Assembly: GCA_022072055.1 (NCBI GenBank)
Contig: JAJVIK010000011.1
Location: forward strand, 62,001-126,000
Reading direction: 5' to 3'
Origin: a bacterium
GTDB lineage: Bacteria > Hinthialibacterota > Hinthialibacteria > OLB16
DNA: 64,000 bases
This document shows, one piece after another, positions 1 through 64,000 of the stretch. A model generated the notes under the pieces. It saw only the letters and a list, made by a program, of their open reading frames with translations, did not search any database and was not told the origin of the DNA. A program made the position numbers and the translations under genes. Each line of letters opens with the position of its first letter. Position 1 is the stretch's first letter.

Positions 1-1493
1 CGCGCGTGCTTGAGGAAGGAAACATGGAGGCTTTCGCGGAAGATGTCCTCTTCCTTCTCAACTCGTTCGAGTTCCGCGAGGTAAGCCTGGTAAGTCTCGC
101 TGGTTGGGTCCGGTTCCTGGAGGAGTGGGAGTTCCTCCGGCTCGGTGCAACTTCGAAACACTCCATAGAGGGAGTAGTAATCCGCCGAGGGGACCGGATC
201 GTACTTGTGGTCATGGCATCGGGCGCAGGAAACCGTGAGTCCGAGAAGGCCCCTTGTGACCACATCGATGCGGTCGTCAATGATATCGTCGAGCTTCCCG
301 CGACGGCCCAGGGTGAGAAAGCCAAGAGCGGCCAGGGGGCGTTTGTCCGGGCCCGGGTCGAGCAGATCGGCGGCGAGTTGTTCGAGGAGGAAGCGGTCAT
401 ACGGCAGGTCTTCGTTGAACGCGCGAATCACATAGTCGCGGTAAGTGTGAGGGAACGGATAGAACGGGTCGCGCGCCGCGACATAGCCGGTGGTGTCGGA
501 GTAGCGGGCCAGATCGAGCCAATATCGCGCCCAGCGCTCCCCGTATCGCGGCGAGGCCAGGAGCCTGTCCACCACCTTTTCGTATGCGTCCGGCGAGGGG
601 TCCGCGACAAACCCCTGCACCTCCGCGAAGGTCGGGGGAAGTCCAATGAGATCGTAGGTCACCCGACGCAGTAACCCGGCGCGGTCCGACGGTGGAGAAG
701 GGTCGATCCCATGCTCCTCCATCTTGGCGAGGATGAAACGGTCGATGGGAGATCGGATCCAGGGTTCATTGCGGACCTTGGGAAGGGCCGGTTTAACCAC
801 CGGTCGAAAAGCCCAGTGGGTTTCTCGGGCGTGCGCGAGGCGCTCCGTGTTGGAAAGCGGAGCGAGTATCGGGGAATCTTCCGGCCTGTCGGCGCCGCGC
901 TCCACCCACTCGACCAGCGCCTGAAAGACCCCCTCCGGGAGCTTCCCTTGGGGCGGCATGCGAACCTCCCCGTCGTGGCGAGTCACCCGGATGAGTTTAC
1001 TCCCCTCCGGATTCCCAGGCGCGACCAGCGGTTCTTTTCCCGCAAGGCCGAAAAGCGCCTCGCGTGTATCCAGTCGAACGCCCGATTTCTGTTCGGTGGG
1101 GCCATGGCAGGAAAAGCAGTTGTCGGCCAAGGCGGGGCGGACATGCTTCTCGAAAAACTCCACATCCTCGGGGTCCGCGGAGACCGGAGATGCGCGCGCG
1201 GCCTGTCGCTCCCGGGCTCCATGCTCGAGGACGCGAAGCGCGGACTCGAGCGAATCAATCCGCTCTTGAGCCGCCTCGGCCTCTTGGTTGGATCGCTCGA
1301 TCGCCTCGCGGAGGGTCTCCGCCAAGAGTCTTGGAGCCGTGGAAGAGGCCTGGAAGGCTTCGATGGCTTCGACCAGCCTCTCCACATCCGACATCAAAGA
1401 CCCGTGCCCCGGCGCGGGTTCGGCGCTGGCCGCCCCCGCGATGAGGGATAGACTGAGCAGAGCGCCAAGGATGTAAGAGGGCGTGCCCGACAT
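1..1493 (-). CDS. PSCyt1/DUF1549 exported cytochrome-like protein (3' end beyond window)
   Basis: This is the N-terminal 497 residues of a planctomycete-type secreted protein; the reading frame is still open at base 3, so the C-terminal DUF1553 part lies outside the window. A Sec signal peptide (residues 1-24, ending AASA) is followed by a charged helical segment (about 40-95). A PSCyt1 haem-binding motif CFSCH sits at residues 126-130. The DUF1549 domain starts near residue 245 (RRVTYDLIGLPP, LLASPRYGERWARYWLDLA) and includes SCARCHDHKYDP near 425. These families are known from Planctomycetes and Verrucomicrobia and are usually encoded beside a DUF1501 protein; their enzymatic role is unproven, although a periplasmic redox or glycan-catabolic role is often proposed. 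ATG at 1493 is the only start giving an intact signal peptide. Confidence 0.9.
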   Translation of the reverse strand, partial: MSGTPSYILGALLSLSLIAGAASAEPAPGHGSLMSDVERLVEAIEAFQASSTAPRLLAETLREAIERSNQEAEAAQERIDSLESALRVLEHGARERQAARASPVSADPEDVEFFEKHVRPALADNCFSCHGPTEQKSGVRLDTREALFGLAGKEPLVAPGNPEGSKLIRVTRHDGEVRMPPQGKLPEGVFQALVEWVERGADRPEDSPILAPLSNTERLAHARETHWAFRPVVKPALPKVRNEPWIRSPIDRFILAKMEEHGIDPSPPSDRAGLLRRVTYDLIGLPPTFAEVQGFVADPSPDAYEKVVDRLLASPRYGERWARYWLDLARYSDTTGYVAARDPFYPFPHTYRDYVIRAFNEDLPYDRFLLEQLAADLLDPGPDKRPLAALGFLTLGRRGKLDDIIDDRIDVVTRGLLGLTVSCARCHDHKYDPVPSADYYSLYGVFRSCTEPEELPLLQEPDPTSETYQAYLAELERVEKEEDIFRESLHVSFLKHA

Positions 1494-1658
1494 GGCCGTT
1501 AGCTTAAGGGATATTTGCGGGTGCGGGCAAGCTTCCCAGCGAGGGGAAAAAAGCGGCAACGCGGGCGGCGGCGCGCGAGCGACCTCTGGACAACCCTCGC
1601 TTCACGGCGATAGTCTCCCTGGCGCGCGCGGCGAGGGGACGCACGGGCATGGGCTGAG

Positions 1659-2114
1659 ATGACTTTTTCCGGTTTGATCTACAAACTTCCGCTTGTCAAA
1701 GACACGCCCAAGGACCCGCCGTGCCATGTCTGTCCGGCGATCTGTTGCAGCTACTTCTCGCTTGAGATCGACACGCCTAAGAGCAAGCATGATTTCGAGA
1801 ACCTTCGCTGGTACCTGATGCATGAAAAGGTCCATGTTTTTCTGGACTCGGGGAAATGGTACCTCCAGGTCTGGAGCCGGTGCGTCAACCTGCAGCCCGA
1901 CAACCGCTGCGGAATCTATGAGACACGTCCGCAAATCTGCCGTGAATATGGGTACGGCGAAGATCACGAGGTGAACTGCCACGCTACCGCCGAAAAAAAC
2001 TCCGAGTACGACCTGGTGTTCACCGAGCCGGAGCAGCTTGAGAAGTATTACCGGGACTGGTATCGCAAACGCTATGGCAAGCGCGGGAAGAAACCAAAGA
2101 GGAAATCGCGCTAG
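1659..2114 (+). CDS. YkgJ-family cysteine cluster protein
   Basis: A 151-residue protein with the cysteine pattern of the CxxCxxCC (YkgJ, zinc/iron-chelating) family. CHVCPAICC lies near the N-terminus (about residues 22-30), a further Cys in WSRCVNL and CGIYETRPQICREY around residues 75-105, and a last Cys in HEVNC. The family binds a metal, probably iron or zinc, and its physiological role is not well established. The C-terminus is a lysine/arginine-rich tail (KRGKKPKRKSR), which may contact nucleic acid or membrane; this is inference. It is divergent from the DUF1549 gene and overlaps the next ORF's likely start by about 40 bases, so the two are probably cotranscribed. Confidence 0.85.
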   Translation: MTFSGLIYKLPLVKDTPKDPPCHVCPAICCSYFSLEIDTPKSKHDFENLRWYLMHEKVHVFLDSGKWYLQVWSRCVNLQPDNRCGIYETRPQICREYGYGEDHEVNCHATAEKNSEYDLVFTEPEQLEKYYRDWYRKRYGKRGKKPKRKSR

Positions 2115-2697
2115 GGCGAGTCTGATTCTTCTCGTCTTGCTGCGGTCAGGGGTCGTGGGGGCCGAGGAGTTCCTCTTTAGCGATCTGAGGCCCGCCCGCT
2201 ATTTCGCTCCCCCCTTCGAGATCGAGGACGACACGCGGAGATTGGACACGGACCAACTAAAGGCCGAAATCGAGGATTTCGAGGAGCGTCTCAAGAAAGG
2301 GTGGCGAGTCGACCGCCAACTCTGGAGGGCGCGGGAAGTTGGGGGAGTCACCATCTGCGTCATCCGGGACCTGGTCCAGGGGGCGTCTCTTCGCTTTGAG
2401 TTCGCCACGGAGTGGTCTGGACGTGGGAACCTGGAGCTGGCGCTCCCGCGCGCCCCCGACCAAGGGCCCATCGCGGTTTGGTTCAATGAACGTCCCGCTC
2501 TGGCGCTGGACCCTTGGTCCGACCGTCCTGAGCCGGTTCGTGGGTTCCAGGGTGAAGGCCCGGTGGAGGTTCGGACCGGAACCAACACGTTGAGAATCAT
2601 CCAACGCTCTCCGCAGGACCTCCCGATCCGGCTTCACTCCCTCCGACTCGCTCCGCTCGCGAAGGACCCCCAAGCCGAGCCGGGGCTTACGCCTTGA
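2074..2697 (+). CDS. hypothetical exported protein
   Basis: About 207 residues with no family recognised. The chosen ATG gives a basic N-terminus followed by a hydrophobic core (SLILLVLLRSGVVGA) and a plausible cleavage before EEFLF, so it looks like a Sec-exported protein. A TTG at 2038 in the same frame is the longest alternative. The mature part has a charged helical stretch (DQLKAEIEDFEERLKKGW) and then a beta-rich domain that mentions no catalytic motif. The start overlaps the 3' end of the YkgJ-like gene, and the 3' end overlaps the convergent acetyltransferase-like gene by 11 bases. Confidence 0.6.
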   Translation: MASAGRNQRGNRARASLILLVLLRSGVVGAEEFLFSDLRPARYFAPPFEIEDDTRRLDTDQLKAEIEDFEERLKKGWRVDRQLWRAREVGGVTICVIRDLVQGASLRFEFATEWSGRGNLELALPRAPDQGPIAVWFNERPALALDPWSDRPEPVRGFQGEGPVEVRTGTNTLRIIQRSPQDLPIRLHSLRLAPLAKDPQAEPGLTP

Positions 2698-3832
2698 GGA
2701 AGATCCTCTGACGGTACAGGAAATACAGAAACAGCCATTTCGCGGCGACCTCGCAGATCGTTTCGATCAGAGGCCGAATCCCACCCATGTGGGGCGTGAT
2801 CCCGTGGATGAAGATGTTGGATATCGCCTCAAAATCAAAGAGCCGATTGGCCACATAGATGGTGATGGCGTTCATGCCGATGACGATGAAGAAGAACGCC
2901 CATGCTTGAAAACCGCGTACATCGATCAGGTAATGGAAGAGGGCAAGAAGCAGGAGACTCCAACCGCCCGCGAACAGGACATAGGAACTGGTCCAGATCA
3001 GCTTATTGATCGGGAAGAACGGATTCCAGGCCAGCGCAAGGAGCAGGCTCGCAACCCCCGCGAGCGCGAGACGCGCGCTCTTGCGCGTTCCGTCGGCCTC
3101 GGTCCGCAGCCAGTGGCCCGCCAAGACCCCGATCAGGACCGTGCCAATCGCCGGCAGAGTGCTGAGGAGGCCCTCGTTATCCCCGTGCTCGTAGCAGCAC
3201 ATCTCACCGGGAAGGACCAGTCGGTCGATGTATCCAGCGAGGTTTCCTTCCGGAGTGAGGACCCCCGCGCCGATTCCCGGCACGGGAAGGAGCGCCATCA
3301 GCGCCCAATACCCGAACAGGATCCCGACCAAAGTGGCCGCCTGCCCTCGAATTCCAGTGGAAAGGACCACATTGGCGGCGAAGAAATAGCAGAGGGCGAT
3401 CCGCTGAAGCACCCCGGCATAACGAAACTCCGAGAAATCAAAATCAAGAAACCCGCTGTAAATCAGTCCGAGGGCAAGCAGCACCGCGGTCCGTTTGGCC
3501 ACATGCAACCGGAGCGCGGCGGGATCCTCTCCGCGCTCGACACGGCGGCTCAGCGCGAAAGGGAGACTCGCTCCGACAATGAACAGGAAGAGTGGGAAGA
3601 TCAAATCATAGAAGGTAAACCCATTCCAATCGCTGTGCCCGATTTGGTGGTCCAGCCAAGCCAGCCGGGGCGTGTCGGCCCAATCGATGAAACGGTGGAG
3701 AATCGCGGTCCCTCCCGTGATCCAAAACATGTCAAAGCCACGGAGGGCATCTATCGAGACAATCCGTCCCCCGGAGAGTTTTTCCTGAGAGAGTTCCTGT
3801 TGAGTGCGCGTTGGGGCGGAATGAGTGGGCAT
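2687..3832 (-). CDS. heparan-alpha-glucosaminide N-acetyltransferase-like membrane protein (DUF5009/HGSNAT family)
   Basis: A 381-residue polytopic membrane protein with about ten hydrophobic helices. The N-terminal signature RIVSIDALRGFDMFWITGG is characteristic of the DUF5009/HGSNAT/NagX group, and it is followed by GFTFYDLIFPLFLFIVGASLP, the conserved first helix pair. The C-terminus is YRQRIFLKA. Human HGSNAT acetylates terminal glucosamine of heparan sulfate across the lysosomal membrane; bacterial relatives are thought to acetylate amino sugars or act in amino-sugar catabolism, but the substrate here is unknown. A second, diverged member is at 58109-59305. It lies downstream of and on the same strand as the large DUF1549/DUF1553 gene, 47 bases away, suggesting a shared transcript. 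Confidence 0.85.
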   Translation of the reverse strand: MPTHSAPTRTQQELSQEKLSGGRIVSIDALRGFDMFWITGGTAILHRFIDWADTPRLAWLDHQIGHSDWNGFTFYDLIFPLFLFIVGASLPFALSRRVERGEDPAALRLHVAKRTAVLLALGLIYSGFLDFDFSEFRYAGVLQRIALCYFFAANVVLSTGIRGQAATLVGILFGYWALMALLPVPGIGAGVLTPEGNLAGYIDRLVLPGEMCCYEHGDNEGLLSTLPAIGTVLIGVLAGHWLRTEADGTRKSARLALAGVASLLLALAWNPFFPINKLIWTSSYVLFAGGWSLLLLALFHYLIDVRGFQAWAFFFIVIGMNAITIYVANRLFDFEAISNIFIHGITPHMGGIRPLIETICEVAAKWLFLYFLYRQRIFLKA

Positions 3833-3879
3833 GGCAACGGGGAAGGAACGGATAGCGGACGATACACTCCTTTCGGATT

Positions 3880-6800
3880 TCAGTTTAGATACACGAATTC
3901 GCCGGTGTTGAACAGGGTTCGGCAGAGGGCTTCAAGTCCGTGATCCTCCACCAGTTCAATCCCCCCGGCGAGCTCGATCCGGTCCGGAGCGCGCCCGTAG
4001 GCAATCTCAAACGCCCGCTTGGTCAACGCGACTGGGAGCGAACCAGCCTCGCTCCGGACTCGCTCGGCGAAGAGCTCGGCCTGTTGAACCATGAAGGGGC
4101 TGTTGAGCAGGTTCAGCGCCTGCAACGGAGTGGTGGAGCGAGTTCGCTTCGCGGTTGGGAGCGCGCTCTCGGGACAATCAAACACTCCGAAGGTCTCATC
4201 TTGCTGCACTCGCGGTTTCTGTTGATACACCATCCGTCGCCACTCCGAAGGGCCGAAAACCTTCTTGGGGGTGTAGATGTGGACATATGTGTCATCCGGC
4301 TCAAACACATCGTACCCCGGCCCGCCCATGGAAAGGTCCAGTCTCCCGCTCACGGCGAGGATCGAGTCGCGAATCGGCTCCGCCTCCAGTCGTCTCGGCG
4401 GGAAACGCCAGAGAAAGCGAGCGTCCGAGTCAAGCACAATCGCCTCGGGGCGTGGTGAAGAGGACTGGCGATAAGTGTTGGAGAGCAAGATCATCCGGTG
4501 CAGCGACTTCAGGCTCCAGCCGTGCTCCATGAAGGTTGCGGCCAACCAATCGAGCAGCTCCGGATGCGTGGGCTTCACCCCCAAGTCGCCAAACTCGCTG
4601 GGCGTGTCCACGATCCCATGTCCGAAGTGATGCTGCCAGACGCGATTGACCATAACACGAGCGGTGAGCGGATTGCGGCGGTCGGTAATCCATCCGGCGA
4701 GGGCCGCACGGCGCTGTTGTTCGGCGGTGACTCCTTCGGGGAGTTCATAGGGAATCCGGATTGACGCGAGCACACCGGGCGCGACCATCTCGCGCGGCTG
4801 CATCGGGTCCCCCCGATGCAGGACATGTGTCGGCCCAGGCTGCTTGAAGTTTCCGGCGTAAATCTTTGGAAACCGGAGCAGATCGGAGACCTGCTTCTCA
4901 AGCGCCGCGCGCCTCGTCAACAGCGCTTCGTATCCCTCGGCCTCCCGTTCGGGAAGCCCGGCGGTCGAATAGACCGGTTCAGGGTCCACTCCTTCGAGAA
5001 ACGGCAGCCGGTCCTGATGAGTTGCCACAGTGATCCATTCCCCTTCCGGACGTTGGACTTCGATCCGGTAGGCGGTGGGGACCCGGTCCTTGAATTTTCC
5101 CTCACGGTCCCTTCCCCAGACCACTCGTTCAATCTCTTCCGGTTGAGCAAAATCGATTTGAATCCAGCCCGCGCCCGCTTCATTCCCCACCCAACTGTGC
5201 TCGGTGCCGGGCAATCCATCATTCAGGTGGGCAATCTGATGAATCTCATATCCGGGCAGGAGGCTGGATGCGGCGGCGACACCGCCATTCTTCGATAAGG
5301 CCACATTCCTCGGCTCGGGACCCGCAGCGAGGATCTCAATTTCATCGAGAGCCGGTTCGCCGCCGTTCGTGGCCAAAATGGTGAACCGAACCGCCTTGGC
5401 TTCCGTTGGTGGGAAGCGGTCTACATTCCGTTCCGCGCAAGTCCGAGATCGATAGTGGAGGCGGTCCCCGGAAACCTGATGCGCTTTTTCCGACGAGTCC
5501 CGGACAAAGGCCAGAATATCAGCGGAGACAAAGGAGTCCTCGGAGCCTCCGGTGAGAACCACGCGAGATTTCCCTGTAAATTCATGCACCCCGGCATCCC
5601 GGAAGCCACTCCACACAGACACCCCGGGGGCGTCCCCCGAGCCATCCGCGAATCGCCGCTGATCCACCACGGCGATCTCCTTACGGTCGTCCCTCGACTG
5701 GAGGCTCCCATCGGTGTCGAGAAAAAATCGGGCGTCCTTGGGACGGGTCGGGTGGCCGGCCCCCCAGGAAAGAAAAACCCGAAAGCGTCCCTCCACTTTC
5801 GGGTCCCAAGCGAGCAAGTCTTGGTTGGCGGTTCCGGCATTGGCCCAGTGCGTGTAGCGCTTGCCGAGGTTCGGGGGGCGCTCGGGTCCGCCGGGGTCAT
5901 CATAACGCCCGCTATCCGCGCCTGGGGCGTAAACCCCCTCCGCCACGCCTTCCGCTCGCAGCAGGGTCACCACGGGTGCATCCTCCGAGGCAACCTCGCG
6001 CCGGGTGTCGTCCAGAAACACGATCCCGGGAACGGCGAGCGGCTCGAGAAGGGCCAGCTTCGCGAGCAGTGGTTCAAGCTCCCGGCGCAGCGCTTCGGCC
6101 TTGCGGATTCGCTCTTCGGCATCCGGCGGACGGAGTTCACGCTCCCCATGTTGGACACCCGCGAAGATCGCTTGAAGCCCGTAGTAGTCCTTCATGGTGA
6201 TCGGATCAAACTTGTGGTCGTGGCAACGCGCGCAGGCCACGGTGAGTCCGAGGAAGGCGGTGCAGGTCGTGGCGATCATGTCATCCAGCTCGTTCATACG
6301 TTGCTGGAGGGTGAGTCCGATATCCGGACTCTTGACCTCATCCATGGGGCCGCCGACCAGATATCCGGTGGCGCGATCCTCCCCAAGGGCATCCCCGGCG
6401 AGCTGCTCGAAGATGAAACGGTCGTAGGGTTTGTCTTGGTTAAACGATTCGATCACATAGTCCCGATAGGGCCAGGCATTCCTTCGCGGGGTATTGGTCT
6501 CAAACCCATTGGTTTCTCCAAAGCGGACCACATCCAACCAGTGGCGCGCCCAACGCTCGCCGTATCTTGGGGAGGCGAGCAGTGCATCGACCAAACGCTC
6601 ATAGGCCAACGGATCCTCATTGGCCACAAACCCCTCGACCTCCTCCGGATGGGGCGGAAGACCCCAGACATCGAGGTACAGCCGACGGATCAGGGTTCGA
6701 CGATCCGCTTCAGGTGATGGAGACAGCCCCTTCTCCTCCAAGGCCTTGAGAATGAAGGCGTCAATCGCAGAGGTCCCCCATTCCCGTTGCTTGAGACTCG

Positions 6801-7722
6801 CCGCCAATCCCTCCCAGTCGGGTTTCACAATCGGTTGAAACGACCAGGGAATCTCTTTCAGGGGCACCCGCTCGGGTTGGGAGCTTCCGGCCTCGGAGGT
6901 TTGAGTGGAGGGCCAAGGCGCGCCCAACTTCACCCACTCGGTGATGGCGTCGATGTCTTCCTGGGGGAGCTTCTCCTTGGGGGGCATCTTCACATCCCCA
7001 TCGTATCGGATGGCCTTGATCAGGAAGCTCTTCTCCGGGTCGCCCGGCGTGAGCGGAATCCCATACTCGCCTTCCTTGAGCAGGGCTTCGAGGGAATCCA
7101 CCCTAAGCCCGGATTTTTGTTTCTCCGGGCCATGGCAGCTGATGCAGCTTCTTTCGAGGGCTGGGTACACCTTCTCTCGGAACAGAGCGAGACCCTTTTC
7201 TCCCTCCGGGGTGGCGGGAGCGGCGGGAGGGGCAGGACTTTCGACCGCCTTTTCCGATGTGGTTGGGGCGGTATTGGCCTCGCCGGCGGGACTTGCAGCC
7301 GGTGGGCTGGGTGATGGAGGCGTATCGGGGGAGGGGGCCTGCGCGCCGCCCGGTTTGACCCCGGAGAGCAAGGCTTGAGCGGCAAGCAGGGCGTTTAGTC
7401 GGGTGTGAAGGGCCGCTTTCTTGGCTTCCGCCTCCGCGACCTGCTTCTTAAGCGACTCAATTCGAGTCTCCGCATCCTTGAGGTCGCGAGCCACTTTGTC
7501 CGACCCAGACTGAACCAGACGCGCGATTTCGGTAGCCGATTCCGGTGTGGCCTTGAGGGTTTGGAGGCTCTTGATCAGGGTTTCGAGAGCCTGGCTTTGG
7601 CTGAGCGAAAGGTCGCCCTTGTTCAGCTCATCCGCCCAGGATTGGGGGCAGTACCACAGAAATATCAAACACGCGCACGACAACCCCGCAATTCCGCCGC
7701 GCAACCGGAATCTCATCGCCAT
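3880..7722 (-). CDS. PSCyt1-DUF1549-F5/8C-DUF1553 exported protein
   Basis: About 1,280 residues. The start at 7722 is preceded by GGAGGAGG eight bases upstream, better than an upstream in-frame start at 7764. Order of parts: signal peptide; an alpha-helical coiled-coil (about 25-120); a Pro/Ala/Ser-rich linker; PSCyt1 with CISCH; DUF1549 (RRLYLDVWGLPP, LLASPRYGERWARHWLDVV, CARCHDHKFDP); a long beta-rich insert that includes a discoidin (F5/8 type C)-like module (WVGNEAGAGWIQIDFAQPEEI); and DUF1553 at the C-terminus (NPLTARVMVNRVWQHHFGHG, TPSEFGDLG). This is the complete version of the architecture cut off at the window's left edge. The discoidin module suggests carbohydrate binding. Its reaction is unknown. 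Confidence 0.92.
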   Translation of the reverse strand: MAMRFRLRGGIAGLSCACLIFLWYCPQSWADELNKGDLSLSQSQALETLIKSLQTLKATPESATEIARLVQSGSDKVARDLKDAETRIESLKKQVAEAEAKKAALHTRLNALLAAQALLSGVKPGGAQAPSPDTPPSPSPPAASPAGEANTAPTTSEKAVESPAPPAAPATPEGEKGLALFREKVYPALERSCISCHGPEKQKSGLRVDSLEALLKEGEYGIPLTPGDPEKSFLIKAIRYDGDVKMPPKEKLPQEDIDAITEWVKLGAPWPSTQTSEAGSSQPERVPLKEIPWSFQPIVKPDWEGLAASLKQREWGTSAIDAFILKALEEKGLSPSPEADRRTLIRRLYLDVWGLPPHPEEVEGFVANEDPLAYERLVDALLASPRYGERWARHWLDVVRFGETNGFETNTPRRNAWPYRDYVIESFNQDKPYDRFIFEQLAGDALGEDRATGYLVGGPMDEVKSPDIGLTLQQRMNELDDMIATTCTAFLGLTVACARCHDHKFDPITMKDYYGLQAIFAGVQHGERELRPPDAEERIRKAEALRRELEPLLAKLALLEPLAVPGIVFLDDTRREVASEDAPVVTLLRAEGVAEGVYAPGADSGRYDDPGGPERPPNLGKRYTHWANAGTANQDLLAWDPKVEGRFRVFLSWGAGHPTRPKDARFFLDTDGSLQSRDDRKEIAVVDQRRFADGSGDAPGVSVWSGFRDAGVHEFTGKSRVVLTGGSEDSFVSADILAFVRDSSEKAHQVSGDRLHYRSRTCAERNVDRFPPTEAKAVRFTILATNGGEPALDEIEILAAGPEPRNVALSKNGGVAAASSLLPGYEIHQIAHLNDGLPGTEHSWVGNEAGAGWIQIDFAQPEEIERVVWGRDREGKFKDRVPTAYRIEVQRPEGEWITVATHQDRLPFLEGVDPEPVYSTAGLPEREAEGYEALLTRRAALEKQVSDLLRFPKIYAGNFKQPGPTHVLHRGDPMQPREMVAPGVLASIRIPYELPEGVTAEQQRRAALAGWITDRRNPLTARVMVNRVWQHHFGHGIVDTPSEFGDLGVKPTHPELLDWLAATFMEHGWSLKSLHRMILLSNTYRQSSSPRPEAIVLDSDARFLWRFPPRRLEAEPIRDSILAVSGRLDLSMGGPGYDVFEPDDTYVHIYTPKKVFGPSEWRRMVYQQKPRVQQDETFGVFDCPESALPTAKRTRSTTPLQALNLLNSPFMVQQAELFAERVRSEAGSLPVALTKRAFEIAYGRAPDRIELAGGIELVEDHGLEALCRTLFNTGEFVYLN

Positions 7723-7882
7723 AACCAACTCCTCCTCCAAAACGGCAGCCCTTCTCTTCGGCATTCGAGCTCCATTCTAACCGACAGGTGGCAAGGTGCG
7801 TCTAGGGGGAAAACCCGGCGAGGTTCTTTCTGTCACACTCCCCTGGGACGTGTTACCATCCGAAGCGAGACCGTTTGAGACC

Positions 7883-9088
7883 ATGACCAAGCCTGGACAA
7901 GCGCACAATGGACACTCAGCAAGGATCCGATCCTGGCCGGCGCGCGCGGCCTGTCTTCTCGCGCTGCTGGGGGGCGCGCCGGCTCCCACGGTCTGTGTCG
8001 CCTGCCGCTATACGGTCCGCGATGTCGGATTCGTGGAGACAACTCCGTCCCTCTATCGTTTGATCCTGCCGGCGGATTCTTTACCTGAATTGAAGCGCAT
8101 CGCAACCGCCGCGACCATTCAGACTCCGATTCATGTTGAGGCGGGGAGCCTATCCGGGCACGCGGAAGATTCCGAAGGATTTGTCCTCCAAGCCCCTTGG
8201 GGAGAGGAATTTCGAATTTCGGCCGGGGAGGACCTGCTTCGGGATGCCGCGGCCGCTCAAAAGCTCCTTGACTCGCTGGCGCGATCTCCCGCACGGGAGC
8301 GACTCCTCGACCTGTTGCTCGAACACTATGCGGTGGTAGCCCTTGTCGAATCGGAGAATCCCGATTTGAACAGTCAAGCATTCGAGGAGATCGAGGCGGC
8401 GGTCCGAGAGATCGAGGGGGCCATGGATTCCATGCCCAAAGCAGTGGGCGCCCCCCCGGTCCTGTTCCCCATCCGAGCCGCTGAGTTTGAGACCGAGAAG
8501 GTTCTCGCCTGGTCATTGGGCGCGGGGAACACCCCTCCCAAGGTCCCGGTGGCGGCGGTGGTGTATGGTCGCGCGAGACGTCTGGGGGAACCGATGGTGG
8601 GAACCGAGATCCAGGTGGAGCGAATTCACCGGCTTCTTTCCCTGGTTGGGTTGGATTGCGAATGTGGCTTGGACCGCAAGAGCTTGGAGGGGGTTGCGCT
8701 TCCGGTCCGGTGGGATGATACGGCCCGGAAGCGAGCCACCCGAGCGCTCGGTTTCGACCCCGACAATCCCATGGTGCGCATGGAGATCGACCAGATCCTG
8801 ACGCGCGGTCCCGCCTTTGGCAAACGTGAGGGCATGGAGGGGGACCCCCTGCTGGGTTATTCCGAACAGGTGTTTTTGTCCGGCTCCACATCCCCTCCAG
8901 GCGCTCAAGAACTCGAAGCGGAGCGTTCCCGCGACACGGTCCTCGAGCCTCTAGGGGGGACAGATTCGCCACTACGGGCTTCGGATCCCGTCCGGTGGGG
9001 TCTGAACTGGACTCTCGGCTTGTTCCCTGTTCTCATTCTGGCGGGAGGGCTGATGGTGTTTCTCATCGGGAGGTGGCGAGAGGGATGA
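7883..9088 (+). CDS. exported, C-terminally membrane-anchored protein paired with FtsX permease
   Basis: About 401 residues, no family recognised. An N-terminal hydrophobic stretch (ARAACLLALLGGAPAP) looks like a signal peptide and is followed closely by CVACRYTVRDVGFVE, a CxxC that could be redox-active or metal-binding. The last 30 residues are a single transmembrane helix (LGLFPVLILAGGLMVFLIG) with a short basic tail, so the bulk of the protein should face the periplasm. A second cysteine pair occurs in LDCECGLD. ATG 7883 is chosen; an upstream in-frame start at 7796 would place the signal peptide internally. Its TGA overlaps the next ATG (ATGA), so the two proteins are probably made together and may form one complex. 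Confidence 0.75.
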   Translation: MTKPGQAHNGHSARIRSWPARAACLLALLGGAPAPTVCVACRYTVRDVGFVETTPSLYRLILPADSLPELKRIATAATIQTPIHVEAGSLSGHAEDSEGFVLQAPWGEEFRISAGEDLLRDAAAAQKLLDSLARSPARERLLDLLLEHYAVVALVESENPDLNSQAFEEIEAAVREIEGAMDSMPKAVGAPPVLFPIRAAEFETEKVLAWSLGAGNTPPKVPVAAVVYGRARRLGEPMVGTEIQVERIHRLLSLVGLDCECGLDRKSLEGVALPVRWDDTARKRATRALGFDPDNPMVRMEIDQILTRGPAFGKREGMEGDPLLGYSEQVFLSGSTSPPGAQELEAERSRDTVLEPLGGTDSPLRASDPVRWGLNWTLGLFPVLILAGGLMVFLIGRWREG

Positions 9089-10230
9089 GAGTGTTCATGC
9101 TGATCCTGAAGGAGGTGCTCCACCGCAAGGTGAATTTCCTCCTAAGCGCCCTGGGTGTGGTCGCCGCGGTCGCCATCCTGGTGGCTTTCTTCACCACCGG
9201 GGAAGCCTCGAAGGTGGAGACCACCCGACTGATGCGTGACATCGGATACAACCTGAGGATCATTCCCAAGAACACGGAGATGGAGACCTTCTGGACCGCC
9301 GGATATTCCGAGGAAACCATGCCGGAGGAATATGTCCGGCGTTTCTTGGAGAAGAAAGCCCTTTCCTACGCGCATCTGCTGGCCACGCTGCAACGAAGGA
9401 TCGACTGGAACGGCGGTCCGGTTCTGCTCACGGGGATTGCCTCCGAGGTGGACATGGAAAACCGGAAGAAAAGCCCGATGATCTTCGAGGTCAAAGAGGG
9501 AGAACTCCATGTTGGTTTCGAAACCGCCAAGCGCCTGGGCCTGAGGGCCGGGGAGGAAGTCGGGTTCATGGGGAAAAAGTTCCGAGTGGCGAGCGCCCTG
9601 GCGGAAACCGGGAGCTTGGATGACCTCCGGGTCTATGCCCGCCTGTCGGATGTGCAGGAGCTCCTGGGACTGTCGGGGCAGATTAATGAAATCAAGGCGC
9701 TCGAATGCCTCTGCAAGGACCCGAACATCAACAACCTTGCCATGCTCCGAGAGGACCTGGCGAAGATTCTGCCGGAGGCCAAGGTGGTGCGGCTGGAGCC
9801 GATTGCCGAGGCGCGCGAGAAGCAGCGTTTTCTCGTGGAGAACACCTTCGCGATGCTCTTGCCCGTGATCATGGTCTTGTGCGCCCTTTGGGTAGGGGCG
9901 CTCGCGGTGTTGAACACTCGGGAAAGACAGACTGAGATCGGAATCCTGCGCGCGCTGGGGTATGGTTCCCGAACCATCTCCAGCCTGTTCCTGGGGAAGG
10001 CCATCCTGGTTGGGATCCTGGGGGCCGCCCTGGGGTTTGTTTGCGGGACAGCGGTGGCGATGCAATATGGGCCGGAGATTTTCAAGGTGACTCCCGGGAT
10101 TGTCCGGGCTGACTATCGACTGCTGATCCTGGCATTGCTCGCGGCCCCTCTGTTCACCGCGCTTTCCGCCTTCATTCCCACAATGGCGGCGGTGACACGG
10201 GATCCGGCGGCGACACTCCGGGTGGAATAG
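9085..10230 (+). CDS. FtsX-like ABC transporter permease (MacB-type)
   Basis: 381 residues. An N-terminal helix (VNFLLSALGVVAAVAILVAFF) is followed by a MacB periplasmic core-like domain (about 45-260) and three C-terminal helices of the FtsX domain, including ERQTEIGILRALGYGSRTI, the cytoplasmic loop typical of LolC/E and MacB permeases. It starts inside the stop of the preceding gene (ATGA) with GGGAGG upstream. FtsX permeases need an ATPase; none is encoded next to this gene, so it either borrows one from elsewhere or works in a non-canonical pair. Substrate unknown. Confidence 0.85.
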   Translation: MRVFMLILKEVLHRKVNFLLSALGVVAAVAILVAFFTTGEASKVETTRLMRDIGYNLRIIPKNTEMETFWTAGYSEETMPEEYVRRFLEKKALSYAHLLATLQRRIDWNGGPVLLTGIASEVDMENRKKSPMIFEVKEGELHVGFETAKRLGLRAGEEVGFMGKKFRVASALAETGSLDDLRVYARLSDVQELLGLSGQINEIKALECLCKDPNINNLAMLREDLAKILPEAKVVRLEPIAEAREKQRFLVENTFAMLLPVIMVLCALWVGALAVLNTRERQTEIGILRALGYGSRTISSLFLGKAILVGILGAALGFVCGTAVAMQYGPEIFKVTPGIVRADYRLLILALLAAPLFTALSAFIPTMAAVTRDPAATLRVE

Positions 10231-10327
10231 TCTGAACTCTTGCCGCCCAAGGGATTTCGGAACGCCTGACAGTCCAGCCGGCGCGCCGCTAACCCCCTTA
10301 CGGCTAAGGCGAACATGGAGGAGGAAA

Positions 10328-11701
10328 GTGAGAATTGTCCTAGCAGGGATTGTGTGGCTCTGTGCGTGGTCCGCAACGCGCGCCGTGGCCGAGGATTGGC
10401 CAACCCATCGCCATGATTTCGCGCGTTCGGGGATTACCGCCGAGACCCTTCGGCTCCCGCTTCAAGCAAGCTGGGTCCATGTGGCCAAACTTCCGCCACA
10501 ACCGGCTTGGCCGGGACCCGCGCGCTCGGATGGGTGGCACAAGGTGGAGAATTTGAAACCCCGAGTGATCTTTGATTGGGCCTATCACTTGGTGGCCGCC
10601 GGAGGCGCGGTCTTCTATGGGTCTTCCGCGAATGACAAGGTTTACGCCCTGGATTCAGCGACCGGCAAGGAGCGCTGGAGCTTCTTCACCGAGGGACCGG
10701 TGCGCTTGGCCCCGACCTATTCGCAGGGCAAGCTTTTTGTCGGCGCGGATGATGGACGTGTCTACTGCCTGGAGGCCGCCGACGGGAATCTCATATGGGA
10801 GTTTGACGCCGCCCCCTCGCGGACCCGTCTTCCCGGAAACAACCGGTTGATGTCCCTTTGGCCGGTTCGATCCGGGGTGGTGGTTCAAGGCCAGAACGCC
10901 TATTTCACCGCGGGCCTGTTTCCCTTCGAAGGGGCTTCGCTTTGCGCGGTTCAGGTCGCGGATGGCAAGGAGCTCTGGAGACATCCGGTTACCGGGATGG
11001 CCCCGCAAGGCTATCTCCTGGCCTCCAGCGAGCGCCTGTTCATGCCGACAGGGCGCGGAACCCCCTATGTCTTCGACAAGAAATCGGGCGAGTTCCTGTA
11101 CACCATCGAAGGCTCGGGTGGAACTTTCTGTCTACTCACCGGGGATCAGTTGATTTATGGCCCAGGGAAGACGGGGGAGCTTGACGCCTTCCAGCCGGGC
11201 GATCGGGATGAGGTCGCCACCTTCCAGGGCAACCAGATGATTGTGACAGGAGACAAATCCTTCCTCCACACGGACACCGAGTTGCGCGCCATCGACCGGA
11301 CCCGCTACATGGAGATCTCCCTCCGCAGGGCGGAGGCATTGAGGCGGGCGGAAGATTTCAAGAAGGAAAGCCGAACCCAAGAGCGCGACGGGAACACCGA
11401 GGCCGCCGAGAAGTCGCGCGCCCGGCAGCGCGAGCTGGAGGCTAAGGCCAACGAGCTCGCCGCCGAGCTGCCGAAGTGCGTGCTGTGGAGCAAGGAGTGC
11501 GCTCACCCCTACTCTCTGATTCTCGCGGGCGAGACGCTCTTCGCCGGGGGGACCGATAGTGTCGGGGGGTTTTCGACCGAAACCGGGGAGCAAGTCTGGC
11601 GCGCCGATGTGGTGGGCCGCGCGCTCGACCTCGCGGTTGCGGACGGCAGACTCTATGTCAGCACCGACAAGGGGAGAATCCATGCTTTTGCGACAAATTG
11701 A
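10328..11701 (+). CDS. exported PQQ-type beta-propeller protein
   Basis: 457 residues starting at GTG with a strong GGAGGAGG ribosome site 4-6 bases upstream. Signal peptide 1-21 (ending AVA-EDWPTHRHD). The mature protein contains several PQQ/BamB-like blades (YALDSATGKERWSF, YCLEAADGNLIWEF, CAVQVADGKELWRH, GGFSTETGEQVWRA, YVSTDKGRIHAF). An unusual feature is a highly charged helical insertion (about residues 330-380, Arg/Glu/Ala rich, e.g. RARQRELEAKANELAAELP) between two blades, which is not part of the propeller. Similar helix-interrupted PQQ proteins occur in planctomycetes. No PQQ-dehydrogenase catalytic residues were identified, so a scaffolding or binding role is as likely as oxidation. 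It precedes the LamG/PQQ gene by 43 bases on the same strand. Confidence 0.85.
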   Translation: MRIVLAGIVWLCAWSATRAVAEDWPTHRHDFARSGITAETLRLPLQASWVHVAKLPPQPAWPGPARSDGWHKVENLKPRVIFDWAYHLVAAGGAVFYGSSANDKVYALDSATGKERWSFFTEGPVRLAPTYSQGKLFVGADDGRVYCLEAADGNLIWEFDAAPSRTRLPGNNRLMSLWPVRSGVVVQGQNAYFTAGLFPFEGASLCAVQVADGKELWRHPVTGMAPQGYLLASSERLFMPTGRGTPYVFDKKSGEFLYTIEGSGGTFCLLTGDQLIYGPGKTGELDAFQPGDRDEVATFQGNQMIVTGDKSFLHTDTELRAIDRTRYMEISLRRAEALRRAEDFKKESRTQERDGNTEAAEKSRARQRELEAKANELAAELPKCVLWSKECAHPYSLILAGETLFAGGTDSVGGFSTETGEQVWRADVVGRALDLAVADGRLYVSTDKGRIHAFATN

Positions 11702-11744
11702 CCGCACGGCGCCCGCGAGACAAGAAACGACCTGGAGGCTTCTG

Positions 11745-14549
11745 ATGCCCTATCGATTCATGACCCTTTTGAGTCTTTCCCTGGCGTGTCTCCTTCACGC
11801 CGTCACCGTCAGGGCCGAGGGCTGCATCGCCCGCTGGCGCTTCGAGAAGGATCGACTCGCGGGCAACTCGCTCCCCGCCGCGGAAGGACAGGGAGCTATT
11901 CAGATCACCGGTCCGGTCACTTGGGGCGCGGCGGAGGATGCGCTTCCCTGTCTGTACATCGATCAGCGCGACAACAAGGTCGAGGTCCAGGGGGTGGGAG
12001 AGGCTCTCTCCGCCCTCCGGGAGGGCTTTTCGGTCGAAGCTTGGGTGAACATCGACAAGACCACCGAGTGGTCCGGGATCATCGGGCAGCTCTCCGGCAA
12101 CAAAGGCTGGCAGCTCGGCTATCGTCAGTCGAATTTCAGCTTCGGAGTGTCCACCGAGAATGTCGGCGAGATTCGTCACTTTCGGGCGCGTGAGAGCCTG
12201 GAGTGGGGGCGCTGGTATCATGTGGTGGGGACTCACGACGGCAAGGAGACCCGACTTTATGTGAATGGCAGACTCGCGAACGCGAGCCAAGCGTGTCCGG
12301 GTCGGATGCTTGCCCCCGCGGACGCGCCGGTTCTGATCGGGACTCGCGAGGATTTTTATGGACGTCTCTGGGTCCATGAGATCGCCCTCCATTCGCGCGC
12401 GCTTTCCGAGGGCGAGGTGGCCGCGCGCTTCCAGGAAAAGCAGGGAAGCCTTCCAACCCACATCCGACCGAAACTGGGGCCGATTCTTACCCGCCTGGAT
12501 GAATCCTCGGTTCGGATCCGCTGGGAGACCGACCGGGAGTGTGTCTCGGAAATCCTGTGGGGGGAGAGCGCCCCGCCGACACGGTCCGCCTGGAAGGACG
12601 CTTCCCCAACGAATCGCCATGAAGCCATCCTGACAGGTTTGGAGGACAAGAAGATTTACCACTACCGGCTCCGGTTTTCGGATGACTCGGGAGCTGTCCG
12701 CCTTTCGCGAATTTTCGAATTTGACTCCAGTCTGGATTACGCGGCCAAACCTTCCCCGGTTCGGGGAGAGCCGTTCCCCGCCGACGAACTCTCCCCAATC
12801 TACTCTCGGGTGGCTGAACGCATCCTCGCCGAAACCGGCGTCCATCGCGGATACTGCCTTGTTCTGGATGCTGGGAAAGGGCGATTGGCTCATGCCCTCG
12901 CGGAACGATCTGAACTCAAGGTGGTCTGTCTGGAAGAGGATCGCGCCTTGGTGGACGCGGGTCGAACCGCCCTGGACCAGATCGGAGCGTATGGAACCCG
13001 AATCACCTTTCAACGGGCAGATTCGGAGAAACTTCCGTTTCCGGATTACCTGTTCAATCTGATTGTATCGGATGGCGCGCTGGTTTCCGGGAAGCTTCCG
13101 AAGTCCTCCGCGGAGGTGGCCCGGGCGCTACGCCCTTCGGGAGGTGTTTTGGCCTTGGAAGCCCCCAAGGAATCCGCGGAAGCCCTCAAGGCATGGTGGG
13201 AGAATCCATCCGCGCCTGAGTTCACCGTGGAGAAAACCGAAAATGGGGCGCTCCGGGTTCGTCGCGGAGACCTGCCGGGAGGTGGCGAATGGACCCACCA
13301 GTACGCCGACCCCGGCAACACAGCGTGCAGCCTGGACCAGCATGTCAAGGGAAACCTGGAGGTCCTGTGGTTCGGGCGACCCGGTCCGCGTCCGATGGTG
13401 GATCGCGGCACGCGCTCCCCGGCGCCGCTTTCGAGGAACGGGATGCTCTTTGTGCAGGGAGACCGGCTCCTCTTCGGCATGGACGCCTACAACGGGTCGA
13501 TCTACTGGTCGGTCAATGTTCCCGAACTCCGCCGAGCCAACATGCCTCGTGATGGAAGCAACATGACTCTTTCGGATGATGGCCTTTTTGTGGCCGTTCG
13601 CGAGTCGTGCTGGAAGTTCGACCCGGAGAGCGGAGAAGTCCTGGCGGTCTGGCCCGCCGCGCCGGAAACCCCTCGGGATGACTTCGATTGGGGCTATATC
13701 GCCTTGGTCGGCGGACAACTCCTGGGCAGCGCGGTCCGAAGGGGAGCGTTGTTCATTGGCGCAGATGGGGAGTGGTATGACCGGACCGATGAGGAATCCC
13801 TTAAGGTCACCAGCGACACCCTCTTTGCCCTGAGTTCCAAAACCGGCGAACGACTCTGGGAGTACCGCAAAGGTCTGATCATCAACCCCACGATCTGCGC
13901 GAGCGAGACGGCGGTCTATTTCCTCGAATCCCGGAACCCATCGCTCCTCGCCGGGGAGGACCGTAGGATCGGCGACGAGCTCTTCACGGACCAGTTCCAA
14001 GTGGCGCTGGATATCCGGACGGGAAAGGTCCTGTGGGAGAAGTCGGTCCGTTTCGAGGGCGGGAGCTGGGTCTTGTACCAGGTTTACGCCAAGGACACGC
14101 TCGTGGTGTTGGCCACCACCGACAAATACCATCTCCACGGCATCGACGCCCGATCCGGAGACTCGCTTTGGGAGCAGCATTACAGCTGGAGGAAGGACAA
14201 CCACGGCGGCTCGATGCAGCATCCGGTGGTCATTGAAGGGACGATCTTCGCGGAGCCGAACGCTTACGAACTCCGGACCGGCAAGCTGGTTCGAGAGAAC
14301 ATACCCCAGAGGGACAAGTGCGGCACCATGTCCGGGGCAGCCAATGCGATTGTCTGCCGCGATTACTACCACACAATCTGGGACCTGGAGACCGACACTT
14401 GGACTCAGCTCGAAGGTGTCCGAGCGGGCTGCTGGCTCAACATCCTTCCGGTTGGGGGGATTGTGGTCGCGCCTGAGGCGAGCTCGGGGTGCTTCTGCGA
14501 CCACCCGATCCAGACTTCGATTGCGTTCCTGCCGAAGGAGAAGGATTGA
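11745..14549 (+). CDS. exported LamG / FN3-like / methyltransferase-like / PQQ propeller fusion
   Basis: 934 residues; ATG 11745 has GGAGG seven bases upstream and gives a clean signal peptide (to VRA-EGCIA). Order: LamG/concanavalin-like domain (about 24-225, GFSVEAWVNIDKTTEWSGII, WYHVVGTHDGKETRLYVNG); a fibronectin/purple-acid-phosphatase N-terminal-like module (about 240-325, SSVRIRWETD, IYHYRLRFSDD); a class I methyltransferase-like domain (about 345-500) with motif I VLDAGKGRL at 373-381 and a late ARALRPSGGVLALEAP; then PQQ-like blades to the end (YALSSKTGERLWEYRKG type repeats). A secreted methyltransferase has no obvious S-adenosylmethionine supply, so the domain may bind something else or be a relic. 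Probably cotranscribed with the preceding PQQ gene. Confidence 0.85.
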   Translation: MPYRFMTLLSLSLACLLHAVTVRAEGCIARWRFEKDRLAGNSLPAAEGQGAIQITGPVTWGAAEDALPCLYIDQRDNKVEVQGVGEALSALREGFSVEAWVNIDKTTEWSGIIGQLSGNKGWQLGYRQSNFSFGVSTENVGEIRHFRARESLEWGRWYHVVGTHDGKETRLYVNGRLANASQACPGRMLAPADAPVLIGTREDFYGRLWVHEIALHSRALSEGEVAARFQEKQGSLPTHIRPKLGPILTRLDESSVRIRWETDRECVSEILWGESAPPTRSAWKDASPTNRHEAILTGLEDKKIYHYRLRFSDDSGAVRLSRIFEFDSSLDYAAKPSPVRGEPFPADELSPIYSRVAERILAETGVHRGYCLVLDAGKGRLAHALAERSELKVVCLEEDRALVDAGRTALDQIGAYGTRITFQRADSEKLPFPDYLFNLIVSDGALVSGKLPKSSAEVARALRPSGGVLALEAPKESAEALKAWWENPSAPEFTVEKTENGALRVRRGDLPGGGEWTHQYADPGNTACSLDQHVKGNLEVLWFGRPGPRPMVDRGTRSPAPLSRNGMLFVQGDRLLFGMDAYNGSIYWSVNVPELRRANMPRDGSNMTLSDDGLFVAVRESCWKFDPESGEVLAVWPAAPETPRDDFDWGYIALVGGQLLGSAVRRGALFIGADGEWYDRTDEESLKVTSDTLFALSSKTGERLWEYRKGLIINPTICASETAVYFLESRNPSLLAGEDRRIGDELFTDQFQVALDIRTGKVLWEKSVRFEGGSWVLYQVYAKDTLVVLATTDKYHLHGIDARSGDSLWEQHYSWRKDNHGGSMQHPVVIEGTIFAEPNAYELRTGKLVRENIPQRDKCGTMSGAANAIVCRDYYHTIWDLETDTWTQLEGVRAGCWLNILPVGGIVVAPEASSGCFCDHPIQTSIAFLPKEKD

Positions 14550-14564
14550 CCGGCAGCGTCGAAT

Positions 14565-15968
14565 TCAGGCGAGCGCCTCACGGATCACGTGGCCGTGAAC
14601 ATCGGTGAGGCGGCGGTCGATCCCATTGTGCCGGAAGGTCAGCCGCTCGTGATCGATACCGAGCAGGTGCAGCACGGTGGCGTGCAGGTCATAGCAGTAC
14701 ATGGGATTCTCGACCGCCTTGTAGGACCACTCATCGCTGGCCCCATGGGAAACTCCGCCCTTGAAGCCCCCTCCAGCCGCCCATGAGGTGAAGGTGAAGG
14801 GATTGTGGTCCCGCCCCGCGCTGCCTTGGCTGCAGGGCATCCGCCCGAACTCGGTGGTCCAGATGACAATCGTGTCCTCCAGCATGCCGCGTGACTTGAG
14901 GTCTTTGATCAGCGCGGCCGTGGGCTTGTCCATGCTTGCGGCCATGTCGCCGTGATCCTTGGCCAGGTTTTCGTGGGAATCCCAGTTCCGGCGCGGGTGG
15001 CCGTTATCCGCTCCGCTCCAGACCTGAACAAACCGGACCCCGCGCTCAAGCAGGCGACGAGCCACCAGACAGTTCCTGCCGAATTCGGCCGTCGGCTCCT
15101 CATCGAGTCCATACAGCTTCCGAGTCGCCTCGCTCTCTCCGGTAAGATCGAGCGCCTCCGGGGCGCTGAGCTGCAGCTTCGCGGCAAGTTCGTAGGACTT
15201 AATGCGGGCTTCCAGACGCGAGTCGCCCGGATGGGAGGCTTCATGCTCCTTGTTGAGGTTGGCCAGAAGCGCGAGGCCTTCGCGATCGACTTCCTCGGTC
15301 ACAAAGCTCTCTTCCGGCGGGTATAGGTCTGCGATGGGGCGCTCCGCGTTGGGGTATATCATGGTCCCTTGATGGCTCGCGGGGAGGAATCCGGAGGACC
15401 AATTCTTGGGCCCATTGGGCGCGAAACCGCGCGAGTCGGGGAGCACCACGAAGGTCGGAAGATCCTCGTTCAGGCTTCCCAACCCATAGCTCACCCACGA
15501 GCCCATCGAGGGGAAGCCGGGAAGCACGAATCCGGTGGCCTGCATGAATGTGGCGGGGCCATGGACATTTGATTTGGAGATCATCGAGTGGAAGAAGGCA
15601 ATCTCATCCGCGCATGAGGCAATGTGCGGTACAAGGTCGCTCACCCATTTCCCACACTCACCGCGCTGCTTCCACTCCCACGGGGATTTCATCACGAAAC
15701 CCGGGTCGCTCTGGAAGAGCTCGACCTTTTCGCCCGGATCGAAGGCTTGGCCCGCGCGTTCAATCAGCAGGGGTTTGTAATCAAAGGTGTCGACCTGGCT
15801 GGCCGCGCCGGACATGAAGAGTTGAACCACCCGCTTGGCCTTGGCGGGATGGTGAAGGCCGGTTCCCGGAATGGTTCCCGCGAGCAATCCCTCGCGGGAG
15901 AGGAGGTCGGCCAGGGCGATTCCGCCGAGTCCGCCACCGAGCTTCCAAAGGAACCCCCGACGGTTCAT
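14565..15968 (-). CDS. DUF1501 Tat-exported protein
   Basis: 467 residues. The twin-arginine leader NRRGFLWKLGGGLGG marks export in a folded state. The body is DUF1501, an alkaline-phosphatase/sulfatase-fold family (VVQLFMSGAASQVDTFDYKP, SNVHGPATFMQATGFVLPG, VIWTTEFGRMPCSQGSAGRD, LLGIDHERLTFRHNGIDRRL). The family is abundant in planctomycetes and generally paired with DUF1549/DUF1553 proteins; its substrate is not established. It is the last gene of the trpS-scpA-scpB transcript, starting inside the scpB stop codon (ATGA at 15965-15968), and is not directly next to a DUF1549 partner. Confidence 0.92.
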   Translation of the reverse strand: MNRRGFLWKLGGGLGGIALADLLSREGLLAGTIPGTGLHHPAKAKRVVQLFMSGAASQVDTFDYKPLLIERAGQAFDPGEKVELFQSDPGFVMKSPWEWKQRGECGKWVSDLVPHIASCADEIAFFHSMISKSNVHGPATFMQATGFVLPGFPSMGSWVSYGLGSLNEDLPTFVVLPDSRGFAPNGPKNWSSGFLPASHQGTMIYPNAERPIADLYPPEESFVTEEVDREGLALLANLNKEHEASHPGDSRLEARIKSYELAAKLQLSAPEALDLTGESEATRKLYGLDEEPTAEFGRNCLVARRLLERGVRFVQVWSGADNGHPRRNWDSHENLAKDHGDMAASMDKPTAALIKDLKSRGMLEDTIVIWTTEFGRMPCSQGSAGRDHNPFTFTSWAAGGGFKGGVSHGASDEWSYKAVENPMYCYDLHATVLHLLGIDHERLTFRHNGIDRRLTDVHGHVIREALA

Positions 15969-16582
15969 TGGGTGTCCTCCGCTTCCTCAAACGGCTGCTC
16001 TTCAAGGGGCATTTCGCCCCCTTCCCCCGGTTCGCGGCCCTCGGCGCGCTCCTCCACATCCGCGAAGGCTTGGGAAATCTCATCTATTTTGGGAAGTTCC
16101 TTGAGGCTCCGCAAGCCGAAGTGGTGCAGAAAATGTTTGGTGGTCCGGTACAGGAAGGGATGCCCGGGGACATCCTTGCGACCCGAGATCTTGATCAACC
16201 GCCGCTGCAGGAGGGTGTGAATGATCGAGTCCACGTTGACCCCGCGGATGGCCTCGATCTCGGCGCGCGTAATCGGTTCGCGGTAGGCGATCACGGCGAG
16301 AGTCTCCAGCGAGGCCTGGGAAAGAGTTCTCTTCTTGCGGCGGTCCAGGAGCTTGTCCAGATACTCCGCGCTCCCAGGTTTGGTGGCGAGCAGGAATCCC
16401 CCGGCGACCTCGATCAATTGAAGTCCTCGATTCTCATCCGCCGCAAGGTGGGATTGCCACTCCAGAACAACCTCCTTGAGGTTTTCCGGTGTAACGCCCG
16501 GAATCACCTCGGCGAGTCTTTCGACCGTGAGCGGCTCATCAGTGGCGAAGAATAACGCTTCTAAGATGGATTGAAGGGACAT
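15965..16582 (-). CDS. scpB: SMC-Scp complex subunit ScpB
   Basis: 205 residues. The N-terminal winged-helix pair of ScpB is recognisable: LQSILEALFFATDEPLTVERL at the start, then LLATKPGSAEYLDKLLDRRK, SQASLETLAVIAYREPITRA and EIEAIRGVNVDSIIHTLLQR, followed by GRPFLYRTT-like GHPFLYRTTKHFLHHFGLRSL. ScpB binds the SMC-ScpA head complex and acts in chromosome condensation and segregation in the cytoplasm. A glutamate-rich C-terminal tail is extra. It starts six bases after scpA ends and overlaps the DUF1501 start by four bases. Confidence 0.95.
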   Translation of the reverse strand: MSLQSILEALFFATDEPLTVERLAEVIPGVTPENLKEVVLEWQSHLAADENRGLQLIEVAGGFLLATKPGSAEYLDKLLDRRKKRTLSQASLETLAVIAYREPITRAEIEAIRGVNVDSIIHTLLQRRLIKISGRKDVPGHPFLYRTTKHFLHHFGLRSLKELPKIDEISQAFADVEERAEGREPGEGGEMPLEEQPFEEAEDTQ

Positions 16583-16588
16583 TGTGGG

Positions 16589-17533
16589 TTAGTCTCCGTC
16601 TTTGTGGGCGGGGTCATCCATGCCTTCCGGAGGGGCCGTCTCGGCCTCATGAGCAAGGCTTTCCTGCGCGGCATCGGAGCCGGCATACCCCTGGGTGTCG
16701 GTCGTGAAGGCAAGCTCCGCCTCCCCCTCGGAGTCACGGCGCAGGTCGTCGGTCCGATGCAGCCAGATGTCGCCGAGCAGGATTGTCTGTCTGGCTCGCA
16801 CACGGGCCAGGCGGATCAGCTCCAGCAGCGCGAGAAAGGTCACTATCACCTCCGCTCGCGAGCGCATGGTCTGGAGGTAAAGGGTCAGGCACAGCTCGCC
16901 GGTCTCATGGAGGAGGATCTGGAGCTCCGCCATCTTCTCGTCGATGGTGTACTCCTCGCCCTGAATGACCCGGGGTTGCGCGGGTCCGATCTCCTCGAGC
17001 ACTCGCTTGAAGGCGGTGGCGAGGTCATACACATTGACCTCATAGAACTCCACCACCTCCCTCGGCTCGACTGAGGGGGGCGGCTTCTCGCGAAGGTAGA
17101 GTCGGCGACGCTCCTCCTCCGCTTTGCGCAACAGGTCGGCCACCTCGCGGAAGCGCTCGTAGTCCCGGAGACGCGCGATCAGAAGCGCTTGCTCGTCAAT
17201 CGGCTCTTCCTCTTCCTCCTCGGTTTCCGTGGGAAGCAGGGCGCGGGATTTCATCACCAGCAGTTGCCCGGCGATCACAAGGAAATCACCGACCTCGTTG
17301 AGGTCATGCTTCTCCAGGCCGCGCACATAGGCGAGGAACTCATCCGCGATGGTGGCAAGGGAAACCTTGAACAGGTCCACCTTCTGGTCCCGAGCCATGT
17401 CCAGCAGCATGTCGAGCGGACCTTGATAAACCTCCTGGCTGACTCGATAAGCCGAGGGGGCGTAGAGCGAGACCCGATCTTCCGGATGGTCGGCGTCCCG
17501 TGTGGGGGGAGTGGGTTCTGGATTCATGGTCAC
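16589..17533 (-). CDS. scpA: SMC-Scp complex kleisin subunit ScpA
   Basis: 314 residues. The kleisin N-terminus YQGPLDMLLDMARDQKVDLF and the following FLVIAGQLLVMKSRALLP are diagnostic of ScpA; the C-terminal winged helix is present (VIVTFLALLELIRLARVRAR). ScpA bridges the SMC heads and recruits ScpB. Relative to many ScpA proteins (about 250 residues) it has an extra N-terminal segment and an acidic C-terminal tail of about 45 residues. GTG 17533 overlaps the trpS stop (GTGA); ATG 17527, two codons in, is an equally good start. Confidence 0.95.
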   Translation of the reverse strand: MTMNPEPTPPTRDADHPEDRVSLYAPSAYRVSQEVYQGPLDMLLDMARDQKVDLFKVSLATIADEFLAYVRGLEKHDLNEVGDFLVIAGQLLVMKSRALLPTETEEEEEEPIDEQALLIARLRDYERFREVADLLRKAEEERRRLYLREKPPPSVEPREVVEFYEVNVYDLATAFKRVLEEIGPAQPRVIQGEEYTIDEKMAELQILLHETGELCLTLYLQTMRSRAEVIVTFLALLELIRLARVRARQTILLGDIWLHRTDDLRRDSEGEAELAFTTDTQGYAGSDAAQESLAHEAETAPPEGMDDPAHKDGD

Positions 17534-18519
17534 TTTCCGATCCCGATGGCCGCCTTGGCCTCGGCAAGCACTTCGGAGGCGATCCGGCGCGCGCGCTCGG
17601 CCCCATCGCCGAGGATTTCCCGCAAGCGATCCGGGCGCGCGGCGATTTCGGCATGACGCTCTCGGACTTCCGCGAGATACATGTTCAGATTAACGCCGAG
17701 TTCGCGTTTGCACTCCACGCATCCGATCGTCGCCGCGCGACAGGCGGCGTCGATCTCCTTGGTCCTCGCGGCAGGGGTGAAGATCTTGTGATAGGTGAAC
17801 ACTGTGCACACGTCGGGGTTCCCCGGATCGCTCCGGCGGACCCTGGCGGGGTCGGTGATCATCGTGGAGACCTTCTTGGCGGTGCTCTCCTCGGATTCGG
17901 TCACGTTGATGGCGTTGTCGTAACTCTTGCTCATCTTGCGATTGTCGAGTCCGGGAAGCTTCGTGGTTTCGGTCTGGAGCGCCTGAGGCTCCGGGAAGAC
18001 CTCGCCGTAAAGGTAATTGAACCGGCGCGCAATCTCCCGGCACAGCTCCAGGTGCGGGAGCTGATCCTCGCCCACGGGAACATGCGTGGCCTTGTAAGCC
18101 AGGATGTCCGCGGCCTGGAGAACGGGATACCCCAGAAACCCGTAAGTCAAAAGGTCCTTTCCGACCAGGTTCTGAATCTGCTCCTTGTAAGTCGGGACCC
18201 GCTCCAGCCAGGGAAGCGGAGTGAACATGCCGAAGAGAGTGGCCAGTTCCACATGCTCGGGGACATCCGACTGGACGAACAGGATGGACCTGTCCGGGTC
18301 AATTCCGGCCGCGAGGAGCTCCATCGCCATCTGCTCCGAGCGCTCGCGCAGGCTATATTTAGCCAGATTCTCATACTCGGTCGTGCAGGCGTGCCAATCC
18401 ACCACGGACAGGATGACCTCGTAGTCGTTCTGCAGGTCGACCCAGTTCTTGACCGCCCCCAGGAAATTCCCAAGGTGCATCTGGCCAGTCGGACGGATTC
18501 CGGAGAAAACTCTTGCCAT
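17530..18519 (-). CDS. trpS: tryptophan--tRNA ligase
   Basis: 329 residues, the usual size for bacterial TrpRS. The HIGH-type motif appears as HLGN within SGIRPTGQMHLGNFLGAV, and the KMSKS loop is intact (DNRKMSKSYDNAI). GVPVGEDQLPHLELCREIARRFN is the conserved tRNA/ATP site block. It catalyses ATP-dependent charging of tRNA-Trp in the cytoplasm. It heads a four-gene minus-strand operon (trpS-scpA-scpB-DUF1501) with four-base overlaps, and a sigma70-like promoter lies about 70 bases upstream. Confidence 0.97.
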   Translation of the reverse strand: MARVFSGIRPTGQMHLGNFLGAVKNWVDLQNDYEVILSVVDWHACTTEYENLAKYSLRERSEQMAMELLAAGIDPDRSILFVQSDVPEHVELATLFGMFTPLPWLERVPTYKEQIQNLVGKDLLTYGFLGYPVLQAADILAYKATHVPVGEDQLPHLELCREIARRFNYLYGEVFPEPQALQTETTKLPGLDNRKMSKSYDNAINVTESEESTAKKVSTMITDPARVRRSDPGNPDVCTVFTYHKIFTPAARTKEIDAACRAATIGCVECKRELGVNLNMYLAEVRERHAEIAARPDRLREILGDGAERARRIASEVLAEAKAAIGIGK

Positions 18520-18585
18520 CGGCTTCGAAGGGACCCCTCAAGAATGGCAAAGGGGAAGCACGGACGCCTCCCCAAACCGAGAGCG

Positions 18586-18614
18586 ACTATAACCAGACCC
18601 TCCCGCCGGGGCAA
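18586..18614 (-). promoter_or_regulatory. trpS: sigma70-like promoter for trpS operon
   Basis: On the minus strand a TTGCCC -35 (18609-18614) is separated by exactly 17 bases from TATAGT (18586-18591), which matches the -10 consensus in five of six positions. It points into trpS, whose ATG is 67 bases downstream. Consensus match and spacing are the only evidence. Confidence 0.5.
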
Positions 18615-18642
18615 GGTTGGACCGGCATCTCCGGTTAAGGGC

Positions 18643-18671
18643 TTCACCCGGACTGAAATCTGAAGGATAGT
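18643..18671 (+). promoter_or_regulatory. candidate promoter for the FAAL-PKS-NRPS operon
   Basis: TTCACC (18643-18648), 17 bases, GATAGT (18666-18671): each hexamer matches the sigma70 consensus in four of six positions. It is the best plus-strand candidate in the 355-base gap between trpS and the FAAL gene, which otherwise contains the short leader ORF (18801-18878), a T7 run (18851-18857) and a weak 5-bp stem (GGGGA/TCCCC) just before it. Weak evidence. Confidence 0.25.
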
Positions 18672-18800
18672 TCCCCCCTGCCTCCAGGCAATGGCGCCCA
18701 AATCCCCCGCCTCCTCTTCATATTCCGGGGCATTTCAGGGAGAATTGGTTCAATGCCGGGCCTGGGGGGAAGGCGCCGGGCCGCCGAAAACGAGGAGAAA

Positions 18801-18878
18801 ATGGGTACCGCAAAGGTGGGGATGATCGGAGTTCCCCGCGCCTTGATCCGTTTTTTTGAGGGTTCCAAATCATCGTGA
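18801..18878 (+). CDS. possible 25-codon leader ORF, overlapping the FAAL start
   Basis: ATG at 18801 has GAGGAG immediately upstream (18792-18797, spacing three bases) and opens a frame of 25 codons beginning MGTAKVGMIGVP and ending in SKSS. Its TGA (18876-18878) overlaps the GTG start of FAAL (18875-18877) as GTGA, the same four-base overlap used by other genes here. The FAAL GTG has no good ribosome site of its own, so translation could be coupled to this leader. It may be a translational-coupling or attenuator-type ORF; a functional peptide is possible but not supported. Chance occurrence cannot be excluded. Confidence 0.35.
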   Translation: MGTAKVGMIGVPRALIRFFEGSKSS

Positions 18879-20683
18879 CAGAGCTTCTGAAATCCCTGCC
18901 GCAACACATCGAGGTCGTCTATGAAGAGCAACCCAGGGTGGAGACCCTGGTGGAATTGTTTCGATGGCGGGGATACCAACACCCCAAACGACTGGCCTTA
19001 TCATTCCTGCTTGAAGGATCGGAGACCGAGGTCACTCACTCCTATGGCGAGCTGGACTTGAGGGCGCGCGCCATCGCCGCGCGGCTTCAGGCGCACGGTA
19101 TGCAGGATAAGCCTGTCCTGATGCTGTTCCCGGCGGGTCTCGACTTTGTGGCCGGCTTCCTGGGTTGCCTCTATGGCGGCGCGGTTGCGATCCCTGCCTA
19201 CCCTCCACACCCGGCGCGGTTGGCCCGAGACCTGCCTCGAATCCGCGCCATCGCGCGGGATGCCCTTCCCGTGGCGGTGCTGACCGTCTCTTCGCTCCTC
19301 GAAAAGCGGGAGGAACTCTGCCGGCAGGCCCCCGAGCTCGGCACGCTCCCTTGGCTGGCCGCCGACAAGATCTCCGTTAATGGGGCAGAGGACTGGCTGG
19401 AAAGAGAGATCGATCCGGATTCTCTGGCCTTCCTCCAATACACTTCCGGGTCCACGGCCTCTCCCAGGGGGGTCATGGTGACTCACGGGAACCTCTTGCA
19501 CAATTCCTCCCTGATTCATGACTACTTCGAGACCGGAGAGGATTGCCGGGGTGTCTTTTGGCTTCCGGCCTACCATGACATGGGGCTGGTTGGCGGCATT
19601 CTCCAAGTCCTTTTTTGCGGAACTTCAGCGCTGCTGATGTCTCCGCTCGCCTTCCTTCAGCGCCCCATGCGGTGGCTGCAGGCGATTTCCAGAACCGGGG
19701 CGAACATCAGCGGGGGCCCGAACTTTGCTTACGACCTTTGTGCGCGCAAGGCCACCCCGGAGCAGATTGCGAGCCTCGATTTAAGCTGCTGGGAACTCGC
19801 CTTCAACGGCGCGGAGCCTGTGCGGGCGGATACCCTGGAGCGGTTCGCCAAGGTTTTTGAGCCATGCGGCTTCCGCTGGGAGGCGTTCTATCCGTGCTAT
19901 GGTCTGGCCGAAGGGACTCTGATTGTGTCCGGTGGAAAGCGCTCCGAGCCGCCGGTCATCCGACGTTTCGACGAGGAGGCGCTCAAGTGTGACCACGCCA
20001 TCGAGGTGGCCCCGGACCACCCCAGCGCGCGCACCTTGGTGGGGTGCGGCGAACCTCACCCCGACCAGGAGGTGGTGATTGTCGATCCGGACACCTCTGA
20101 AAGCCTCCCGGAGGGCCGCATCGGGGAGATCTGGGTGGCCGGGCCGAGCGTGGCGGCGGGCTACTGGAGGAAACCTGAGGAATCCGCCAAGACCTTCCAG
20201 GCCAGTCTGCGAGAGGCCGGGTCAGGACGGCACTTGAGGACGGGGGACCTTGGGTTCCTCAAGGATGGGGAGCTGTTTGTAACCGGGCGTCTCAAGGACC
20301 TGATCGTCCTGGAAGGACGCAACCACTATCCTCAGGATATCGAGCGGACAGTGGAAAGGGCGCATCCGACGCTGCGGGATGATTGCTCGGCGGTGTTCCT
20401 GGCGGAGATTGAGGGTCGCGAACGGCTGGTTGTGGTCGCCGAGGTGGAGCCGCGTTTCACCAAGCCCCGGATTGGAGACAACGGAAACGGACAAGTGTCC
20501 AAAGGGTGGGATGAAGCCGAAGTGGTCCGGATCATCCGTCGAGTCGTTTCCGAGATGCATGACCTTCAGGTCCATTCGGTCGTTCTCATCAAACCGGGGA
20601 GGATCCCCAAGACCTCCAGCGGCAAGATCCAGCGTCACGCCTGCCGCGCCGCCTTCCTGGAAGGAAAACTCGAACGGATTTAG
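18875..20683 (+). CDS. fatty acyl-AMP ligase (FAAL)
   Basis: 602 residues, ANL superfamily. The P-loop-like A3 motif is YTSGSTASPRGVMVTHGNL (from residue 189). WLPAYHDMGLVGG (residues 229-240), the FAAL hallmark HDMGL, is followed by ELAFNGAEPVR and FYPCYGLAEGTLIVSGG, both typical of FAAL rather than acyl-CoA synthetases; the C-terminal lysine block is KTSSGKIQRHACR. FAALs form acyl-adenylates from free fatty acids and transfer them to an ACP phosphopantetheine rather than to CoA. The PKS gene, starting nine bases downstream, begins with an ACP, the expected acceptor. GTG start; no upstream in-frame start was found. Confidence 0.93.
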   Translation: MTELLKSLPQHIEVVYEEQPRVETLVELFRWRGYQHPKRLALSFLLEGSETEVTHSYGELDLRARAIAARLQAHGMQDKPVLMLFPAGLDFVAGFLGCLYGGAVAIPAYPPHPARLARDLPRIRAIARDALPVAVLTVSSLLEKREELCRQAPELGTLPWLAADKISVNGAEDWLEREIDPDSLAFLQYTSGSTASPRGVMVTHGNLLHNSSLIHDYFETGEDCRGVFWLPAYHDMGLVGGILQVLFCGTSALLMSPLAFLQRPMRWLQAISRTGANISGGPNFAYDLCARKATPEQIASLDLSCWELAFNGAEPVRADTLERFAKVFEPCGFRWEAFYPCYGLAEGTLIVSGGKRSEPPVIRRFDEEALKCDHAIEVAPDHPSARTLVGCGEPHPDQEVVIVDPDTSESLPEGRIGEIWVAGPSVAAGYWRKPEESAKTFQASLREAGSGRHLRTGDLGFLKDGELFVTGRLKDLIVLEGRNHYPQDIERTVERAHPTLRDDCSAVFLAEIEGRERLVVVAEVEPRFTKPRIGDNGNGQVSKGWDEAEVVRIIRRVVSEMHDLQVHSVVLIKPGRIPKTSSGKIQRHACRAAFLEGKLERI

Positions 20684-20692
20684 AATGGTGGG

Positions 20693-23600
20693 ATGAGCTG
20701 GGAACCGGATCCATCGGAGTTGAATCCGCCATCCGAACCGTACGCCCGTGGGAACCCCTCACCGCGCGCCCCGCGGCGCCCGACAGCTGCGGAGATTCAG
20801 GACTGGCTGGTGGCCAAGCTCGCCCAGGAGCTCGAGATCGATCCCCGGGATATCGATGCGCGCGAACCATTTTCCACCTATGGGCTGAGCTCGGTCCTCG
20901 CGGTCAGCCTTTCCGGGGACTTGGAAGACTGGCTGGGCCGTCCCCTCTCACCCACACTCGCTTTTGACTATCCCTCGATAGAGGCGCTTGCGGGACACCT
21001 TTCCGGCGAGTCCGATCCCACCACGCGCCAAGATGTAGCCTCGACCGGTTTCCGCGCGGACAAGGAGGCTGTCGCGCTTGTGGGAATCGGGTGTCGCTTT
21101 CCCGGGGCCAATGGCCCCAGGGCCTTCTGGGAGCTCCTATCCGAAGGTCGCGATGCCATCACGGAAGTCCCGCCGGATCGTTGGGACGCCGAGAGTCTCT
21201 ATGATCCCAACCCGGACACACCTGGAAAGATGAACTCCAAATGGGGGGGATTCCTCCAGGGAGTGGATCAGTTCGACGCCCGCTTTTTCGGAATCTCCCC
21301 GAGGGAGGCCGCGCGCATGGACCCGCAGCAGCGACTCCTGCTCGAGGTCGGTTGGGAGGCGCTCGAGGATGCCGGGATCGTGCCCAAGGAGCTTTCCGGC
21401 ACGGCCACCGGGGTCTTCATGGGGGTCAGCACGAACGATTATCTGAGGCTGTTGCTCACCACGGACGAAGGCGCGCACGATGATCCCTATTCCGGAACCG
21501 GCGCCGCCGCCGGGATCGCCTCGGGCCGCCTCTCATACGCCCTCGGCCTTCAGGGACCGACCCTCACCGTGGACACCGCCTGCTCCTCTTCGCTGGTCGC
21601 GGTGCACCTTGCAATCCGAAGCCTCCTCTCGCGCGAGTGCGATACCGCGCTCGCCGGGGGCGTCAATCTGATCCTTGTTCCCGAAAGCACGGTCTATTTT
21701 TCCAAAGTCCGGGCGATGTCGCCGGAAGGTCGCTGCAAAGCCTTTGACGCCTCCGCGGATGGGTATGTCCGTTCGGAAGGCTGCGGCGTGCTGGTCCTCA
21801 AGCGCCTCGCTGACGCGCTAGCTCAAGGCGACCGTGTTTACGCGGTCTTGAGCGGCTCGGCGGTGAATCATGATGGGCGCAGCGGAGGCCTGACAGTCCC
21901 CAACGGTCAGGCCCAGCAGAGAGTCATTCGCGCCGCGCTTGCGGATGCCGGGGTGGATCCGCTCGATGTGGGTTATGTCGAGGCGCACGGGACCGGGACC
22001 TCCCTCGGCGATCCCATCGAGGTCCGCGCACTCGCCTCGGTCCTCTGTGAGAACCGTCACCCCTCGGCGGCGCTGGCCATCGGGTCGGTCAAGACCAACA
22101 TCGGCCATCTGGAGGCCCCTTCCGGAGTGGCGGGATTGATCAAAGTCGCCCTTGCCCTTCAGCACCGAGAAATTCCCCCGCACCTCCACCTCCGCAGACG
22201 GAATCCGCATGTCGAATGGGACCAACTGCCGATTTCCATCCCCACCGAGCGGACTCCGTGGAAGCCAGTGCACGGGAAGCGAATCGCGGGGGTCAGTTCC
22301 TTCGGGTTTAGCGGCGCCAACGCCCATGTGGTGGTTGCGGAGGCCCCAGAGCCTCCCCCTGCCGTTCACGATCCGGCAGCCCAGGCGGAGGCGTTTTTCC
22401 TACCGCTCTCGGCGCGAAGCGAGACCGCGCTGCAGAAAATTGCGGAGCAGTTCCACGATATCTTGTCCCAATCGGAAATCCAGCTCCGGGACATCTGCCA
22501 CACCTGCGCCGCCCGAAGGGAGCACCATGACCACCGCCTCGCGGTTTTCGGAAAGACGCGGGAGGATTTGACTGCGCGCTTGAAGAGCTTCCTCGCGGGA
22601 GAGTCGGAGAGGCAAGGAGTCCGGTCCGGAAAGGTCCCCACCAACCACACTCCGCGGTTAGGATTCCATTTCCCGGATGTTGGCCCCTCCTGGAGTGAGT
22701 TCACAACTTCTCTCCGACACAGCTCCCGTGAGTTTGATGCGGTGGTGTCGCTTGCTAAATCGGAGGCGGGCCGATACGCCAATGTCGCCCCGATCAGCCG
22801 CCGCCATGTCGATCCGCCGGTGGAGGGATTTCCGAACCCCGAGACCGCCTTCTGCGCCTATCAGATCGCGCTGGCCAATCACCTGCGGGCGCATGGGGTG
22901 ATCGTGGAAACTTTCCACGGAGAGGGGCTGGGCCAAATCGCGGCGGACTGTCTGGCCGGGAAGCTCACTCTTCAGGAGGCGATCCGGGTGGCGGCATGCG
23001 GTGAACGTCCCCACATCGAGCCTGGACGCTCCGCCACGCGTGAAACCGATTGGGCGCGCAGTCGCTGTGACCTCTTCGTCCGGATCGGGCCGCGCCAGGA
23101 TTCCCAAGAGGCTCCCCCGCGGGGAAAAGGCGGCAGGTCGAGACCCCTTGAGCTGGATTTCTCCTCGGATCTTCCCAAGGCCGTACCTGCTGATCTGCTT
23201 GCCACATTGTATTGCGCCGGGTTTCCAATCCACTGGAACAGCCTCTGGCCTCACGGGGGCCGGCATGTCGATCTCCCGACCTACCCCTGGGACCACGAGC
23301 GCCACTGGATTGAGCCATCCGGTGATGGATGGTCCGCTCGTTCCCGGGATCCTCGTTTCGGTCGAGCGGTCGAACTCGCCGGATCTCCCGGCTCATTTGT
23401 CTGGGAGGCGGGCCTCGATGGAAGACTCCTGGAGCGGATGGGATTGAACGGCCGCGCGAGGATCAAGGACCTGTCGCCTTCAATGGTCGAGCGGGTGGCG
23501 GAAACCGCCGCTCTTGAAACCCTCAAGCGCGACTTGAGAGTCACCAACCTCCGGCTCACGGGGGAGGCGATTTCTCCACCCTCGGCGGCGGACCCGGTCC

Positions 23601-25774
23601 TCCAAGTGGCGCTATCATCGGTTGAAGGTGGCGCGGGTTTTCGCCTATACAGTCGCTCCACAAACGGCCATCCGGGGGCGGGAATATGGGCCCTCTTGGC
23701 CGAGGGAAACCTGTGCGAGGAAGCCGGCGCCGACGGTACGAGCCACCAGTGGTTCCACGAAGTTGTCTGGGAGCACAAGCCGATTCAGGGGGGGGCCGGA
23801 TTGGACCGGGGACGAGTTTCTCTGGTCTTCTCCGATGATTCTGGGGTGAGCAGCGCGTTTCTGCGTCAACTCGGAACCGCGAACTTGATCCGGGTCCGGC
23901 GCGGCGAAACGTTCCAGCGACCTTCGGAAATGGAGTTTGAGATTTCGCCCTCCGATCCGAGCCACTTTGGTCGTCTACTGGCGGAGGTCCATGCCTCAGG
24001 CGCAAGCCCGGTTCGGGATATCGTGTTTCTCTGGGGTCTCGATCTCCCGGGGTCCGGCGGCGTAAATGCACCCACTTTTGAGAAGTCCTTGGCCGAGCGC
24101 CTGGCCGAGGCTCTCCATTTGATCCAAGCCTGCATACGCGCTGGAACGAAGCAGGCCCCGAGGCTTCGATTCGTGACTCGCGGCGCGGTTCACACCGGGG
24201 TTGCGGAGGACGAGGCGGTAGAACCCGCGCAAGCGGCCTTGATGGGACTCACACGCGCCCTGGCGGGGGAACACCCGGCGCTCTGGGGCGGCCACATCGA
24301 CCTTGATCCCAGCATGAGTCCGGAGCGGACGGCGGCAATTCTCGCACGTGAAATCGACTGCCTCGATGGCGAGGACCGCGTGGCTTTGCGCGGGAGTGAA
24401 CGCCTCGTGGCGCGTTTGATTCCGTGCTCCCTTGGCGAGGAGACTAGCGACTCCGTTGTTCCGCTCGGGAACCGCGTTTGCCTGATCACCGGCGGGATGG
24501 GGGAAATCGGCCGAGAGCTCGCACGTTGGTTTGCGCGACGCGGGGCCAGGCGGATTGTCCTCTTGGGACGAACGCCGGCGCCCGCAAGGGTTGAGTGGAA
24601 TGCCATTCCGGAAGGACACCCCCGGAGGGAACTGGTTGAATCCTTGATGGAGATTGAATCGCATGGCGCGGAGGTTCGCTGTGTGGCGGCGGATGTCGGC
24701 GATATGGCCTCCATGCAACACGCGCTTGAGGAACTTGCGCGCGAGGGGTGGGATAGCTTCGGTGGAGTGGTTCACGCGGCTGGGGTCGCCGATCCCAAAC
24801 CGCTGCTTGAATTGGACCGGGACACCCTGGCGAAAACTCTCCACCCCAAAGTCTCCGGCGCCCTGATCCTCGCGGACCTCCTGAAAAACCACCCACTTGA
24901 GTTCTTCGTTTTGTTCTCGTCCGGCGCGGCGGTCCTAAACTCACCGCTCCTGGGCGCGTACTCGGCGGCGAACTGTTTTCTCGACGCCCTCCCTCAATCC
25001 CTGGGACAAACGGGAATTCGAGCCACCAGCATCGCCTGGGGGTTCTGGAGCGAGGTTGGTCTGGCCGCGCGCTATCGGCGTGAGGGGGGGAGGGGCTTGC
25101 TACCGCGCGGGATGGAACCGATTGAACCGAGCGAAGGGTTACGAATCTTCGGAGGGATTCTCCGGGAGCGCCCAAAGCAGGTTGTGGTCATGCCGATCGA
25201 TTGGCGTGCATGGGGGGATTTCCACCGCCGCGTGGGAGGGAGCGCCCCTCTGCTTGAGAAGGTGTTGGCGGGTGCACGCGCGGAGCGTGGAGGCGACGCT
25301 CAAGAGGGCAGGGAAAGGTCCGGGGCGTTGGAGCGCCTGATGGGCGCGCCCTCCGAACAACGGCGCGCCCTTCTGGAGGATATCCTCGCCGACCAGGTCG
25401 CCGCGATTCTTGGATTCTCCCCCGCGCGCATGGACCGGGCGCAGCCGCTCGACAATTTGGGAATCGACTCCCTGATGGCGGTGGAGCTCAAGAACTGGGC
25501 GGAATCCGAGCTGGGCATCCTGGTTCCGGTCAGCCTGTTCCTGGAGGGACCGAGCCTCACCGATCTGGTCACCCGGCTTCTGCCGGATGTTCTCGCCACG
25601 ATCTCCTCGCGAAGCGGGAATCCTCCAAGGCATCCCTCCGCTCGCCCGAATGAGGAGACGCGAGACATCATCACTCCCGAAAGAGCCGAAAAACTTCTCT
25701 CCGAACTGGATGGTCTTTCGGATGAGGAGGTCGAGCGCCTCCTTGGAAGCCTCGCCTCCCAGCAAGAATCGTAA
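20693..25774 (+). CDS. type I PKS: ACP-KS-(dead AT)-(dead DH)-KR-ACP
   Basis: 1,693 residues. ACP1 (about 25-100): GLSSVLAV, Ser67. KS (about 118-545): Cys297 in DTACSSSLVAV, His432 in EAHGTGTSLGDP and His472 in TNIGHLEA, a full catalytic set. AT-like region (about 655-880): GFHFPDVGPSW replaces the usual FPGQGSQ, and the GHSxGE nucleophile motif reads GEGLGQ (743-748), so Ser is Gly745; the segment from there to FVRIGP is much shortened, while the post-AT motif VDLPTYPWDHERHWIE remains. DH-like region (about 885-1020) lacks HxxxGxxxxP. KR (about 1260-1470): TGGMGEIG, Ser1410, Tyr1423, Asn1427 intact. ACP2: GIDSLMAVEL, Ser1593. Hence chain extension, if any, needs malonyl delivered in trans. 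Confidence 0.93.
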   Translation: MSWEPDPSELNPPSEPYARGNPSPRAPRRPTAAEIQDWLVAKLAQELEIDPRDIDAREPFSTYGLSSVLAVSLSGDLEDWLGRPLSPTLAFDYPSIEALAGHLSGESDPTTRQDVASTGFRADKEAVALVGIGCRFPGANGPRAFWELLSEGRDAITEVPPDRWDAESLYDPNPDTPGKMNSKWGGFLQGVDQFDARFFGISPREAARMDPQQRLLLEVGWEALEDAGIVPKELSGTATGVFMGVSTNDYLRLLLTTDEGAHDDPYSGTGAAAGIASGRLSYALGLQGPTLTVDTACSSSLVAVHLAIRSLLSRECDTALAGGVNLILVPESTVYFSKVRAMSPEGRCKAFDASADGYVRSEGCGVLVLKRLADALAQGDRVYAVLSGSAVNHDGRSGGLTVPNGQAQQRVIRAALADAGVDPLDVGYVEAHGTGTSLGDPIEVRALASVLCENRHPSAALAIGSVKTNIGHLEAPSGVAGLIKVALALQHREIPPHLHLRRRNPHVEWDQLPISIPTERTPWKPVHGKRIAGVSSFGFSGANAHVVVAEAPEPPPAVHDPAAQAEAFFLPLSARSETALQKIAEQFHDILSQSEIQLRDICHTCAARREHHDHRLAVFGKTREDLTARLKSFLAGESERQGVRSGKVPTNHTPRLGFHFPDVGPSWSEFTTSLRHSSREFDAVVSLAKSEAGRYANVAPISRRHVDPPVEGFPNPETAFCAYQIALANHLRAHGVIVETFHGEGLGQIAADCLAGKLTLQEAIRVAACGERPHIEPGRSATRETDWARSRCDLFVRIGPRQDSQEAPPRGKGGRSRPLELDFSSDLPKAVPADLLATLYCAGFPIHWNSLWPHGGRHVDLPTYPWDHERHWIEPSGDGWSARSRDPRFGRAVELAGSPGSFVWEAGLDGRLLERMGLNGRARIKDLSPSMVERVAETAALETLKRDLRVTNLRLTGEAISPPSAADPVLQVALSSVEGGAGFRLYSRSTNGHPGAGIWALLAEGNLCEEAGADGTSHQWFHEVVWEHKPIQGGAGLDRGRVSLVFSDDSGVSSAFLRQLGTANLIRVRRGETFQRPSEMEFEISPSDPSHFGRLLAEVHASGASPVRDIVFLWGLDLPGSGGVNAPTFEKSLAERLAEALHLIQACIRAGTKQAPRLRFVTRGAVHTGVAEDEAVEPAQAALMGLTRALAGEHPALWGGHIDLDPSMSPERTAAILAREIDCLDGEDRVALRGSERLVARLIPCSLGEETSDSVVPLGNRVCLITGGMGEIGRELARWFARRGARRIVLLGRTPAPARVEWNAIPEGHPRRELVESLMEIESHGAEVRCVAADVGDMASMQHALEELAREGWDSFGGVVHAAGVADPKPLLELDRDTLAKTLHPKVSGALILADLLKNHPLEFFVLFSSGAAVLNSPLLGAYSAANCFLDALPQSLGQTGIRATSIAWGFWSEVGLAARYRREGGRGLLPRGMEPIEPSEGLRIFGGILRERPKQVVVMPIDWRAWGDFHRRVGGSAPLLEKVLAGARAERGGDAQEGRERSGALERLMGAPSEQRRALLEDILADQVAAILGFSPARMDRAQPLDNLGIDSLMAVELKNWAESELGILVPVSLFLEGPSLTDLVTRLLPDVLATISSRSGNPPRHPSARPNEETRDIITPERAEKLLSELDGLSDEEVERLLGSLASQQES

Positions 25775-25776
25775 GA

Positions 25777-28700
25777 ATGCCCGAGTCTCAAGAACCCACC
25801 ACGGCAACCCCAAGGGACAAGCGCGCCCAGCTTGCCGAACTCCTCCGCGAGCGCGCCTCGCAGGCCTGGAGGGACACCGACCTCTCCGAAGGGCAGCGCG
25901 CCCTGTGGCTCCTGCAGCGACTGGCTCCCGACAATGTGGCCTACAATCTGATGGCCTCGGCCCACATCCGCGGATCACTGGATGTCGGCGCGCTGAGACG
26001 GGCCTTTCAAGCCCTCACGGACCGTCATGAGTCTCTCCGCACCACTTTCCCTGAACGCGAGGGCGCCCCCTTATGTCGCATTCATTCGTCGTCCCAGGTG
26101 GCCTTCGTGGAGATTGAAGGGAGTTCCTGGAGCGAGGAGGAACTGCGAGGGTGGATGGAGGCGCAAGCCGATGAGCCGTTTGACCTCGGGGCGGGTCCGT
26201 TGTTCAAGACAATTCTCATCCATCGTGGGTCCCGGGACCCGGTTCTTCTGGTGCTGGCCCACCATATCATTCTCGATTTCTGGTCGATTGACCTCCTCCT
26301 TGAGGAACTCCGTCTTCTCCATGCGCGGGAATTGGGGATCCCCGTCGAGGTCCCCCCGATCGCCGGAGTCTTCAGCGAGTATGTCCAGTGGCAGAGGGGA
26401 TATCTTGGCGGATCGGAATTTCAGACCTCACTGGACTACTGGGAAGGAGTGATCGGGGATTGCCCTCAAATCCTTGATCTTCCCACCGATCGCCCGCGGC
26501 CGAATGTTCAAACCTACCGCGGGGCGCTCCACGAGTTCGACCTTGAAATCTCTCTGACCGCGCGCTTGAGGGAGCTTGCCAGAGCCGAGGGGGTTACTCT
26601 GTACACCCTTCTGCTCTCCGCTTTTGAGATCTTCATTCACCGCTTTTCCGGGCAGTCGGAGTTCCTTGTCGGAACACCGGTTGGAGGCAGGACTCGCGCG
26701 GAGTTTGAGACGGTTGTGGGCGACTTCGCCAACCCGATTTGTCTTCGGGCGGATTGTTCGGGGAATCCCTCGGTACGGGAGCTCCTCGACCGGACGAAAC
26801 CAAAGGTGCTCGAGGGACTGACCCATCAGGGAGTTCCCTTTCCACGGGTGGTGGAACGTCTCCAGCCGCGACGAGACCCCAGCCGGTCCCCGCTCTTCCA
26901 AGTGGCTTATGTGTGGAACCGCGCACGCCATCTGGAGGCCGGAGTCGGGGAGGGAGCGGCGCGCGCATGGTCCCTCGAACCGTTTGTCCACTGCCAGCGT
27001 GGAGCGCCCTTCGACCTCACCCTTTCCGTTGTGGATCGGGGGGCTTTCTTGTCCGCCGCCTTCCAGTACAACAGCGACCTGTTCCGCTCCTCCACGGCCG
27101 CCGATTGGGCCGAGCGTTTCCGGATGCTCCTCGAAGGCATTCTCTCGAATCCCGGCGGGCGAGTTTCCGAACTGTCACTTCTCTCCGAGGGGGAGCGTCG
27201 GTTCTTCCTGGTGGACTGGAATCGAACGGAGATGGAGTACCCCAAGGACCGCTGCGTGCAGGAGTTGATCGAGGGGCGAGTGGCGGAATCTCCCGAAGCC
27301 TGCGCTCTGGAGTGGCGGGGAGGGGCGATGTCCTACTTCGAGTTGAATCGGATGGCGAATCGCCTTGCCTGGCGTCTCAAGGAACTTGGGATCGGCCCGG
27401 AGCGGCTTGTGGGAATCTGTCTCCCACGCTCCCCCGAGATGATGATCGGAATTCTCGCGGTCCTGAAGGCGGGTGGGGCCTATCTCCCGCTCGATCCGGA
27501 ATACCCGGAGGAACGTCTGGCCCTGATGCTCGAGGATGCCCACGCGGAGGTGGTCCTGAGCACCAGGAGCCTTGGCCCGAAGCTTCCGACGAGTGGGCGC
27601 GCGATCTTGCCCCTGGATGATCCCACGCTGTTCGAGACCGGGAACGATGCCGCCCCGCCCTGCGAGGCGAAGGCCGAGAACCTGGCCTATGTCATCTACA
27701 CCTCCGGTTCCACCGGGAGACCCAAGGGGGTGATGATCACCCACCGGAACCTGATGAATTACTTGTGGTGGTGCCGGAGCGCTTACCCGCTTCAAGAGGG
27801 GTCGGGCGCGCCGCTGCATTCCCCCATCCGCTATGATTTGACCGTGACCACCTTATTCGCGCCGCTCCTGAGCGGTGGAAGGATTGTGCTAGTCCCGGAG
27901 CGTCGCGGTGTGGATGACCTGGCGGCTGTGATCGCCGAGGGCCGGGATTTCAGCTTTGTGAAGGTGACTCCCGCGCACCTCAAGGCTCTCGGGGCGATTC
28001 TGCCCAAGGCCGAGGCCTCAAATCAGACACGCTGTCTGGTGGTTGGCGGCGAGGCCTTGCACTCGGATTCGCTTGCCTACTGGAGAGAGCATGCCCCCGG
28101 GACCCTGATTGTGAACGAGTATGGTCCCACCGAGGCGACGGTGGGCTGTTGCGTGTATTCCTTGCGCGCGGGAGCGGAGATTTCAGGCCCGGTCCCCATC
28201 GGAAGGCCCATCGCGAACACAAGGCTGTATGTCCTTGATGTCCACGGGCAACCGGTCCCGCCCGGAGTTCCGGGTGAACTCCATATCGGCGGAGATAGTG
28301 TGGCGCGCGGCTATCTGAATCGACCCGACCTAACCGCCGAGAGGTTTGTGCCTGATCCTTTCAACCGTGATGCCGGCGCGCGCCTGTATCGCACGGGCGA
28401 TCTGGTGAGGTTCCGCGCGGATGGCGAGCTCGAGTATCTGGGACGATCCGACCATCAGGTCAAGGTGGCGGGACAACGGATCGAGCTGGGCGAATTGGAG
28501 ACCATCCTCGGCGGGCATCCGGAGGTGCGCGATGCACTCGTGGCGGCGGTCGAAACAGCGCCGGGCGATAGGCGCTTGGTGGCCTACGTGGTCCCCAAGA
28601 GTTGGGTGGATGGTCCGTCCCCAGCCGAGCTCCGCGCGTTCCTACGCCAAAAACTACCCGAAACCATGCTGCCGGCATTCTATGTCACGCTTCCGGGCTT

Positions 28701-31134
28701 CCCCCTGGCCGCGAACGGAAAGGTGGATCGGAAGGCCCTCCCGATTCCGGACCAAGGCCGCGGTGGGGCCGACACGGCCTATGTGGCTCCCCGAAATGAG
28801 ATCGAACGCGCCTTGGAGGAGATTTGGTCTCGGGTTCTGGGGATCGAGCCGATTGGAGTCCAGGACAATTTCTTCGACCTGGGGGGGGCCTCGATCCAGA
28901 GTCTCGCAGTGGCTTCGCAAGCGAGCGAGGCGGGGATTCCGCTCACCGCGGAAATGATCTTTCAGCATCCGACCATCGCGGAACTCGCGACGGCATCGCG
29001 CGTGGCCAGCCTCGATGCGCATCGCGAGACCCCCGCCCTTCCAAAGCCATCCACGCGCCAGGTTGAGGCGACGGGAACGAGGCAAGCGGCGCGCCCGGGC
29101 TCGCGGGTTTCAACGGGTCGGACCGCGATTGAAAGCTTGGGGGTTTATCTTCCAGCCCGGAAAGTCGCCACGGGGGACCTTTTGCGCGGCTGTCGGAACC
29201 CGATCGATTTCCCGCTGGAGAAAATGACCGGAATCCGCTCGCGTCGCGTGGTGTCCGAAGGGGAGTACTCGATTGACCTTGCCGAACAGGCGGCCCGTGA
29301 CTGCCTGCTTCGGTCACGGAGAAGTCCGGAGGAGATCGACCTCCTGATCTGCTGCAACATCTCGCGGCAGGATGGACCCCGCCAGTTCAGCTTCGAGCCG
29401 ACCACCTCGGTGCGACTCAAGAAACGGCTTGGATTGCCCAACGCCGTCGCGTTTGACATCAGCAATGCCTGCGCGGGGATGTTCACCGGCATCTTGATCG
29501 CCGACTGGTTGCTGGCGGCGGGCGCGATGAGCGCGGTTCTGGTGGTGAGCGGGGAATACATCTCGCATCTTGCCGAGACCGCCCAGAAGGAGATCTCCGG
29601 ATTCCTCGACCCGCGCTTGGCGTGCCTGACCGTGGGGGATGCCGGCGCCGCGGTGATCTTGGAGCGGAACGAGCGCGAGGACATCGGCTTCGCGGACCTC
29701 GATCTCTACACTCTCGGCAAATACAGCGACCTGTGCGTGGCCAAGGCGACCGAGGAGGCGCATGGCGGGGCAATCATGTACACCGATTCGATCCGTCAAA
29801 CCGCCGTGGCCCTTAAACTCTCGGTGGCCCACTCGGCGAAGGTGCTGCGGAGGAGCGGCTGGTCCGCCGAGGAGATCGGTCATGTCATCATGCACCAGAC
29901 CTCGGAGACCGCGCTGCGGGACGCCATGCGGGAGATCAACGCGCTCTATGGCGCGAAGGTCTGTCATGATGGAAACACCGTGATTAACCTCGCCGAGCGC
30001 GGTAACACAGCGAGCACCAGCCACTTTGTGGCGCTGGCGGACCGCATGCGAGCCGGCGAGGTCCGGAATGGCGACCGAGTTGTGTTCGGAATCACCGGAT
30101 CGGGCCAGACCATCGGCTCCTCGCTTTATGTGATGGATGATTTCCCCGCGCGGTTTCTCGAGTCCGGCAACGGGACCCCCTCGGGGAAGCGTGCCGCGGC
30201 TTCGGTCGAGCGGGCCACGCGCGTCTTTTCCACAACCGGAGCAGGCTCGGCGGAGATCCTCGCGGTCGGGCTTGCGAGGGAGCCCAAGGATTCTCCAGGG
30301 GATGCGGTTGAACTTGCGGTCGAGGCGGCCGAATCGGCCCTTATCAGCGCGGGCTTGGATCGCAATCGGGCGGACCTGGTGATCCATTCGGGGGTTTATC
30401 GCAACGATTTTCTCTGCGAGCCGGCCATCGCCTCGATCGTGGCGGGAAGACTCGGGATCAACCACGAGGAGGGTTCCGCACCAGGGCAGTCCACCTTTGC
30501 CTTCGACCTTCTTTGCGGCGGTCTGGGATTCCTTTCCGCCTGTTACGCCGCGACCCAGGCGATTCGCTCAGGCAGAGGGAAGCATGTCTTGATCACCGCT
30601 TCGGAGATCGAAAACAACGCGGGGGTCTTTCCGGAGCGCCTCCGTGGAGTGGTCGAAACCGGCTCAGCGGTTTTGCTTGCGCCCGCCACGGAGAAGCGCG
30701 GCGGATTCCGCGCCTTCGCCTTTCGAGATTTCCCCGATTACGCCGATCTGCTTGTGGCGCACACCGGGCTGGAGGCGGGGAAGACTTACCTCCATTTTGA
30801 GGAGTCGCCATCCTACCCGGCCCGGCTTCGGGAATCGATCTGCATCGTGGTCAAGGATCTGTTGGATCACGAGGGATTGACTCCGTATGAGATCCGGGTC
30901 GTGCTTCCGCCGCTTGTATCCGAGACCTTTGTTTCCGAGCTTGCCGCCGACCTGAAGGTGGACCGGGATCGGATGATCGGCCAACCGACTCCGGGCAAGG
31001 ATGGATTCACCTCGTCCCTTGCGCGAGGTCTCGACGAGGTTCGTCGGAAGGGCCTGGCGGGTTCAGGGGAGATCGGACTGTTCATCGGCGCGGGCGCGGG
31101 CATCCAAGTCGGCTGCGCGCTGTATGTCTTTTAA
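25777..31134 (+). CDS. NRPS C-A-PCP fused to tandem KAS III-like domains
   Basis: 1,785 residues, two bases after the PKS stop. C domain (about 30-460): HHIILDFWS at 162-170, an intact HHxxxD. A domain (about 480-1000): YTSGSTGRPKGV from 641; specificity residues D687 L688 T691 K729 V755 G757 E781 V789 G790 K982 give DLTKVGEVGK, the asparagine pattern. PCP (about 1005-1070): DLGGASIQS, Ser1039. After a linker, KAS III-1 (about 1115-1460) has Cys1232 (SNACAG), His1373 (MHQTS), Asn1410 (RGNTAS), a full FabH-type triad. KAS III-2 (about 1480-1785) has Gly1582 where the catalytic Cys should be (Cys at 1580 instead) and lacks the His and Asn. No thioesterase or reductase ends the protein. Asn use and carbon-carbon release are predictions. 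Confidence 0.92.
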   Translation: MPESQEPTTATPRDKRAQLAELLRERASQAWRDTDLSEGQRALWLLQRLAPDNVAYNLMASAHIRGSLDVGALRRAFQALTDRHESLRTTFPEREGAPLCRIHSSSQVAFVEIEGSSWSEEELRGWMEAQADEPFDLGAGPLFKTILIHRGSRDPVLLVLAHHIILDFWSIDLLLEELRLLHARELGIPVEVPPIAGVFSEYVQWQRGYLGGSEFQTSLDYWEGVIGDCPQILDLPTDRPRPNVQTYRGALHEFDLEISLTARLRELARAEGVTLYTLLLSAFEIFIHRFSGQSEFLVGTPVGGRTRAEFETVVGDFANPICLRADCSGNPSVRELLDRTKPKVLEGLTHQGVPFPRVVERLQPRRDPSRSPLFQVAYVWNRARHLEAGVGEGAARAWSLEPFVHCQRGAPFDLTLSVVDRGAFLSAAFQYNSDLFRSSTAADWAERFRMLLEGILSNPGGRVSELSLLSEGERRFFLVDWNRTEMEYPKDRCVQELIEGRVAESPEACALEWRGGAMSYFELNRMANRLAWRLKELGIGPERLVGICLPRSPEMMIGILAVLKAGGAYLPLDPEYPEERLALMLEDAHAEVVLSTRSLGPKLPTSGRAILPLDDPTLFETGNDAAPPCEAKAENLAYVIYTSGSTGRPKGVMITHRNLMNYLWWCRSAYPLQEGSGAPLHSPIRYDLTVTTLFAPLLSGGRIVLVPERRGVDDLAAVIAEGRDFSFVKVTPAHLKALGAILPKAEASNQTRCLVVGGEALHSDSLAYWREHAPGTLIVNEYGPTEATVGCCVYSLRAGAEISGPVPIGRPIANTRLYVLDVHGQPVPPGVPGELHIGGDSVARGYLNRPDLTAERFVPDPFNRDAGARLYRTGDLVRFRADGELEYLGRSDHQVKVAGQRIELGELETILGGHPEVRDALVAAVETAPGDRRLVAYVVPKSWVDGPSPAELRAFLRQKLPETMLPAFYVTLPGFPLAANGKVDRKALPIPDQGRGGADTAYVAPRNEIERALEEIWSRVLGIEPIGVQDNFFDLGGASIQSLAVASQASEAGIPLTAEMIFQHPTIAELATASRVASLDAHRETPALPKPSTRQVEATGTRQAARPGSRVSTGRTAIESLGVYLPARKVATGDLLRGCRNPIDFPLEKMTGIRSRRVVSEGEYSIDLAEQAARDCLLRSRRSPEEIDLLICCNISRQDGPRQFSFEPTTSVRLKKRLGLPNAVAFDISNACAGMFTGILIADWLLAAGAMSAVLVVSGEYISHLAETAQKEISGFLDPRLACLTVGDAGAAVILERNEREDIGFADLDLYTLGKYSDLCVAKATEEAHGGAIMYTDSIRQTAVALKLSVAHSAKVLRRSGWSAEEIGHVIMHQTSETALRDAMREINALYGAKVCHDGNTVINLAERGNTASTSHFVALADRMRAGEVRNGDRVVFGITGSGQTIGSSLYVMDDFPARFLESGNGTPSGKRAAASVERATRVFSTTGAGSAEILAVGLAREPKDSPGDAVELAVEAAESALISAGLDRNRADLVIHSGVYRNDFLCEPAIASIVAGRLGINHEEGSAPGQSTFAFDLLCGGLGFLSACYAATQAIRSGRGKHVLITASEIENNAGVFPERLRGVVETGSAVLLAPATEKRGGFRAFAFRDFPDYADLLVAHTGLEAGKTYLHFEESPSYPARLRESICIVVKDLLDHEGLTPYEIRVVLPPLVSETFVSELAADLKVDRDRMIGQPTPGKDGFTSSLARGLDEVRRKGLAGSGEIGLFIGAGAGIQVGCALYVF

Positions 31135-31142
31135 CACCGCCT

Positions 31143-32132
31143 ATGCGAGCCTTTGTGACTGGGGCAACGGGTTTCCTGGGATCGAATCTCGCGGTGGGCT
31201 TGGTGGAGCGAGGGATAGAGGTTCGCATTCTTCGGCGTCCGACCGGCGGCGCCGAGGCGCTGCAAGGAGCGCGGATCGAGGAGACCACCGGGGACATCCT
31301 CGATCCTCCGGAGAAACTTGCCAGGAGCATGGAGGGTTGCGAATGGGTTTTCCATGTGGCGGCCTCGGTGAAGTACGGAAGGAGTCCGAGGGAGCTTTAC
31401 CGGACCAATGTGGAGGGAACAGCCCATGTGGCGGAGGCCGGGCTTCTCGCCGGAGTTGGGCGGTTTGTGCTGACCAGTTCCCTGAGCGCGATGGGGGTTG
31501 CCGAGGGGGGCCGACTGCTGGATGAGGACTCAGAATTCAGCCTAAGCCCCAGCGAATTCCCCTACGGCCACACGAAACGCCTGGCCGAGGATGAGGTTCG
31601 AAAGCGGATTGATAGGGGGTTGTCCGCGGTAATTGTCAACCCATCCACGATGTTCGGTCCCCGAGATGTCCGCCGCAACGCCGGGGCGATGGTCATTCAG
31701 GCGGCCTCCGGCACCTTGAGGTTTTACCCTCAGGGCGGCTCGAATTTCGTGGCTGTGGAGGATGTCGTGTGGGGTCACATCGCGGCGGCGGAGAGGGGAA
31801 GGGTGGGACAGCGATACATCTTGGGGAATCGGAACCTGACCTACCGGGAGGTTTTTGAGCGAATTTGCGAGGTGGTCGGGGTTCCTCCGCCTCGCTGGCC
31901 GATCCCCAACGCGATCCTCCCGGTTGGGGCGTGGGGCGCGCAGCTGCTGTCGTGGATTCGTCCGGGACTGCTTCCGGTCGATCCCAACCAAATTCGGATG
32001 TCCGCGCGCTGCATTTACGCGACCTCCGAGAGGGCGATCCGAGAGCTCGGACTGCCGCAATCCCCATTGGAGGGGGCGATCCGTCGCGCCCACGAGTGGT
32101 ATCAACAGAACGGCTATTTGAGGAAATCATGA
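31143..32132 (+). CDS. NAD(P)-dependent extended SDR, OleD/3-beta-HSD-like
   Basis: 329 residues. Rossmann motif TGATGFLG near the N-terminus, an active-site Ser in LTSSLSAMG, and the YxxxK pair Tyr141/Lys145 (YGHTKRLAED). The C-terminal half (NPSTMFGPRD, FVAVEDVVWGHIAAAERG, GQRYILGNRNLTYREVFERI) matches the 3-beta-hydroxysteroid dehydrogenase/OleD type of extended SDRs, which reduce long-chain beta-ketones, rather than sugar epimerases. Lying eight bases after the NRPS/KAS III gene, its natural substrate may be a ketone made by the KAS III domain, as OleD follows OleA in olefin synthesis; inference. Confidence 0.85.
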   Translation: MRAFVTGATGFLGSNLAVGLVERGIEVRILRRPTGGAEALQGARIEETTGDILDPPEKLARSMEGCEWVFHVAASVKYGRSPRELYRTNVEGTAHVAEAGLLAGVGRFVLTSSLSAMGVAEGGRLLDEDSEFSLSPSEFPYGHTKRLAEDEVRKRIDRGLSAVIVNPSTMFGPRDVRRNAGAMVIQAASGTLRFYPQGGSNFVAVEDVVWGHIAAAERGRVGQRYILGNRNLTYREVFERICEVVGVPPPRWPIPNAILPVGAWGAQLLSWIRPGLLPVDPNQIRMSARCIYATSERAIRELGLPQSPLEGAIRRAHEWYQQNGYLRKS

Positions 32133-33790
32133 ACCGATTGGCAACCGCGCTCTTGTTTTTTGCCGTGAATCTCCCCGTTGCAGCTCAGGCCACCGAGCTT
32201 GGGGTCTCGAATGGCGCGATCAAGGCGATGACCGCCACCATCGATGGCCCCTACGACCCAACCGGGACTAACCGCTGGCGACTCGGGGTCGGTGCGCATC
32301 TCCGGATTCGGGATCGGACTCAAGATTCCAGTGAGAGCCTAAAGGTCGTCGAGGCGCCGGTGGATGTGCAGTGCGGCGCGGGAGGGATCCTGTACGCCAG
32401 CGGCGGTTTTGTGATCGACATCACCAGGGCCGGCGGGGTTCGCTACCGCTTTCCCAGGAACCACCCGAGCTTCAGCCAGAACGCCGGGGTCCCCAACCCG
32501 AGCCGCATGGTCTTCTCGAAATCCCAGCCCCCCGAAAAGGCCGCGGGCAACTGGGTGGCCCTCTTGGGAGATCAGGTCCTGATCCGCGGGATGGCCAGCG
32601 CGCAGGCCATACACCCGGCCACCCCGGAGGGGCTGGAGACACTGGTTTCGGTGAGCGGTTACACCTCCGAAAGCCGTGTTCTTTCCGACCTCAGGACCCT
32701 GCTCCAATTTGATGGAAACCCATTCCCGTTCTGGCGCGCGGCCCGCGCCGACCTGGACAGCGAGGAGCGCGCGGTCAAAGGGTTGGTCATCCCGGAGGAT
32801 CGCGTGGGCGCGGAAGCGTATCGAGCCTACCAGGTCGAAACATTGGCGGGGCTGTCCAAGATTCGCGAAGGCTATCGCATGCTCCAGCGCAACCTCTATA
32901 GCGACAAGGTCCTCGATAAGATGGTAACCGAGGGGGTCCCGATTCCACGACTGACCCTGGCCGAAGTGAGCTTTGTCCGGGGTGACATGGCCTTTTCCAT
33001 CCGGCCATTTGTGAACTGGAAGTTGGAAGGACGGGTCCTTGTGGACCGTTCGCGATTGGTGGCGAGCGAGCCTCGGAAGCGGGAGGTGGCCCCGACCGTG
33101 TTCGTGGTGGATGACCTGACCAACCGCATGTTGGAAGACACCCGGATCGTGATCGGATCGCGGGATGCGGTCATCGAGAGTCGGCGCCCGGGAAACACCG
33201 CCTGGACAGCGCGCGCCCCGATCCAGTTTGATTTCGATTGGGAGCGTTTTTTCACCCCCTCGGCGGAGGTCTTCGGGTTTTCCGAGCAGCTCGACGCGAC
33301 AGGCTTCCTCTTGCGGCGGGAGATCTCCGGTGGAGGAGTTTTGGAGATGAGCGAGCTGTTCCTCTCCAAGACCCTGCTTGAACTACGTTATCTTCCGCGC
33401 TCCGATAGGAAACCCGCCGAGGAGCAGATTCGGAAGTACATGGACCTGCGTCGAACGATCCTTTACCCGGATCGGAGGGAGCGCTTGGCTCTCCTTCCGA
33501 CTCGTTTTCGCGAAGGGCAAGTCTCCGAATTTCTCAGCGATGGCCTGGACCATCTGGCCGCCGCAATCCATGCTCAAGGGATGAAGGAAGTGGTCGGCCT
33601 GAACCTGTGGGTCCGCAACGATCCTCCCAAGCAGTGGACCCTGGAGATGGAGGCAATCGGCCCGGCCGGGGAGCGAGTGATGGTTTCTCGCGCGGCGGAG
33701 CTCCCCGATGCGCCCCCGCTGGAGGACTCCTGGAAGAAGCTGGATCGCAACCGCGCCATCACCGGATGGCTTGACCTCGAATGGGAGTGA
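32129..33790 (+). CDS. exported protein of unknown function in the lipopeptide-type operon
   Basis: 553 residues; ATG overlaps the SDR stop (ATGA). Signal peptide MNRLATALLFFAVNLPVAAQ. The rest has no recognised domain or transmembrane helix; the secondary-structure impression is beta-rich N- and C-terminal parts with helical stretches in between (about residues 230-300). The last third has RRTILYPDRRERLALLPTRF. Being translated with the ABC exporter, it might be a periplasmic partner or carrier of the exported product, but there are no HlyD/LolA/lipobox features to support that. Function unknown. Confidence 0.8.
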   Translation: MNRLATALLFFAVNLPVAAQATELGVSNGAIKAMTATIDGPYDPTGTNRWRLGVGAHLRIRDRTQDSSESLKVVEAPVDVQCGAGGILYASGGFVIDITRAGGVRYRFPRNHPSFSQNAGVPNPSRMVFSKSQPPEKAAGNWVALLGDQVLIRGMASAQAIHPATPEGLETLVSVSGYTSESRVLSDLRTLLQFDGNPFPFWRAARADLDSEERAVKGLVIPEDRVGAEAYRAYQVETLAGLSKIREGYRMLQRNLYSDKVLDKMVTEGVPIPRLTLAEVSFVRGDMAFSIRPFVNWKLEGRVLVDRSRLVASEPRKREVAPTVFVVDDLTNRMLEDTRIVIGSRDAVIESRRPGNTAWTARAPIQFDFDWERFFTPSAEVFGFSEQLDATGFLLRREISGGGVLEMSELFLSKTLLELRYLPRSDRKPAEEQIRKYMDLRRTILYPDRRERLALLPTRFREGQVSEFLSDGLDHLAAAIHAQGMKEVVGLNLWVRNDPPKQWTLEMEAIGPAGERVMVSRAAELPDAPPLEDSWKKLDRNRAITGWLDLEWE

Positions 33791-33797
33791 GACCAAC

Positions 33798-34508
33798 TTG
33801 AGTTCCGAACCGAAGGCTCCGGAAACCCCCACGATTATTTCGCTGGAGGGGGTTCACAAGTCCTATCGCAACGGTGGGCAATCGATTGAAATCCTGCGTG
33901 ACCTTTCGCTACAGATCGCGCGCGGGGAGGCGGTGGCCATTCGAGGCGTGTCCGGCTCCGGAAAATCAACGCTCCTCAATGTGGTTGGGGCCATCGACTC
34001 GGTGGACTCCGGCACGGTGACCGTGCGCGGAAAGCGTCTGGATGGAGCAAGCTCCGCGGACCTCACCGCCTTTCGCGCGAGCGAGGTGGGGTTTATCTTC
34101 CAGTTCTACAATCTGCTCCCCACGCTCACAGTCCGGGAGAATGTGGCGGTTGGGTTGGAGGCCGCTGGGGTTTCCCTCTCGGCGGGCCGAGCCAAGGTTG
34201 CGGAGTACCTCGAGGCGGTCGGCCTCTCCGACAAGGCGCGGAAATTTCCCGAACAGCTCTCCGGCGGCGAGCAGCAGCGGGTCGCCATCGCGCGCGCGTT
34301 GGTCAAAGAGCCGCCGCTGGTCCTCGCCGATGAACCGACCGGAAGCCTGGATGAAGAGACCGGGGTTCGGATTCTCGAACTCCTCAATCACCTCCAGCGC
34401 GAACTCCATCTCAGTTTTCTCCTGGTCACCCACAATCCCGCGATCTCGGATTACACCGACCGGACCCTGTTCCTCCACAACGGTCGTTTGTCGTCCGATC
34501 CCTCCTGA
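33798..34508 (+). CDS. ABC transporter ATP-binding protein (LolD/MacB type)
   Basis: About 236 residues. Walker [10 protein letters not shown] (Lys56), Q-loop in [17 protein letters not shown], signature [15 protein letters not shown] (about 153), Walker [14 protein letters not shown] (about 174) and the switch histidine in LLVTHNP. The sequence is of the LolD/MacB/FtsE branch that drives FtsX-type permeases. The start is TTG at 33798; no ATG gives a shorter N-terminus, and a longer in-frame start at 33708 overlaps the previous gene. It is eight bases from each neighbour and pairs with the next gene. Confidence 0.95.
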
Positions 34509-34516
34509 TTTTCGAC

Positions 34517-36874
34517 ATGAAACTCCTCCTCGCGCATGTTTGGCGGAGCGCGCTCCGCATTCGGTTCCGACTGCTCGCGGTCAGTCTCGTGGCCGCCTGC
34601 GGGTTCGGCATCTATGTGGGGGTCTATTCGGCCATCGAGAGCGTGATCCTCGAACAGCGGCGACAGTTCCGCGAGGGGAATATCGCCGACCTGGATGTGC
34701 GTTTCGCGCCGGAAGACCAGACCCTCCTTCCGGACTTTTCGGATATCGAGGGGATTGAACAGGTCGAGCCGCGCCTCGTGTATCCGGGGAGGATTTCGCT
34801 CGCCGAGGGGGAATCGCTCACTTCCCTGTTGGTCACTGTTGATCCCGGGGTTGGGGGCCGAATCAACAAGGTCACCCTCCTGGAGGGCAAGGCGCTCGAT
34901 TCCGCCGATCCGGAAGGAGTCCTCATCGACCGTAATCTGGCCCGTTATCATGGTTTCAAGGTGGGCGACCGTTTCGAGCTCCTGATGGCGGATGAAGTCT
35001 ACTCCCTCCACATTGTGGGAATCGGGGTCAGCCCGGAGTTCCTGATGGCCCCGGCCAATCCGAAGGTGTTTATCCCGGCCAAGGGGTCGCTGGGGATCCT
35101 CTTCGCGCATCCCGCGCTGATCGAGGCGCGAGTCGGCATCCCGATGGTCAACAGCCTCTTATTCAAGTTCCGAGGGGGTGGCGACGGAAGGGAGATCCAA
35201 CGCGCGGTTGTGGAGCGCGTGGAAGGGGCGCTGGCCTACGATGTGGCCCTGCCGCTCTCCGAGCAGTTCGGATTCCGCTTCCTCGACCTGAACATCAAGG
35301 CGTTCAAAATCTTTCTCCCTTCGCTGGTCGTGGTGTTTGACCTCACCGCGTTCCTCGTGACCTTCTTCTTGAGCTTTCAGTGGATCGAACAGGAGCGGCA
35401 GCAGATCGGGGCGCTGATGGCGCTGGGCTATCCGAAGCGGAAGATCGCGGGAGCCTATCTTTTCGCGACCCTGATCATTGCCGCGGTCGCGCTCCTGGCC
35501 GGATTCGTCTTGGCGCACTTCACCGCGCGGAATTTCGCGGTTCATTTCGCGGGTTCGCTCGGATTTCCCGCGCCGGATGTGGTCCTCGACATCGGGCATG
35601 CCCGCAAGGGGGTGTTCGGCCTGATTTTGGTTCTGGCTATGGCGAGCGCCTGGCCGCAAGCCTGGCTCCTGAGGCTCTCGCCACTTGAGGCGGTGCGCGA
35701 CACCGGGCGGTCCCTGGAGGGGCGGATCGGTTCGTTCGGCGCGCTGATTTCCGCCCTCCCCGGACCGGTCTGGTTCCGCTATGGGGTTCGGAACCTGATC
35801 CGGAACAGGGCCCTCTCGCTGTTCACCGCCGCGGCGGTGGGCATGGGCCTTGGGGTGACTGTTTCGTTCTTTATCGCGCTCACTTCAAGCTCCCAGACCT
35901 CGATTCGTTGGACTGCCAAGGACCCCTGGCAGGGACTGGTGGATTTCTTTGCCCCAGTGGGGATCCGGGAACTCGATGACTTCCGAGCCATCCCCGGCGT
36001 GAAGGATGTGGCCCCTTACGCCAAACAGGCAGGGGTGATCGTGGGACCCAAGGGGGACGGTAACATCTACATGCTCGGCATTCCTCCCGGAGAAGGGTTG
36101 CGGAATCCGCAGATCCTCGAAGGAAGGACCCTGGAGCGTGGCGATACGGATCAGGTGATTGTCGAGAAGAACCTGGCCGAGAAGCTGGGCATCGCCCTGA
36201 ACGGCCGGGCCACGATTCAGGTTCTGGGGCGCCGCAAAGAGGTCACAGTGGTGGGGCTGCTTTCGGGCGCGCTCCCGGGGGAGTGCTATGTTCCGCTCGC
36301 CCTCGCCCAGGAGGTGACCGATAGTTCCGGGACTTGTTCGGGGATGTTCTTGCTCACGGATGGGGATCCCGAGGCGGTCAGGAGGGCCCTCTACGCCAAA
36401 GGCAACATCTCCCAGGTGACCCTCAAGACCGAGATCGTGGAGCAAATCCTTTCAACCACGGGTGAGAAATGGGTCATTCTGCGCCTGGGTTCTCTGTTTT
36501 CCATTGGGATCGCGATCCTGTTCATGTTTTGCAGCGTGTCGTTCACCATCCTGCACCGCAAGCCGGAGTATCTGATGCTGCGAATCATCGGGTTCTCGAA
36601 CCGGATTGTGGCGGGGACAGTCCTCGCGGAGGTGGTGGTCCTGGGGCTGGGGTCGGTGGCGCTGGCGATTCCCATCGGGGTCGGGACCGCGACCTTTCTG
36701 ACCGCGCGGATGTCGGAGGCGTGGTTCACCGTGGAGGTTCTCGCCGAGGCCCCGGATTTCCTCAAGGTTCTGATTCCCGGATTCTTCCTGATGCCCTTCG
36801 CGGCGGTCTCGGCGATTCGGGGAATCCTCCGCGAACCGCTGGAGAAGAGCCTGAGGGAGAGGCGGTGCGGGTGA
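34517..36874 (+). CDS. ABC transporter permease with two FtsX domains
   Basis: 785 residues with an N-terminal helix (LRIRFRLLAVSLVAACGFGI), a periplasmic MacB-like domain (about 40-250), then FtsX helices (about 265-400, with QQIGALMALGYPKRKIAGAY as cytoplasmic loop), a second N-terminal-like helix and periplasmic part (about 415-640), and a final FtsX block (about 655-775, KPEYLMLRIIGFSNRIVAGT). This duplicated layout means one polypeptide can serve as the whole permease for the neighbouring ATPase. Relatives export lipoproteins, lipids, glycolipids or peptides; here the candidate cargo is the product of the upstream assembly line. Confidence 0.9.
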   Translation: MKLLLAHVWRSALRIRFRLLAVSLVAACGFGIYVGVYSAIESVILEQRRQFREGNIADLDVRFAPEDQTLLPDFSDIEGIEQVEPRLVYPGRISLAEGESLTSLLVTVDPGVGGRINKVTLLEGKALDSADPEGVLIDRNLARYHGFKVGDRFELLMADEVYSLHIVGIGVSPEFLMAPANPKVFIPAKGSLGILFAHPALIEARVGIPMVNSLLFKFRGGGDGREIQRAVVERVEGALAYDVALPLSEQFGFRFLDLNIKAFKIFLPSLVVVFDLTAFLVTFFLSFQWIEQERQQIGALMALGYPKRKIAGAYLFATLIIAAVALLAGFVLAHFTARNFAVHFAGSLGFPAPDVVLDIGHARKGVFGLILVLAMASAWPQAWLLRLSPLEAVRDTGRSLEGRIGSFGALISALPGPVWFRYGVRNLIRNRALSLFTAAAVGMGLGVTVSFFIALTSSSQTSIRWTAKDPWQGLVDFFAPVGIRELDDFRAIPGVKDVAPYAKQAGVIVGPKGDGNIYMLGIPPGEGLRNPQILEGRTLERGDTDQVIVEKNLAEKLGIALNGRATIQVLGRRKEVTVVGLLSGALPGECYVPLALAQEVTDSSGTCSGMFLLTDGDPEAVRRALYAKGNISQVTLKTEIVEQILSTTGEKWVILRLGSLFSIGIAILFMFCSVSFTILHRKPEYLMLRIIGFSNRIVAGTVLAEVVVLGLGSVALAIPIGVGTATFLTARMSEAWFTVEVLAEAPDFLKVLIPGFFLMPFAAVSAIRGILREPLEKSLRERRCG

Positions 36875-36961
36875 GAATCGAAGCACCAGTCGCACCAAGC
36901 TTCAGTCTCCTCGTGACGCGACCAGTGGCCTCCCTGAACCACGAGAACTCAGCGAAAGGAA

Positions 36962-36993
36962 GAGGCCGGAGACCCGCTGGGGCTTCCGGCCTC
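36962..36993. terminator. intrinsic hairpin between ABC permease and fba (bidirectional)
   Basis: A perfect 9-bp inverted repeat, GAGGCCGGA (36962-36970) and TCCGGCCTC (36985-36993), with a 14-base loop, lies between convergent genes. On the minus strand it is followed by TTCCTTTC, a modest T-rich tract, fitting an fba terminator; on the plus strand it lies 88 bases after the operon stop. Confidence 0.6.
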
Positions 36994-37019
36994 GAAATCA
37001 GACTCCCGGACAGATGCGT

Positions 37020-38084
37020 CTACACCGTGGCGGGCTGACGCTTGTACAGCTCCGCCATCTCCTCGAGCGTCATCGGGGCGTAGTCCCCGGCGTGCCCGGC
37101 GGTGCCGAAATCCTTCATCTTCCCCTTGATGAGCTCATACAGCGCCTCGCGCGCGGGCTTGAGGTAATCGCGCGGGTCGAACTTCTCGGGATGCTCGATG
37201 AAGACCTTGCGGATCGCGCCGGTGATCGCGAGACGGCCATCCGTGTCCACATTGATCTTCCGGACCCCCCGCTCGATGCCCCACTGGATATCCTGCATCG
37301 GCACGCCCATCGCCGCTTTCATCTTCCCGCCGTACTTGTTGACAATTTCCACCAACTCCTGCGGAACGCTGGAGGATCCGTGCATCACGAGCGGGTAGGA
37401 GGGATAACCCGCGGCCTCCATCTTCTTCTCGACCTGCTCGATCCGATCCAGCGCGAGTCGGGGGGGCAAAGCGTTGCCGTCCTTGTCGTAGCGGAGGGTC
37501 TTGTAAGCGCCGTGGCTGGTGCCGATCGCCACCGCGAGGCAGTCGCAGCCAGTCTTCTGCACGAAATCGACCGCCTGATCGGGGTCCGTGAGGTGGGTGT
37601 CGTCATCCACGGCGATTCCCGCGCCGTGTCCATCCTCGATTCCCCCGAGACACCCCAGCTCGGCCTCGACCGTGACCCCGCGCTCATGGGCGTATTCCAC
37701 CACGCGGCGGGTCACATCCACATTGTACTCGTATGAGGCGATGGACTTGCCGTCCTCCATCAGCGAGCCGTCCATCATCACCGAGGTGAAACCCAGCCCG
37801 ATGGCGGTCTTGCAGGTCTCGAAGGAGTTTCCGTGGTCCAGGTGCAGGGCGATGGGCACCTCCGGATTCTCAATCACCGCGGCCTCCATGAGCTTCTTGA
37901 GGTAAATCAGGTTGGAATACTGGAGCGCCCCGCGCGAGGCCTGGATGATGACCGGCGACTTGGTCTCATTGGCGGCCCGCATGATGGCCTGGATCTGCTC
38001 CATGTTGTTGACATTGTAGGCCCCCACCCCATACCCCTTCTTGGCGGCCTCTTCCAGAATCTGCTTCATCGGAACCATCGGCAT
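37020..38084 (-). CDS. fba: class II fructose-bisphosphate aldolase
   Basis: 354 residues. Zinc-site and catalytic blocks are present: LHLDHGNSFE, VMMDGSLMEDGKS, EAELGCLGGIEDG, AIGTSHGAYK and VMHGSSSVP. It splits fructose-1,6-bisphosphate in glycolysis and runs the reverse in gluconeogenesis, in the cytoplasm. Start choice: a GGAG block lies nine bases before ATG 38084 but is directly abutted to the in-frame ATG at 38093, so 38084 is preferred (three residues shorter). It follows the glycosyltransferase gene on the same strand. Confidence 0.95.
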   Translation of the reverse strand: MPMVPMKQILEEAAKKGYGVGAYNVNNMEQIQAIMRAANETKSPVIIQASRGALQYSNLIYLKKLMEAAVIENPEVPIALHLDHGNSFETCKTAIGLGFTSVMMDGSLMEDGKSIASYEYNVDVTRRVVEYAHERGVTVEAELGCLGGIEDGHGAGIAVDDDTHLTDPDQAVDFVQKTGCDCLAVAIGTSHGAYKTLRYDKDGNALPPRLALDRIEQVEKKMEAAGYPSYPLVMHGSSSVPQELVEIVNKYGGKMKAAMGVPMQDIQWGIERGVRKINVDTDGRLAITGAIRKVFIEHPEKFDPRDYLKPAREALYELIKGKMKDFGTAGHAGDYAPMTLEEMAELYKRQPATV

Positions 38085-38134
38085 AACTGACATCTCCTCT
38101 CAACCGGCTCGGTTGGCGTTTGATTGAAATTGCT

Positions 38135-38156
38135 CGCGGGGAAAGGGTTTCCCGCG
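38135..38156. repeat. inverted repeat between glycosyltransferase and fba
   Basis: CGCGGGGAAA (38135-38144) pairs with TTTCCCGCG (38148-38156) with one bulged G and a 3-base loop. It lies after the glycosyltransferase stop and about 50 bases before fba on the minus strand. No T-run follows, so a terminator or a leader structure are both possible. A second small palindrome, CAACCG-GCT-CGGTTG, is at 38101-38115. Confidence 0.35.
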
Positions 38157-38200
38157 TGGGGCGGGCGTCCTCTCACTTGGCGTTTTCAGATTCTACCACG

Positions 38201-39304
38201 TCAAATAGCCCCACGGGAGACCCCCTTCGCGGGGAATGGGTTCGCTTGGAGCGCGGAGTCGAAATCCTCGACCATGTTCTCCCAAGTGAAGCGTGGAACT
38301 GTCGCCAGCCCATTTTCCGCCAACCGCTCGCGCAAGGCCCTGTCCTCCAGCGCGCGACGGATCGCCGAAGCCAGCGCGGAGGGGTCCCCGGGGGGAACCA
38401 TCAGGCAGTTGCCCTCGTGCATCGCGTACTCCCGCACCCCCACGCTGTCGGTCAGAACAACCGGAGTCCCGCACGCCATTGCCTCCAGTGGAGGGAGTCC
38501 GAGGCCCTCAAACAGGGAAGGGAAAACAAACAGGTCGAGGCTTCGATAGAACCGAGCGAGCGCCTCATCCCCGCAGACCTCATAAACCGTTGCGTTCGTG
38601 GGGAGCTCTCTGGGGGTCCAGGAAAAGGTGGGCCAGACCACCACTTCCGCTTGATCGTGGAGATCCGTGAGAGTCTCCCAGGCTGGAAAGAACACCTGCA
38701 ACCCCTTGCGCTTACTAAAGCGTCCGATCAACCCGATTCGAAGCTTGCCACCGCGAGCAGGGCGCTCGGTCAGCGGGTGGTAGATGCTCAAATCGACTCC
38801 ACACCGCAGAATGTGGGGCGGCTGGTCCAAGGCGATGAGGTCCGCGATGGCCCTTGAGATATAGACGCGCTTGTCCGCGAGCGGATAGCTCCGCAGCGCG
38901 ACTTGTTTCCGAATCATTCCTCGCCAGCGTGGACCATCGAAGAGGTCGCCCTGTTCGATGGGGTCATAACCCATCGCCACATAAATGAGGGGAACATCTC
39001 GTCGGCTCTTCCGGATGGAACGTCGTAGGAGGAACGGGGTGGTGGTGCTGGCGGCCACCAGGACATCTCCCCAACCGGCCGCCTCGCGGATCAGTCGCCG
39101 GTAGTAGCCCAGGCGGGTGAGAGTTTTTCCTCCGAGCGCCATCAGTTCGACACTCGGATCGAGCGGAAAGGGGGGAATCGCGCGGAAGGCCGGGACAGTG
39201 ATGCGTACCTCATGGCCGAACTTGACCAAACCGTTGGCCAGGCGGATCATCAGGCGGACGCCCCCCGAAAGGTTGAAGCCCAACATCGGGATGTGAATTC
39301 GCAT
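38201..39304 (-). CDS. glycosyltransferase family 4-like protein
   Basis: 367 residues. GT-B fold: N-terminal IPMLGFNLSGGVRLMIRLAN (donor/acceptor domain) and a C-terminal nucleotide-sugar domain with LRIGLIGRFSKRKGLQVF and FVFPSLFEGLGLPPLEAMA, CGTPVVLTDSVGVREY, the conserved E-x7-E region of GT1/GT4 enzymes. Sugar donor and acceptor cannot be read from sequence. An upstream in-frame start at 39436 would overlap the divergent gene; ATG 39304 starts at the conserved fold. The divergent DUF3748-like gene starts 55 bases away. Confidence 0.88.
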   Translation of the reverse strand: MRIHIPMLGFNLSGGVRLMIRLANGLVKFGHEVRITVPAFRAIPPFPLDPSVELMALGGKTLTRLGYYRRLIREAAGWGDVLVAASTTTPFLLRRSIRKSRRDVPLIYVAMGYDPIEQGDLFDGPRWRGMIRKQVALRSYPLADKRVYISRAIADLIALDQPPHILRCGVDLSIYHPLTERPARGGKLRIGLIGRFSKRKGLQVFFPAWETLTDLHDQAEVVVWPTFSWTPRELPTNATVYEVCGDEALARFYRSLDLFVFPSLFEGLGLPPLEAMACGTPVVLTDSVGVREYAMHEGNCLMVPPGDPSALASAIRRALEDRALRERLAENGLATVPRFTWENMVEDFDSALQANPFPAKGVSRGAI

Positions 39305-39359
39305 GCGTTCGGGTGGCTCCCTGTTTCCGTTCCGACTCTCAATGGGGGATGGTGCGAGA

Positions 39360-40760
39360 ATGATTTCTCCGAGTAAAGCACGCCGGATACTTGGGCAATG
39401 GGGCTTGTCCGGGACATTTGCCCTACTCACTCTCATGCAAGGAGGCGTCTCGATGGCCGCCGAAACCCGTCAATTGACCCAAGATCCGAGGAACCATGAC
39501 CTCGACAACAATCAGAACTTCACCCGTGACGGGAAGTGGCTGATCTATGACACCCGCAATCCCGGCATCCCTGAAAGCAAGACCATCGAGCGCATCCATG
39601 TGGAGAGCGGCCAGGTTGAGGTCCTCTACGAAGCCGAGAAAGGGGCCATGGGGCCCGCGTTAGGAGCGGGAGCGGCGAGCTTTTCCCCGACGGATGACCG
39701 GGTGGCGTTCATTCATGGTCCCTGGAAGAGCACTGGTCTGGAGTACGCTTTCACCTGCCGTCGCGGGGGCCTCGTGAACGGCGATGGGCGTGGAGGCTTT
39801 GCCTTCGCCGACGCCAGGGACATCACCCCGCCGTTCACCCCGGGCGCGCTTCGAGGCGGCACACACCGTCACGAATGGGATGCAACCGGCAAGTGGCTGG
39901 GGTACACCTACAACGATGAAATCATGAAGAGGGCCGGAAAAGACCTGCGGACCATCGGAGTGACTTGGCTGGGGAAACCGGTGACAGTGTCTAAGGCCAA
40001 AGAGGGTCTGTTTGAGGGGGATGGGGAAGGCTTTTCCGTCCTGGTGGTCAAGGTCACGGAGAACCCGCGCCCCGGCTCGGATGAGATCAGTCGCGCCGCA
40101 CAAGATATGTGGGTTGGAGCACACGGGCGCCTCAAGCCGGATGGCTCCCATCAGCGCGCCCGCGCGTTCGTCGGGACAGTCCGATCCTCCAAGGGGGAGA
40201 ACATCGATGAGCTCTTCATTGTGGACATCCCGGACGATATCACCCAGCCCGGTCCGGATGGCCCCCTGGAGGGAACGGAGCGGGATTTCCCAATGCCGCC
40301 GATGGGGTGTTCGCAACGTCGTCTCACCCGGACTGAAAAGAGCGCGCACCCCGGCGTGGTGGGCAACTGTTGGTCGAGTCCGGATGGGAATTGGATCACG
40401 TTCCTTGCAAAGGACGAATCGGGTGTTCAGCAGATCTTCGGAATCCACCCCGCCGGCGGCGACCCGGTTCAATTGACCGCGCTTCCCGAAGGGGTCGCCT
40501 GCTCGCCCAGATGGTCGCCGGATGGAAAACAACTGGTGGCTGTCAGTGGGGAAGGCCGGCTCTTCACGCATCCTGCACCAGGAGTGGTCGGGATGCCGGC
40601 GGGCGCCGGGCCGACATTCCTCACCGAGCCGGTGGAGGGCCCCAGCGCTCCGACAAAACCCGCAATTTCCCCGGATGGCAAGACCATCGCGTTCAACCGA
40701 TTACTGAAGAGCGGGGACTCGGAGTGGATGCAGATATTCGTGGTGGGGCTGGGGGATTGA
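39360..40760 (+). CDS. exported DUF3748/YidR-like TolB-type beta-propeller protein
   Basis: 466 residues. The signal peptide ends near residue 34 (GGVSMAA-ETR). The mature protein carries WD40/TolB-like repeats (FTRDGKWLIYDTRNPG, SSPDGNWITFLAKDESG, WSPDGKQLVAV, ISPDGKTIAFNRL). RDITPPFTPGALRGGTHRHE is, to my knowledge, diagnostic for the DUF3748 family that includes E. coli YidR, whose function is not established. No enzymatic residues identified. The following MNT/HEPN pair starts three bases after its stop, so transcription may continue. Confidence 0.8.
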   Translation: MISPSKARRILGQWGLSGTFALLTLMQGGVSMAAETRQLTQDPRNHDLDNNQNFTRDGKWLIYDTRNPGIPESKTIERIHVESGQVEVLYEAEKGAMGPALGAGAASFSPTDDRVAFIHGPWKSTGLEYAFTCRRGGLVNGDGRGGFAFADARDITPPFTPGALRGGTHRHEWDATGKWLGYTYNDEIMKRAGKDLRTIGVTWLGKPVTVSKAKEGLFEGDGEGFSVLVVKVTENPRPGSDEISRAAQDMWVGAHGRLKPDGSHQRARAFVGTVRSSKGENIDELFIVDIPDDITQPGPDGPLEGTERDFPMPPMGCSQRRLTRTEKSAHPGVVGNCWSSPDGNWITFLAKDESGVQQIFGIHPAGGDPVQLTALPEGVACSPRWSPDGKQLVAVSGEGRLFTHPAPGVVGMPAGAGPTFLTEPVEGPSAPTKPAISPDGKTIAFNRLLKSGDSEWMQIFVVGLGD

Positions 40761-40763
40761 GCC

Positions 40764-41060
40764 ATGAAGATGGAATTCGACCATGAATCGCTCAAACAAG
40801 TTTGCCGGGCTTGTCGAGTCAGAAGGGTCATCCTCTTTGGTTCCGAGACTAGAGGTTTGGCGACCCCTAACAGCGACATCGACCTATTGATTGATTACGA
40901 CCCGCAAGCTCGGACAACTCTGTGGGATCATTGGGATCTCGAGGAAGAGCTGAATCGGATCTTCGGGGGACGAAAAGTGGACCTCGTGGCCCTCGATGGG
41001 CTAAGCGTTCACACAAGGGAAGACATTTTGAAAAGTGGAATTCCTCTCTATGAATCGTGA
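40764..41060 (+). CDS. mntA: MNT-type nucleotidyltransferase antitoxin (MntA-like)
   Basis: 98 residues with the minimal nucleotidyltransferase signature GSETRGLATPNSDIDLLID, that is GSX10DXD, and the later strand KVDLVALDG supplying the third carboxylate. In HEPN/MNT (HepT/MntA, type VII) toxin-antitoxin systems, MntA adds AMP units to its HEPN partner and neutralises it. It overlaps the HEPN gene by 11 bases. Its bases run near 50% GC in sampled stretches against about 63% for neighbours, a sign of acquisition. Confidence 0.92.
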   Translation: MKMEFDHESLKQVCRACRVRRVILFGSETRGLATPNSDIDLLIDYDPQARTTLWDHWDLEEELNRIFGGRKVDLVALDGLSVHTREDILKSGIPLYES

Positions 41061-41391
41061 TCGTGTCTATCTGGAACATATTCTCGAGGCGTTGCGGGAC
41101 ATCCAGAGTTTTGTCCGTGGGATGGAAGAGGGAGATTTCGTTAGTGATAAGAAGGTCCAATACGCTGTCATGCAAGCGTTTGAGATCATTGGGGAGGCGA
41201 CCCACCTGCTTTCGCAGGCCTTCAGGAACGCCCACCCTGAGATGCCATGGAGGAGGATGGTCGATTTCCGGAATAAGCTCATACACCATGACTTCGGGAT
41301 AAGTCAGAAACAGGTTTGGAATGCCGTTCGGGAGAACGTGCCTCGACTCCTCTCGGAGGTCGAACGGCTCCTCGGCGAATCCGAACCTTGA
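41050..41391 (+). CDS. hepT: HEPN toxin (HepT-like, DUF86)
   Basis: 113 residues from ATG 41050; all-helical HEPN/DUF86 protein. The RNase motif RX4H is RNKLIH (Arg74-His79) and is followed by His80-Asp81. In characterised HepT the motif continues as RX4HXY, with Tyr the AMPylation target; here that position is Asp81. The family acts as a ribonuclease toxin. It ends 36 bases before the aminotransferase start and shows lower GC like its partner. Confidence 0.92.
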   Translation: MNRDRVYLEHILEALRDIQSFVRGMEEGDFVSDKKVQYAVMQAFEIIGEATHLLSQAFRNAHPEMPWRRMVDFRNKLIHHDFGISQKQVWNAVRENVPRLLSEVERLLGESEP

Positions 41392-41426
41392 CTCCGATAT
41401 TTGCCTTGAGCACGCTCTCCGATACC

Positions 41427-42794
41427 ATGCACCCCCTCTCCCCCGATCTCTCCCGCATTCGCTCCGAAGGGGATATCAATCTCTCCCCGCGTCGCGAGGC
41501 CTGGGCGGCTGAACATGTCCCACCCTCGACCCGCGCGGTCTTGGCGCGCGATGAGGCGGTCTTCCTGCATCAATCGCTCTCCACTCCTTGCCTCAATGTC
41601 CTTACCGGCGCGGAGGGCATTTACCTGATCGACGACCAGGGTCGTCGCTATATGGATTTCCACGGGAACAATGTCCACCAAGTCGGCTTCGGCCATCCCC
41701 GGGTGATCGAGGCGATCAAGCGGCAGCTCGACGCGCTTCCCTTCTGCCCGCGAAGGTACACCAACGAAACTGCGATCCTGCTCGCCGAACGGTTGGCCAA
41801 ACTCGCTCCCGGGGATTTGAACAAGATATTGTTCGCCCCGGGAGGAACTTCCGCCATCGGCATGGCGCTCAAGCTCGCGCGCTATGCCACGGGGCGCTAT
41901 AAGACCATTTCGATGTGGGACTCCTTTCATGGGGCCTCTCTGGACGCCATTTCGGTCGGTGGCGAGGAGATCTTCCGGGGTGGGATTGGGCCGCTGATGC
42001 CGGGCGCGGAGCATGTCCCGCCTCCGGATGCCTACCGTTGCGTGTGGGGCTGTGGCGGGGTCTGCAATCTTAAGTGCGCGGACTACATCGAGTATGCGCT
42101 TGAGAAGGAGGGGGATGTCGCGGCGGTCATCGCCGAGACAGTCCGATGCACCCCCTTTGTTCCTCCAACGGACTATTGGAGAAAGGTCCGAGAGGCCTGC
42201 GACCGACATGGGACCTTACTGATTCTGGATGAGATCCCGATCTGCCTCGGGCGAACCGGAAAGATGTTCGCGGTGGAGCACTATGGGATTGTCCCGGACA
42301 TGTTGGTTATCGGCAAAGGCTTGGGCGGCGGAGTGTTTCCCATGGCGGCGCTGATCGCGCGGGAGGGATTGGATATCGCCAAGTCCAAGGCGCTCGGACA
42401 TTACACCCATGAAAAGTCCCCGGTGGGTTGCGCGGCGGCGCTCGCCACGCTGGAGGTGATCGAAGAGGAAGGGCTCCTGGAGAACGCCAAGACGGTCGGG
42501 CGGTACGCCCAGGAGCAACTGCGCGGGATGGCGGAGCGGTTTTCCCTGATCGGAGATGTCCGGGGAATCGGTCTGCTTATAGGTGTAGAGCTGGTTAAGG
42601 ACCGCGAGGGTCGGGAGAAGCATGTCGAGGCAGCGGAACAGGTTTTGTACTCGGCGTTGTCGAAAGGACTGAGTTTCAAGCTCACGATGGGGAACATCCT
42701 CACCCTCACTCCGCCTCTGACCATCGCCAAGGACCAGATGGATCAAGCGCTTGAGATATTGGAGGGTTGTTTCGCGGAAGTGGAGGGGGGATAA
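41427..42794 (+). CDS. class III PLP-dependent enzyme (PbfA-like ammonia-lyase or aminotransferase)
   Basis: 455 residues. Class III aminotransferase fold with the PLP lysine block MLVIGKGLGGGVFPMAAL, LDEIPICLGRTGKMFA and DFHGNNVHQVGFGHPRVI. YTNETAILLAERLA and ILFAPGGTSAIGMALKLARY are strikingly like 1-hydroxy-2-aminoethylphosphonate ammonia-lyase (PbfA), a phosphonate-degradation enzyme, rather than ornithine or acetylornithine aminotransferases. No other phosphonate gene (phnA, phnX, phnY) is near, so the substrate is uncertain; an amino alcohol or amino-acid transaminase is the alternative. An in-frame upstream start at 41316 overlaps hepT and is not preferred. Confidence 0.8.
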   Translation: MHPLSPDLSRIRSEGDINLSPRREAWAAEHVPPSTRAVLARDEAVFLHQSLSTPCLNVLTGAEGIYLIDDQGRRYMDFHGNNVHQVGFGHPRVIEAIKRQLDALPFCPRRYTNETAILLAERLAKLAPGDLNKILFAPGGTSAIGMALKLARYATGRYKTISMWDSFHGASLDAISVGGEEIFRGGIGPLMPGAEHVPPPDAYRCVWGCGGVCNLKCADYIEYALEKEGDVAAVIAETVRCTPFVPPTDYWRKVREACDRHGTLLILDEIPICLGRTGKMFAVEHYGIVPDMLVIGKGLGGGVFPMAALIAREGLDIAKSKALGHYTHEKSPVGCAAALATLEVIEEEGLLENAKTVGRYAQEQLRGMAERFSLIGDVRGIGLLIGVELVKDREGREKHVEAAEQVLYSALSKGLSFKLTMGNILTLTPPLTIAKDQMDQALEILEGCFAEVEGG

Positions 42795-42799
42795 GCTCC

Positions 42800-45010
42800 T
42801 CACCTCCCCCCCACCACCTTGAAAGTCTCCTCCAGCCATCCCTCTCCATCCTTGACCCGCACTCGAAGCTCGTGTTCACCCGTGGTGAGGATCCCATCGT
42901 CGCTATAATCCTCGCTTCCAAGGGAGTAAGGAGGTCCTTCCGATCGAGACACAAGGCTGCCATCAAGAAGCATTTCCATCGGACCCAGCTCGACACCCTC
43001 CACCCAGGGACGCAGCCGCTCCCAACCGTGGTATCCGTCAATCTGCTCCGGATACGAAAGGAAGATTCCCTTGCTCCGCCGTGATCGCATGCGCTTGTCC
43101 TCTTCCCACCAGGACTGAATAGCCGCGCCGCCGGCGAGCATCCGCATGGTCCGTCTGTCGCCCGGGCGGGCGTAGATCAAGCGATTGTCCGCCTGGTAGA
43201 TGTACAGCCCTTCGACCCCAAGGTCATAGAGCTGCTTGACCCGCCATAGGAACGGGTCCGGCATGTCCGGTCCCCAGGCAAGCGCATCGACACACGGCAA
43301 GAGCTTGCAGCGGGTCCCGGAGACTCCTTCCAGGTAGGGCTTCATGTCGATGTGGTGGTGACGCCCTTGGATATTGCTTGGCGCGAGATAGTCCGCCCAC
43401 CCTTCGCCGGCCCAGCGCTTGTAATCGAAGTTCTCCCAACCACGCACTCCCATCCCGGGAAATCGAACCAGAATCGGGACAGGGAGTTTCCTCGCCGCGG
43501 CAAACTCGTCGCATAGGGTCCGCATTCCCAAAAGCAACGTGCTGCAGGTCGTGGCGTTGTCGATGGATTCGGGGTAGCGACAGAAATCAATCGAGATTCC
43601 CGGCGCGCCGATCTCAAGGGCTTCCCGGTAGAGCGAGAGGGCATACTCGCGCACTTGAGGAACCTCAAAACGCAGGCAGGCTCCGCGCATCCACTCCGGG
43701 TGCTGCTTGGAAAAATCGCTTTGGAGCGGGGTGCCGGGATAGCAGTTGCTCGCCCCGAAGTTGGCGTGCGGGATCAGGCCGAGCTCCCGAGCATAACGCA
43801 GGGTGGCTTCCAGCGCGTTGGAGAACTGCTGCATGCGCCCCACGTTATCCGTGGTCGGGACCCTGACCTCCCCAATCGGATCCCCAATGGTCGAATAGTT
43901 CAACGGGTCGGTGAGGCGCGACTCGTACACGACCTTGTCGCCAAACCTTCCGATCTGGATGTCCACCAGCGAGAGTCGCGCCTCACGGAACGCGGTCAGC
44001 GGTTCACGGTGCTGGAGGGTGTGTTGGACATTCTCGTAGAAGGCCCAGGAGTAGGGTTCATAATACCCCGCGATGAACTTATCAACCTTCCCCCCAAACT
44101 TGGCCTCCAGGCTCTCGACTTGGTCCTCTCCCAAGGGGACCAGCCTCACATAATCCACATGCGCCGGAGCCCAACCGGTGTAGATGTGCTGCTGTCGCAA
44201 GACCAGGTGTTGGTGATCCATCCTCCGCCAATTCCAGAAGACTTCCTGAAAGGGATACCGAGAGCCGACATAGTCTGTCCGCTCATCCCCCGAAAGACGA
44301 AGCCCGATCCCCCCCTTCAAGGGAGAGGTGCAGACATGGATGGCATACCACCCTTTAAGGTTCAATGGGTGTGAGAGTTGCGGCAATGGAACCTTTATGT
44401 CGGCCTTTCCAAGAAGATCATCGCCGCGAGTAACCTGTTCGGAGGCGGCCAGGTTGGTTCGATAGGCCCATTCCCCGGGATCGGGGTTCAATGACTTTGA
44501 AGGGACGCCTTGCTGGAAGACTTTGGACCAATCCTCCAGACAGACCACATCGGAGTTGTCGGCCTGAACTGGCGCTTGTTCGCTCGAAAGCACCCGGCCC
44601 TCGGGGGACTGAATTTCGACCCGAAAGTCCACCTCCACCTTTCCCTCGATCTGGGCTTCCGGGTACGGGTTGAACACCACGGATCGCTCCAGGCCCGCCG
44701 CACGCCGTTCGAGAACCTTGCCCTGCTCGGTCCATTCTCGCCACTGCGGCTCACGGACCAGATACAGCGCGGTTTCTGAAACCAGGGGGTGGACCTTCGC
44801 CGGGCGCCAATTTCCCTTGCCCGCGGGAGACCAGGAACACAGGACCTCAACCTCCTCGCCGGCATCGGACGGCACGGTGTAACTGACCTCAATGAATCGA
44901 GTCACGGATTCGACCTCATACCGAATGGCCGCCCCTGATCCTCCCGCCACAATCCCCAAACACCCCATCGCGATGCCGAAACGGGCCAAACAGGCAACAC
45001 TCTTTTTCAT
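42800..45010 (-). CDS. exported GHL10/DUF4015-like putative glycoside hydrolase
   Basis: 736 residues with a signal peptide (to about residue 27). A TIM-barrel-like glycoside hydrolase domain lies in the middle (about 380-630): REYALSLYREALEIGAPGIS followed by IDFCRYPESI, then VRFPGMGVRGWENFDY, YLAPSNIQGRHHHID and LYDLGVEGLYIYQADNRLIY. The layout resembles the GHL10/DUF4015 putative glycosidase group. Candidate acids are the Asp in IDFCRYPE and later Asp/Glu residues, not confirmed. Beta-rich N-terminal (about 28-300) and C-terminal parts are probably accessory. Convergent with the PLP-enzyme gene, five bases apart. Confidence 0.75.
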   Translation of the reverse strand: MKKSVACLARFGIAMGCLGIVAGGSGAAIRYEVESVTRFIEVSYTVPSDAGEEVEVLCSWSPAGKGNWRPAKVHPLVSETALYLVREPQWREWTEQGKVLERRAAGLERSVVFNPYPEAQIEGKVEVDFRVEIQSPEGRVLSSEQAPVQADNSDVVCLEDWSKVFQQGVPSKSLNPDPGEWAYRTNLAASEQVTRGDDLLGKADIKVPLPQLSHPLNLKGWYAIHVCTSPLKGGIGLRLSGDERTDYVGSRYPFQEVFWNWRRMDHQHLVLRQQHIYTGWAPAHVDYVRLVPLGEDQVESLEAKFGGKVDKFIAGYYEPYSWAFYENVQHTLQHREPLTAFREARLSLVDIQIGRFGDKVVYESRLTDPLNYSTIGDPIGEVRVPTTDNVGRMQQFSNALEATLRYARELGLIPHANFGASNCYPGTPLQSDFSKQHPEWMRGACLRFEVPQVREYALSLYREALEIGAPGISIDFCRYPESIDNATTCSTLLLGMRTLCDEFAAARKLPVPILVRFPGMGVRGWENFDYKRWAGEGWADYLAPSNIQGRHHHIDMKPYLEGVSGTRCKLLPCVDALAWGPDMPDPFLWRVKQLYDLGVEGLYIYQADNRLIYARPGDRRTMRMLAGGAAIQSWWEEDKRMRSRRSKGIFLSYPEQIDGYHGWERLRPWVEGVELGPMEMLLDGSLVSRSEGPPYSLGSEDYSDDGILTTGEHELRVRVKDGEGWLEETFKVVGGR

Positions 45011-45052
45011 TTGCTCAATCCTTCCATAGGTCCACGGATGTGGACGAAACTG

Positions 45053-45221
45053 CCCAGCGCCGGCCGTGAGCCCGGCGCTGGGTGGTGCGGTCGCTGCGAA
45101 CTCGCCCCGGCGCTGGGTGGTGCGGCCGCTGCGAACTCGCCCCGGCGCTGGGTGGTGCGGCCGCTGCGAACTCGCCCCGGCGCTGGGTGGTGCGGCCGCC
45201 GCGAACTCGCCCCGGCGCTGT
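45053..45221. repeat. 35-bp direct tandem repeat (four copies plus a partial) with an adjoining inverted repeat
   Basis: Units start at 45072, 45107, 45142 and 45177, each 35 bases with a CCGGCGCTGG start and CTGCGAACTCGCC-type end; a fifth partial copy (CCGGCGCTG) is at 45212-45220. Copies differ at one or two bases. Upstream, CCCAGCGCCGG (45053-45063) is the exact reverse complement of CCGGCGCTGGG (45072-45082), so the first copy forms a hairpin. The array fills most of the 282-base gap between the divergent glycosidase and iron alcohol dehydrogenase genes. Units are not separated by unique spacers, so it is not a CRISPR. Confidence 0.9.
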
Positions 45222-45292
45222 TCGCGCCTCCATCCACGCCCCTTCCGCTCCTCTTGAGAATCCCGAACGCTTCCCCCATCTTACTCCCCACC

Positions 45293-46447
45293 ATGACCTT
45301 GCCAACCAGCCAATTCTCGATGCCAACCGCCGTGCGCTTCGGGCACGGGGAAATCCGCAATCTAGTCACCCACTTGGAGTGGATCGGCGCGAAGCGCCCG
45401 CTCGTGGTCACCGATCCCGGGATGCTTTCCACAAAGGCATTCGCCTCCCTCAAGGAAATTCTGGATAACGGAGTTCTGCCCTGGGCGCTATTCGGGAAGG
45501 TCTTGCCCAATCCCACCGAGGACAATGTGGATGAGGCGACCGAGATCTTCCGGAGCGGGGGGCACGATTCCCTGGTGGCCATTGGCGGAGGGAGCGCGAT
45601 TGACTTGGCCAAAGCCGTGGCTGTCCGAACGGGGTATGAAGGACCTCTGGAGGACTTTACTCCCGCCCCTCGGGGCGCCGCGCCGCTTGCCCCAATTGTC
45701 GCCATTCCCACCACGGCCGGGACGGGAAGCGAGGTGGGGAGGTCATCGGTCATCATCCTGCGCAAGACCGGACGAAAGGCGGTGTTGTTCGATCCCCGCC
45801 TGATGCCGGCAGTGGCGCTTCTCGATCCCGACCTTACATTGGAGCTGCCCCCCAAACTCACCGCAGCCACCGGGATGGACGCCTTCACCCACTGTCTCGA
45901 ATCCTATGTGTCCAATGTGTTCCATCCGGTGGCCGACTCAATCGCCTTGGGCGGACTGGAGTTGGTTATCCGCAATCTGACGACCGCGGTGAAAGATGGC
46001 GGGAACCCTGAGGCGCGGGGCTACATGATGATCGCCGCGATGATGGGGGCGCTGGCCTTTCAGAAAGACCTTGGAGCGGCGCACTCAATGGCTCACCCTC
46101 TATCGAGCATCTCCGGACTCCATCATGGTCTTGCGAACGCGATTGTCCTTCCCACTGTCATGGAGTTTAACCGCGAGGTGGTGAAAGATCGGTTCGCCCG
46201 TGTCGCCACGCTCTTTGATCCGAAGGTGGCGCTCCTATCGGAAGAGGAGGCGAGCCATCTCGCGATCACCAAGGTCCGCGGGCTGAACGCGGAAATCGGC
46301 ATTCCGGCGCGGCTGCGCGATGCGGGGGTCAAGGAGTCTGATCTCCCGGCCCTGGCCGAGGGGGCGCTGCACGATGGCTGTCATGCGACCAATCCGAGAG
46401 CCTGCACGCTGGATGATTTCCGAAGCCTGTTCCGGGAGGCGTACTGA
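45293..46447 (+). CDS. iron-containing alcohol dehydrogenase
   Basis: 384 residues, the usual length. The NAD site is VAIGGGSAIDLAKAVAVRTG, followed by PTTAGTGSEVG and the metal-site block DAFTHCLESYVSN and HSMAHPLSSISGLHHGLANA (His ligands). It reduces or oxidises a small aldehyde/alcohol with NAD(P)H and Fe2+ or Zn2+; phosphonoacetaldehyde reductase belongs to the same family, which is interesting beside the PbfA-like gene, but nothing in the sequence fixes the substrate. ATG 45293 is chosen; an upstream frame start at 45011 would run through the tandem repeat. Confidence 0.9.
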   Translation: MTLPTSQFSMPTAVRFGHGEIRNLVTHLEWIGAKRPLVVTDPGMLSTKAFASLKEILDNGVLPWALFGKVLPNPTEDNVDEATEIFRSGGHDSLVAIGGGSAIDLAKAVAVRTGYEGPLEDFTPAPRGAAPLAPIVAIPTTAGTGSEVGRSSVIILRKTGRKAVLFDPRLMPAVALLDPDLTLELPPKLTAATGMDAFTHCLESYVSNVFHPVADSIALGGLELVIRNLTTAVKDGGNPEARGYMMIAAMMGALAFQKDLGAAHSMAHPLSSISGLHHGLANAIVLPTVMEFNREVVKDRFARVATLFDPKVALLSEEEASHLAITKVRGLNAEIGIPARLRDAGVKESDLPALAEGALHDGCHATNPRACTLDDFRSLFREAY

Positions 46448-46508
46448 GCCGCGAAGCGAACCCTAGGTAATGGATTCTCGGAAAAGTCGCTTCCCTCAAA
46501 AAAAATTG

Positions 46509-46538
46509 TTGTCACTCTCTCTCATGTCCCGATAGACT
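46509..46538 (+). promoter_or_regulatory. candidate promoter for the exported cytochrome operon
   Basis: TTGTCA (46509-46514), 18 bases, TAGACT (46533-46538), upstream of the gene at 46660. An A8 run lies just upstream (46499-46505). Consensus match only. Confidence 0.3.
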
Positions 46539-46560
46539 GGCCGATACTAGGGCAAAATCG

Positions 46561-46589
46561 GGAGCGAACATGAACGAGGGATTCGCTCC
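46561..46589. repeat. 8-bp inverted repeat in leader of the 46660 gene
   Basis: GGAGCGAA (46561-46568) and TTCGCTCC (46582-46589) form a perfect stem with a 13-base loop, about 70 bases before the ATG at 46660. It may be an operator or a transcript stabiliser; not T-run followed. Confidence 0.35.
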
Positions 46590-46659
46590 GATGACATTTC
46601 GGGGACAATCTCCCCACCCCTCTCGCCGTTTGAAAAACTGATTGGAAAAAAGGAAGAAA

Positions 46660-48615
46660 ATGGCCGCCCGACTCGTGACCGGTCTCGTTGCCGCGTGGGG
46701 AGCCTTTGCCGCTTTATGGAGCGCTTCTCCGGCGCGCGGCGAGTATGTGTTCCTGTCGCACCCGGACTACATCCGGCGACTGGCGATGGACCTTATCGGG
46801 GGGCGTCCGAGCCAGGCCGACCTTCAGACCCCTCCTGAGGGAATCCCCAATCTGGTCGAGGCCTACATGACCACCGAGGAGTTCGGCGAACGAATCCTCT
46901 GGCTGGCCAACGATATCTTCCTCACCCGGTTTGATCTGGTGGAATATTTTCGCGAGTCTTATGACTACGCCGATGAGCATGCCCGCCACGATGTGGCCAA
47001 GGCGGTGGGCGAGGAGCCGGTCCGACTCTTCGAGTACATTGTCCGGAACGACCTTCCACTTGCCGAGCTGGTCACCGCCGATTACACGATCGCGAATTCC
47101 ACGCTTGCCTGGTTCTGGAACATCGAATACAACGGCGAGGCCTATGGCTCCCAGTGGCTACGCGGGAGGTATCTGGATGGGCGCGAGCACGCTGGAGTCT
47201 TGAGCCAGACCTCATTTTATTACCGCTACCCGACTACGGTCTCCAACAAGCAACGTCACCGAGCGAACCAGATCACGCGCATCTTCCTGGATGATGACCA
47301 CATGCTTCGGAATGTTTCGGTCAACCTTCGCCTCGGCGCGGCGGACCCGAACCTGGATTTGGTGGATGCCACCCGCCACAACACCGGTTGTGTGGCCTGT
47401 CACAGCACGCTTGACGGCATCGGCGCGCATGTCTTCGGATTCTCGCTCGGGCCGGGCGGGGAAAGTCAGTATGCGCGCGAGCTTTTCAGCACCTTTTCCC
47501 CGCAAGGGGTGGAACGCTGGCAACTGCTCACCCACCATGACCTGAGCTACTACGGCTATCCCAGCCGGGGACTGCGGGACCTGGGGAACTACATCGCCAA
47601 GGACCCGCGCTTTGCCCGGACGATGGTCAAGCACATCTACCGGTTCTTCCTTCACCGCGACCCGGATTATCGAGATCGAGACATCTTGACGAACCTCGCG
47701 ACGGTTCTTGTCGCCAATAATTACAGCGCCAAGGCGCTGATCAAGGCAATCGTATCCTCGGACGAGTACCGCGCGGTCGGGGTTGTTTCCACGGAAAAGA
47801 ACGAGGACAGCCAAGCGCCTCCCCAGCCCCCCTTCGATCCCAAGGGCCTGAGACAACAGTGGCTGGACCTGGAACGGGAGATCGCGGCGCTCAAGGTGGA
47901 GGATGCTTCGAAGCGAGAATGGACCGATATGGCGCGAGTGCATGCCATCGAAACCGGTTACAGCCTCCAAACCGCCCTGGGTCGCTCCGGGAATGGACTC
48001 CCGGAGAAGGGAACCGGTTCCTATCCGGACGTTGTCGAACCGCTTCCTCCGGAAGAGTTGATTCAACCCTTCAAACTGGCAACTCCCGAGCAGCTTCACA
48101 GCCTGGGAAAACAGGTTGTCGGGGAAATCTGGGACGGTTACGAGGGGGGGCAGTGGCTGCCCCCGGTCTTCCCGCACCTGGAATACAACACGGACATCAA
48201 GGTGGCCGCCGGAGGCTACGATGGGCGCCGAATCACCGAACGCAAGTGGGCGATCCCCCCGACCTATCTCCTGGTCCTGGAGCGTTGGGCGGAGGTCCTC
48301 GCCGAGGATGTCCTCCAAAGAGAACTCGGAGAAAGCGTGCATTGGGCTCAGAGACGGGTCTTCACCCTGGTCACCGGGCGGGAAGACCCGCGCGAGGCGG
48401 AGCCGGCAATCCGCAATCAAATCGCCGACTGGTTCAAGCGCTTTTATGGCGAGACGGTCGACCCATGGGGGCCTGAAGTGGATGATGTGTTCGGTGTCCT
48501 CCTGTACGCCCGCGAGCAGGCCCGCGAGATGTTTGGAGACTGGTACAGCATCGAGGTGGGTTGGAGCCATGTCCTCGGGATGATGCTTTCCGACATCCGC
48601 ATGGCGATTTACTGA
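46660..48615 (+). CDS. exported DUF1549-like c-type cytochrome protein
   Basis: 651 residues. The upstream in-frame TTG at 46642 is less likely than ATG 46660, which has AAGGAAG six bases ahead. Signal peptide to about residue 28. The N-terminal part matches the DUF1549 layout (YIRRLAMDLIGGRPSQADLQ). A haem motif, CVACH (244-248), is in TGCVACHSTLDGIGAHVFGF, reminiscent of DUF1588. HIYRFFLHRDPDYRDRDILT (about 330-350) is like the C-terminal part of such proteins. It begins a three-gene operon with a DUF1501 protein and a cytochrome/dockerin-like protein (gaps of 12 and 4 bases). Confidence 0.8.
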   Translation: MAARLVTGLVAAWGAFAALWSASPARGEYVFLSHPDYIRRLAMDLIGGRPSQADLQTPPEGIPNLVEAYMTTEEFGERILWLANDIFLTRFDLVEYFRESYDYADEHARHDVAKAVGEEPVRLFEYIVRNDLPLAELVTADYTIANSTLAWFWNIEYNGEAYGSQWLRGRYLDGREHAGVLSQTSFYYRYPTTVSNKQRHRANQITRIFLDDDHMLRNVSVNLRLGAADPNLDLVDATRHNTGCVACHSTLDGIGAHVFGFSLGPGGESQYARELFSTFSPQGVERWQLLTHHDLSYYGYPSRGLRDLGNYIAKDPRFARTMVKHIYRFFLHRDPDYRDRDILTNLATVLVANNYSAKALIKAIVSSDEYRAVGVVSTEKNEDSQAPPQPPFDPKGLRQQWLDLEREIAALKVEDASKREWTDMARVHAIETGYSLQTALGRSGNGLPEKGTGSYPDVVEPLPPEELIQPFKLATPEQLHSLGKQVVGEIWDGYEGGQWLPPVFPHLEYNTDIKVAAGGYDGRRITERKWAIPPTYLLVLERWAEVLAEDVLQRELGESVHWAQRRVFTLVTGREDPREAEPAIRNQIADWFKRFYGETVDPWGPEVDDVFGVLLYAREQAREMFGDWYSIEVGWSHVLGMMLSDIRMAIY

Positions 48616-48627
48616 GCGAGGAGACCC

Positions 48628-49893
48628 ATGGCAATGGATCGCAGACACTTTTTGAAACATCTCGCGGCCATGAGCGCCACCAGCCTGCTCTCGGTGCATA
48701 TCCCGCGTTGGTGCGCTTGGGCCCAGGCCGGGGAGTCCCGCCCTCATTTCTTTATGTTTGTCTTCGCCAGCGGCGGGTGGGACCCGACCATGGTTTTCGA
48801 GCCGAAAGTGGGGCTGCCGAACATCGATGTCGATCCCGATGGCGTGGTGACTCAGGCCGGGGGCATCACCTACCTCCACAACGTGGACCGTCCTTGGGTC
48901 AAGACCTTCCTCGATGAATTCGGGTCCAGGACCTGCGTGATCAACGGACTGAACACACAAACCGTGAGCCACGATGTCGGCACGGAGATCATGCTCACGG
49001 GCGACGCGGGCGCGCCTTCTCCGGACTGGCCGACCCTGATCTCCTCGAACACCGGCGCGGACCTGCTTCTCCCCCACATGGCGCTTTCAGGTCCCTCCTT
49101 CTCGGGAACCCTCGGGGCGGGAACCAGCTCAGGGACCGGCTTTTTGTCGCTGCTCCTGTTTGAAGGATCTTACTTCGCGGCCAGCGCGACCGCCGAAACC
49201 GTCATCGACGCCTACACCACGCGCCATTTCGAAAGCACGTTGGCTCACCTTCGGGGTGAAGGACGCACGGGGCGACGTTTCGAGGAGCTTGAAAGCGGTT
49301 TCCGGCGCTGGAAGGAACTCAAGGACATCAAGAACGATCTCGGCTCGGACTTTGAGAACCTGGATGGGCTTGGGGATGAGGGGGTTGCCCTCGCCGCCGC
49401 TTTCGAGCGCGGCTACGCCATCACTGGAACCCTGGAAGCGCGCGGCAACTGGGATTCTCACAGCAACAATTACCCCGCGCAGAACCAAGCCTTTGACGAC
49501 ACCTTCAGCGGCCTGCACCAGATCGTGACCCGCCTCGCGAGCCGCCCCGCAACCTCCGGTCCGGGAACCCTGCTCGATCAAACCACGGTGGTGGTGATGT
49601 CCGAGTTCGGGCGCACCCCCAAGCTCAATGACGCCCAGGGCAAGGACCACTGGCCGATCACCAGCGTGATGGCGGTTGGGGGGGGAGTGGCCGGAAACAA
49701 AGCCGTCGGGGCCACCGATGAATTCCAGAACTCGCAACTTGTGGACTTCGCCACGGGGCAAGTTTCGGCGGGGGGGCTTGAGATTACGGCCCAAAGCCTG
49801 GGCGCTTCGCTGCTTGCCCTCGCGGGACTGGATTACACTCAATTCCTCCCGGCAAGCGTGCAGCCGTTCACTGCCTTCAGGACCGGGGTCTAG
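48628..49893 (+). CDS. DUF1501 Tat-exported protein (second copy)
   Basis: 421 residues. A Tat leader, DRRHFLKHLAAMSATSLL, precedes a DUF1501 domain (HFFMFVFASGGWDPTMVFEP, VINGLNTQTVSHDVGTEIML, LEARGNWDSHSNNYPAQNQA, VVVMSEFGRTPKLNDAQGKD, SLLALAGL). It is divergent from the 14565 copy. GAGGAG lies five bases before the first ATG. It is flanked by two cytochrome-like proteins in the same operon, the classical DUF1501/DUF1549 partnership. Substrate unknown. Confidence 0.92.
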   Translation: MAMDRRHFLKHLAAMSATSLLSVHIPRWCAWAQAGESRPHFFMFVFASGGWDPTMVFEPKVGLPNIDVDPDGVVTQAGGITYLHNVDRPWVKTFLDEFGSRTCVINGLNTQTVSHDVGTEIMLTGDAGAPSPDWPTLISSNTGADLLLPHMALSGPSFSGTLGAGTSSGTGFLSLLLFEGSYFAASATAETVIDAYTTRHFESTLAHLRGEGRTGRRFEELESGFRRWKELKDIKNDLGSDFENLDGLGDEGVALAAAFERGYAITGTLEARGNWDSHSNNYPAQNQAFDDTFSGLHQIVTRLASRPATSGPGTLLDQTTVVVMSEFGRTPKLNDAQGKDHWPITSVMAVGGGVAGNKAVGATDEFQNSQLVDFATGQVSAGGLEITAQSLGASLLALAGLDYTQFLPASVQPFTAFRTGV

Positions 49894-49897
49894 ACCG

Positions 49898-51529
49898 ATG
49901 ACGCGCCCTGATCGAAAGGCATGTCGTTTCCCGGACATCCGGCCACCTTCAAGTGCGCTAGTCCTGGTCTTGGCGTTCTGCGCGAGTCAATCCGCCCCGG
50001 CGCAGACCGCGCTCACCTACGAGAATTGGGCGGAGGGCTTTTTCACCTGGAACTGTCTCGGCTGCCATCATTCCTCCCAGCATGGCGAGGACCGCTTTGG
50101 CGCGCCGGAAGGGGTCAACTTCGACACCCTCGAACTGATCCGCCAGAACGAAAGCGGCATTCGCGACTTGGCCCTCGGCGATGAACCCGCCATGCCCCCG
50201 GCCGGAGTTGTGTGGTGGTGGGACCGAGTCTCACTCAAGGAGTGGCTGGACGCCGGGATGCCGGGGAATGGCGACGCGCTTCATCCGGTGGCACTCAGCC
50301 CGAAGGCCAAGGGTCTGGACTATTGGTCCGGGGGACTCTACTTCTCAAATCCCATCGAGGATGTCTTCGGGCGCCGCTATATCAGTTTCCTTCCGGATCA
50401 TGAAGACGAATTCGAGGGCTTCATCACCGAACGGTCCGTGGAAATCACGCGATTGGTCGACGGAACCGTGGTGATGAACTCGCGGGAGTGGTTCCATCGC
50501 ACCCACGACTGGTCGGACACCGACACCCGGCTGATTGAATACACGCCGCCGATACCCGTTCTCATGCACGGACCCGAATCAGTAGGTGAAACCTGGGAGC
50601 AAACGGTCACCGCGCGCGAACGGTTCTGGGACGGCTGGTGGGGAGGGCAGCCCGAACGCGACCAGACCCGTCCGGAGACTTGGCGTGTGGTGAACGCCGG
50701 ATTGGAGATCGTGGACAACGGAGTGATCCGGCCCGAACCGGCCCTCAAGGTGGTCCAATCCAACCTGACATCCGGGGAGACCTTCACTTATTGGTTCGCT
50801 CAGGGCTTGGGTCTGATTCGCCGTGAAACCAGCGCCGCCTCTTCCATCCCGGGATATATTCGGGAAATCACCCGCGAGATGAATATTGTCACGGAGGAAT
50901 ACCCCCTCTACGGTCCCCATATCGTGGAGGAGGCTTCCCAGGAGTGGCTCCCGTTTATCGGACGCTGGTACAGCCCGGAGTATGAAAACTACGATTATTG
51001 GAATGAGCTGGAGGTCCAGCGAGTCGGCGTTCTGGATGAATCTCAAGGACCCGCGCCCACTCCGACCGTGACGCTCGCCCTTGATCCGACCCACACCCCG
51101 GTCGAGCCGACCCCGAGTTTGACCCCATTTCCTCCAGGGCTACCTCCAGTACAACCCACTCGCACTCCGACCGCTTCGGCCACCAGGACTTCAACCCCCA
51201 CGGAGCTTCCGGCTGATCCGACGGAGACCCCTTCGTGGACCATGGCTCCGCCGACCGGCTCGGCAACCCCCAGCCACAGCCCGACACAGGCTCCCACTTC
51301 CACCCAGTCGCCCCTCCCCAGCCCGACCGACACGCTTTCCGGCGCCGCTCCGACCGCCACGCCCACCTCCACGGGGCCGCTCGCCGCGAGTCCGACCCCA
51401 ACGGAGACTTTGGACATCTCCGATCCGCGCCTCTCGGATTACAACAAGGACAACGTGATCGACATCCTCGACCTGCTCATGTTCCTCGATCACTGGCACG
51501 CGGAGATGGAGCCGACCCAGATTGAATAG
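49898..51529 (+). CDS. exported c-type cytochrome-like protein with Pro/Thr-rich linker and dockerin-like C-terminus
   Basis: 543 residues. Signal peptide to about residue 38 (SAPAQ-TALTY). The haem motif is CLGCHH (about residue 53) in WNCLGCHHSSQHGEDRFG. The middle is beta-rich. From about residue 385 a Pro/Thr/Ser-rich linker runs to about 505 (THTPVEPTPSLTP, TPTASATRTSTPTE). The last 28 residues contain SDYNKDNVIDILDLLMFLDH, a single dockerin/EF-hand type motif (D-x-N-x-D-x-x-I-D-x-x-D). The linker suggests surface exposure, and the tail may be a sorting or docking tag. It starts five bases after the DUF1501 stop. Confidence 0.8.
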   Translation: MTRPDRKACRFPDIRPPSSALVLVLAFCASQSAPAQTALTYENWAEGFFTWNCLGCHHSSQHGEDRFGAPEGVNFDTLELIRQNESGIRDLALGDEPAMPPAGVVWWWDRVSLKEWLDAGMPGNGDALHPVALSPKAKGLDYWSGGLYFSNPIEDVFGRRYISFLPDHEDEFEGFITERSVEITRLVDGTVVMNSREWFHRTHDWSDTDTRLIEYTPPIPVLMHGPESVGETWEQTVTARERFWDGWWGGQPERDQTRPETWRVVNAGLEIVDNGVIRPEPALKVVQSNLTSGETFTYWFAQGLGLIRRETSAASSIPGYIREITREMNIVTEEYPLYGPHIVEEASQEWLPFIGRWYSPEYENYDYWNELEVQRVGVLDESQGPAPTPTVTLALDPTHTPVEPTPSLTPFPPGLPPVQPTRTPTASATRTSTPTELPADPTETPSWTMAPPTGSATPSHSPTQAPTSTQSPLPSPTDTLSGAAPTATPTSTGPLAASPTPTETLDISDPRLSDYNKDNVIDILDLLMFLDHWHAEMEPTQIE

Positions 51530-51544
51530 GGAGCGGATACGCCC

Positions 51545-52723
51545 TTAGCCCACTCGTAAGACCACGCAGGTGAGGTATCGGGTTTCAGGCGCGGAAAGAA
51601 GCGGCGGGTGGTCGGCGGCCTGGCCGCGAATCTCGATCAGCTTGGCGCTTCGCCCCGCGTCTCTGGCCGCAAGGACGAGCATGTCGAGAAACGCCGCCTC
51701 GGTCACGTTGTGCGAACACGCCGAAGTGCACAAGAGGCCCCCACCCCTTACCAGCCGAAACGCGCGGCGGTTGAGCTCGCGGTAACCCCGAAGGGCGTTC
51801 TCCACATCCTTCTTCCGTTTGGCGAAGGCCGGTGGGTCCAGGTTGACGATGTCGAATTCGCGTCGGTCGCGGACCAATTCGGGTAGTCTCTCGAAGACAT
51901 TGGCGCGACTGAAACGCGCCTGCCTGACCGCGTTCAGCTCGGCGTTGCGCCGGGCTTGCAGGATCGCCGCCTCCCCAGAGTCGAACGCCTCGACTGAAGC
52001 CGCCCCGAGCCGCGCGAGAGTTACCGCGAACGCTCCCGTGTAGCAGCACGCATCCAGCACGTCTGCCCCACCGGCGAACCACCCGAGAGCCTGGATGTTC
52101 TCCATCTGGTCCAGGAACAGTCCGGTCTTCTGCCCCTCGGCCACATCCACCTCAAACCGGATTCCGTGACAATCCACCGTCACGGGCCCTGGGAGGGCCC
52201 CGCTCAGTTCGCGTCGAAAAAGGTCAATTCCCTCCAGGCTCCGGGCTTCCGAGTCGCAGCGCGCATACAGACAATCCGGCGCGAGCAGGGAGTCGAGGAC
52301 CTCCGCGACCATGGGCAGCAGACGGTCCATGCCCGCGGTGAGAGATTGGAGAACCACCACCGGACCGTATCGATCCACGATCAAGCCCGGCAATCCATCA
52401 GCCTCACCGTGGACCAAGCGAACAGCCTCGCGGTTGAGGCGAAGGCTCTCGCGATGAGCAAGAGCCGCGCGCAAGCGTTCCTCCATCCATGCCGTGTCTA
52501 TGAAGATCTCCCCCGCGGCCAGGACACGCGCGGCGATCAGCGAACGCGGGTTGTAATAGGCGGTCCAGCACTCTTTCCCGTCCCGAAAGCGCGCGTGAAC
52601 CAGCGACCCCGGCTCCACCTCCAGGGAATGTTCGATCTCATTGGAGAAGATCCAGGGATGCAGTCGCGCGCGCCGCTTCCGGGCGGATGGGGAAAGGAAT
52701 AGATTGGGGATGTTTCCGGTCAT
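51545..52723 (-). CDS. rlmI: RlmI-like class I SAM-dependent 23S rRNA methyltransferase
   Basis: 392 residues. A PUA-type N-terminal domain (RARLHPWIFSNEIE) is followed by VHGEADGLPGLIVDRYG, the RlmI/RlmK signature, GQKTGLFLDQMENI, motif I VLDACCYTGAFAVTLARLGA and catalytic motif FDIVNLDPPAFAKRKK. It is expected to methylate a cytosine of 23S rRNA (RlmI methylates m5C1962 in E. coli). ATG 52723 is chosen over an in-frame GTG at 52750, since it gives the conserved length. Divergent from smpB, 56 bases away. Confidence 0.85.
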   Translation of the reverse strand: MTGNIPNLFLSPSARKRRARLHPWIFSNEIEHSLEVEPGSLVHARFRDGKECWTAYYNPRSLIAARVLAAGEIFIDTAWMEERLRAALAHRESLRLNREAVRLVHGEADGLPGLIVDRYGPVVVLQSLTAGMDRLLPMVAEVLDSLLAPDCLYARCDSEARSLEGIDLFRRELSGALPGPVTVDCHGIRFEVDVAEGQKTGLFLDQMENIQALGWFAGGADVLDACCYTGAFAVTLARLGAASVEAFDSGEAAILQARRNAELNAVRQARFSRANVFERLPELVRDRREFDIVNLDPPAFAKRKKDVENALRGYRELNRRAFRLVRGGGLLCTSACSHNVTEAAFLDMLVLAARDAGRSAKLIEIRGQAADHPPLLSAPETRYLTCVVLRVG

Positions 52724-52779
52724 CTGTCTTGGGGGTCGGGGGAGGGTCACCTGAGAGCGGGCTGTGATAAACTCATTTC

Positions 52780-53238
52780 ATGTCCGACAACGACCGCGAT
52801 ATCGCCAGAAACCGGAAGGCCTTTCACGAATACCATGTGCTCGAAAAGGTCGAGGCCGGGATCGCGCTTCAGGGGAGCGAGGTCAAATCCCTTCGGGAAG
52901 GGAAATGCAACCTGAAGGACAGCTACGCCGGGTTTGAGAACGGCCAAGCCCTCCTGTTCAACTGCCACATATCCCATTACGGTCCCGCCGGATTGTGGAA
53001 CCATGTTCCGGAGCGGGCGCGCGTGCTCCTCCTCCACCGACGCGAGATCGACCGCCTTTTCGGGCGGGTCCAGCAGAAGGGCCTCACCCTGATCCCGCTG
53101 CGCATGTACTGGAAGGGCGGCAGGGCGAAAGTGGAGCTCGGGCTGTGTCAGGGGAAGAAGCTCCACGACAAGCGCGAGGCCCTTAAGGAGAAGGAACTCA
53201 AGCGCGAGGCCCAGGCCGCCATGTCTCGAAGGCGGTGA
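52780..53238 (+). CDS. smpB: SsrA-binding protein
   Basis: 152 residues, typical length. Conserved blocks ARNRKAFHEYHVLEKVEAGI, LQGSEVKSLREGKCNLKDSY, LLFNCHISHY, RARVLLLHRREIDRLFG and the C-terminal tail KKLHDKREALKEKELKRE. SmpB binds tmRNA for trans-translation rescue of stalled ribosomes. No tmRNA gene was found next to it. Confidence 0.97.
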   Translation: MSDNDRDIARNRKAFHEYHVLEKVEAGIALQGSEVKSLREGKCNLKDSYAGFENGQALLFNCHISHYGPAGLWNHVPERARVLLLHRREIDRLFGRVQQKGLTLIPLRMYWKGGRAKVELGLCQGKKLHDKREALKEKELKREAQAAMSRRR

Positions 53239-53292
53239 ACGGGCGCGGGCGAAGCTCCCCCCAAGCCGCCTCCGAGCCCCTCCCAGTCGTCT

Positions 53293-56200
53293 CTACCCCC
53301 GCTTTTCCTCCTCCGCCTTGAGCTTCCCAAGCAGCTCGCGGACTTCCTCGGCGCTCTTCTTCGATTCGGGATTGAGCTGCAGATAACGCTCGAAGTGGCG
53401 GATGGCGTCCTTGGTCCGTCCGGCTTCTTTCTGAAAATGCCCCATCTGGAAATGGAACCGCGTGTTGTTCGGCTCGATCTCCATCGCCTTATAGAGCGAT
53501 TGGATGGCGTTCTCCACCTCGCCGATGTTATGGAACGCGAACGCCAAGCGGCTCCAGTTCTCGGCGGAGGTCGGTTCCGCCTGGACCTCGGTCCACCGTC
53601 GTAGAACCGTCGGGTCCTTGAGCGCCTCTTTGGTGGGGGTGACTCCCTCGGTGCCTGTCCCGGCGTGAATCATCGGCATCTCCGGGATTCGCCGGTTCTG
53701 CACCCAGCGGTAGATCATGGAAAGGACAAACAGGGCGACAATCAACGCCGCACCGATCATCCCGAAGAACTTCAGCCGGTGCCAAAGTAGGGCCGATTTC
53801 ACTTCCTCGAAGGCATCCTGAGCCTCCTTGACCTGAGGGAAAGCCGGGTTTACCTGAATGAAGGCGTCCAAATCGTTTCTGGAGGCGGCCAACGCTTCCG
53901 GACGAGTCGGGGACTCGGCCAGCGCCTTCTTGGCGCTGGCGAGATTCCGCCAGAATGTCTGGTAGGGAGCCCGCTCGGGAGGCGTGATCAGCTCCATCGG
54001 AACGTTGTCCGCCATTTGCAGCACCTGGTCCCACTGCGAAGAGCGAATCTGCTTGTCCACATCCGTCCGATAGAGCTCAAACTTCTTCTCGTTGATCTCC
54101 TTCATGCCCAAGACGATTTCGGGTTTAGCCGGGGTCTCCTCGGATTCGTTTCCGGATCGGTCGACCGAAGTCACAAAATAATAGAGGGTCATGGAGGTCT
54201 CACCGCGACGGGGTCGGTCGGAGGAGCGCGGACGGGTTGTGTCCATCTCCACGGTGAAGGCCTCCGCCTTGTTGAGCTTCTCGGTCGTGGAGCGATACAC
54301 CCGGTAGGATACATTCGCCTCGGGAGAGGGGTCCCAGCTCAATGTGATCTCTCCACCATCATCCTGCGACACGATCGAGACCGAGGCTGGGGGTGGGGGC
54401 GGACGCTTGTCGATGTCCACCACCAGCTCGGCGGGGGTGGGATCGACATTTCCGGCGGCGTCGCGGGATTGCACATACAGCACATGCTCGCCGTGATCCG
54501 CCTTGGCCAGGAGGTCCGTGGCTTGAAGGGAGGCCTCCGAGGTCCAGTCGCTCCAGTCGCCTTGGTCGATCCTCCACCGGAACATGATGTCCAGCGTGCG
54601 ACTGTTGCTGTCCTTCCCCGCGAAGCGGTAGATCAGAACCTGTCCGGAGTCATCCGCGAGGACCCTCGTGTTCGGAGGGGTGTTGAAGTCGAAGCGAAGC
54701 GAAGCCGGCTCGCTCTGGACATTCTGGGCTTCGTCGCGAGCCTCGAAGGAAATCTGGTGAAACCCATCCGAGAGGCCGGTGAGGACCGTTTGTTGCACGA
54801 TCGGGGTCCATTCGGAGGGCGGGTTTTGGTCCAAGCGGTAGCGGTACTGAAGCTCATCCGCCGAGGTCCGGTTGTCGGTCCCGCGGACCCCAAAGCGAAC
54901 CTCGTAAACCGGGTCCGTGTCGAAATCCACCTCCTGCGCGATCCGCTCCCAATCCCGGGGAAGTTCCTCGGCCACACAAGTCGGTGGGGTGCTGTCCACT
55001 TCAAAGCGGACGCTCGCCTCCAGCGCTGAAATGTTGTCGAGAGCGTCCTTGGCCCTGAGGAACAGGGCGTGATCGCCGTCGGCCAGGCCTTGGATGTTGG
55101 CGGAGGGTTCGGGGCTAAACTCCGACCATTCCCCATCATCCACCTTGAGACTGTAGAGGAGCGGATCCTCCGGACGGCAATTGTGGGTCCCCTCCCAGGA
55201 AGCGGTCAGGTCGCCGCGGTTGAGCAGGTCGCCGTTACGGGGTGAGAGAAACTTGGCCGTGGGCAGCACCCGCACGGTGAAGCGGCGGATGGTGGCGGGC
55301 GACTGACGGTTTCGGGCCTCGTCGATGGCCACCATCTGGAGCATGTGACTGCCGTTCTTGAGTTCGGTGAATTCGTGGGTGGTGGCGCTGGAGATCATTA
55401 CCGGAGCGCCCTCATCCAGAATGAGCTCGTATCGGAGCGACGCCGGGAGCGTGTAATTATCCTTTCCCTCCCAGGCGAGCTTCAAGTTGGGCTTGTCGAT
55501 GTCCCGAGGGATTGTGGAGAGAAAGCTCGAGGTCGGCGCGAGGTCGTCGGTCCGGTTGAAGAGCAATTGGCGCGCGGCGGTGGTGACCACCTGGTAGGAA
55601 ACTCCCCGATCGGACAGGATGGAGACCGGCCCACTCGGAGGAATCGCCACCGTCCGATCCCGCCATCGCGTCCCGTCTTCGGCAACCGCTTCCAGCACAT
55701 GGAAGTCCGCGTTGTTCTGCTTCCAAAGAATCCAGGGCCAACGCCCGTTGGGAACCAGGCGTATCGGGGAGGCGGCGCGCGCGAAGAAATTGGAAACCTT
55801 GGTCGGAGGATCCCAATAGGCCCCGCTCGCGCGGCCACGGGACAGCCAGAAGCTGAATTCCGACTCCCCGCCGGGGCGCAGACGTTCGGAGAGGATCATC
55901 ATGTACATGCGCCCATCCTGCTTCCACCCGACAAGTCCGTGAACCGGGTCGGCGTCGCTGTAAAGCGTCTCCGTCTCGTCCCAGGTCTGCCCCCGATTCG
56001 CCGAGCGAAATTGCTTGACCTCATAGCGCGCCAGCTGATTGATCGCCATAAACAGGAGCAGGGTGTCTCCATCCGCGAGGAGCTCATGGGTGATGGAGAG
56101 GATGCCGCTCACGGTCACCGCGGGTTTTGGGGCAGCCCAGGAATACCCTTGGTCGTTGCTCCGCGTGTAGTAAATCCCGCCAACCTGGGGATCGTCCGAA

Positions 56201-56382
56201 TCGCTTCCCCGGAAGGAAATATGAATGCTTCCATCCGAAAGGATGACCACCCTGGCTTCGCTGGCGCCAAAGCCTGGTGGGAGAACACTCCTCGCCGCGG
56301 ACCAATTCTGACCGACCTGACAGAGAGCCGGACCCGATGTTGCCAGGATCGCCAAAACCAGGAGACTGCGGATGGTTCTCAT
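53293..56382 (-). CDS. exported BNR propeller / Ig-like repeat / FN3 / TM / TPR protein
   Basis: 1,029 residues from ATG 56382 with GGAAAGGA upstream. Signal peptide (to LCQ-VGQNW) is followed by a sialidase-like BNR propeller (about 30-320), four Ig/triple-tyrosine-motif-like beta-sandwiches (about 325-720; repeated SEFSPEPS, WTPIV and WSDWTSE units), an FN3 domain (about 722-815), a helical region, one transmembrane helix (about 872-892, GMIGAALIVALFVLSMIYRW) and cytoplasmic TPRs (about 939-1010). Export plus one helix implies extracytoplasmic beta domains and an intracellular TPR. This looks like a surface or periplasmic sensor or scaffold. Ends convergent with smpB. Confidence 0.85.
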   Translation of the reverse strand: MRTIRSLLVLAILATSGPALCQVGQNWSAARSVLPPGFGASEARVVILSDGSIHISFRGSDSDDPQVGGIYYTRSNDQGYSWAAPKPAVTVSGILSITHELLADGDTLLLFMAINQLARYEVKQFRSANRGQTWDETETLYSDADPVHGLVGWKQDGRMYMMILSERLRPGGESEFSFWLSRGRASGAYWDPPTKVSNFFARAASPIRLVPNGRWPWILWKQNNADFHVLEAVAEDGTRWRDRTVAIPPSGPVSILSDRGVSYQVVTTAARQLLFNRTDDLAPTSSFLSTIPRDIDKPNLKLAWEGKDNYTLPASLRYELILDEGAPVMISSATTHEFTELKNGSHMLQMVAIDEARNRQSPATIRRFTVRVLPTAKFLSPRNGDLLNRGDLTASWEGTHNCRPEDPLLYSLKVDDGEWSEFSPEPSANIQGLADGDHALFLRAKDALDNISALEASVRFEVDSTPPTCVAEELPRDWERIAQEVDFDTDPVYEVRFGVRGTDNRTSADELQYRYRLDQNPPSEWTPIVQQTVLTGLSDGFHQISFEARDEAQNVQSEPASLRFDFNTPPNTRVLADDSGQVLIYRFAGKDSNSRTLDIMFRWRIDQGDWSDWTSEASLQATDLLAKADHGEHVLYVQSRDAAGNVDPTPAELVVDIDKRPPPPPASVSIVSQDDGGEITLSWDPSPEANVSYRVYRSTTEKLNKAEAFTVEMDTTRPRSSDRPRRGETSMTLYYFVTSVDRSGNESEETPAKPEIVLGMKEINEKKFELYRTDVDKQIRSSQWDQVLQMADNVPMELITPPERAPYQTFWRNLASAKKALAESPTRPEALAASRNDLDAFIQVNPAFPQVKEAQDAFEEVKSALLWHRLKFFGMIGAALIVALFVLSMIYRWVQNRRIPEMPMIHAGTGTEGVTPTKEALKDPTVLRRWTEVQAEPTSAENWSRLAFAFHNIGEVENAIQSLYKAMEIEPNNTRFHFQMGHFQKEAGRTKDAIRHFERYLQLNPESKKSAEEVRELLGKLKAEEEKRG

Positions 56383-56491
56383 GCTCGGTGATTCCTTTCC
56401 CCTGAATCGAGTGCTGTTCTCCGCCAGGCGCCCATCGCGGCGACCCAAGCTCGTGGACCTCCGGATGATGGGTGGAGGCGCCACGAAAATT

Positions 56492-56524
56492 CACCCCAAA
56501 CGGTAGGGTTTTCCCTTGGGGGTG
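56492..56524. repeat. inverted repeat in divergent promoter region
   Basis: CACCCCAA (56492-56499) pairs with TTGGGGGTG (56516-56524) with one extra G, loop 16 bases. It lies between the divergent propeller/TPR and DUF362 genes, 34 bases upstream of the DUF362 promoter -35, so it may be an operator. Function not known. Confidence 0.35.
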
Positions 56525-56557
56525 TCAACTTTGGCGCGCGGACGCAAGTTTCAAAGA

Positions 56558-56586
56558 TTGACGCCCCCCGGAGGGGTCCCTAACAT
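56558..56586 (+). promoter_or_regulatory. sigma70-like promoter for DUF362 gene
   Basis: TTGACG (56558-56563), exactly 17 bases, TAACAT (56581-56586). The spacer includes a CCCC-GGA-GGGG palindrome that could be an operator. The start at 56644 lies 58 bases after the -10, with GAAGGAAGGGG before it. Confidence 0.5.
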
Positions 56587-56643
56587 AAGAGCTTGCCGCA
56601 ACCGAAAGCATCACGCCAGTAGAGTCGAAGGAAGGGGAAACCA

Positions 56644-57654
56644 TTGCCGGAAAGTCGGACCGCCCGGGTCTCCGCGACTGAAATCAACCCGTCGAACAGG
56701 GCCCTTGTTTCCCTCGCGCGCGCCCAGTCTTACAGACAGGGAGAGGTCCGCGATGCCGTGCTTCAATCCCTTGCCCCGTTTGGTGGCCCGGGGGTGTTGG
56801 CCTCCCCGGGGGAAACTGTCCTCCTCAAACCCAATCTGGTGACCTATCCCTCGGAGAACCGCCCCTCCTGCACACATCCGGAAGTGGTCTTGGCCATCGC
56901 GCGATTGGTCCGTGAGATTGGGGGAAGACCAGTCATCGGGGATAGTCCCGCGCTCGGCTCGCTCCAGGGAGTCGCCACGAAGACCGGGCTGGCCGAAGCC
57001 GCGAGAGCCGAGGGCATCCCGCTTCAAACACTTTCCGGAATCAGGGTGATGAAGGTAACCTTGAGCGGAGAGGTTTTCCATCTTCCGGTCGCCGCCGAGG
57101 CAGTCAAGGCGGATGCAATCATCAACCTTCCGAAATTCAAAGCGCACCGTCAGGCCACGCTCACCTTTGGAGTCAAGAACCTCTACGGCTGTGTTCCCAG
57201 CAAGCGAAAAGCTTTCCGCCATTTCGCCTCAGGCGGAGATCTGGACTGGTTCTGCAATATGCTGGTGGCGAACGCGGTCGCGCTCAGACCCCGGTTCACG
57301 CTGGTGGATGGAATCGTCGGGATGGAAGGTCAGGGCCCGACCCGTGGGAACCCCCGCCCCCTGAATGTGTTGGTGGGGGGAACCGATGTCACCGCGGTGG
57401 ACTCCACCTGCTGTCGGATCGTGGACTATCCTCCTCTTGGACTTTCCACCATCAAGGCGGCGCGACGGCTTGGAGTGGGGGTCTGGGACCCGGACCGGAT
57501 CGATCTGGCCGGTGAGCCCCTGGAGACACTCGTGGTCCGCGACTTCCAGTTCGCCAGGGAGATCCCGATCTTTTTCAGTCTTCCGCAGCTTCTTAAGAGC
57601 TGCCTGCGATCCTTCCGGGAGATGCTGGCTCCAGATCCCTCGGGTCCGCGTTAG
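56644..57654 (+). CDS. DUF362 domain-containing protein
   Basis: 336 residues from TTG 56644, preceded by GGAAGGGG. The DUF362 pattern is clear: VLLKPNLVTYPSENRPSCTH, REIGGRPVIGDSPALGSLQG, IINLPKFKAHRQATLTFGVK, LVDGIVGMEGQGPTRGNPRP, NVLVGGTDVTAVDSTCCRIV. The family contains proteins with iron-sulfur clusters or nickel/corrinoid links in other species; this member has no ferredoxin domain. Its role is unknown. It converges on the globin gene, their stop codons overlapping by two bases. Confidence 0.9.
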   Translation: MPESRTARVSATEINPSNRALVSLARAQSYRQGEVRDAVLQSLAPFGGPGVLASPGETVLLKPNLVTYPSENRPSCTHPEVVLAIARLVREIGGRPVIGDSPALGSLQGVATKTGLAEAARAEGIPLQTLSGIRVMKVTLSGEVFHLPVAAEAVKADAIINLPKFKAHRQATLTFGVKNLYGCVPSKRKAFRHFASGGDLDWFCNMLVANAVALRPRFTLVDGIVGMEGQGPTRGNPRPLNVLVGGTDVTAVDSTCCRIVDYPPLGLSTIKAARRLGVGVWDPDRIDLAGEPLETLVVRDFQFAREIPIFFSLPQLLKSCLRSFREMLAPDPSGPR

Positions 57655-58016
57655 CGCCCCAAGACCTCATCCCGGACGCTTTCGGCCACCTTCTTGACCT
57701 CGCCGACCAGGTCGGACGGAACCGAGAGCTCCACCAGTGTGGCTTCCAGGTCCTCCACCACGGCGTCAAAGTGAGTGTCGTTCATCCCCTGAGCCACCAA
57801 GTGAGCGTGACCGGACCGCAAGTCTTTTCCGGCATAATTGTTCGGGCCCCCGAACGCGTAGGTGAGGAACGCCTTCTGCTTGCGACGTTGCAGGTCCATG
57901 TCCACGGAATCAAAAAAGCGCGAAATCCGGTCATCGCTCAGCACCTTCTGATAGAAGATGTCCACGGCGGCGTTGACCGCCTCCTTACCCCCGATCCGCT
58001 CAAACAACTCATTCAT
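57651..58016 (-). CDS. group I truncated hemoglobin
   Basis: 121 residues. The TrHbN pattern is intact: LFERIGGKEAVNAAVDIFYQ, FLTYAFGGPNNYAGKDLR, proximal-His block SGHAHLVAQGMNDTHFD and the DLEATLVELSVPSDLV helix. It binds haem and oxygen or nitric oxide, probably for NO detoxification or oxygen handling. The start at 58016 has AAGGAGG eight bases upstream; longer in-frame extensions have no such site. A sigma70-like promoter lies 27-60 bases upstream. Confidence 0.95.
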   Translation of the reverse strand: MNELFERIGGKEAVNAAVDIFYQKVLSDDRISRFFDSVDMDLQRRKQKAFLTYAFGGPNNYAGKDLRSGHAHLVAQGMNDTHFDAVVEDLEATLVELSVPSDLVGEVKKVAESVRDEVLGR

Positions 58017-58049
58017 GATAAGGCCTCCTTGATAAGGAAATATGCATGG

Positions 58050-58078
58050 AATATGCAACTTATACCGGGGGCTGGCAA
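58050..58078 (-). promoter_or_regulatory. sigma70-like promoter for truncated hemoglobin
   Basis: On the minus strand TTGCCA (58073-58078), 17 bases, CATATT (58050-58055). The predicted start of transcription leaves a leader of about 27 bases with the ribosome site. Confidence 0.45.
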
Positions 58079-58108
58079 GGGGGAGCGGAGGGAAAAAAAC
58101 CGGCTCGA

Positions 58109-59305
58109 CTATATCCGTAGAAAAATCTTTCGACGGTACATCCACCAGCAGACCAACCAGAGTGCGGTCAGAACGGCAGAACGACTCCACATCGGTCCCC
58201 ACACACCCTCGAAAAGGTCCTGTCCGAAGTGGGTTCGAAGGGTCTGGGGAATCCACCCACCGGCCAGGGCGTTCATCACATAGATCCCAATCGAGTTCAT
58301 CCCCACCACGACGAGTGGGAAGGCCCCGCGTTTCAACCCCCGAACATCGATGATCCAGTGGAAGGCGGCGAGCATCGCCAGAGTCCACCCACCACTGAAA
58401 AGAACCCAAGATGGGGTCCAGATGCGCTTCACAATCGGGCAAAGGGTAAGGCCCGCGAGCCACCCCAGCGCCAGGCAGACCACGGCGGAGACGACCAACG
58501 CTTTGGCCTTGCTCGTCTGAGTGGGCGACCCCCTGAGAAGCTCACCCGCCATCAGTCCCAGAATCGCGGTGCCCATGGAGGGGATAAACGAAAGCGTGGC
58601 GTATCCACCCCCGTTGAACCTCCAGCCATCCGGCCAAGGAAAAAGGTTCAGGAACCAAAAGTCAAAAGCCCACGCCAGATTCGTGTTCTTGTTCCAGTGG
58701 GCGAAGAATCCTGAGAAGGTCACCCCCGGCTCGGCGGCGTTGACCGAGGCAAGGTCAAAATCGGTGGGAGGAACAGGGTAGAGGGAGAAGGCCAACCAGT
58801 ATCCGAGCAAGATTCCCGCGACCGCAACACACTGAACCCTGAGACCCCGACCCAAGAGGAGATAAACAAAGGCGTAACCCAGCCCAATCTGACTTAAGAC
58901 ATCCTCAAATGTCCAACGAGTGAACTCCGACCCATTGGAGCGTAAGAACACGCCAAGCAAGACCAGGACAAGGGCCCGCCAGAGGACATGGATAGCGATT
59001 CGCGCGGACGAATCGCCGCGCGCCACCCGGCTCGCGTAAGAGTACGGCATGGCGACTCCGACCATGAACATGAATGACGGCTGAATCAGGTCCCAAAAGC
59101 TGCATCCCACCCAGGCGACATGGCTGAGCTGGTAATCCAGGAACTGCAAGAGGCGGTTGTCGGGATAGTGCTCGGCGACATGGCCGATCCCCAACCCGCC
59201 CGAGACCATTGCGAGCATCACGAACCCGCGATAGGCGTCGAGCGACACCAGCCGCTCCGGTTTGGGCGGGGAATCCGGTTGGCCGTGGGGGGCGGGCGCG
59301 TTCAC
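58109..59305 (-). CDS. second heparan-glucosaminide acetyltransferase-like membrane protein (DUF5009/HGSNAT)
   Basis: 398 residues, polytopic. The signature VSLDAYRGFVMLAMVSGGLG and the following CSFWDLIQPSFMFMVGVAMP mirror the paralog at 2687-3832, and both end in YRRKIFL/YRQRIFL. It starts at GTG 59305, overlapping the stop of the upstream secreted gene (GTGA); a long upstream in-frame extension to 59554 lies inside that gene and is not used. Substrate unknown; acetylation of amino sugars is the family expectation. Confidence 0.85.
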   Translation of the reverse strand: MNAPAPHGQPDSPPKPERLVSLDAYRGFVMLAMVSGGLGIGHVAEHYPDNRLLQFLDYQLSHVAWVGCSFWDLIQPSFMFMVGVAMPYSYASRVARGDSSARIAIHVLWRALVLVLLGVFLRSNGSEFTRWTFEDVLSQIGLGYAFVYLLLGRGLRVQCVAVAGILLGYWLAFSLYPVPPTDFDLASVNAAEPGVTFSGFFAHWNKNTNLAWAFDFWFLNLFPWPDGWRFNGGGYATLSFIPSMGTAILGLMAGELLRGSPTQTSKAKALVVSAVVCLALGWLAGLTLCPIVKRIWTPSWVLFSGGWTLAMLAAFHWIIDVRGLKRGAFPLVVVGMNSIGIYVMNALAGGWIPQTLRTHFGQDLFEGVWGPMWSRSAVLTALWLVCWWMYRRKIFLRI

Positions 59306-60753
59306 CTTGGCCGCTGAAGGCTCTGGATCAGATTCAGGAGCTCCTGGGTGGAGGAGGCCACCCCGCCGCCCGGCAGCGTCATCGGAGGTATGGCGGGCTG
59401 AGGCAGCTGGGGAAGTCCAGCTCCCGGAGGCGGCTGAGGAACCGGGAGCGGAATGCTTGGCAGGGTCCGTTGAGCCGGACCGGAGGAGGCGGAAGGATCC
59501 TCCAAGACGGTCGTGTAAAAGTACTCCAGGATGACGTGGGCGGCTTGCGGCCAACGCCCGCGGATTTCACGCTCCTTCTCTCCCTCCGAGAGCGAGGGGT
59601 CCAGGGCGAGTCTCTTCAAGTCCTCATTCATGCTGATCGCGTCCGGTACAACCCGATACCCAAATCGTTGAGAGAAAAAGACCGCGCTTCCCCCCGCCAA
59701 GGCCGCCACAATTTGATCCTGCTCCTGGTAGGCGTCTCGGATCGCCTCGATCTCCGTTTCAATCACCGTGTGCGCCGCCTGCTTGGGATGCCAGGTTGCG
59801 GTGGTGCCATCCGGGAATTCGAAGTACAGCGATTCCCCTTCCACCCGAGTCCGAAACACACCGTAGACATAGGCCATCTGCCCGGCGGTCAGGTTCAAAC
59901 GCTCCCGTGTGGAGGAGTAAGGGATGCTCGCGGTGTCCCTCCAGACTTGGGCCGCCTTGGTTTCCAGCGCCGCGCGAAACTTGGCGGGGTCATCCGCCTG
60001 GATCAGTTCTTGATTCACATTGAAGGGAGAGGTGTACGGGTGTTTCCTGACCGGCAGGCCGTTGACTCGCAGCAAAATGACCCGGTTGTCCGGGTCCGGA
60101 AACACCTCCAGAAATACGGGTGGGGGGATCAGGGTCCCGTCCACTACCAGCGTGCCCGGGAAGAACATCCCCGCCCCTGTCGGTGATTCCATCCCGGTCA
60201 GCCGCGCGCGTTTGTACCGGATTCCCTGGCCCGAATCGATCAGGAGCTCGGATGGCATGCGCTCTCGGAAGAAGCGAACATGGTGGCTCCGGGCATGACT
60301 CTCATGGTACAAGCCCGGATTTTGGTCCGAGAGGTTCTGGAGGATTCGGGACACGTTGGGGAAAAAACCGCTCACGTCCACCCGCTCCGGAAGTTCACCG
60401 GTCCCATCGAAAACCAAGTCGGTGGCGGCATTCAAGCCTCGCAAGAACTCTTCGCGCGAAATGCCGGACGCGAAAACCGCGAGCCCATTCGGCTGCTGAA
60501 TCAGCCAGGGATATCGCGCCTGCACTCGATTCGCCCGTTCGGCCAGGGACTCGAAGGCATCCGGGGGCGGTAGAAGCGGTTCAGGAATTCGTGGAAACGC
60601 GCTTGCGCTTTCGGGAAATGGGGATGCGGTCTCTTGGGCAGTGAGTGGAACTCCTGCAAACGCCAGAAGCAAGGACGCGCAGAGAGACAGGAGTCCTCGG
60701 AGCGGCTTGGAAGCCGCCCGAGAACCCATCCGAGGCGCCGAACGTTCCGCCAT
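59302..60753 (-). CDS. exported protein of unknown function, cotranscribed with HGSNAT-like gene
   Basis: 483 residues from ATG 60753, with GGGGAGG six bases ahead. Signal peptide at about 20-40 (LLSLCASLLLAFAGVPLTAQ). No domain recognised. The mature protein is mixed alpha/beta, with several helices in the C-terminal half, and ends in a Pro/Gly-rich tail (QPPPGAGLPQLPQPAIPPMT). Its end overlaps the GTG of the acetyltransferase-like gene, so both are coupled in translation. Confidence 0.75.
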   Translation of the reverse strand: MAERSAPRMGSRAASKPLRGLLSLCASLLLAFAGVPLTAQETASPFPESASAFPRIPEPLLPPPDAFESLAERANRVQARYPWLIQQPNGLAVFASGISREEFLRGLNAATDLVFDGTGELPERVDVSGFFPNVSRILQNLSDQNPGLYHESHARSHHVRFFRERMPSELLIDSGQGIRYKRARLTGMESPTGAGMFFPGTLVVDGTLIPPPVFLEVFPDPDNRVILLRVNGLPVRKHPYTSPFNVNQELIQADDPAKFRAALETKAAQVWRDTASIPYSSTRERLNLTAGQMAYVYGVFRTRVEGESLYFEFPDGTTATWHPKQAAHTVIETEIEAIRDAYQEQDQIVAALAGGSAVFFSQRFGYRVVPDAISMNEDLKRLALDPSLSEGEKEREIRGRWPQAAHVILEYFYTTVLEDPSASSGPAQRTLPSIPLPVPQPPPGAGLPQLPQPAIPPMTLPGGGVASSTQELLNLIQSLQRPR

Positions 60754-60791
60754 CGTTAACCTCCCCGCCGGATACCGGCCCAAAAAGAAGC

Positions 60792-61574
60792 CTACTCGAC
60801 AGATTTATCCCTGTCACTGCCCGTCCGACTTCGTTCCCTGGGGAGCCTGCGGGCAAGGGTATAGGCCGAAACACTTGCGGCCCCGGCCTCAAGGAGGATT
60901 TCCGCGCATGAGGAAAGTGTCAAACCCGTGGTCATGACATCATCCACAAGCAGGACCCGATGGCCCTCGACTCCTCGGGTCCCGGCGCGGAAGACCTTCT
61001 TGAGGTTCGCGGCGCGCCATTTTCCGGAGAGTCGACTTTGCGGGGGACGCCACCCCACTCGCCGCAACGCATGGGCATGGATGGGAATCGACCAGGATCG
61101 CGCCAGGATCTCTCCAAGAAATTCCGCCTGGTTGAACTCCCGCTGGAAGCGACGAAGCGGATGCAACGGAACCGGCACAATGGCATCGAAGCGCCGGGTC
61201 CCGAAATGGCGCTCCGCGCCCGCTAGGAAAACCCCGACGAGATAAGGTCGAACCCGATAGCTGCTCTTGAACTTGAATTCAAGGATCAGATCTCGAAGTG
61301 GTCCCTCATAGGTTGCGGCGCTGCGAGCGGCCTCAAACGCAAGAGGGCGTCCGCGGCACCAGCCGCACCCCTCGATATCCCCTTCCTGGATTTGCCCGCC
61401 GTTGAGGGGCGCCCCACAGCGCGCGCACACAGGCGGGCTGACAAGGCGGACAGCGTGTGTGCAAGCCGCGCACAAAATCTGCTCCTCGCCTTGGACAGGT
61501 AAGACCTCACCGCAGGCCCGGCACAAGGGCGGGAAGAAAAGACTCCGGACCGAGGTCGCAAGGGCGGTCCACAT
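60792..61574 (-). CDS. ComF family phosphoribosyltransferase-like protein
   Basis: 260 residues. N-terminal zinc fingers: CRACGEVLP, CAACTHAV, CARCGAPL and CGWCRGR. The PRTase motif is GHRVLLVDDVMTTGLTLSSC, with QSRLSGKWRAANLKKVFRAG before it. ComF relatives take part in natural transformation or DNA repair in some bacteria; the family also includes purine-salvage-like enzymes, so the role here is not fixed. The upstream neighbour, the sialidase, is 47 bases away on the same strand. Confidence 0.85.
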   Translation of the reverse strand: MWTALATSVRSLFFPPLCRACGEVLPVQGEEQILCAACTHAVRLVSPPVCARCGAPLNGGQIQEGDIEGCGWCRGRPLAFEAARSAATYEGPLRDLILEFKFKSSYRVRPYLVGVFLAGAERHFGTRRFDAIVPVPLHPLRRFQREFNQAEFLGEILARSWSIPIHAHALRRVGWRPPQSRLSGKWRAANLKKVFRAGTRGVEGHRVLLVDDVMTTGLTLSSCAEILLEAGAASVSAYTLARRLPRERSRTGSDRDKSVE

Positions 61575-61621
61575 CGCCTCTGAGATTCCTTCCGAAACTC
61601 GGCGCTTCCGCGCGGAGGCCC

Positions 61622-62662
61622 TTACTTCAGGAGTTTGGGATCAATCAGGGCAAAACGGATCCGCTCGCGTTTCCAGGTGTAAGTCAGTGCGATCCTTCCG
61701 TCGGCGAGCTGGATGATGGCCGGGTAGGAGAACTCCGCCCCCGGCGTCTTCTCCAATTCGATCGCGTTCCGCCAGGTCTCTCCGCCATCCGAGGAAAGTG
61801 ACAGGGTCAGGATTCCCCGGCCCCCTGTTTTTCGGGTGGTTGGGTTAAAGATCAGGGCGACTCGTCCATCCTCCAGATTGACCGCATCAAAGCCGGCGTT
61901 GGGATTGGGGAGTTCGGTGCGCTTCGCGGGAGTCCAAGTGAGGCCGTTGTCCTCCGATGTCGAGGCGCAAACACGGCCGATTGCGGTCCGGGAGCGAGTC
62001 AGCATGCGGAGCTTGTTCGGTCCGGCGCGGAAGATTGTCGGCTGAATGATTCCATACAAGTCATCCTCCAGGTTGATCGGAGCCCCCTTGGTCCAGGTCC
62101 GTCCGCCATCTCTGGTGATTTCGCACCAGCATCCCCATGCTTCCCAGCTTTCCACTGAAGTTCCGCACAGGAGCGTCCCGTCCTCGAGCTGGAACGGCTT
62201 GTTCTTGATCGGTCCCAAAATCCCGGCTGGAAGCTTTTCGGGCGCCGACCAGGTTCGTCCGTTGTCCTTGGAGCGCTTGAGGAATCCGGTCCAGGTGTCC
62301 GGGCTGGGACCCGCCTTGTAAAACAAGAGCGCCTCGCCACTCACCCGATCCTTCCACAGAACCGGATTCCAGCAGGGAACCCCCTCGTGACGGGCCACCT
62401 CCACGGGCGCGCTCCACTCTCCATCCAGGCGGGTCGAAGCCCAGATTCCGACATCCTCCGCGCCCTCGTCGGCTCCCCCGAACCAGGCGGCCACGATCTG
62501 TCCCTGGTCCACCTCTACCAGCGTGGAGGCGTGGCAGGAGGGGAAGGGAGCGGTTTCATAGATGAATTCGTGACTCACGATCGCCTCCTGTCCGGCATGC
62601 GTGGAAACGGCAAATGCGGCCAAAAGGGGCCAAATGAGGGTCTTGGGGCAAGTGGAAAGCAC
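61622..62662 (-). CDS. exported exo-alpha-sialidase-like (BNR/Asp-box) protein
   Basis: 346 residues from GTG 62662; longer in-frame extensions run back into a different gene region and would bury the signal peptide (TLIWPLLAAFAVSTHA-GQ). Four Asp-boxes are seen: SKDNGRTW, TRDGGRTW, SEDNGLTW and SSDGGETW. QIVAAWFGGADEGAEDVGIW matches the sialidase family BNR_2, and active-site Arg/Glu/Tyr candidates are not verified. It probably cleaves or binds a sialic-acid-like glycan outside the cytoplasm. It is divergent from the glmU-like gene. Confidence 0.85.
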   Translation of the reverse strand: MLSTCPKTLIWPLLAAFAVSTHAGQEAIVSHEFIYETAPFPSCHASTLVEVDQGQIVAAWFGGADEGAEDVGIWASTRLDGEWSAPVEVARHEGVPCWNPVLWKDRVSGEALLFYKAGPSPDTWTGFLKRSKDNGRTWSAPEKLPAGILGPIKNKPFQLEDGTLLCGTSVESWEAWGCWCEITRDGGRTWTKGAPINLEDDLYGIIQPTIFRAGPNKLRMLTRSRTAIGRVCASTSEDNGLTWTPAKRTELPNPNAGFDAVNLEDGRVALIFNPTTRKTGGRGILTLSLSSDGGETWRNAIELEKTPGAEFSYPAIIQLADGRIALTYTWKRERIRFALIDPKLLK

Positions 62663-62686
62663 GGGTGCGATGGTCTCCTCTCGAAC

Positions 62687-62715
62687 TTGACAGCGGCGCG
62701 CGCGTTGCGTAGAGT
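62687..62715 (+). promoter_or_regulatory. sigma70-like promoter for glmU-prs
   Basis: TTGACA (62687-62692, a perfect -35), 17 bases, TAGAGT (62710-62715). It points to the glmU-like gene 190 bases downstream; the leader sits in the 246-base gap between it and the sialidase gene. Confidence 0.5.
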
Positions 62716-62908
62716 TTGCCCGATTATTGGCAAAATAACCACCCGCCTTGCGCGCCATGGCGTCGGCGTGGGGGGAACGACCATCAGGGTGTCCGCCTCC
62801 TCCGGCATGGACCGGAAATAGGGAGAGAAAGGTGGCGGGTGTCACCCGTTTTTTTGTGTCCGAACAGTTCGTGGGGGGCGGGCTTGGCCCCCGAAGAGGA
62901 AAGGTCCC

Positions 62909-63931
62909 TTGAAACCGCTTAACTCGGTGATCCTGGCGGCGGGCGATGGAACTCGCCTGAACTCCAATCGGCCCAAAGTCCTGCATGAGGTTTGCGGTCA
63001 CCCGATGCTCCACTATGTCCTCCGCGTGGCGGGCGAGGTGGGAGCAACCCGCCATGTGGTGGTGATCGGGTATGAGGGCGAGCAAGTTCGACAGTCCTTC
63101 CGGAATCGAGGCGACATCGAGTTCGCCGAGCAAACCGAGCGTTTGGGGACCGGACACGCGGTTCGGATGGCGCAGCCCGGCCTGAAGGGGTATACGGGGG
63201 ACATTCTGGTTCTGGCCGGGGATACGCCGCTTCTGACCGCCCCGACCCTTCAAAAGCTGGTCCAATGGCACCGTCACCAGGATGCCGCGGTCACCATCCT
63301 GACCGCGGAAATGCCAGAACCGAAGGGGTATGGACGGATCCTCCGATACGAGGACAACCGGGTCCAGGGGATCGTGGAGGAAAAGGACGCCAACCGCTAC
63401 GAGCGCGCGATCCGGGAAATCAACACGGGGTCATACTGTTTTGATGCCCAAGCGCTCTTCCAGGCCTTGGAGCGAATTACCCCCGAGAATGTCCAGAATG
63501 AGTATTATCTCACCGATTGCATCCGCATTCTGGTCGAGCAGGGGTGTCGCGTGGAAGCAGTGATCACGGAGGACCACACCGAGGCGATCGGGGTCAACAC
63601 TCGGGTCCAGCTCGCCGAGGCGGAGCGGATTCTCCGTCAACGGATATTGGTCCGCCTGATGATGTCCGGAATCACCATCCATGATCCCTCCTCGTGCTAT
63701 GTCGATGAGGAGGCGGAAATCGGAAAAGACACGGTTTTGTACCCGGGAACAATGGTTATGGGTCCGAGTCGTATTGGAAAGAATTGCAGATTGGGACCGA
63801 ACGCGCAGATCGTGGCCTCAACGGTCGGAGAGAACACGGTGATCAACGCCTCCTACCTGAATGGGGCGGTGGTGGGGGATGGCGAACGGATCGGCCCCTT
63901 CGCGACAATCAACGGCGGGAAAGGCGTCTGA
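62909..63931 (+). CDS. glmU: GlmU-like UDP-GlcNAc pyrophosphorylase, C-terminally short
   Basis: 340 residues from TTG 62909 with GAGGAAAGG upstream. The uridyltransferase half is complete: LAAGDGTRLNSNRPKVLHEV, GTGHAVRMAQ, LAGDTPLLT, GYGRILRYEDNRVQGIVEEK and INTGSYCFDA. The left-handed beta-helix begins at about 255 (IGKDTVLYPGTMVMGPSRIG) but stops at GPFATINGG, whereas full GlmU is about 450-460 residues. The acetyltransferase catalytic part is missing, so only the GlcNAc-1-P uridylation step is expected. It overlaps prs by one base (TGATG). Confidence 0.9.
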   Translation: MKPLNSVILAAGDGTRLNSNRPKVLHEVCGHPMLHYVLRVAGEVGATRHVVVIGYEGEQVRQSFRNRGDIEFAEQTERLGTGHAVRMAQPGLKGYTGDILVLAGDTPLLTAPTLQKLVQWHRHQDAAVTILTAEMPEPKGYGRILRYEDNRVQGIVEEKDANRYERAIREINTGSYCFDAQALFQALERITPENVQNEYYLTDCIRILVEQGCRVEAVITEDHTEAIGVNTRVQLAEAERILRQRILVRLMMSGITIHDPSSCYVDEEAEIGKDTVLYPGTMVMGPSRIGKNCRLGPNAQIVASTVGENTVINASYLNGAVVGDGERIGPFATINGGKGV

Positions 63932-64000
63932 TGGACCAGCGGACACTCAAGATTTTCAGCGGCACCTCCAATCCGGCCTTGGCGGAATCCATCGCCAACG
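63931..64000 (+). CDS. prs: ribose-phosphate pyrophosphokinase (5' end only)
   Basis: The first 23 codons read MDQRTLKIFSGTSNPALAES; KIFSGTSNPALAxxIA is the N-terminal hallmark of PRPP synthetase. It starts within the glmU-like stop (TGATG), and a glmU-prs pair is found in other bacteria. The rest is beyond the window, so integrity is unknown. Confidence 0.85.
   Translation, partial: MDQRTLKIFSGTSNPALAESIAN

Follow-up and report, generated by a model that had tools for sequence, protein, structure and literature searches.

A predicted FAAL-PKS-NRPS assembly line ending in a putative fused LstAB-type KAS III pair

The operon described here, at positions 18875–36874 of a 64,000-nucleotide stretch of bacterial DNA (the window), is predicted to encode a FAAL-PKS-NRPS line that ends in a fused KAS III enzyme of the LstAB type (OleA-like and heterodimeric), which would join an acyl-Asn to a second acyl chain. 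We give this reading a probability of about 0.7. The two terminal domains, K1 and K2, have the residue anatomy reported for LstA and LstB and would most likely form one enzyme that makes a non-decarboxylative Claisen bond in place of the missing thioesterase; their division of labour and their proposed relation to LstAB and OleA are supported by conservation and gene context. The product would be a two-chain aminolipid.

Results

Operon organisation

The first-pass annotation had proposed a one-strand operon of seven genes closed by a hairpin. All seven closely packed ORFs are present and intact on the + strand (Table 1), the domain order given at that stage was recovered with Pfam and NCBIfam, and the start codons and overlaps fit one transcript; the stop codon of the SDR gene and the ATG of the exported-protein gene overlap as ATGA. 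The ABC ATPase gene probably starts with a TTG at 33771 or 33798, while an alternative ATG at 33708 gives an 83-base overlap with the preceding gene. The hairpin is real and a clear inverted repeat, with no T run on its 3' side; its whole region showed no better folding than shuffled sequences. Promoter and terminator scans gave no more matches than in shuffles, and no Rfam family was found in 18000–38000.

The window is part of a contig of 652,862 bases; the genome has 5.86 Mb and is 96.6% complete. Genome comparison showed that a member of a sister genus in the same family (G001) has the operon split over two contig ends. The first carries the FAAL (61% identical), the PKS and the start of the NRPS (C domain onwards), the second the end of the SDR (61%) followed by the exported protein (48%). 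A tandem K1-K2 search did not find the pair in G001, where it presumably falls in the gap between the two contigs. As this split copy exists, the operon is not an assembly artefact; with all ORFs intact, the assembly or frame error that had been kept in mind from the outset was rejected.

Table 1. Features of the operon, in window coordinates.
Feature	Position	Strand	Basis or remark
FAAL, first gene	18875–20683	+	Pfam AMP-binding and DIP2-like C-terminal domain; NCBIfam FAAL models
PKS, ACP-KS-AT-DH-psiKR-KR-ACP	20693–25774	+	Pfam/NCBIfam
PKS, first ACP	20801–21001	+	
PKS, KS	21065–22600	+	
PKS, AT	22613–23302	+	degenerate
PKS, DH		+	truncated
PKS, psiKR		+	
PKS, KR	24479–25054	+	
PKS, second ACP	25364–25558	+	
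NRPS-KASIII-KASIII, C-A-PCP-K1-K2	25777–31134	+	Pfam/NCBIfam; no thioesterase
Condensation domain	25882–27201	+	Pfam PF00668; HHIILDF motif
Adenylation domain	27277–28740	+	code DLTKVGEVG(K)
Peptidyl carrier domain	28810–28992	+	Pfam PF00550
K1, catalytic KAS III	29110–30153	+	Cys1232, His1373, Asn1410, Glu1207-Pro
K2, pseudo-KAS III	30244–31131	+	Glu1548-Pro-Ala kept
Extended SDR, HpnA/OleD-related	31143–32132	+	NCBIfam; putative beta-keto reductase
Exported protein	32129–33790	+	signal peptide; no known family
ABC transporter ATPase, LolD/MacB/DevA type	33798–34508	+	NCBIfam; start uncertain
FtsX-type ABC permease	34517–36874	+	Pfam; two FtsX domains
Hairpin after last gene	36962–36993		14-nt arms 36962–36975 and 36980–36993, 86% complementary

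FAAL, PKS and NRPS module

Both Pfam and the NCBIfam FAAL models agree with the earlier view that the operon begins with a FAAL, whose FAAL-type AMP-binding domain with a DIP2-like C-terminus lies upstream of an ACP. The AT and DH of the PKS had been described as dead. The AT indeed has GEGLG in place of GHSxG, a motif that occurs nowhere in the PKS, and the DH is truncated and without its catalytic motif; the KR looks intact. Hence the AT is predicted to be dead, and the module does not have the active, GHSxG-bearing AT of a cis-AT PKS module. G001 likewise has a degenerate AT (GQGSG), although GHSxG is kept intact by most of the relatives that belong to other phyla. Elsewhere in the genome just one intact AT was found, in a separate frame of 331 aa on C1, and it could load the carrier in trans.

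The C domain has the HHxxxDF-type motif common to most relatives. The adenylation code is one that we take, as in the original assignment, to specify Asn. It differs among relatives, some of which have codes with no assigned amino acid: DPWHFSLID/DVWHISLID, from mycobacteria, Nocardia and Ktedonobacteria, is presumably Ser-like, and DILQLG(L/M)IW, from three loci (L030, L054 and L102), presumably Gly-like. The reported absence of a thioesterase from the operon was upheld, and no NRPS-fused relative has a thioesterase motif.

K1 and K2 as one putative enzyme

The catalytic Cys, His and Asn of K1 are conserved, together with its Glu-Pro, in 82 of 82 homologs. In K2 the Cys is found in none of 79 homologs, its place being taken by Ala, Ser, Gly or, once, Asn; the His is lost and the Asn position is Asp in 76 of the 79, while Glu-Pro-Ala is kept in all 79. 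Since K2 is without the triad in every homolog, two independent condensing domains were rejected. The first-pass annotation was thus right that two KAS III domains end the protein, but they are not equivalent: K2 is a predicted pseudo-enzyme, and K1 and K2 would together be one enzyme with an active and a pseudo subunit, of the LstAB/OleA kind, as conservation and context support. K1 as the housekeeping FabH was also rejected, because it scores 121 bits against TIGR00747 (cut-off 292) and a separate FabH-like gene is present on contig C5 of the genome.

In OleA, Glu117, followed by Pro, comes from the other subunit, acts as the general base and is needed for Claisen condensation (PMC7064751). 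HMMER aligned the Glu-Pro of K2 with that of OleA (3fk5), at a position where FabH has Phe/Tyr-Pro. Each subunit of the OleA homodimer has its own active site, whereas K2 has no Cys, His or Asn of the triad; the pair is therefore OleA-like and not OleA. An AlphaFold model of K1-K2 had high confidence, also for how the two domains sit relative to each other (pLDDT 89.6, pTM 0.93), and in a Foldseek search it matched the folds of FabH, PqsD, OleA and PqsBC.

The lipstatin enzymes LstA and LstB, encoded side by side, are KAS III-like and work only when paired as a heterodimer. Activity requires Cys128 and His271 of LstA and Glu60 of LstB, a soluble complex requires Asn305 of LstA, and LstA-LstB cassettes are widespread (reviewed in PMC12141560). 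The residue numbers of LstA and LstB were taken from this review, and the agreement was sought after reading it: counted from raw sequences, unfused K1 relatives have Cys at 120–127, His at 260–268 and Asn at 295–302, and unfused K2 relatives have Glu at 59–61. The pair thus consists of two adjacent KAS III-like units, the first with Cys-His-Asn (82/82) and the second without the triad but with a Glu at about 60 (79/79).

Two observations on K1 count against the LstAB-type reading. K1 also keeps a Glu-Pro, for which there should be no need if the base comes from K2, and its FabH triad is equally compatible with malonyl-dependent, decarboxylative chemistry. K1-K2 could then work like FabH with malonyl-ACP, adding two carbons decarboxylatively to acyl-Asn and giving a statine- or tetramate-like product for the SDR to reduce, with K2 as a structural partner only. 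The best PDB sequence matches of K1, which are FabH, would agree with this. We nevertheless consider it unlikely, since both domains have the OleA-type Glu-Pro, K2 lost its site yet kept the Glu in 79 of 79 homologs, and Ole-type genes adjoin the pair in Bacteroidota (see below).

Another conceivable role is that of an acyltransferase release module of the CerJ/ChlB3/AfcL type, in which acyl-Asn would pass to an O, S or N nucleophile to give an ester or amide. A precedent exists in the AFC-BC11 pathway, which uses a FAAL and in which the KAS III-like AfcL releases a lipopeptide intermediate (PMC12186527). However, the triad of AfcL is Cys/His/Asp, where K1 has Asn in 82 of 82 homologs, and the same paper describes no K1/K2 pair with a conserved Glu-Pro, making this role very improbable here.

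Relatives and their gene neighbourhoods

Among 14 genomes searched from the window's phylum the tandem K1-K2 was found only in the source genome, and few of 386 sampled genomes have it. A scan of GTDB genomes gave 402 confirmed stretches. The best 80 of these 402 were picked by likeness to the window, so their frequencies are not those of the family at large. In this set, 74 have K1 fused to K2, 42, from at least three phyla, have the pair joined to an A domain as C-A-PCP-K1-K2, and 32 combine FAAL, KS, C, K1 and K2. The fused protein, which the first-pass annotation had not recognised and had proposed to seek elsewhere, recurs in Mycobacterium, Mycolicibacter, Mycolicibacterium, Nocardia, Chloroflexota and Planctomycetota. 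The combination is therefore not unique, and an architecture private to one genome was rejected. K1 and K2 also occur as adjacent separate genes in unrelated genomes (G019, G306, G385, G338, L105–L107 and L109), and a stand-alone K1-K2 adjoins PKS and NRPS genes in Bacteroidota and Rhodopirellula, with a FAAL as well in Bacteroidota. In a quick tree the sequences grouped largely by phylum, and the window stood on its own branch, of unsure position.

In three Bacteroidota loci (L059, L089 and L102) K1-K2 lies beside genes for an OleB-like hydrolase, an OleC-like beta-lactone synthetase and an OleD-like reductase, and no OleA or other KAS III was found in these loci. The OleC-like proteins reach 630 bits in L059 and 515 in L102 without passing the curated cut-off, and the reductase of L059 scores 416 bits; in L089 the Ole-like genes were recognised from where they lie and from their similarity to L059. 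L070 and L074 encode FAAL, a carrier (PP), K1 and K2 as one protein. These fusions and the Ole-type neighbours independently suggest that a carrier-bound acyl chain would be passed to K1 and that the product would enter an Ole-type reduction.

Esterastin carries an acylated Asn. The order of events could resemble that of lipstatin and esterastin, with K1-K2 joining the 3-hydroxyacyl chain itself to a second acyl and the NRPS later esterifying the hydroxyl with Asn, as with Leu in lipstatin. The PKS with its KR would make a 3-hydroxyacyl chain, and LstAB uses 3-hydroxyacyl-CoA (PMC12141560). This order is hardly likely, because K1-K2 follows C-A-PCP immediately in the same polypeptide, the FAAL-PP-K1-K2 fusions suggest that the preceding carrier feeds K1, the operon has no formyl- or acetyltransferase, and the genome has no OleC-level match. 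The best OleC/LstC-type score in the genome is 88 bits against a cut-off of 900, and none lies in the operon; the ring of lipstatin is therefore not predicted, and a beta-lactone end-product was rejected.

SDR, exported protein and ABC/FtsX pair

The SDR scores 276 bits against the NCBIfam HpnA model, below its cut-off, and 92 bits against OleD. This much higher score against HpnA counts against the LstAB/Ole-type reading. SDRs of the HpnA/OleD type recur beside the K1-K2 pair, and in Mycolicibacter one about 50% identical directly follows K2. The exported protein has no Pfam or NCBIfam match; its homologs were found only in genomes of the same family, G001 (48%) and G002 (30%), and its AlphaFold model, built from three sequences, reached a pLDDT of 50 and gave no information on function. 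Export by the ABC/FtsX pair had been proposed early on. The genes do belong to the operon and recur next to relatives in other phyla, but in G001 they do not come after the exported-protein gene, which suggests that their tie to the pathway is weaker than the operon layout implies.

Discussion

Proposed pathway

In the LstAB-type reading, the FAAL would adenylate a fatty acid and load the first ACP. The KS would add one malonyl unit in what we take to be a single round of extension, the malonyl being supplied in trans because the AT of the PKS appears dead, and the KR would give 3-hydroxyacyl-ACP. This chain would be amidated by the C domain with asparaginyl-PCP, and the resulting N-(3-hydroxyacyl)-Asn would be transferred to Cys1232 of K1. 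Glu1548 of K2 would reach across the K1-K2 pseudo-dimer and take a proton from the alpha carbon of another acyl thioester, so that a non-decarboxylative Claisen bond would release a 2-alkyl-3-oxo-4-(acylamino) acid. A Claisen step as release had been suggested at first and is supported by K1/K2 conservation and gene context; the 'dimerised' product suggested with it is not predicted by homology, because chemistry of the LstAB/OleA type links the chain from the assembly line with another acyl thioester. The adjacent SDR would reduce the ketone, whether CO2 is lost before or after this step. If the carboxylate is kept, a 2-alkyl-3-hydroxy acid would result; if it is lost, a ketone and then a ceramide-like amino alcohol would be formed. 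The two-chain lipid may leave the cell through the ABC/FtsX pair.

Comparison with known systems

PqsBC, of the Pseudomonas quinolone pathway, consists of an active and an inactive KAS III-like subunit. K1-K2 resembles it in this pairing and in the structural match of its model, and differs in that PqsBC is encoded by separate genes, acts on other substrates and involves no NRPS or FAAL. LstAB of Streptomyces toxytricini is an adjacent KAS III pair with Cys-His-Asn in one member and an essential Glu near residue 60 in the other, LstB. Here, by contrast, one polypeptide combines K1, K2 and an NRPS module, the predicted donor is an aminoacyl-PCP thioester rather than 3-hydroxyacyl-CoA, and there is no beta-lactone synthetase. 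With OleA the pair shares the Glu-Pro signature of a dimer-crossing base and, in the three Bacteroidota relatives, OleBCD-type neighbours, but the homodimeric OleA has two active sites, whereas one subunit here is a pseudo-enzyme. The front of the line is like the FAAL-initiated lipopeptide pathways of puwainaphycin and jamaicamide, where a FAAL loads an ACP, a PKS extends and an NRPS adds an amino acid; these use other modes of release. The AFC-BC11 pathway of Burkholderia likewise combines a FAAL with a KAS III-like release enzyme, but its enzymes stand alone and AfcL, with Cys/His/Asp, makes an amide.

The condensing pair itself is thus already known in kind. In keyword searches of the open-access literature, neither the fusion of an LstAB-type pair to an NRPS module inside a FAAL-PKS-NRPS line nor a described product of such a fused machine was found, and only AFC-BC11 was retrieved for an NRPS-KAS III fusion with FAAL; a 2025 review of FAALs (PMC11837247) does not refer to KAS, FabH, Claisen or lipstatin. 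If our reading is true, an OleA/LstAB-type C-C condensation ends an NRPS line instead of a thioesterase, a mode of release not found described in the literature so searched, and does so in non-tuberculous mycobacteria, Nocardia, planctomycetes, Chloroflexota and Bacteroidota. It would also predict that cultured strains make two-chain aminolipids of a class not seen so far.

A more speculative proposal, which we regard as rather doubtful, is that these loci are an NRPS route to ceramide-like lipids that runs in reverse order and without serine palmitoyltransferase. The amino acid (Ser in mycobacteria and Nocardia, Gly in some Chloroflexota, Planctomycetota and Bacteroidota, Asn here) would be N-acylated on a carrier, and the fused LstAB-type enzyme would connect its carboxyl with another fatty chain; decarboxylation and reduction would then give two-chain amino-alcohol lipids. 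If the LstAB-type reading is right, the residue signature of the pair (Cys-His-Asn in K1; Glu-Pro-Ala without the triad in K2) can be used to annotate genes now called generic KAS III.

Alternative settings of K1-K2

Sequences resembling the catalytic KAS III domain (K1) and its pseudo-KAS III partner (K2) were also found next to OleB/OleC/OleD-like genes. These loci (L059, L089 and L102) may encode pathways to olefins or beta-lactones, with K1-K2 standing in for OleA. Two FAAL-carrier-K1-K2 proteins (L070 and L074) occur without PKS or NRPS. In Saprospiraceae/Lewinella loci (L076-L078, L082 and L084), the genes after K1-K2 encode a fatty acid hydroxylase, a protein with no match, a GH3-family enzyme and two SDRs. 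These SDRs belong to a type that scores against 3-ketodihydrosphingosine reductase as well.

K1 and K2 are separate genes in two deltaproteobacterial loci (L104 and L107). Close by lie genes for a zinc alcohol dehydrogenase, an SDR of HpnA/OleD-like type and an enzyme resembling thiamine-diphosphate lyases. The pair is likewise unfused at L027 (genome G385), where neighbours resemble, as judged by eye, universal stress proteins and a hydrogenase-like subunit; this setting is unlike the biosynthetic setting.

The family of the operon's exported protein was found only in three genomes, all from one bacterial family. In one of them, G002, the operon is absent from the stretch read around the homologous gene.

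Coordinates of K1-K2 loci and of window genes
Locus	Position (strand)	Feature
L059	4109-11995	K1-K2 adjoining OleB/OleC/OleD-like genes, no OleA
L089	5613-11998	same
L102	8880-18587	same
L070	3875-9019	FAAL, carrier domain and K1-K2 as single chain; Planctomycetota
L074	6956-12019	same; Planctomycetota
L027	8734-10699	unfused K1-K2
Window	32129-33790	exported protein
Window	3883-7764 (-), 14568-15968 (-), 46642-49890 (+)	cytochrome/PSD and DUF1501 genes of planctomycete type

Follow-up and report, generated by a model that had tools for sequence, protein, structure and literature searches.

Chain release determines the product of an NRPS, and the usual release domains act by hydrolysis, cyclisation or reduction. 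How the chain leaves the NRPS encoded in the window (the whole stretch of 64,000 nucleotides analysed here) is the question raised by this locus, as a Pfam scan of the 1785-aa protein detected neither a thioesterase nor a reductase domain behind the PCP, and the protein ends in two KAS III-like domains. A preliminary description of the DNA, made from the sequence, had regarded the first of these domains as complete and the second as catalytically dead, likened them to PqsC-PqsB and proposed release by carbon-carbon bond formation. We consider it likely, with a probability of roughly 0.6, that the C-terminal 680 residues work in cis as a single-chain LstA-LstB / NltA-NltB pair of the OleA type, with Claisen release followed by SDR reduction and export. 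The tandem would be a single-chain version of the pair that builds lipstatin, a lipase inhibitor, so release from the NRPS probably proceeds by a carbon-carbon bond and not by water.

Pfam returned the domain order given in Table 1, with the A domain split into AMP-binding (residues 501-847) and a C-terminal part (906-982), and with ACP_syn_III (1226-1312), ACP_syn_III_C (1357-1451) and a second ACP_syn_III_C stretch in the KAS III region. Compared alone with solved FabH-type enzymes, domain 1 matched at E 2e-25 and domain 2 at E 1.9e-10. AlphaFold modelling of 677 residues with a 41-row alignment agreed with the Pfam order and showed a single chain with two KAS III folds (pLDDT 89.7, pTM 0.93), so the relative placement of the domains in the model can be taken as confident. 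A Foldseek search of the model matched FabH, PqsD, BioZ and OleA (TM 0.78-0.91, by target length), and the best PDB matches, by sequence and by fold, were FabH. These results bear out the fusion of two KAS III-like domains to an NRPS, and no different fold emerged from modelling of the C-terminus. FabH and OleA are not told apart by the fold, but they are by a Glu column and the trees. A misassembled junction between PCP and KAS III was ruled out by the identical fusion in many independent genomes, from several phyla.

Table 1 Features of the NRPS-KAS III gene and its neighbours, with positions counted from the first nucleotide of the window
Feature	Position	Strand	Details
FAAL, predicted loader of lipid starter	18875..20683	+	NCBIfam FAAL models, up to 447 bits
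Type I PKS, ACP-KS-(degenerate AT)-KR-ACP	20693..25774	+	Pfam; AT 21 bits vs 32.7 cut-off
NRPS with two KAS III domains, the second triad-less	25777..31134	+	1785 aa, single uninterrupted frame; Pfam order C-A-PCP-KASIII-KASIII
C domain	25882..27201	+	residues 36-475; PF00668, 300.5 bits; motif HHIILDF
A domain	27277..28722	+	residues 501-982; PF00501 and PF13193; TIGR01733, 456 bits; code DLTKVGEVGK
PCP	28810..28992	+	residues 1012-1072; PF00550; Ser motif GGASIQSL
KAS III domain 1 (catalytic, LstA/NltA-like)	29122..30135	+	residues 1116-1453
Glu1207 codon	29395..29397	+	OleA E117 column in domain 1; invariant 70/70
Cys1232 codon, nucleophile	29470..29472	+	invariant 70/70
His1373 codon	29893..29895	+	invariant 70/70
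Asn1410 codon	30004..30006	+	invariant 70/70
KAS III domain 2 (triad-less, LstB/NltB-like)	30214..31131	+	residues about 1480-1785
Glu1548 codon	30418..30420	+	domain 2; OleA E117 / LstB E60 column; invariant 70/70; predicted base for domain-1 active site
Gly1582 codon	30520..30522	+	Cys column of domain 2
Extended SDR (3-beta-HSD/epimerase type), predicted ketoreductase of condensation product	31143..32132	+	PF01370, PF01073
Protein with signal-peptide-like N-terminus	32129..33790	+	without Pfam match
ABC transporter ATPase	33708..34508	+	PF00005
FtsX-type permease, likely export partner	34517..36874	+	PF02687

Residue conservation was read from an alignment of 70 tandems. The preliminary description had placed Cys1232, His1373 and Asn1410 of domain 1 correctly, and all three are invariant. 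It was also right in setting Gly1582 at the Cys position of domain 2, with a Cys at residue 1580 and with His and Asn missing: in the alignment the Cys column is mostly Ala, Ser or Gly and holds Cys in none of the tandems, Pro stands in the His column, and the Asn column lies near Asp1742. Since the 1580 column is Asn in 67 of the 70 tandems, Cys1580 is a quirk of the window copy. What the term "catalytically dead" had overlooked was the invariant Glu1548. Together with Glu1207 of domain 1, each in a Glu-Pro motif, Glu1548 aligns with Phe87 of E. coli FabH and Glu117 of OleA. At this column Glu-Pro was found in OleA, in LstA/B-like and NltA/B-like proteins and in all tandems and split pairs aligned, whereas FabH-type enzymes have hydrophobic-Pro (Phe or another hydrophobic residue) and no Glu. 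In OleA, E117 is the general base acting across the dimer, and Glu-Pro is common to nearly all OleA proteins compared (PMC7064751). LstA carries C128/H271/N305; LstB has no triad, yet its E60 is essential in LstAB (PMC12141560). An lst-type cluster on a Streptomyces plasmid (KAS III, small partner, CoA-ligase family, epimerase family, NRPS and formyltransferase) was consistent with this pattern, the LstA-like C132/H275/N309 and the LstB-like E59 sharing the columns of the tandem in the alignment. Because Glu1548 is invariant and aligns with OleA E117 and LstB E60, domain 2 is expected to supply a base and not merely to fill space. It is thus probably more than a dead half, and should contribute a catalytic Glu as LstB does.

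In the phylogenetic analysis, domain 1 grouped with LstA, NltA-like proteins and the first-gene proteins of split pairs (99/95; 100/99 in the earlier tree without LstA), and domain 2 with LstB, NltB-like proteins and the split second-gene proteins (100/100). Both halves stood apart from FabH-type enzymes and OleA in two trees, and the fused form had a single origin for each half (domain 1, 98/91; domain 2, 100/98; tree without LstA). A recent tandem duplication inside the NRPS was ruled out, as each half groups with a different subunit of the split pairs, and the simplest origin of the tandem is therefore the joining of a heterodimer that already existed. Membership of FabH was considered because of the best PDB matches, yet Glu1207 and Glu1548 at the Phe87 column and the trees argue otherwise. 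Judged from the Glu1548 column and the tree grouping, LstAB, the condensing heterodimer of lipstatin biosynthesis, comes closest among known enzymes, rather than PqsBC. Part of the earlier likening to PqsC-PqsB therefore stands, in that a complete and a triad-less KAS III form a pair, here in cis after a PCP; PqsBC as the closest relative is ruled out by Asn1410, the LstAB phylogeny and the Glu-Pro motif, the last compared across FabH-type, OleA, LstA/B-like and NltA/B-like proteins.

OleB and OleC were located within about 20 kb of the tandem in 10 Bacteroidetes genomes, and OleD in nine; these 10 clusters (L035, L061, L070, L113-L118 and L120, where L113-L118 and L120 are extended contigs of L031, L051, L080, L040, L042, L073 and L047) also hold FAAL, PKS and NRPS. 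No other OleA-like gene was seen in the stretches carrying OleB/OleC and the tandem in the 10 genomes. In the four genomes checked (G099-G102), all other KAS III found have a hydrophobic residue before Pro, which leaves the tandem as the sole OleA-type candidate there; in one MAG (G098) a further Glu-Pro KAS III lies on a separate contig. At six other Bacteroidetes loci OleC was missing, or lay on another or unresolved contig. These neighbours bear on the possibility that the tandem is a KAS III-like acyltransferase of the AfcL or ChlB3/CerJ type, which would pass the chain on Cys1232 to an amine or hydroxyl and form a C-N or C-O bond. There is a precedent in AfcL of the AFC-BC11 pathway, a Cys/His/Asp enzyme that frees a lipopeptide from its carrier by forming an amide in a FAAL/NRPS pathway, and thus an example of a KAS III enzyme releasing a chain from a carrier protein (PMC12186527). 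For the tandem such a transfer is improbable: the third triad residue is Asn in 70/70, not Asp, and the Glu-Pro motif, the LstA/LstB phylogeny and the clustering with OleB/OleC/OleD in Bacteroidetes all point to Claisen enzymes.

A scan of one genome per species yielded 79 loci, 69 of them with both halves in one ORF. Members of the family come from Actinobacteria, Planctomycetes, Lentisphaerae, Bacteroidetes and Acidobacteria at the least. Fusion of the tandem to C-A-PCP occurs in Mycobacterium, Mycolicibacter, Nocardia, Planctomycetes and one acidobacterium; in Bacteroidetes the tandem is an ORF of its own, about 670 aa long, next to FAAL, PKS and NRPS genes, and in Deltaproteobacteria it is split into two adjacent genes. 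Two loci (L027 and L043) carry the whole machine in one protein, FAAL-ACP-C-A-PCP-KASIII-KASIII with the second KAS III triad-less, and two others (L049 and L052) encode FAAL-ACP followed by the same tandem without an NRPS; an aminoacyl donor is therefore not universal. The tandems closest to that of the window are mycobacterial, at about 50% identity. The distribution is patchy, since the window genome is the only one with a tandem among the 14 genomes of its phylum examined. A phosphonate link, suggested by a PEP mutase and a TPP enzyme beside a split pair (L075), was set aside, as these genes are not kept at the other loci.

These architectures also touch on whether the tandem builds the lipid tail in trans before loading, as LstAB would from two acyl-CoAs, the fusion serving for co-localisation only and another enzyme releasing the chain. 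LstAB does work on two acyl-CoAs (PMC12141560), and the FAAL-ACP-tandem proteins without an NRPS, as well as the split pairs without any NRPS in Deltaproteobacteria, are compatible with such a role. We nevertheless regard it as unlikely, because all fused cases examined have the tandem at the C-terminus behind a carrier protein, a thioesterase domain is missing from the window megasynthase, and the FAAL-ACP-tandem proteins also fit a carrier-bound donor. Quite unlikely, too, is a FabH- or PqsBC-like decarboxylative condensation with a malonyl unit to a beta-keto aminoacyl product: FabH shares the Cys/His/Asn triad and gives the best PDB match by sequence and fold, and PqsBC is a known pairing of a catalytic with a triad-less half (PMC4807248), but where the tandem has Glu at the position crossing the dimer, FabH-type enzymes carry Phe or some other hydrophobic residue, PqsC has no Asn, and domain 1 groups with LstA/NltA, not FabH. 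Malonyl decarboxylation is less likely than a non-decarboxylative Claisen condensation with an acyl thioester.

The megasynthase lies in a same-strand run of FAAL, PKS, NRPS-KASIII, SDR, a protein whose N-terminus resembles a signal peptide, ABC ATPase and FtsX permease. In the window PKS the KS motif is intact and the AT has GEGLG in place of GHSxG; the mycobacterial and Bacteroidetes PKS homologues scanned have full AT domains. In 23 mycobacterial loci the gene immediately behind NRPS-KASIII is a counterpart of the SDR with 49-53% identity, and the window SDR itself scored under both cut-offs of the models OleD NF042422 (92 vs 580 bits) and HpnA TIGR03466 (276 vs 368 bits). No OleC was found in the window's own genome at E <= 1e-40. 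The A-domain code of the window presumably reads as Asn by published codes. Planctomycetes and Bacteroidetes have DILQCGMIWK, which we take to be Gly-like, and most mycobacteria have DPWHCGLIDK; as the code varies between lineages, the product is not one compound.

Beyond the observed architecture, invariant residues, trees, neighbouring genes and fold, we infer the following course for a single-chain LstAB-like pair in this setting, in substrates, direction of condensation and chemistry alike. FAAL would put a fatty acid on the first ACP of the PKS, which would extend and reduce it, and the C domain would join the lipid to the amino acid on the PCP (predicted Asn). The N-acyl-aminoacyl thioester would then be transferred from the PCP to Cys1232 of domain 1. 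Domain 2 is predicted to pack on domain 1 like the second subunit of FabH or OleA, with Glu1548 projecting into the domain-1 active site, where it may deprotonate a second acyl thioester (probably acyl-CoA) at its alpha-carbon, and the thioester carbonyl would be polarised by His1373 and Asn1410. The non-decarboxylative Claisen condensation would free the chain as a 2-alkyl-3-oxo-4-(acylamino) acid, whose 3-ketone the SDR could reduce to a hydroxyl, and the ABC/FtsX pair would export the product. In the Bacteroidetes relatives, OleC and OleB may turn a like intermediate into a beta-lactone and then an alkene.

The component parts are of known kinds, and what is new is the single-chain pair as an NRPS terminus. 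In the open-access literature we found no NRPS with a fused KAS III/OleA domain or OleA/LstAB-type pair, no assay of a fused enzyme and no description of the tandem-bearing clusters; subscription papers were outside this scope and may hold an earlier description. We see the chances as evenly balanced for the broader claim of a widespread, undescribed NRPS termination, in which a fused LstA-LstB-type pair would condense N-acyl-aminoacyl-PCP with acyl-CoA without decarboxylation, and the resulting 2-alkyl-3-oxo-4-acylamino acids would be reduced to hydroxy acids (mycobacteria, window genome) or turned by OleC/OleB into amino-acid-derived beta-lactones and alkenes (Bacteroidetes). If true, tandem release would add a long alkyl branch through a carbon-carbon bond, and the tie to beta-lactone and olefin enzymes in Bacteroidetes suggests new hydrolase inhibitors or membrane lipids. 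A single chain also fixes the role of each half, which may help in probing the part of LstB-type partners in catalysis.

Among known systems, AfcL resembles the tandem in that a KAS III fold detaches a carrier-bound lipopeptidyl chain in a pathway with a FAAL, but it is a stand-alone, single Cys/His/Asp KAS III that forms an amide, and the tandems are Cys/His/Asn. PqsC-PqsB likewise pairs a catalytic with a non-catalytic KAS III, in a heterodimer built like the FabH homodimer; PqsC, however, works with a Cys/His dyad, having Val299 where Asn1410 is invariant in the tandems, and the substrate of PqsBC supplies an amino function (PMC4807248). OleA, the head-to-head Claisen thiolase of the olefin pathway, shares Glu-Pro at position 117, Cys/His/Asn and the non-decarboxylative condensation proposed here, and its partners OleB/OleC(/OleD) are encoded near the tandem in Bacteroidetes; OleA is a single-domain homodimer of only 23-26% identity, and domain 1 stays far below the cut-off of the OleA family NF006720 (135 bits, cut-off 285). 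In the NltA-NltB-like pair of Nocardia amamiensis, a locus that we take to be a nocardiolactone-type cluster making a lipid beta-lactone, adjacent catalytic and triad-less KAS III genes adjoin OleC- and OleD-like genes, and domain 1 is 36% identical to the NltA-like protein; this pair consists of two proteins without an NRPS or PKS, and the window is without OleC. LstA-LstB of Streptomyces, finally, combines a Cys/His/Asn half and a triad-less half with an essential Glu, with SDR and adenylating enzymes close by. The lipstatin heterodimer is two proteins acting on two acyl-CoAs, whereas the window has one chain behind C-A-PCP, and the donor is therefore probably an aminoacyl-PCP.

The single proteins encoded at loci L027 and L043, in which a catalytic KAS III domain and a triad-less partner (KASIII*) end the chain, carried an A domain with a Gly-like code. 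Each is apparently a self-contained machine for a lipo-amino-acid, and the single-protein form is well suited to reconstitution. At L049 and L052, the segment that separates the ACP from the KAS III pair, about 200-300 residues long, gave no Pfam match.

Features at the KAS III loci and in the window
Locus	Position	Feature
L027	4412-12007	FAAL-ACP-C-A-PCP-KASIII-KASIII* in a single 2.5-kaa protein
L043	4451-12004	FAAL-ACP-C-A-PCP-KASIII-KASIII* in a single 2.5-kaa protein
L049	3875-9019	FAAL-ACP joined directly to KAS III pair, without NRPS
L052	6956-12019	FAAL-ACP joined directly to KAS III pair, without NRPS
Window	22610-23302	Degenerate AT of upstream PKS; GEGLG where GHSxG expected
L075	12067-15567	PEP mutase-cytidylyltransferase, TPP decarboxylase-like and radical SAM genes adjoining split KAS III pair
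L140	7923-9885	LstA/LstB-like split pair, Rhodococcus (plasmid)
L124	3311-5354	LstA/LstB-like split pair, Mycobacterium

The AT of the window PKS was short and lacked the GHSxG serine; a full AT was retained in the scanned mycobacterial and Bacteroidetes homologues. The window module would either depend on a malonyl transferase acting in trans or perform no extension. A luciferase-like monooxygenase gene was conserved across the Bacteroidetes clusters L113-L118 and L120, most of which also carried a P450 gene, and neither was seen adjoining the mycobacterial or window versions.

In Deltaproteobacteria (L072, L075, L078, L081 and L082), the KAS III pairs were split; in most loci they had a methyltransferase gene and a conserved SDR of the classical type close by, with no OleC. 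The three-gene set beside the L075 pair was not conserved at the other loci. At L079 (with L076), split pairs flanked a B12-radical SAM, AFOR and TPP-enzyme region. The Rhodococcus and Mycobacterium split pairs had universal stress, CBS-domain and PEP-synthase genes in their vicinity; this gene setting differs from that of secondary metabolism.
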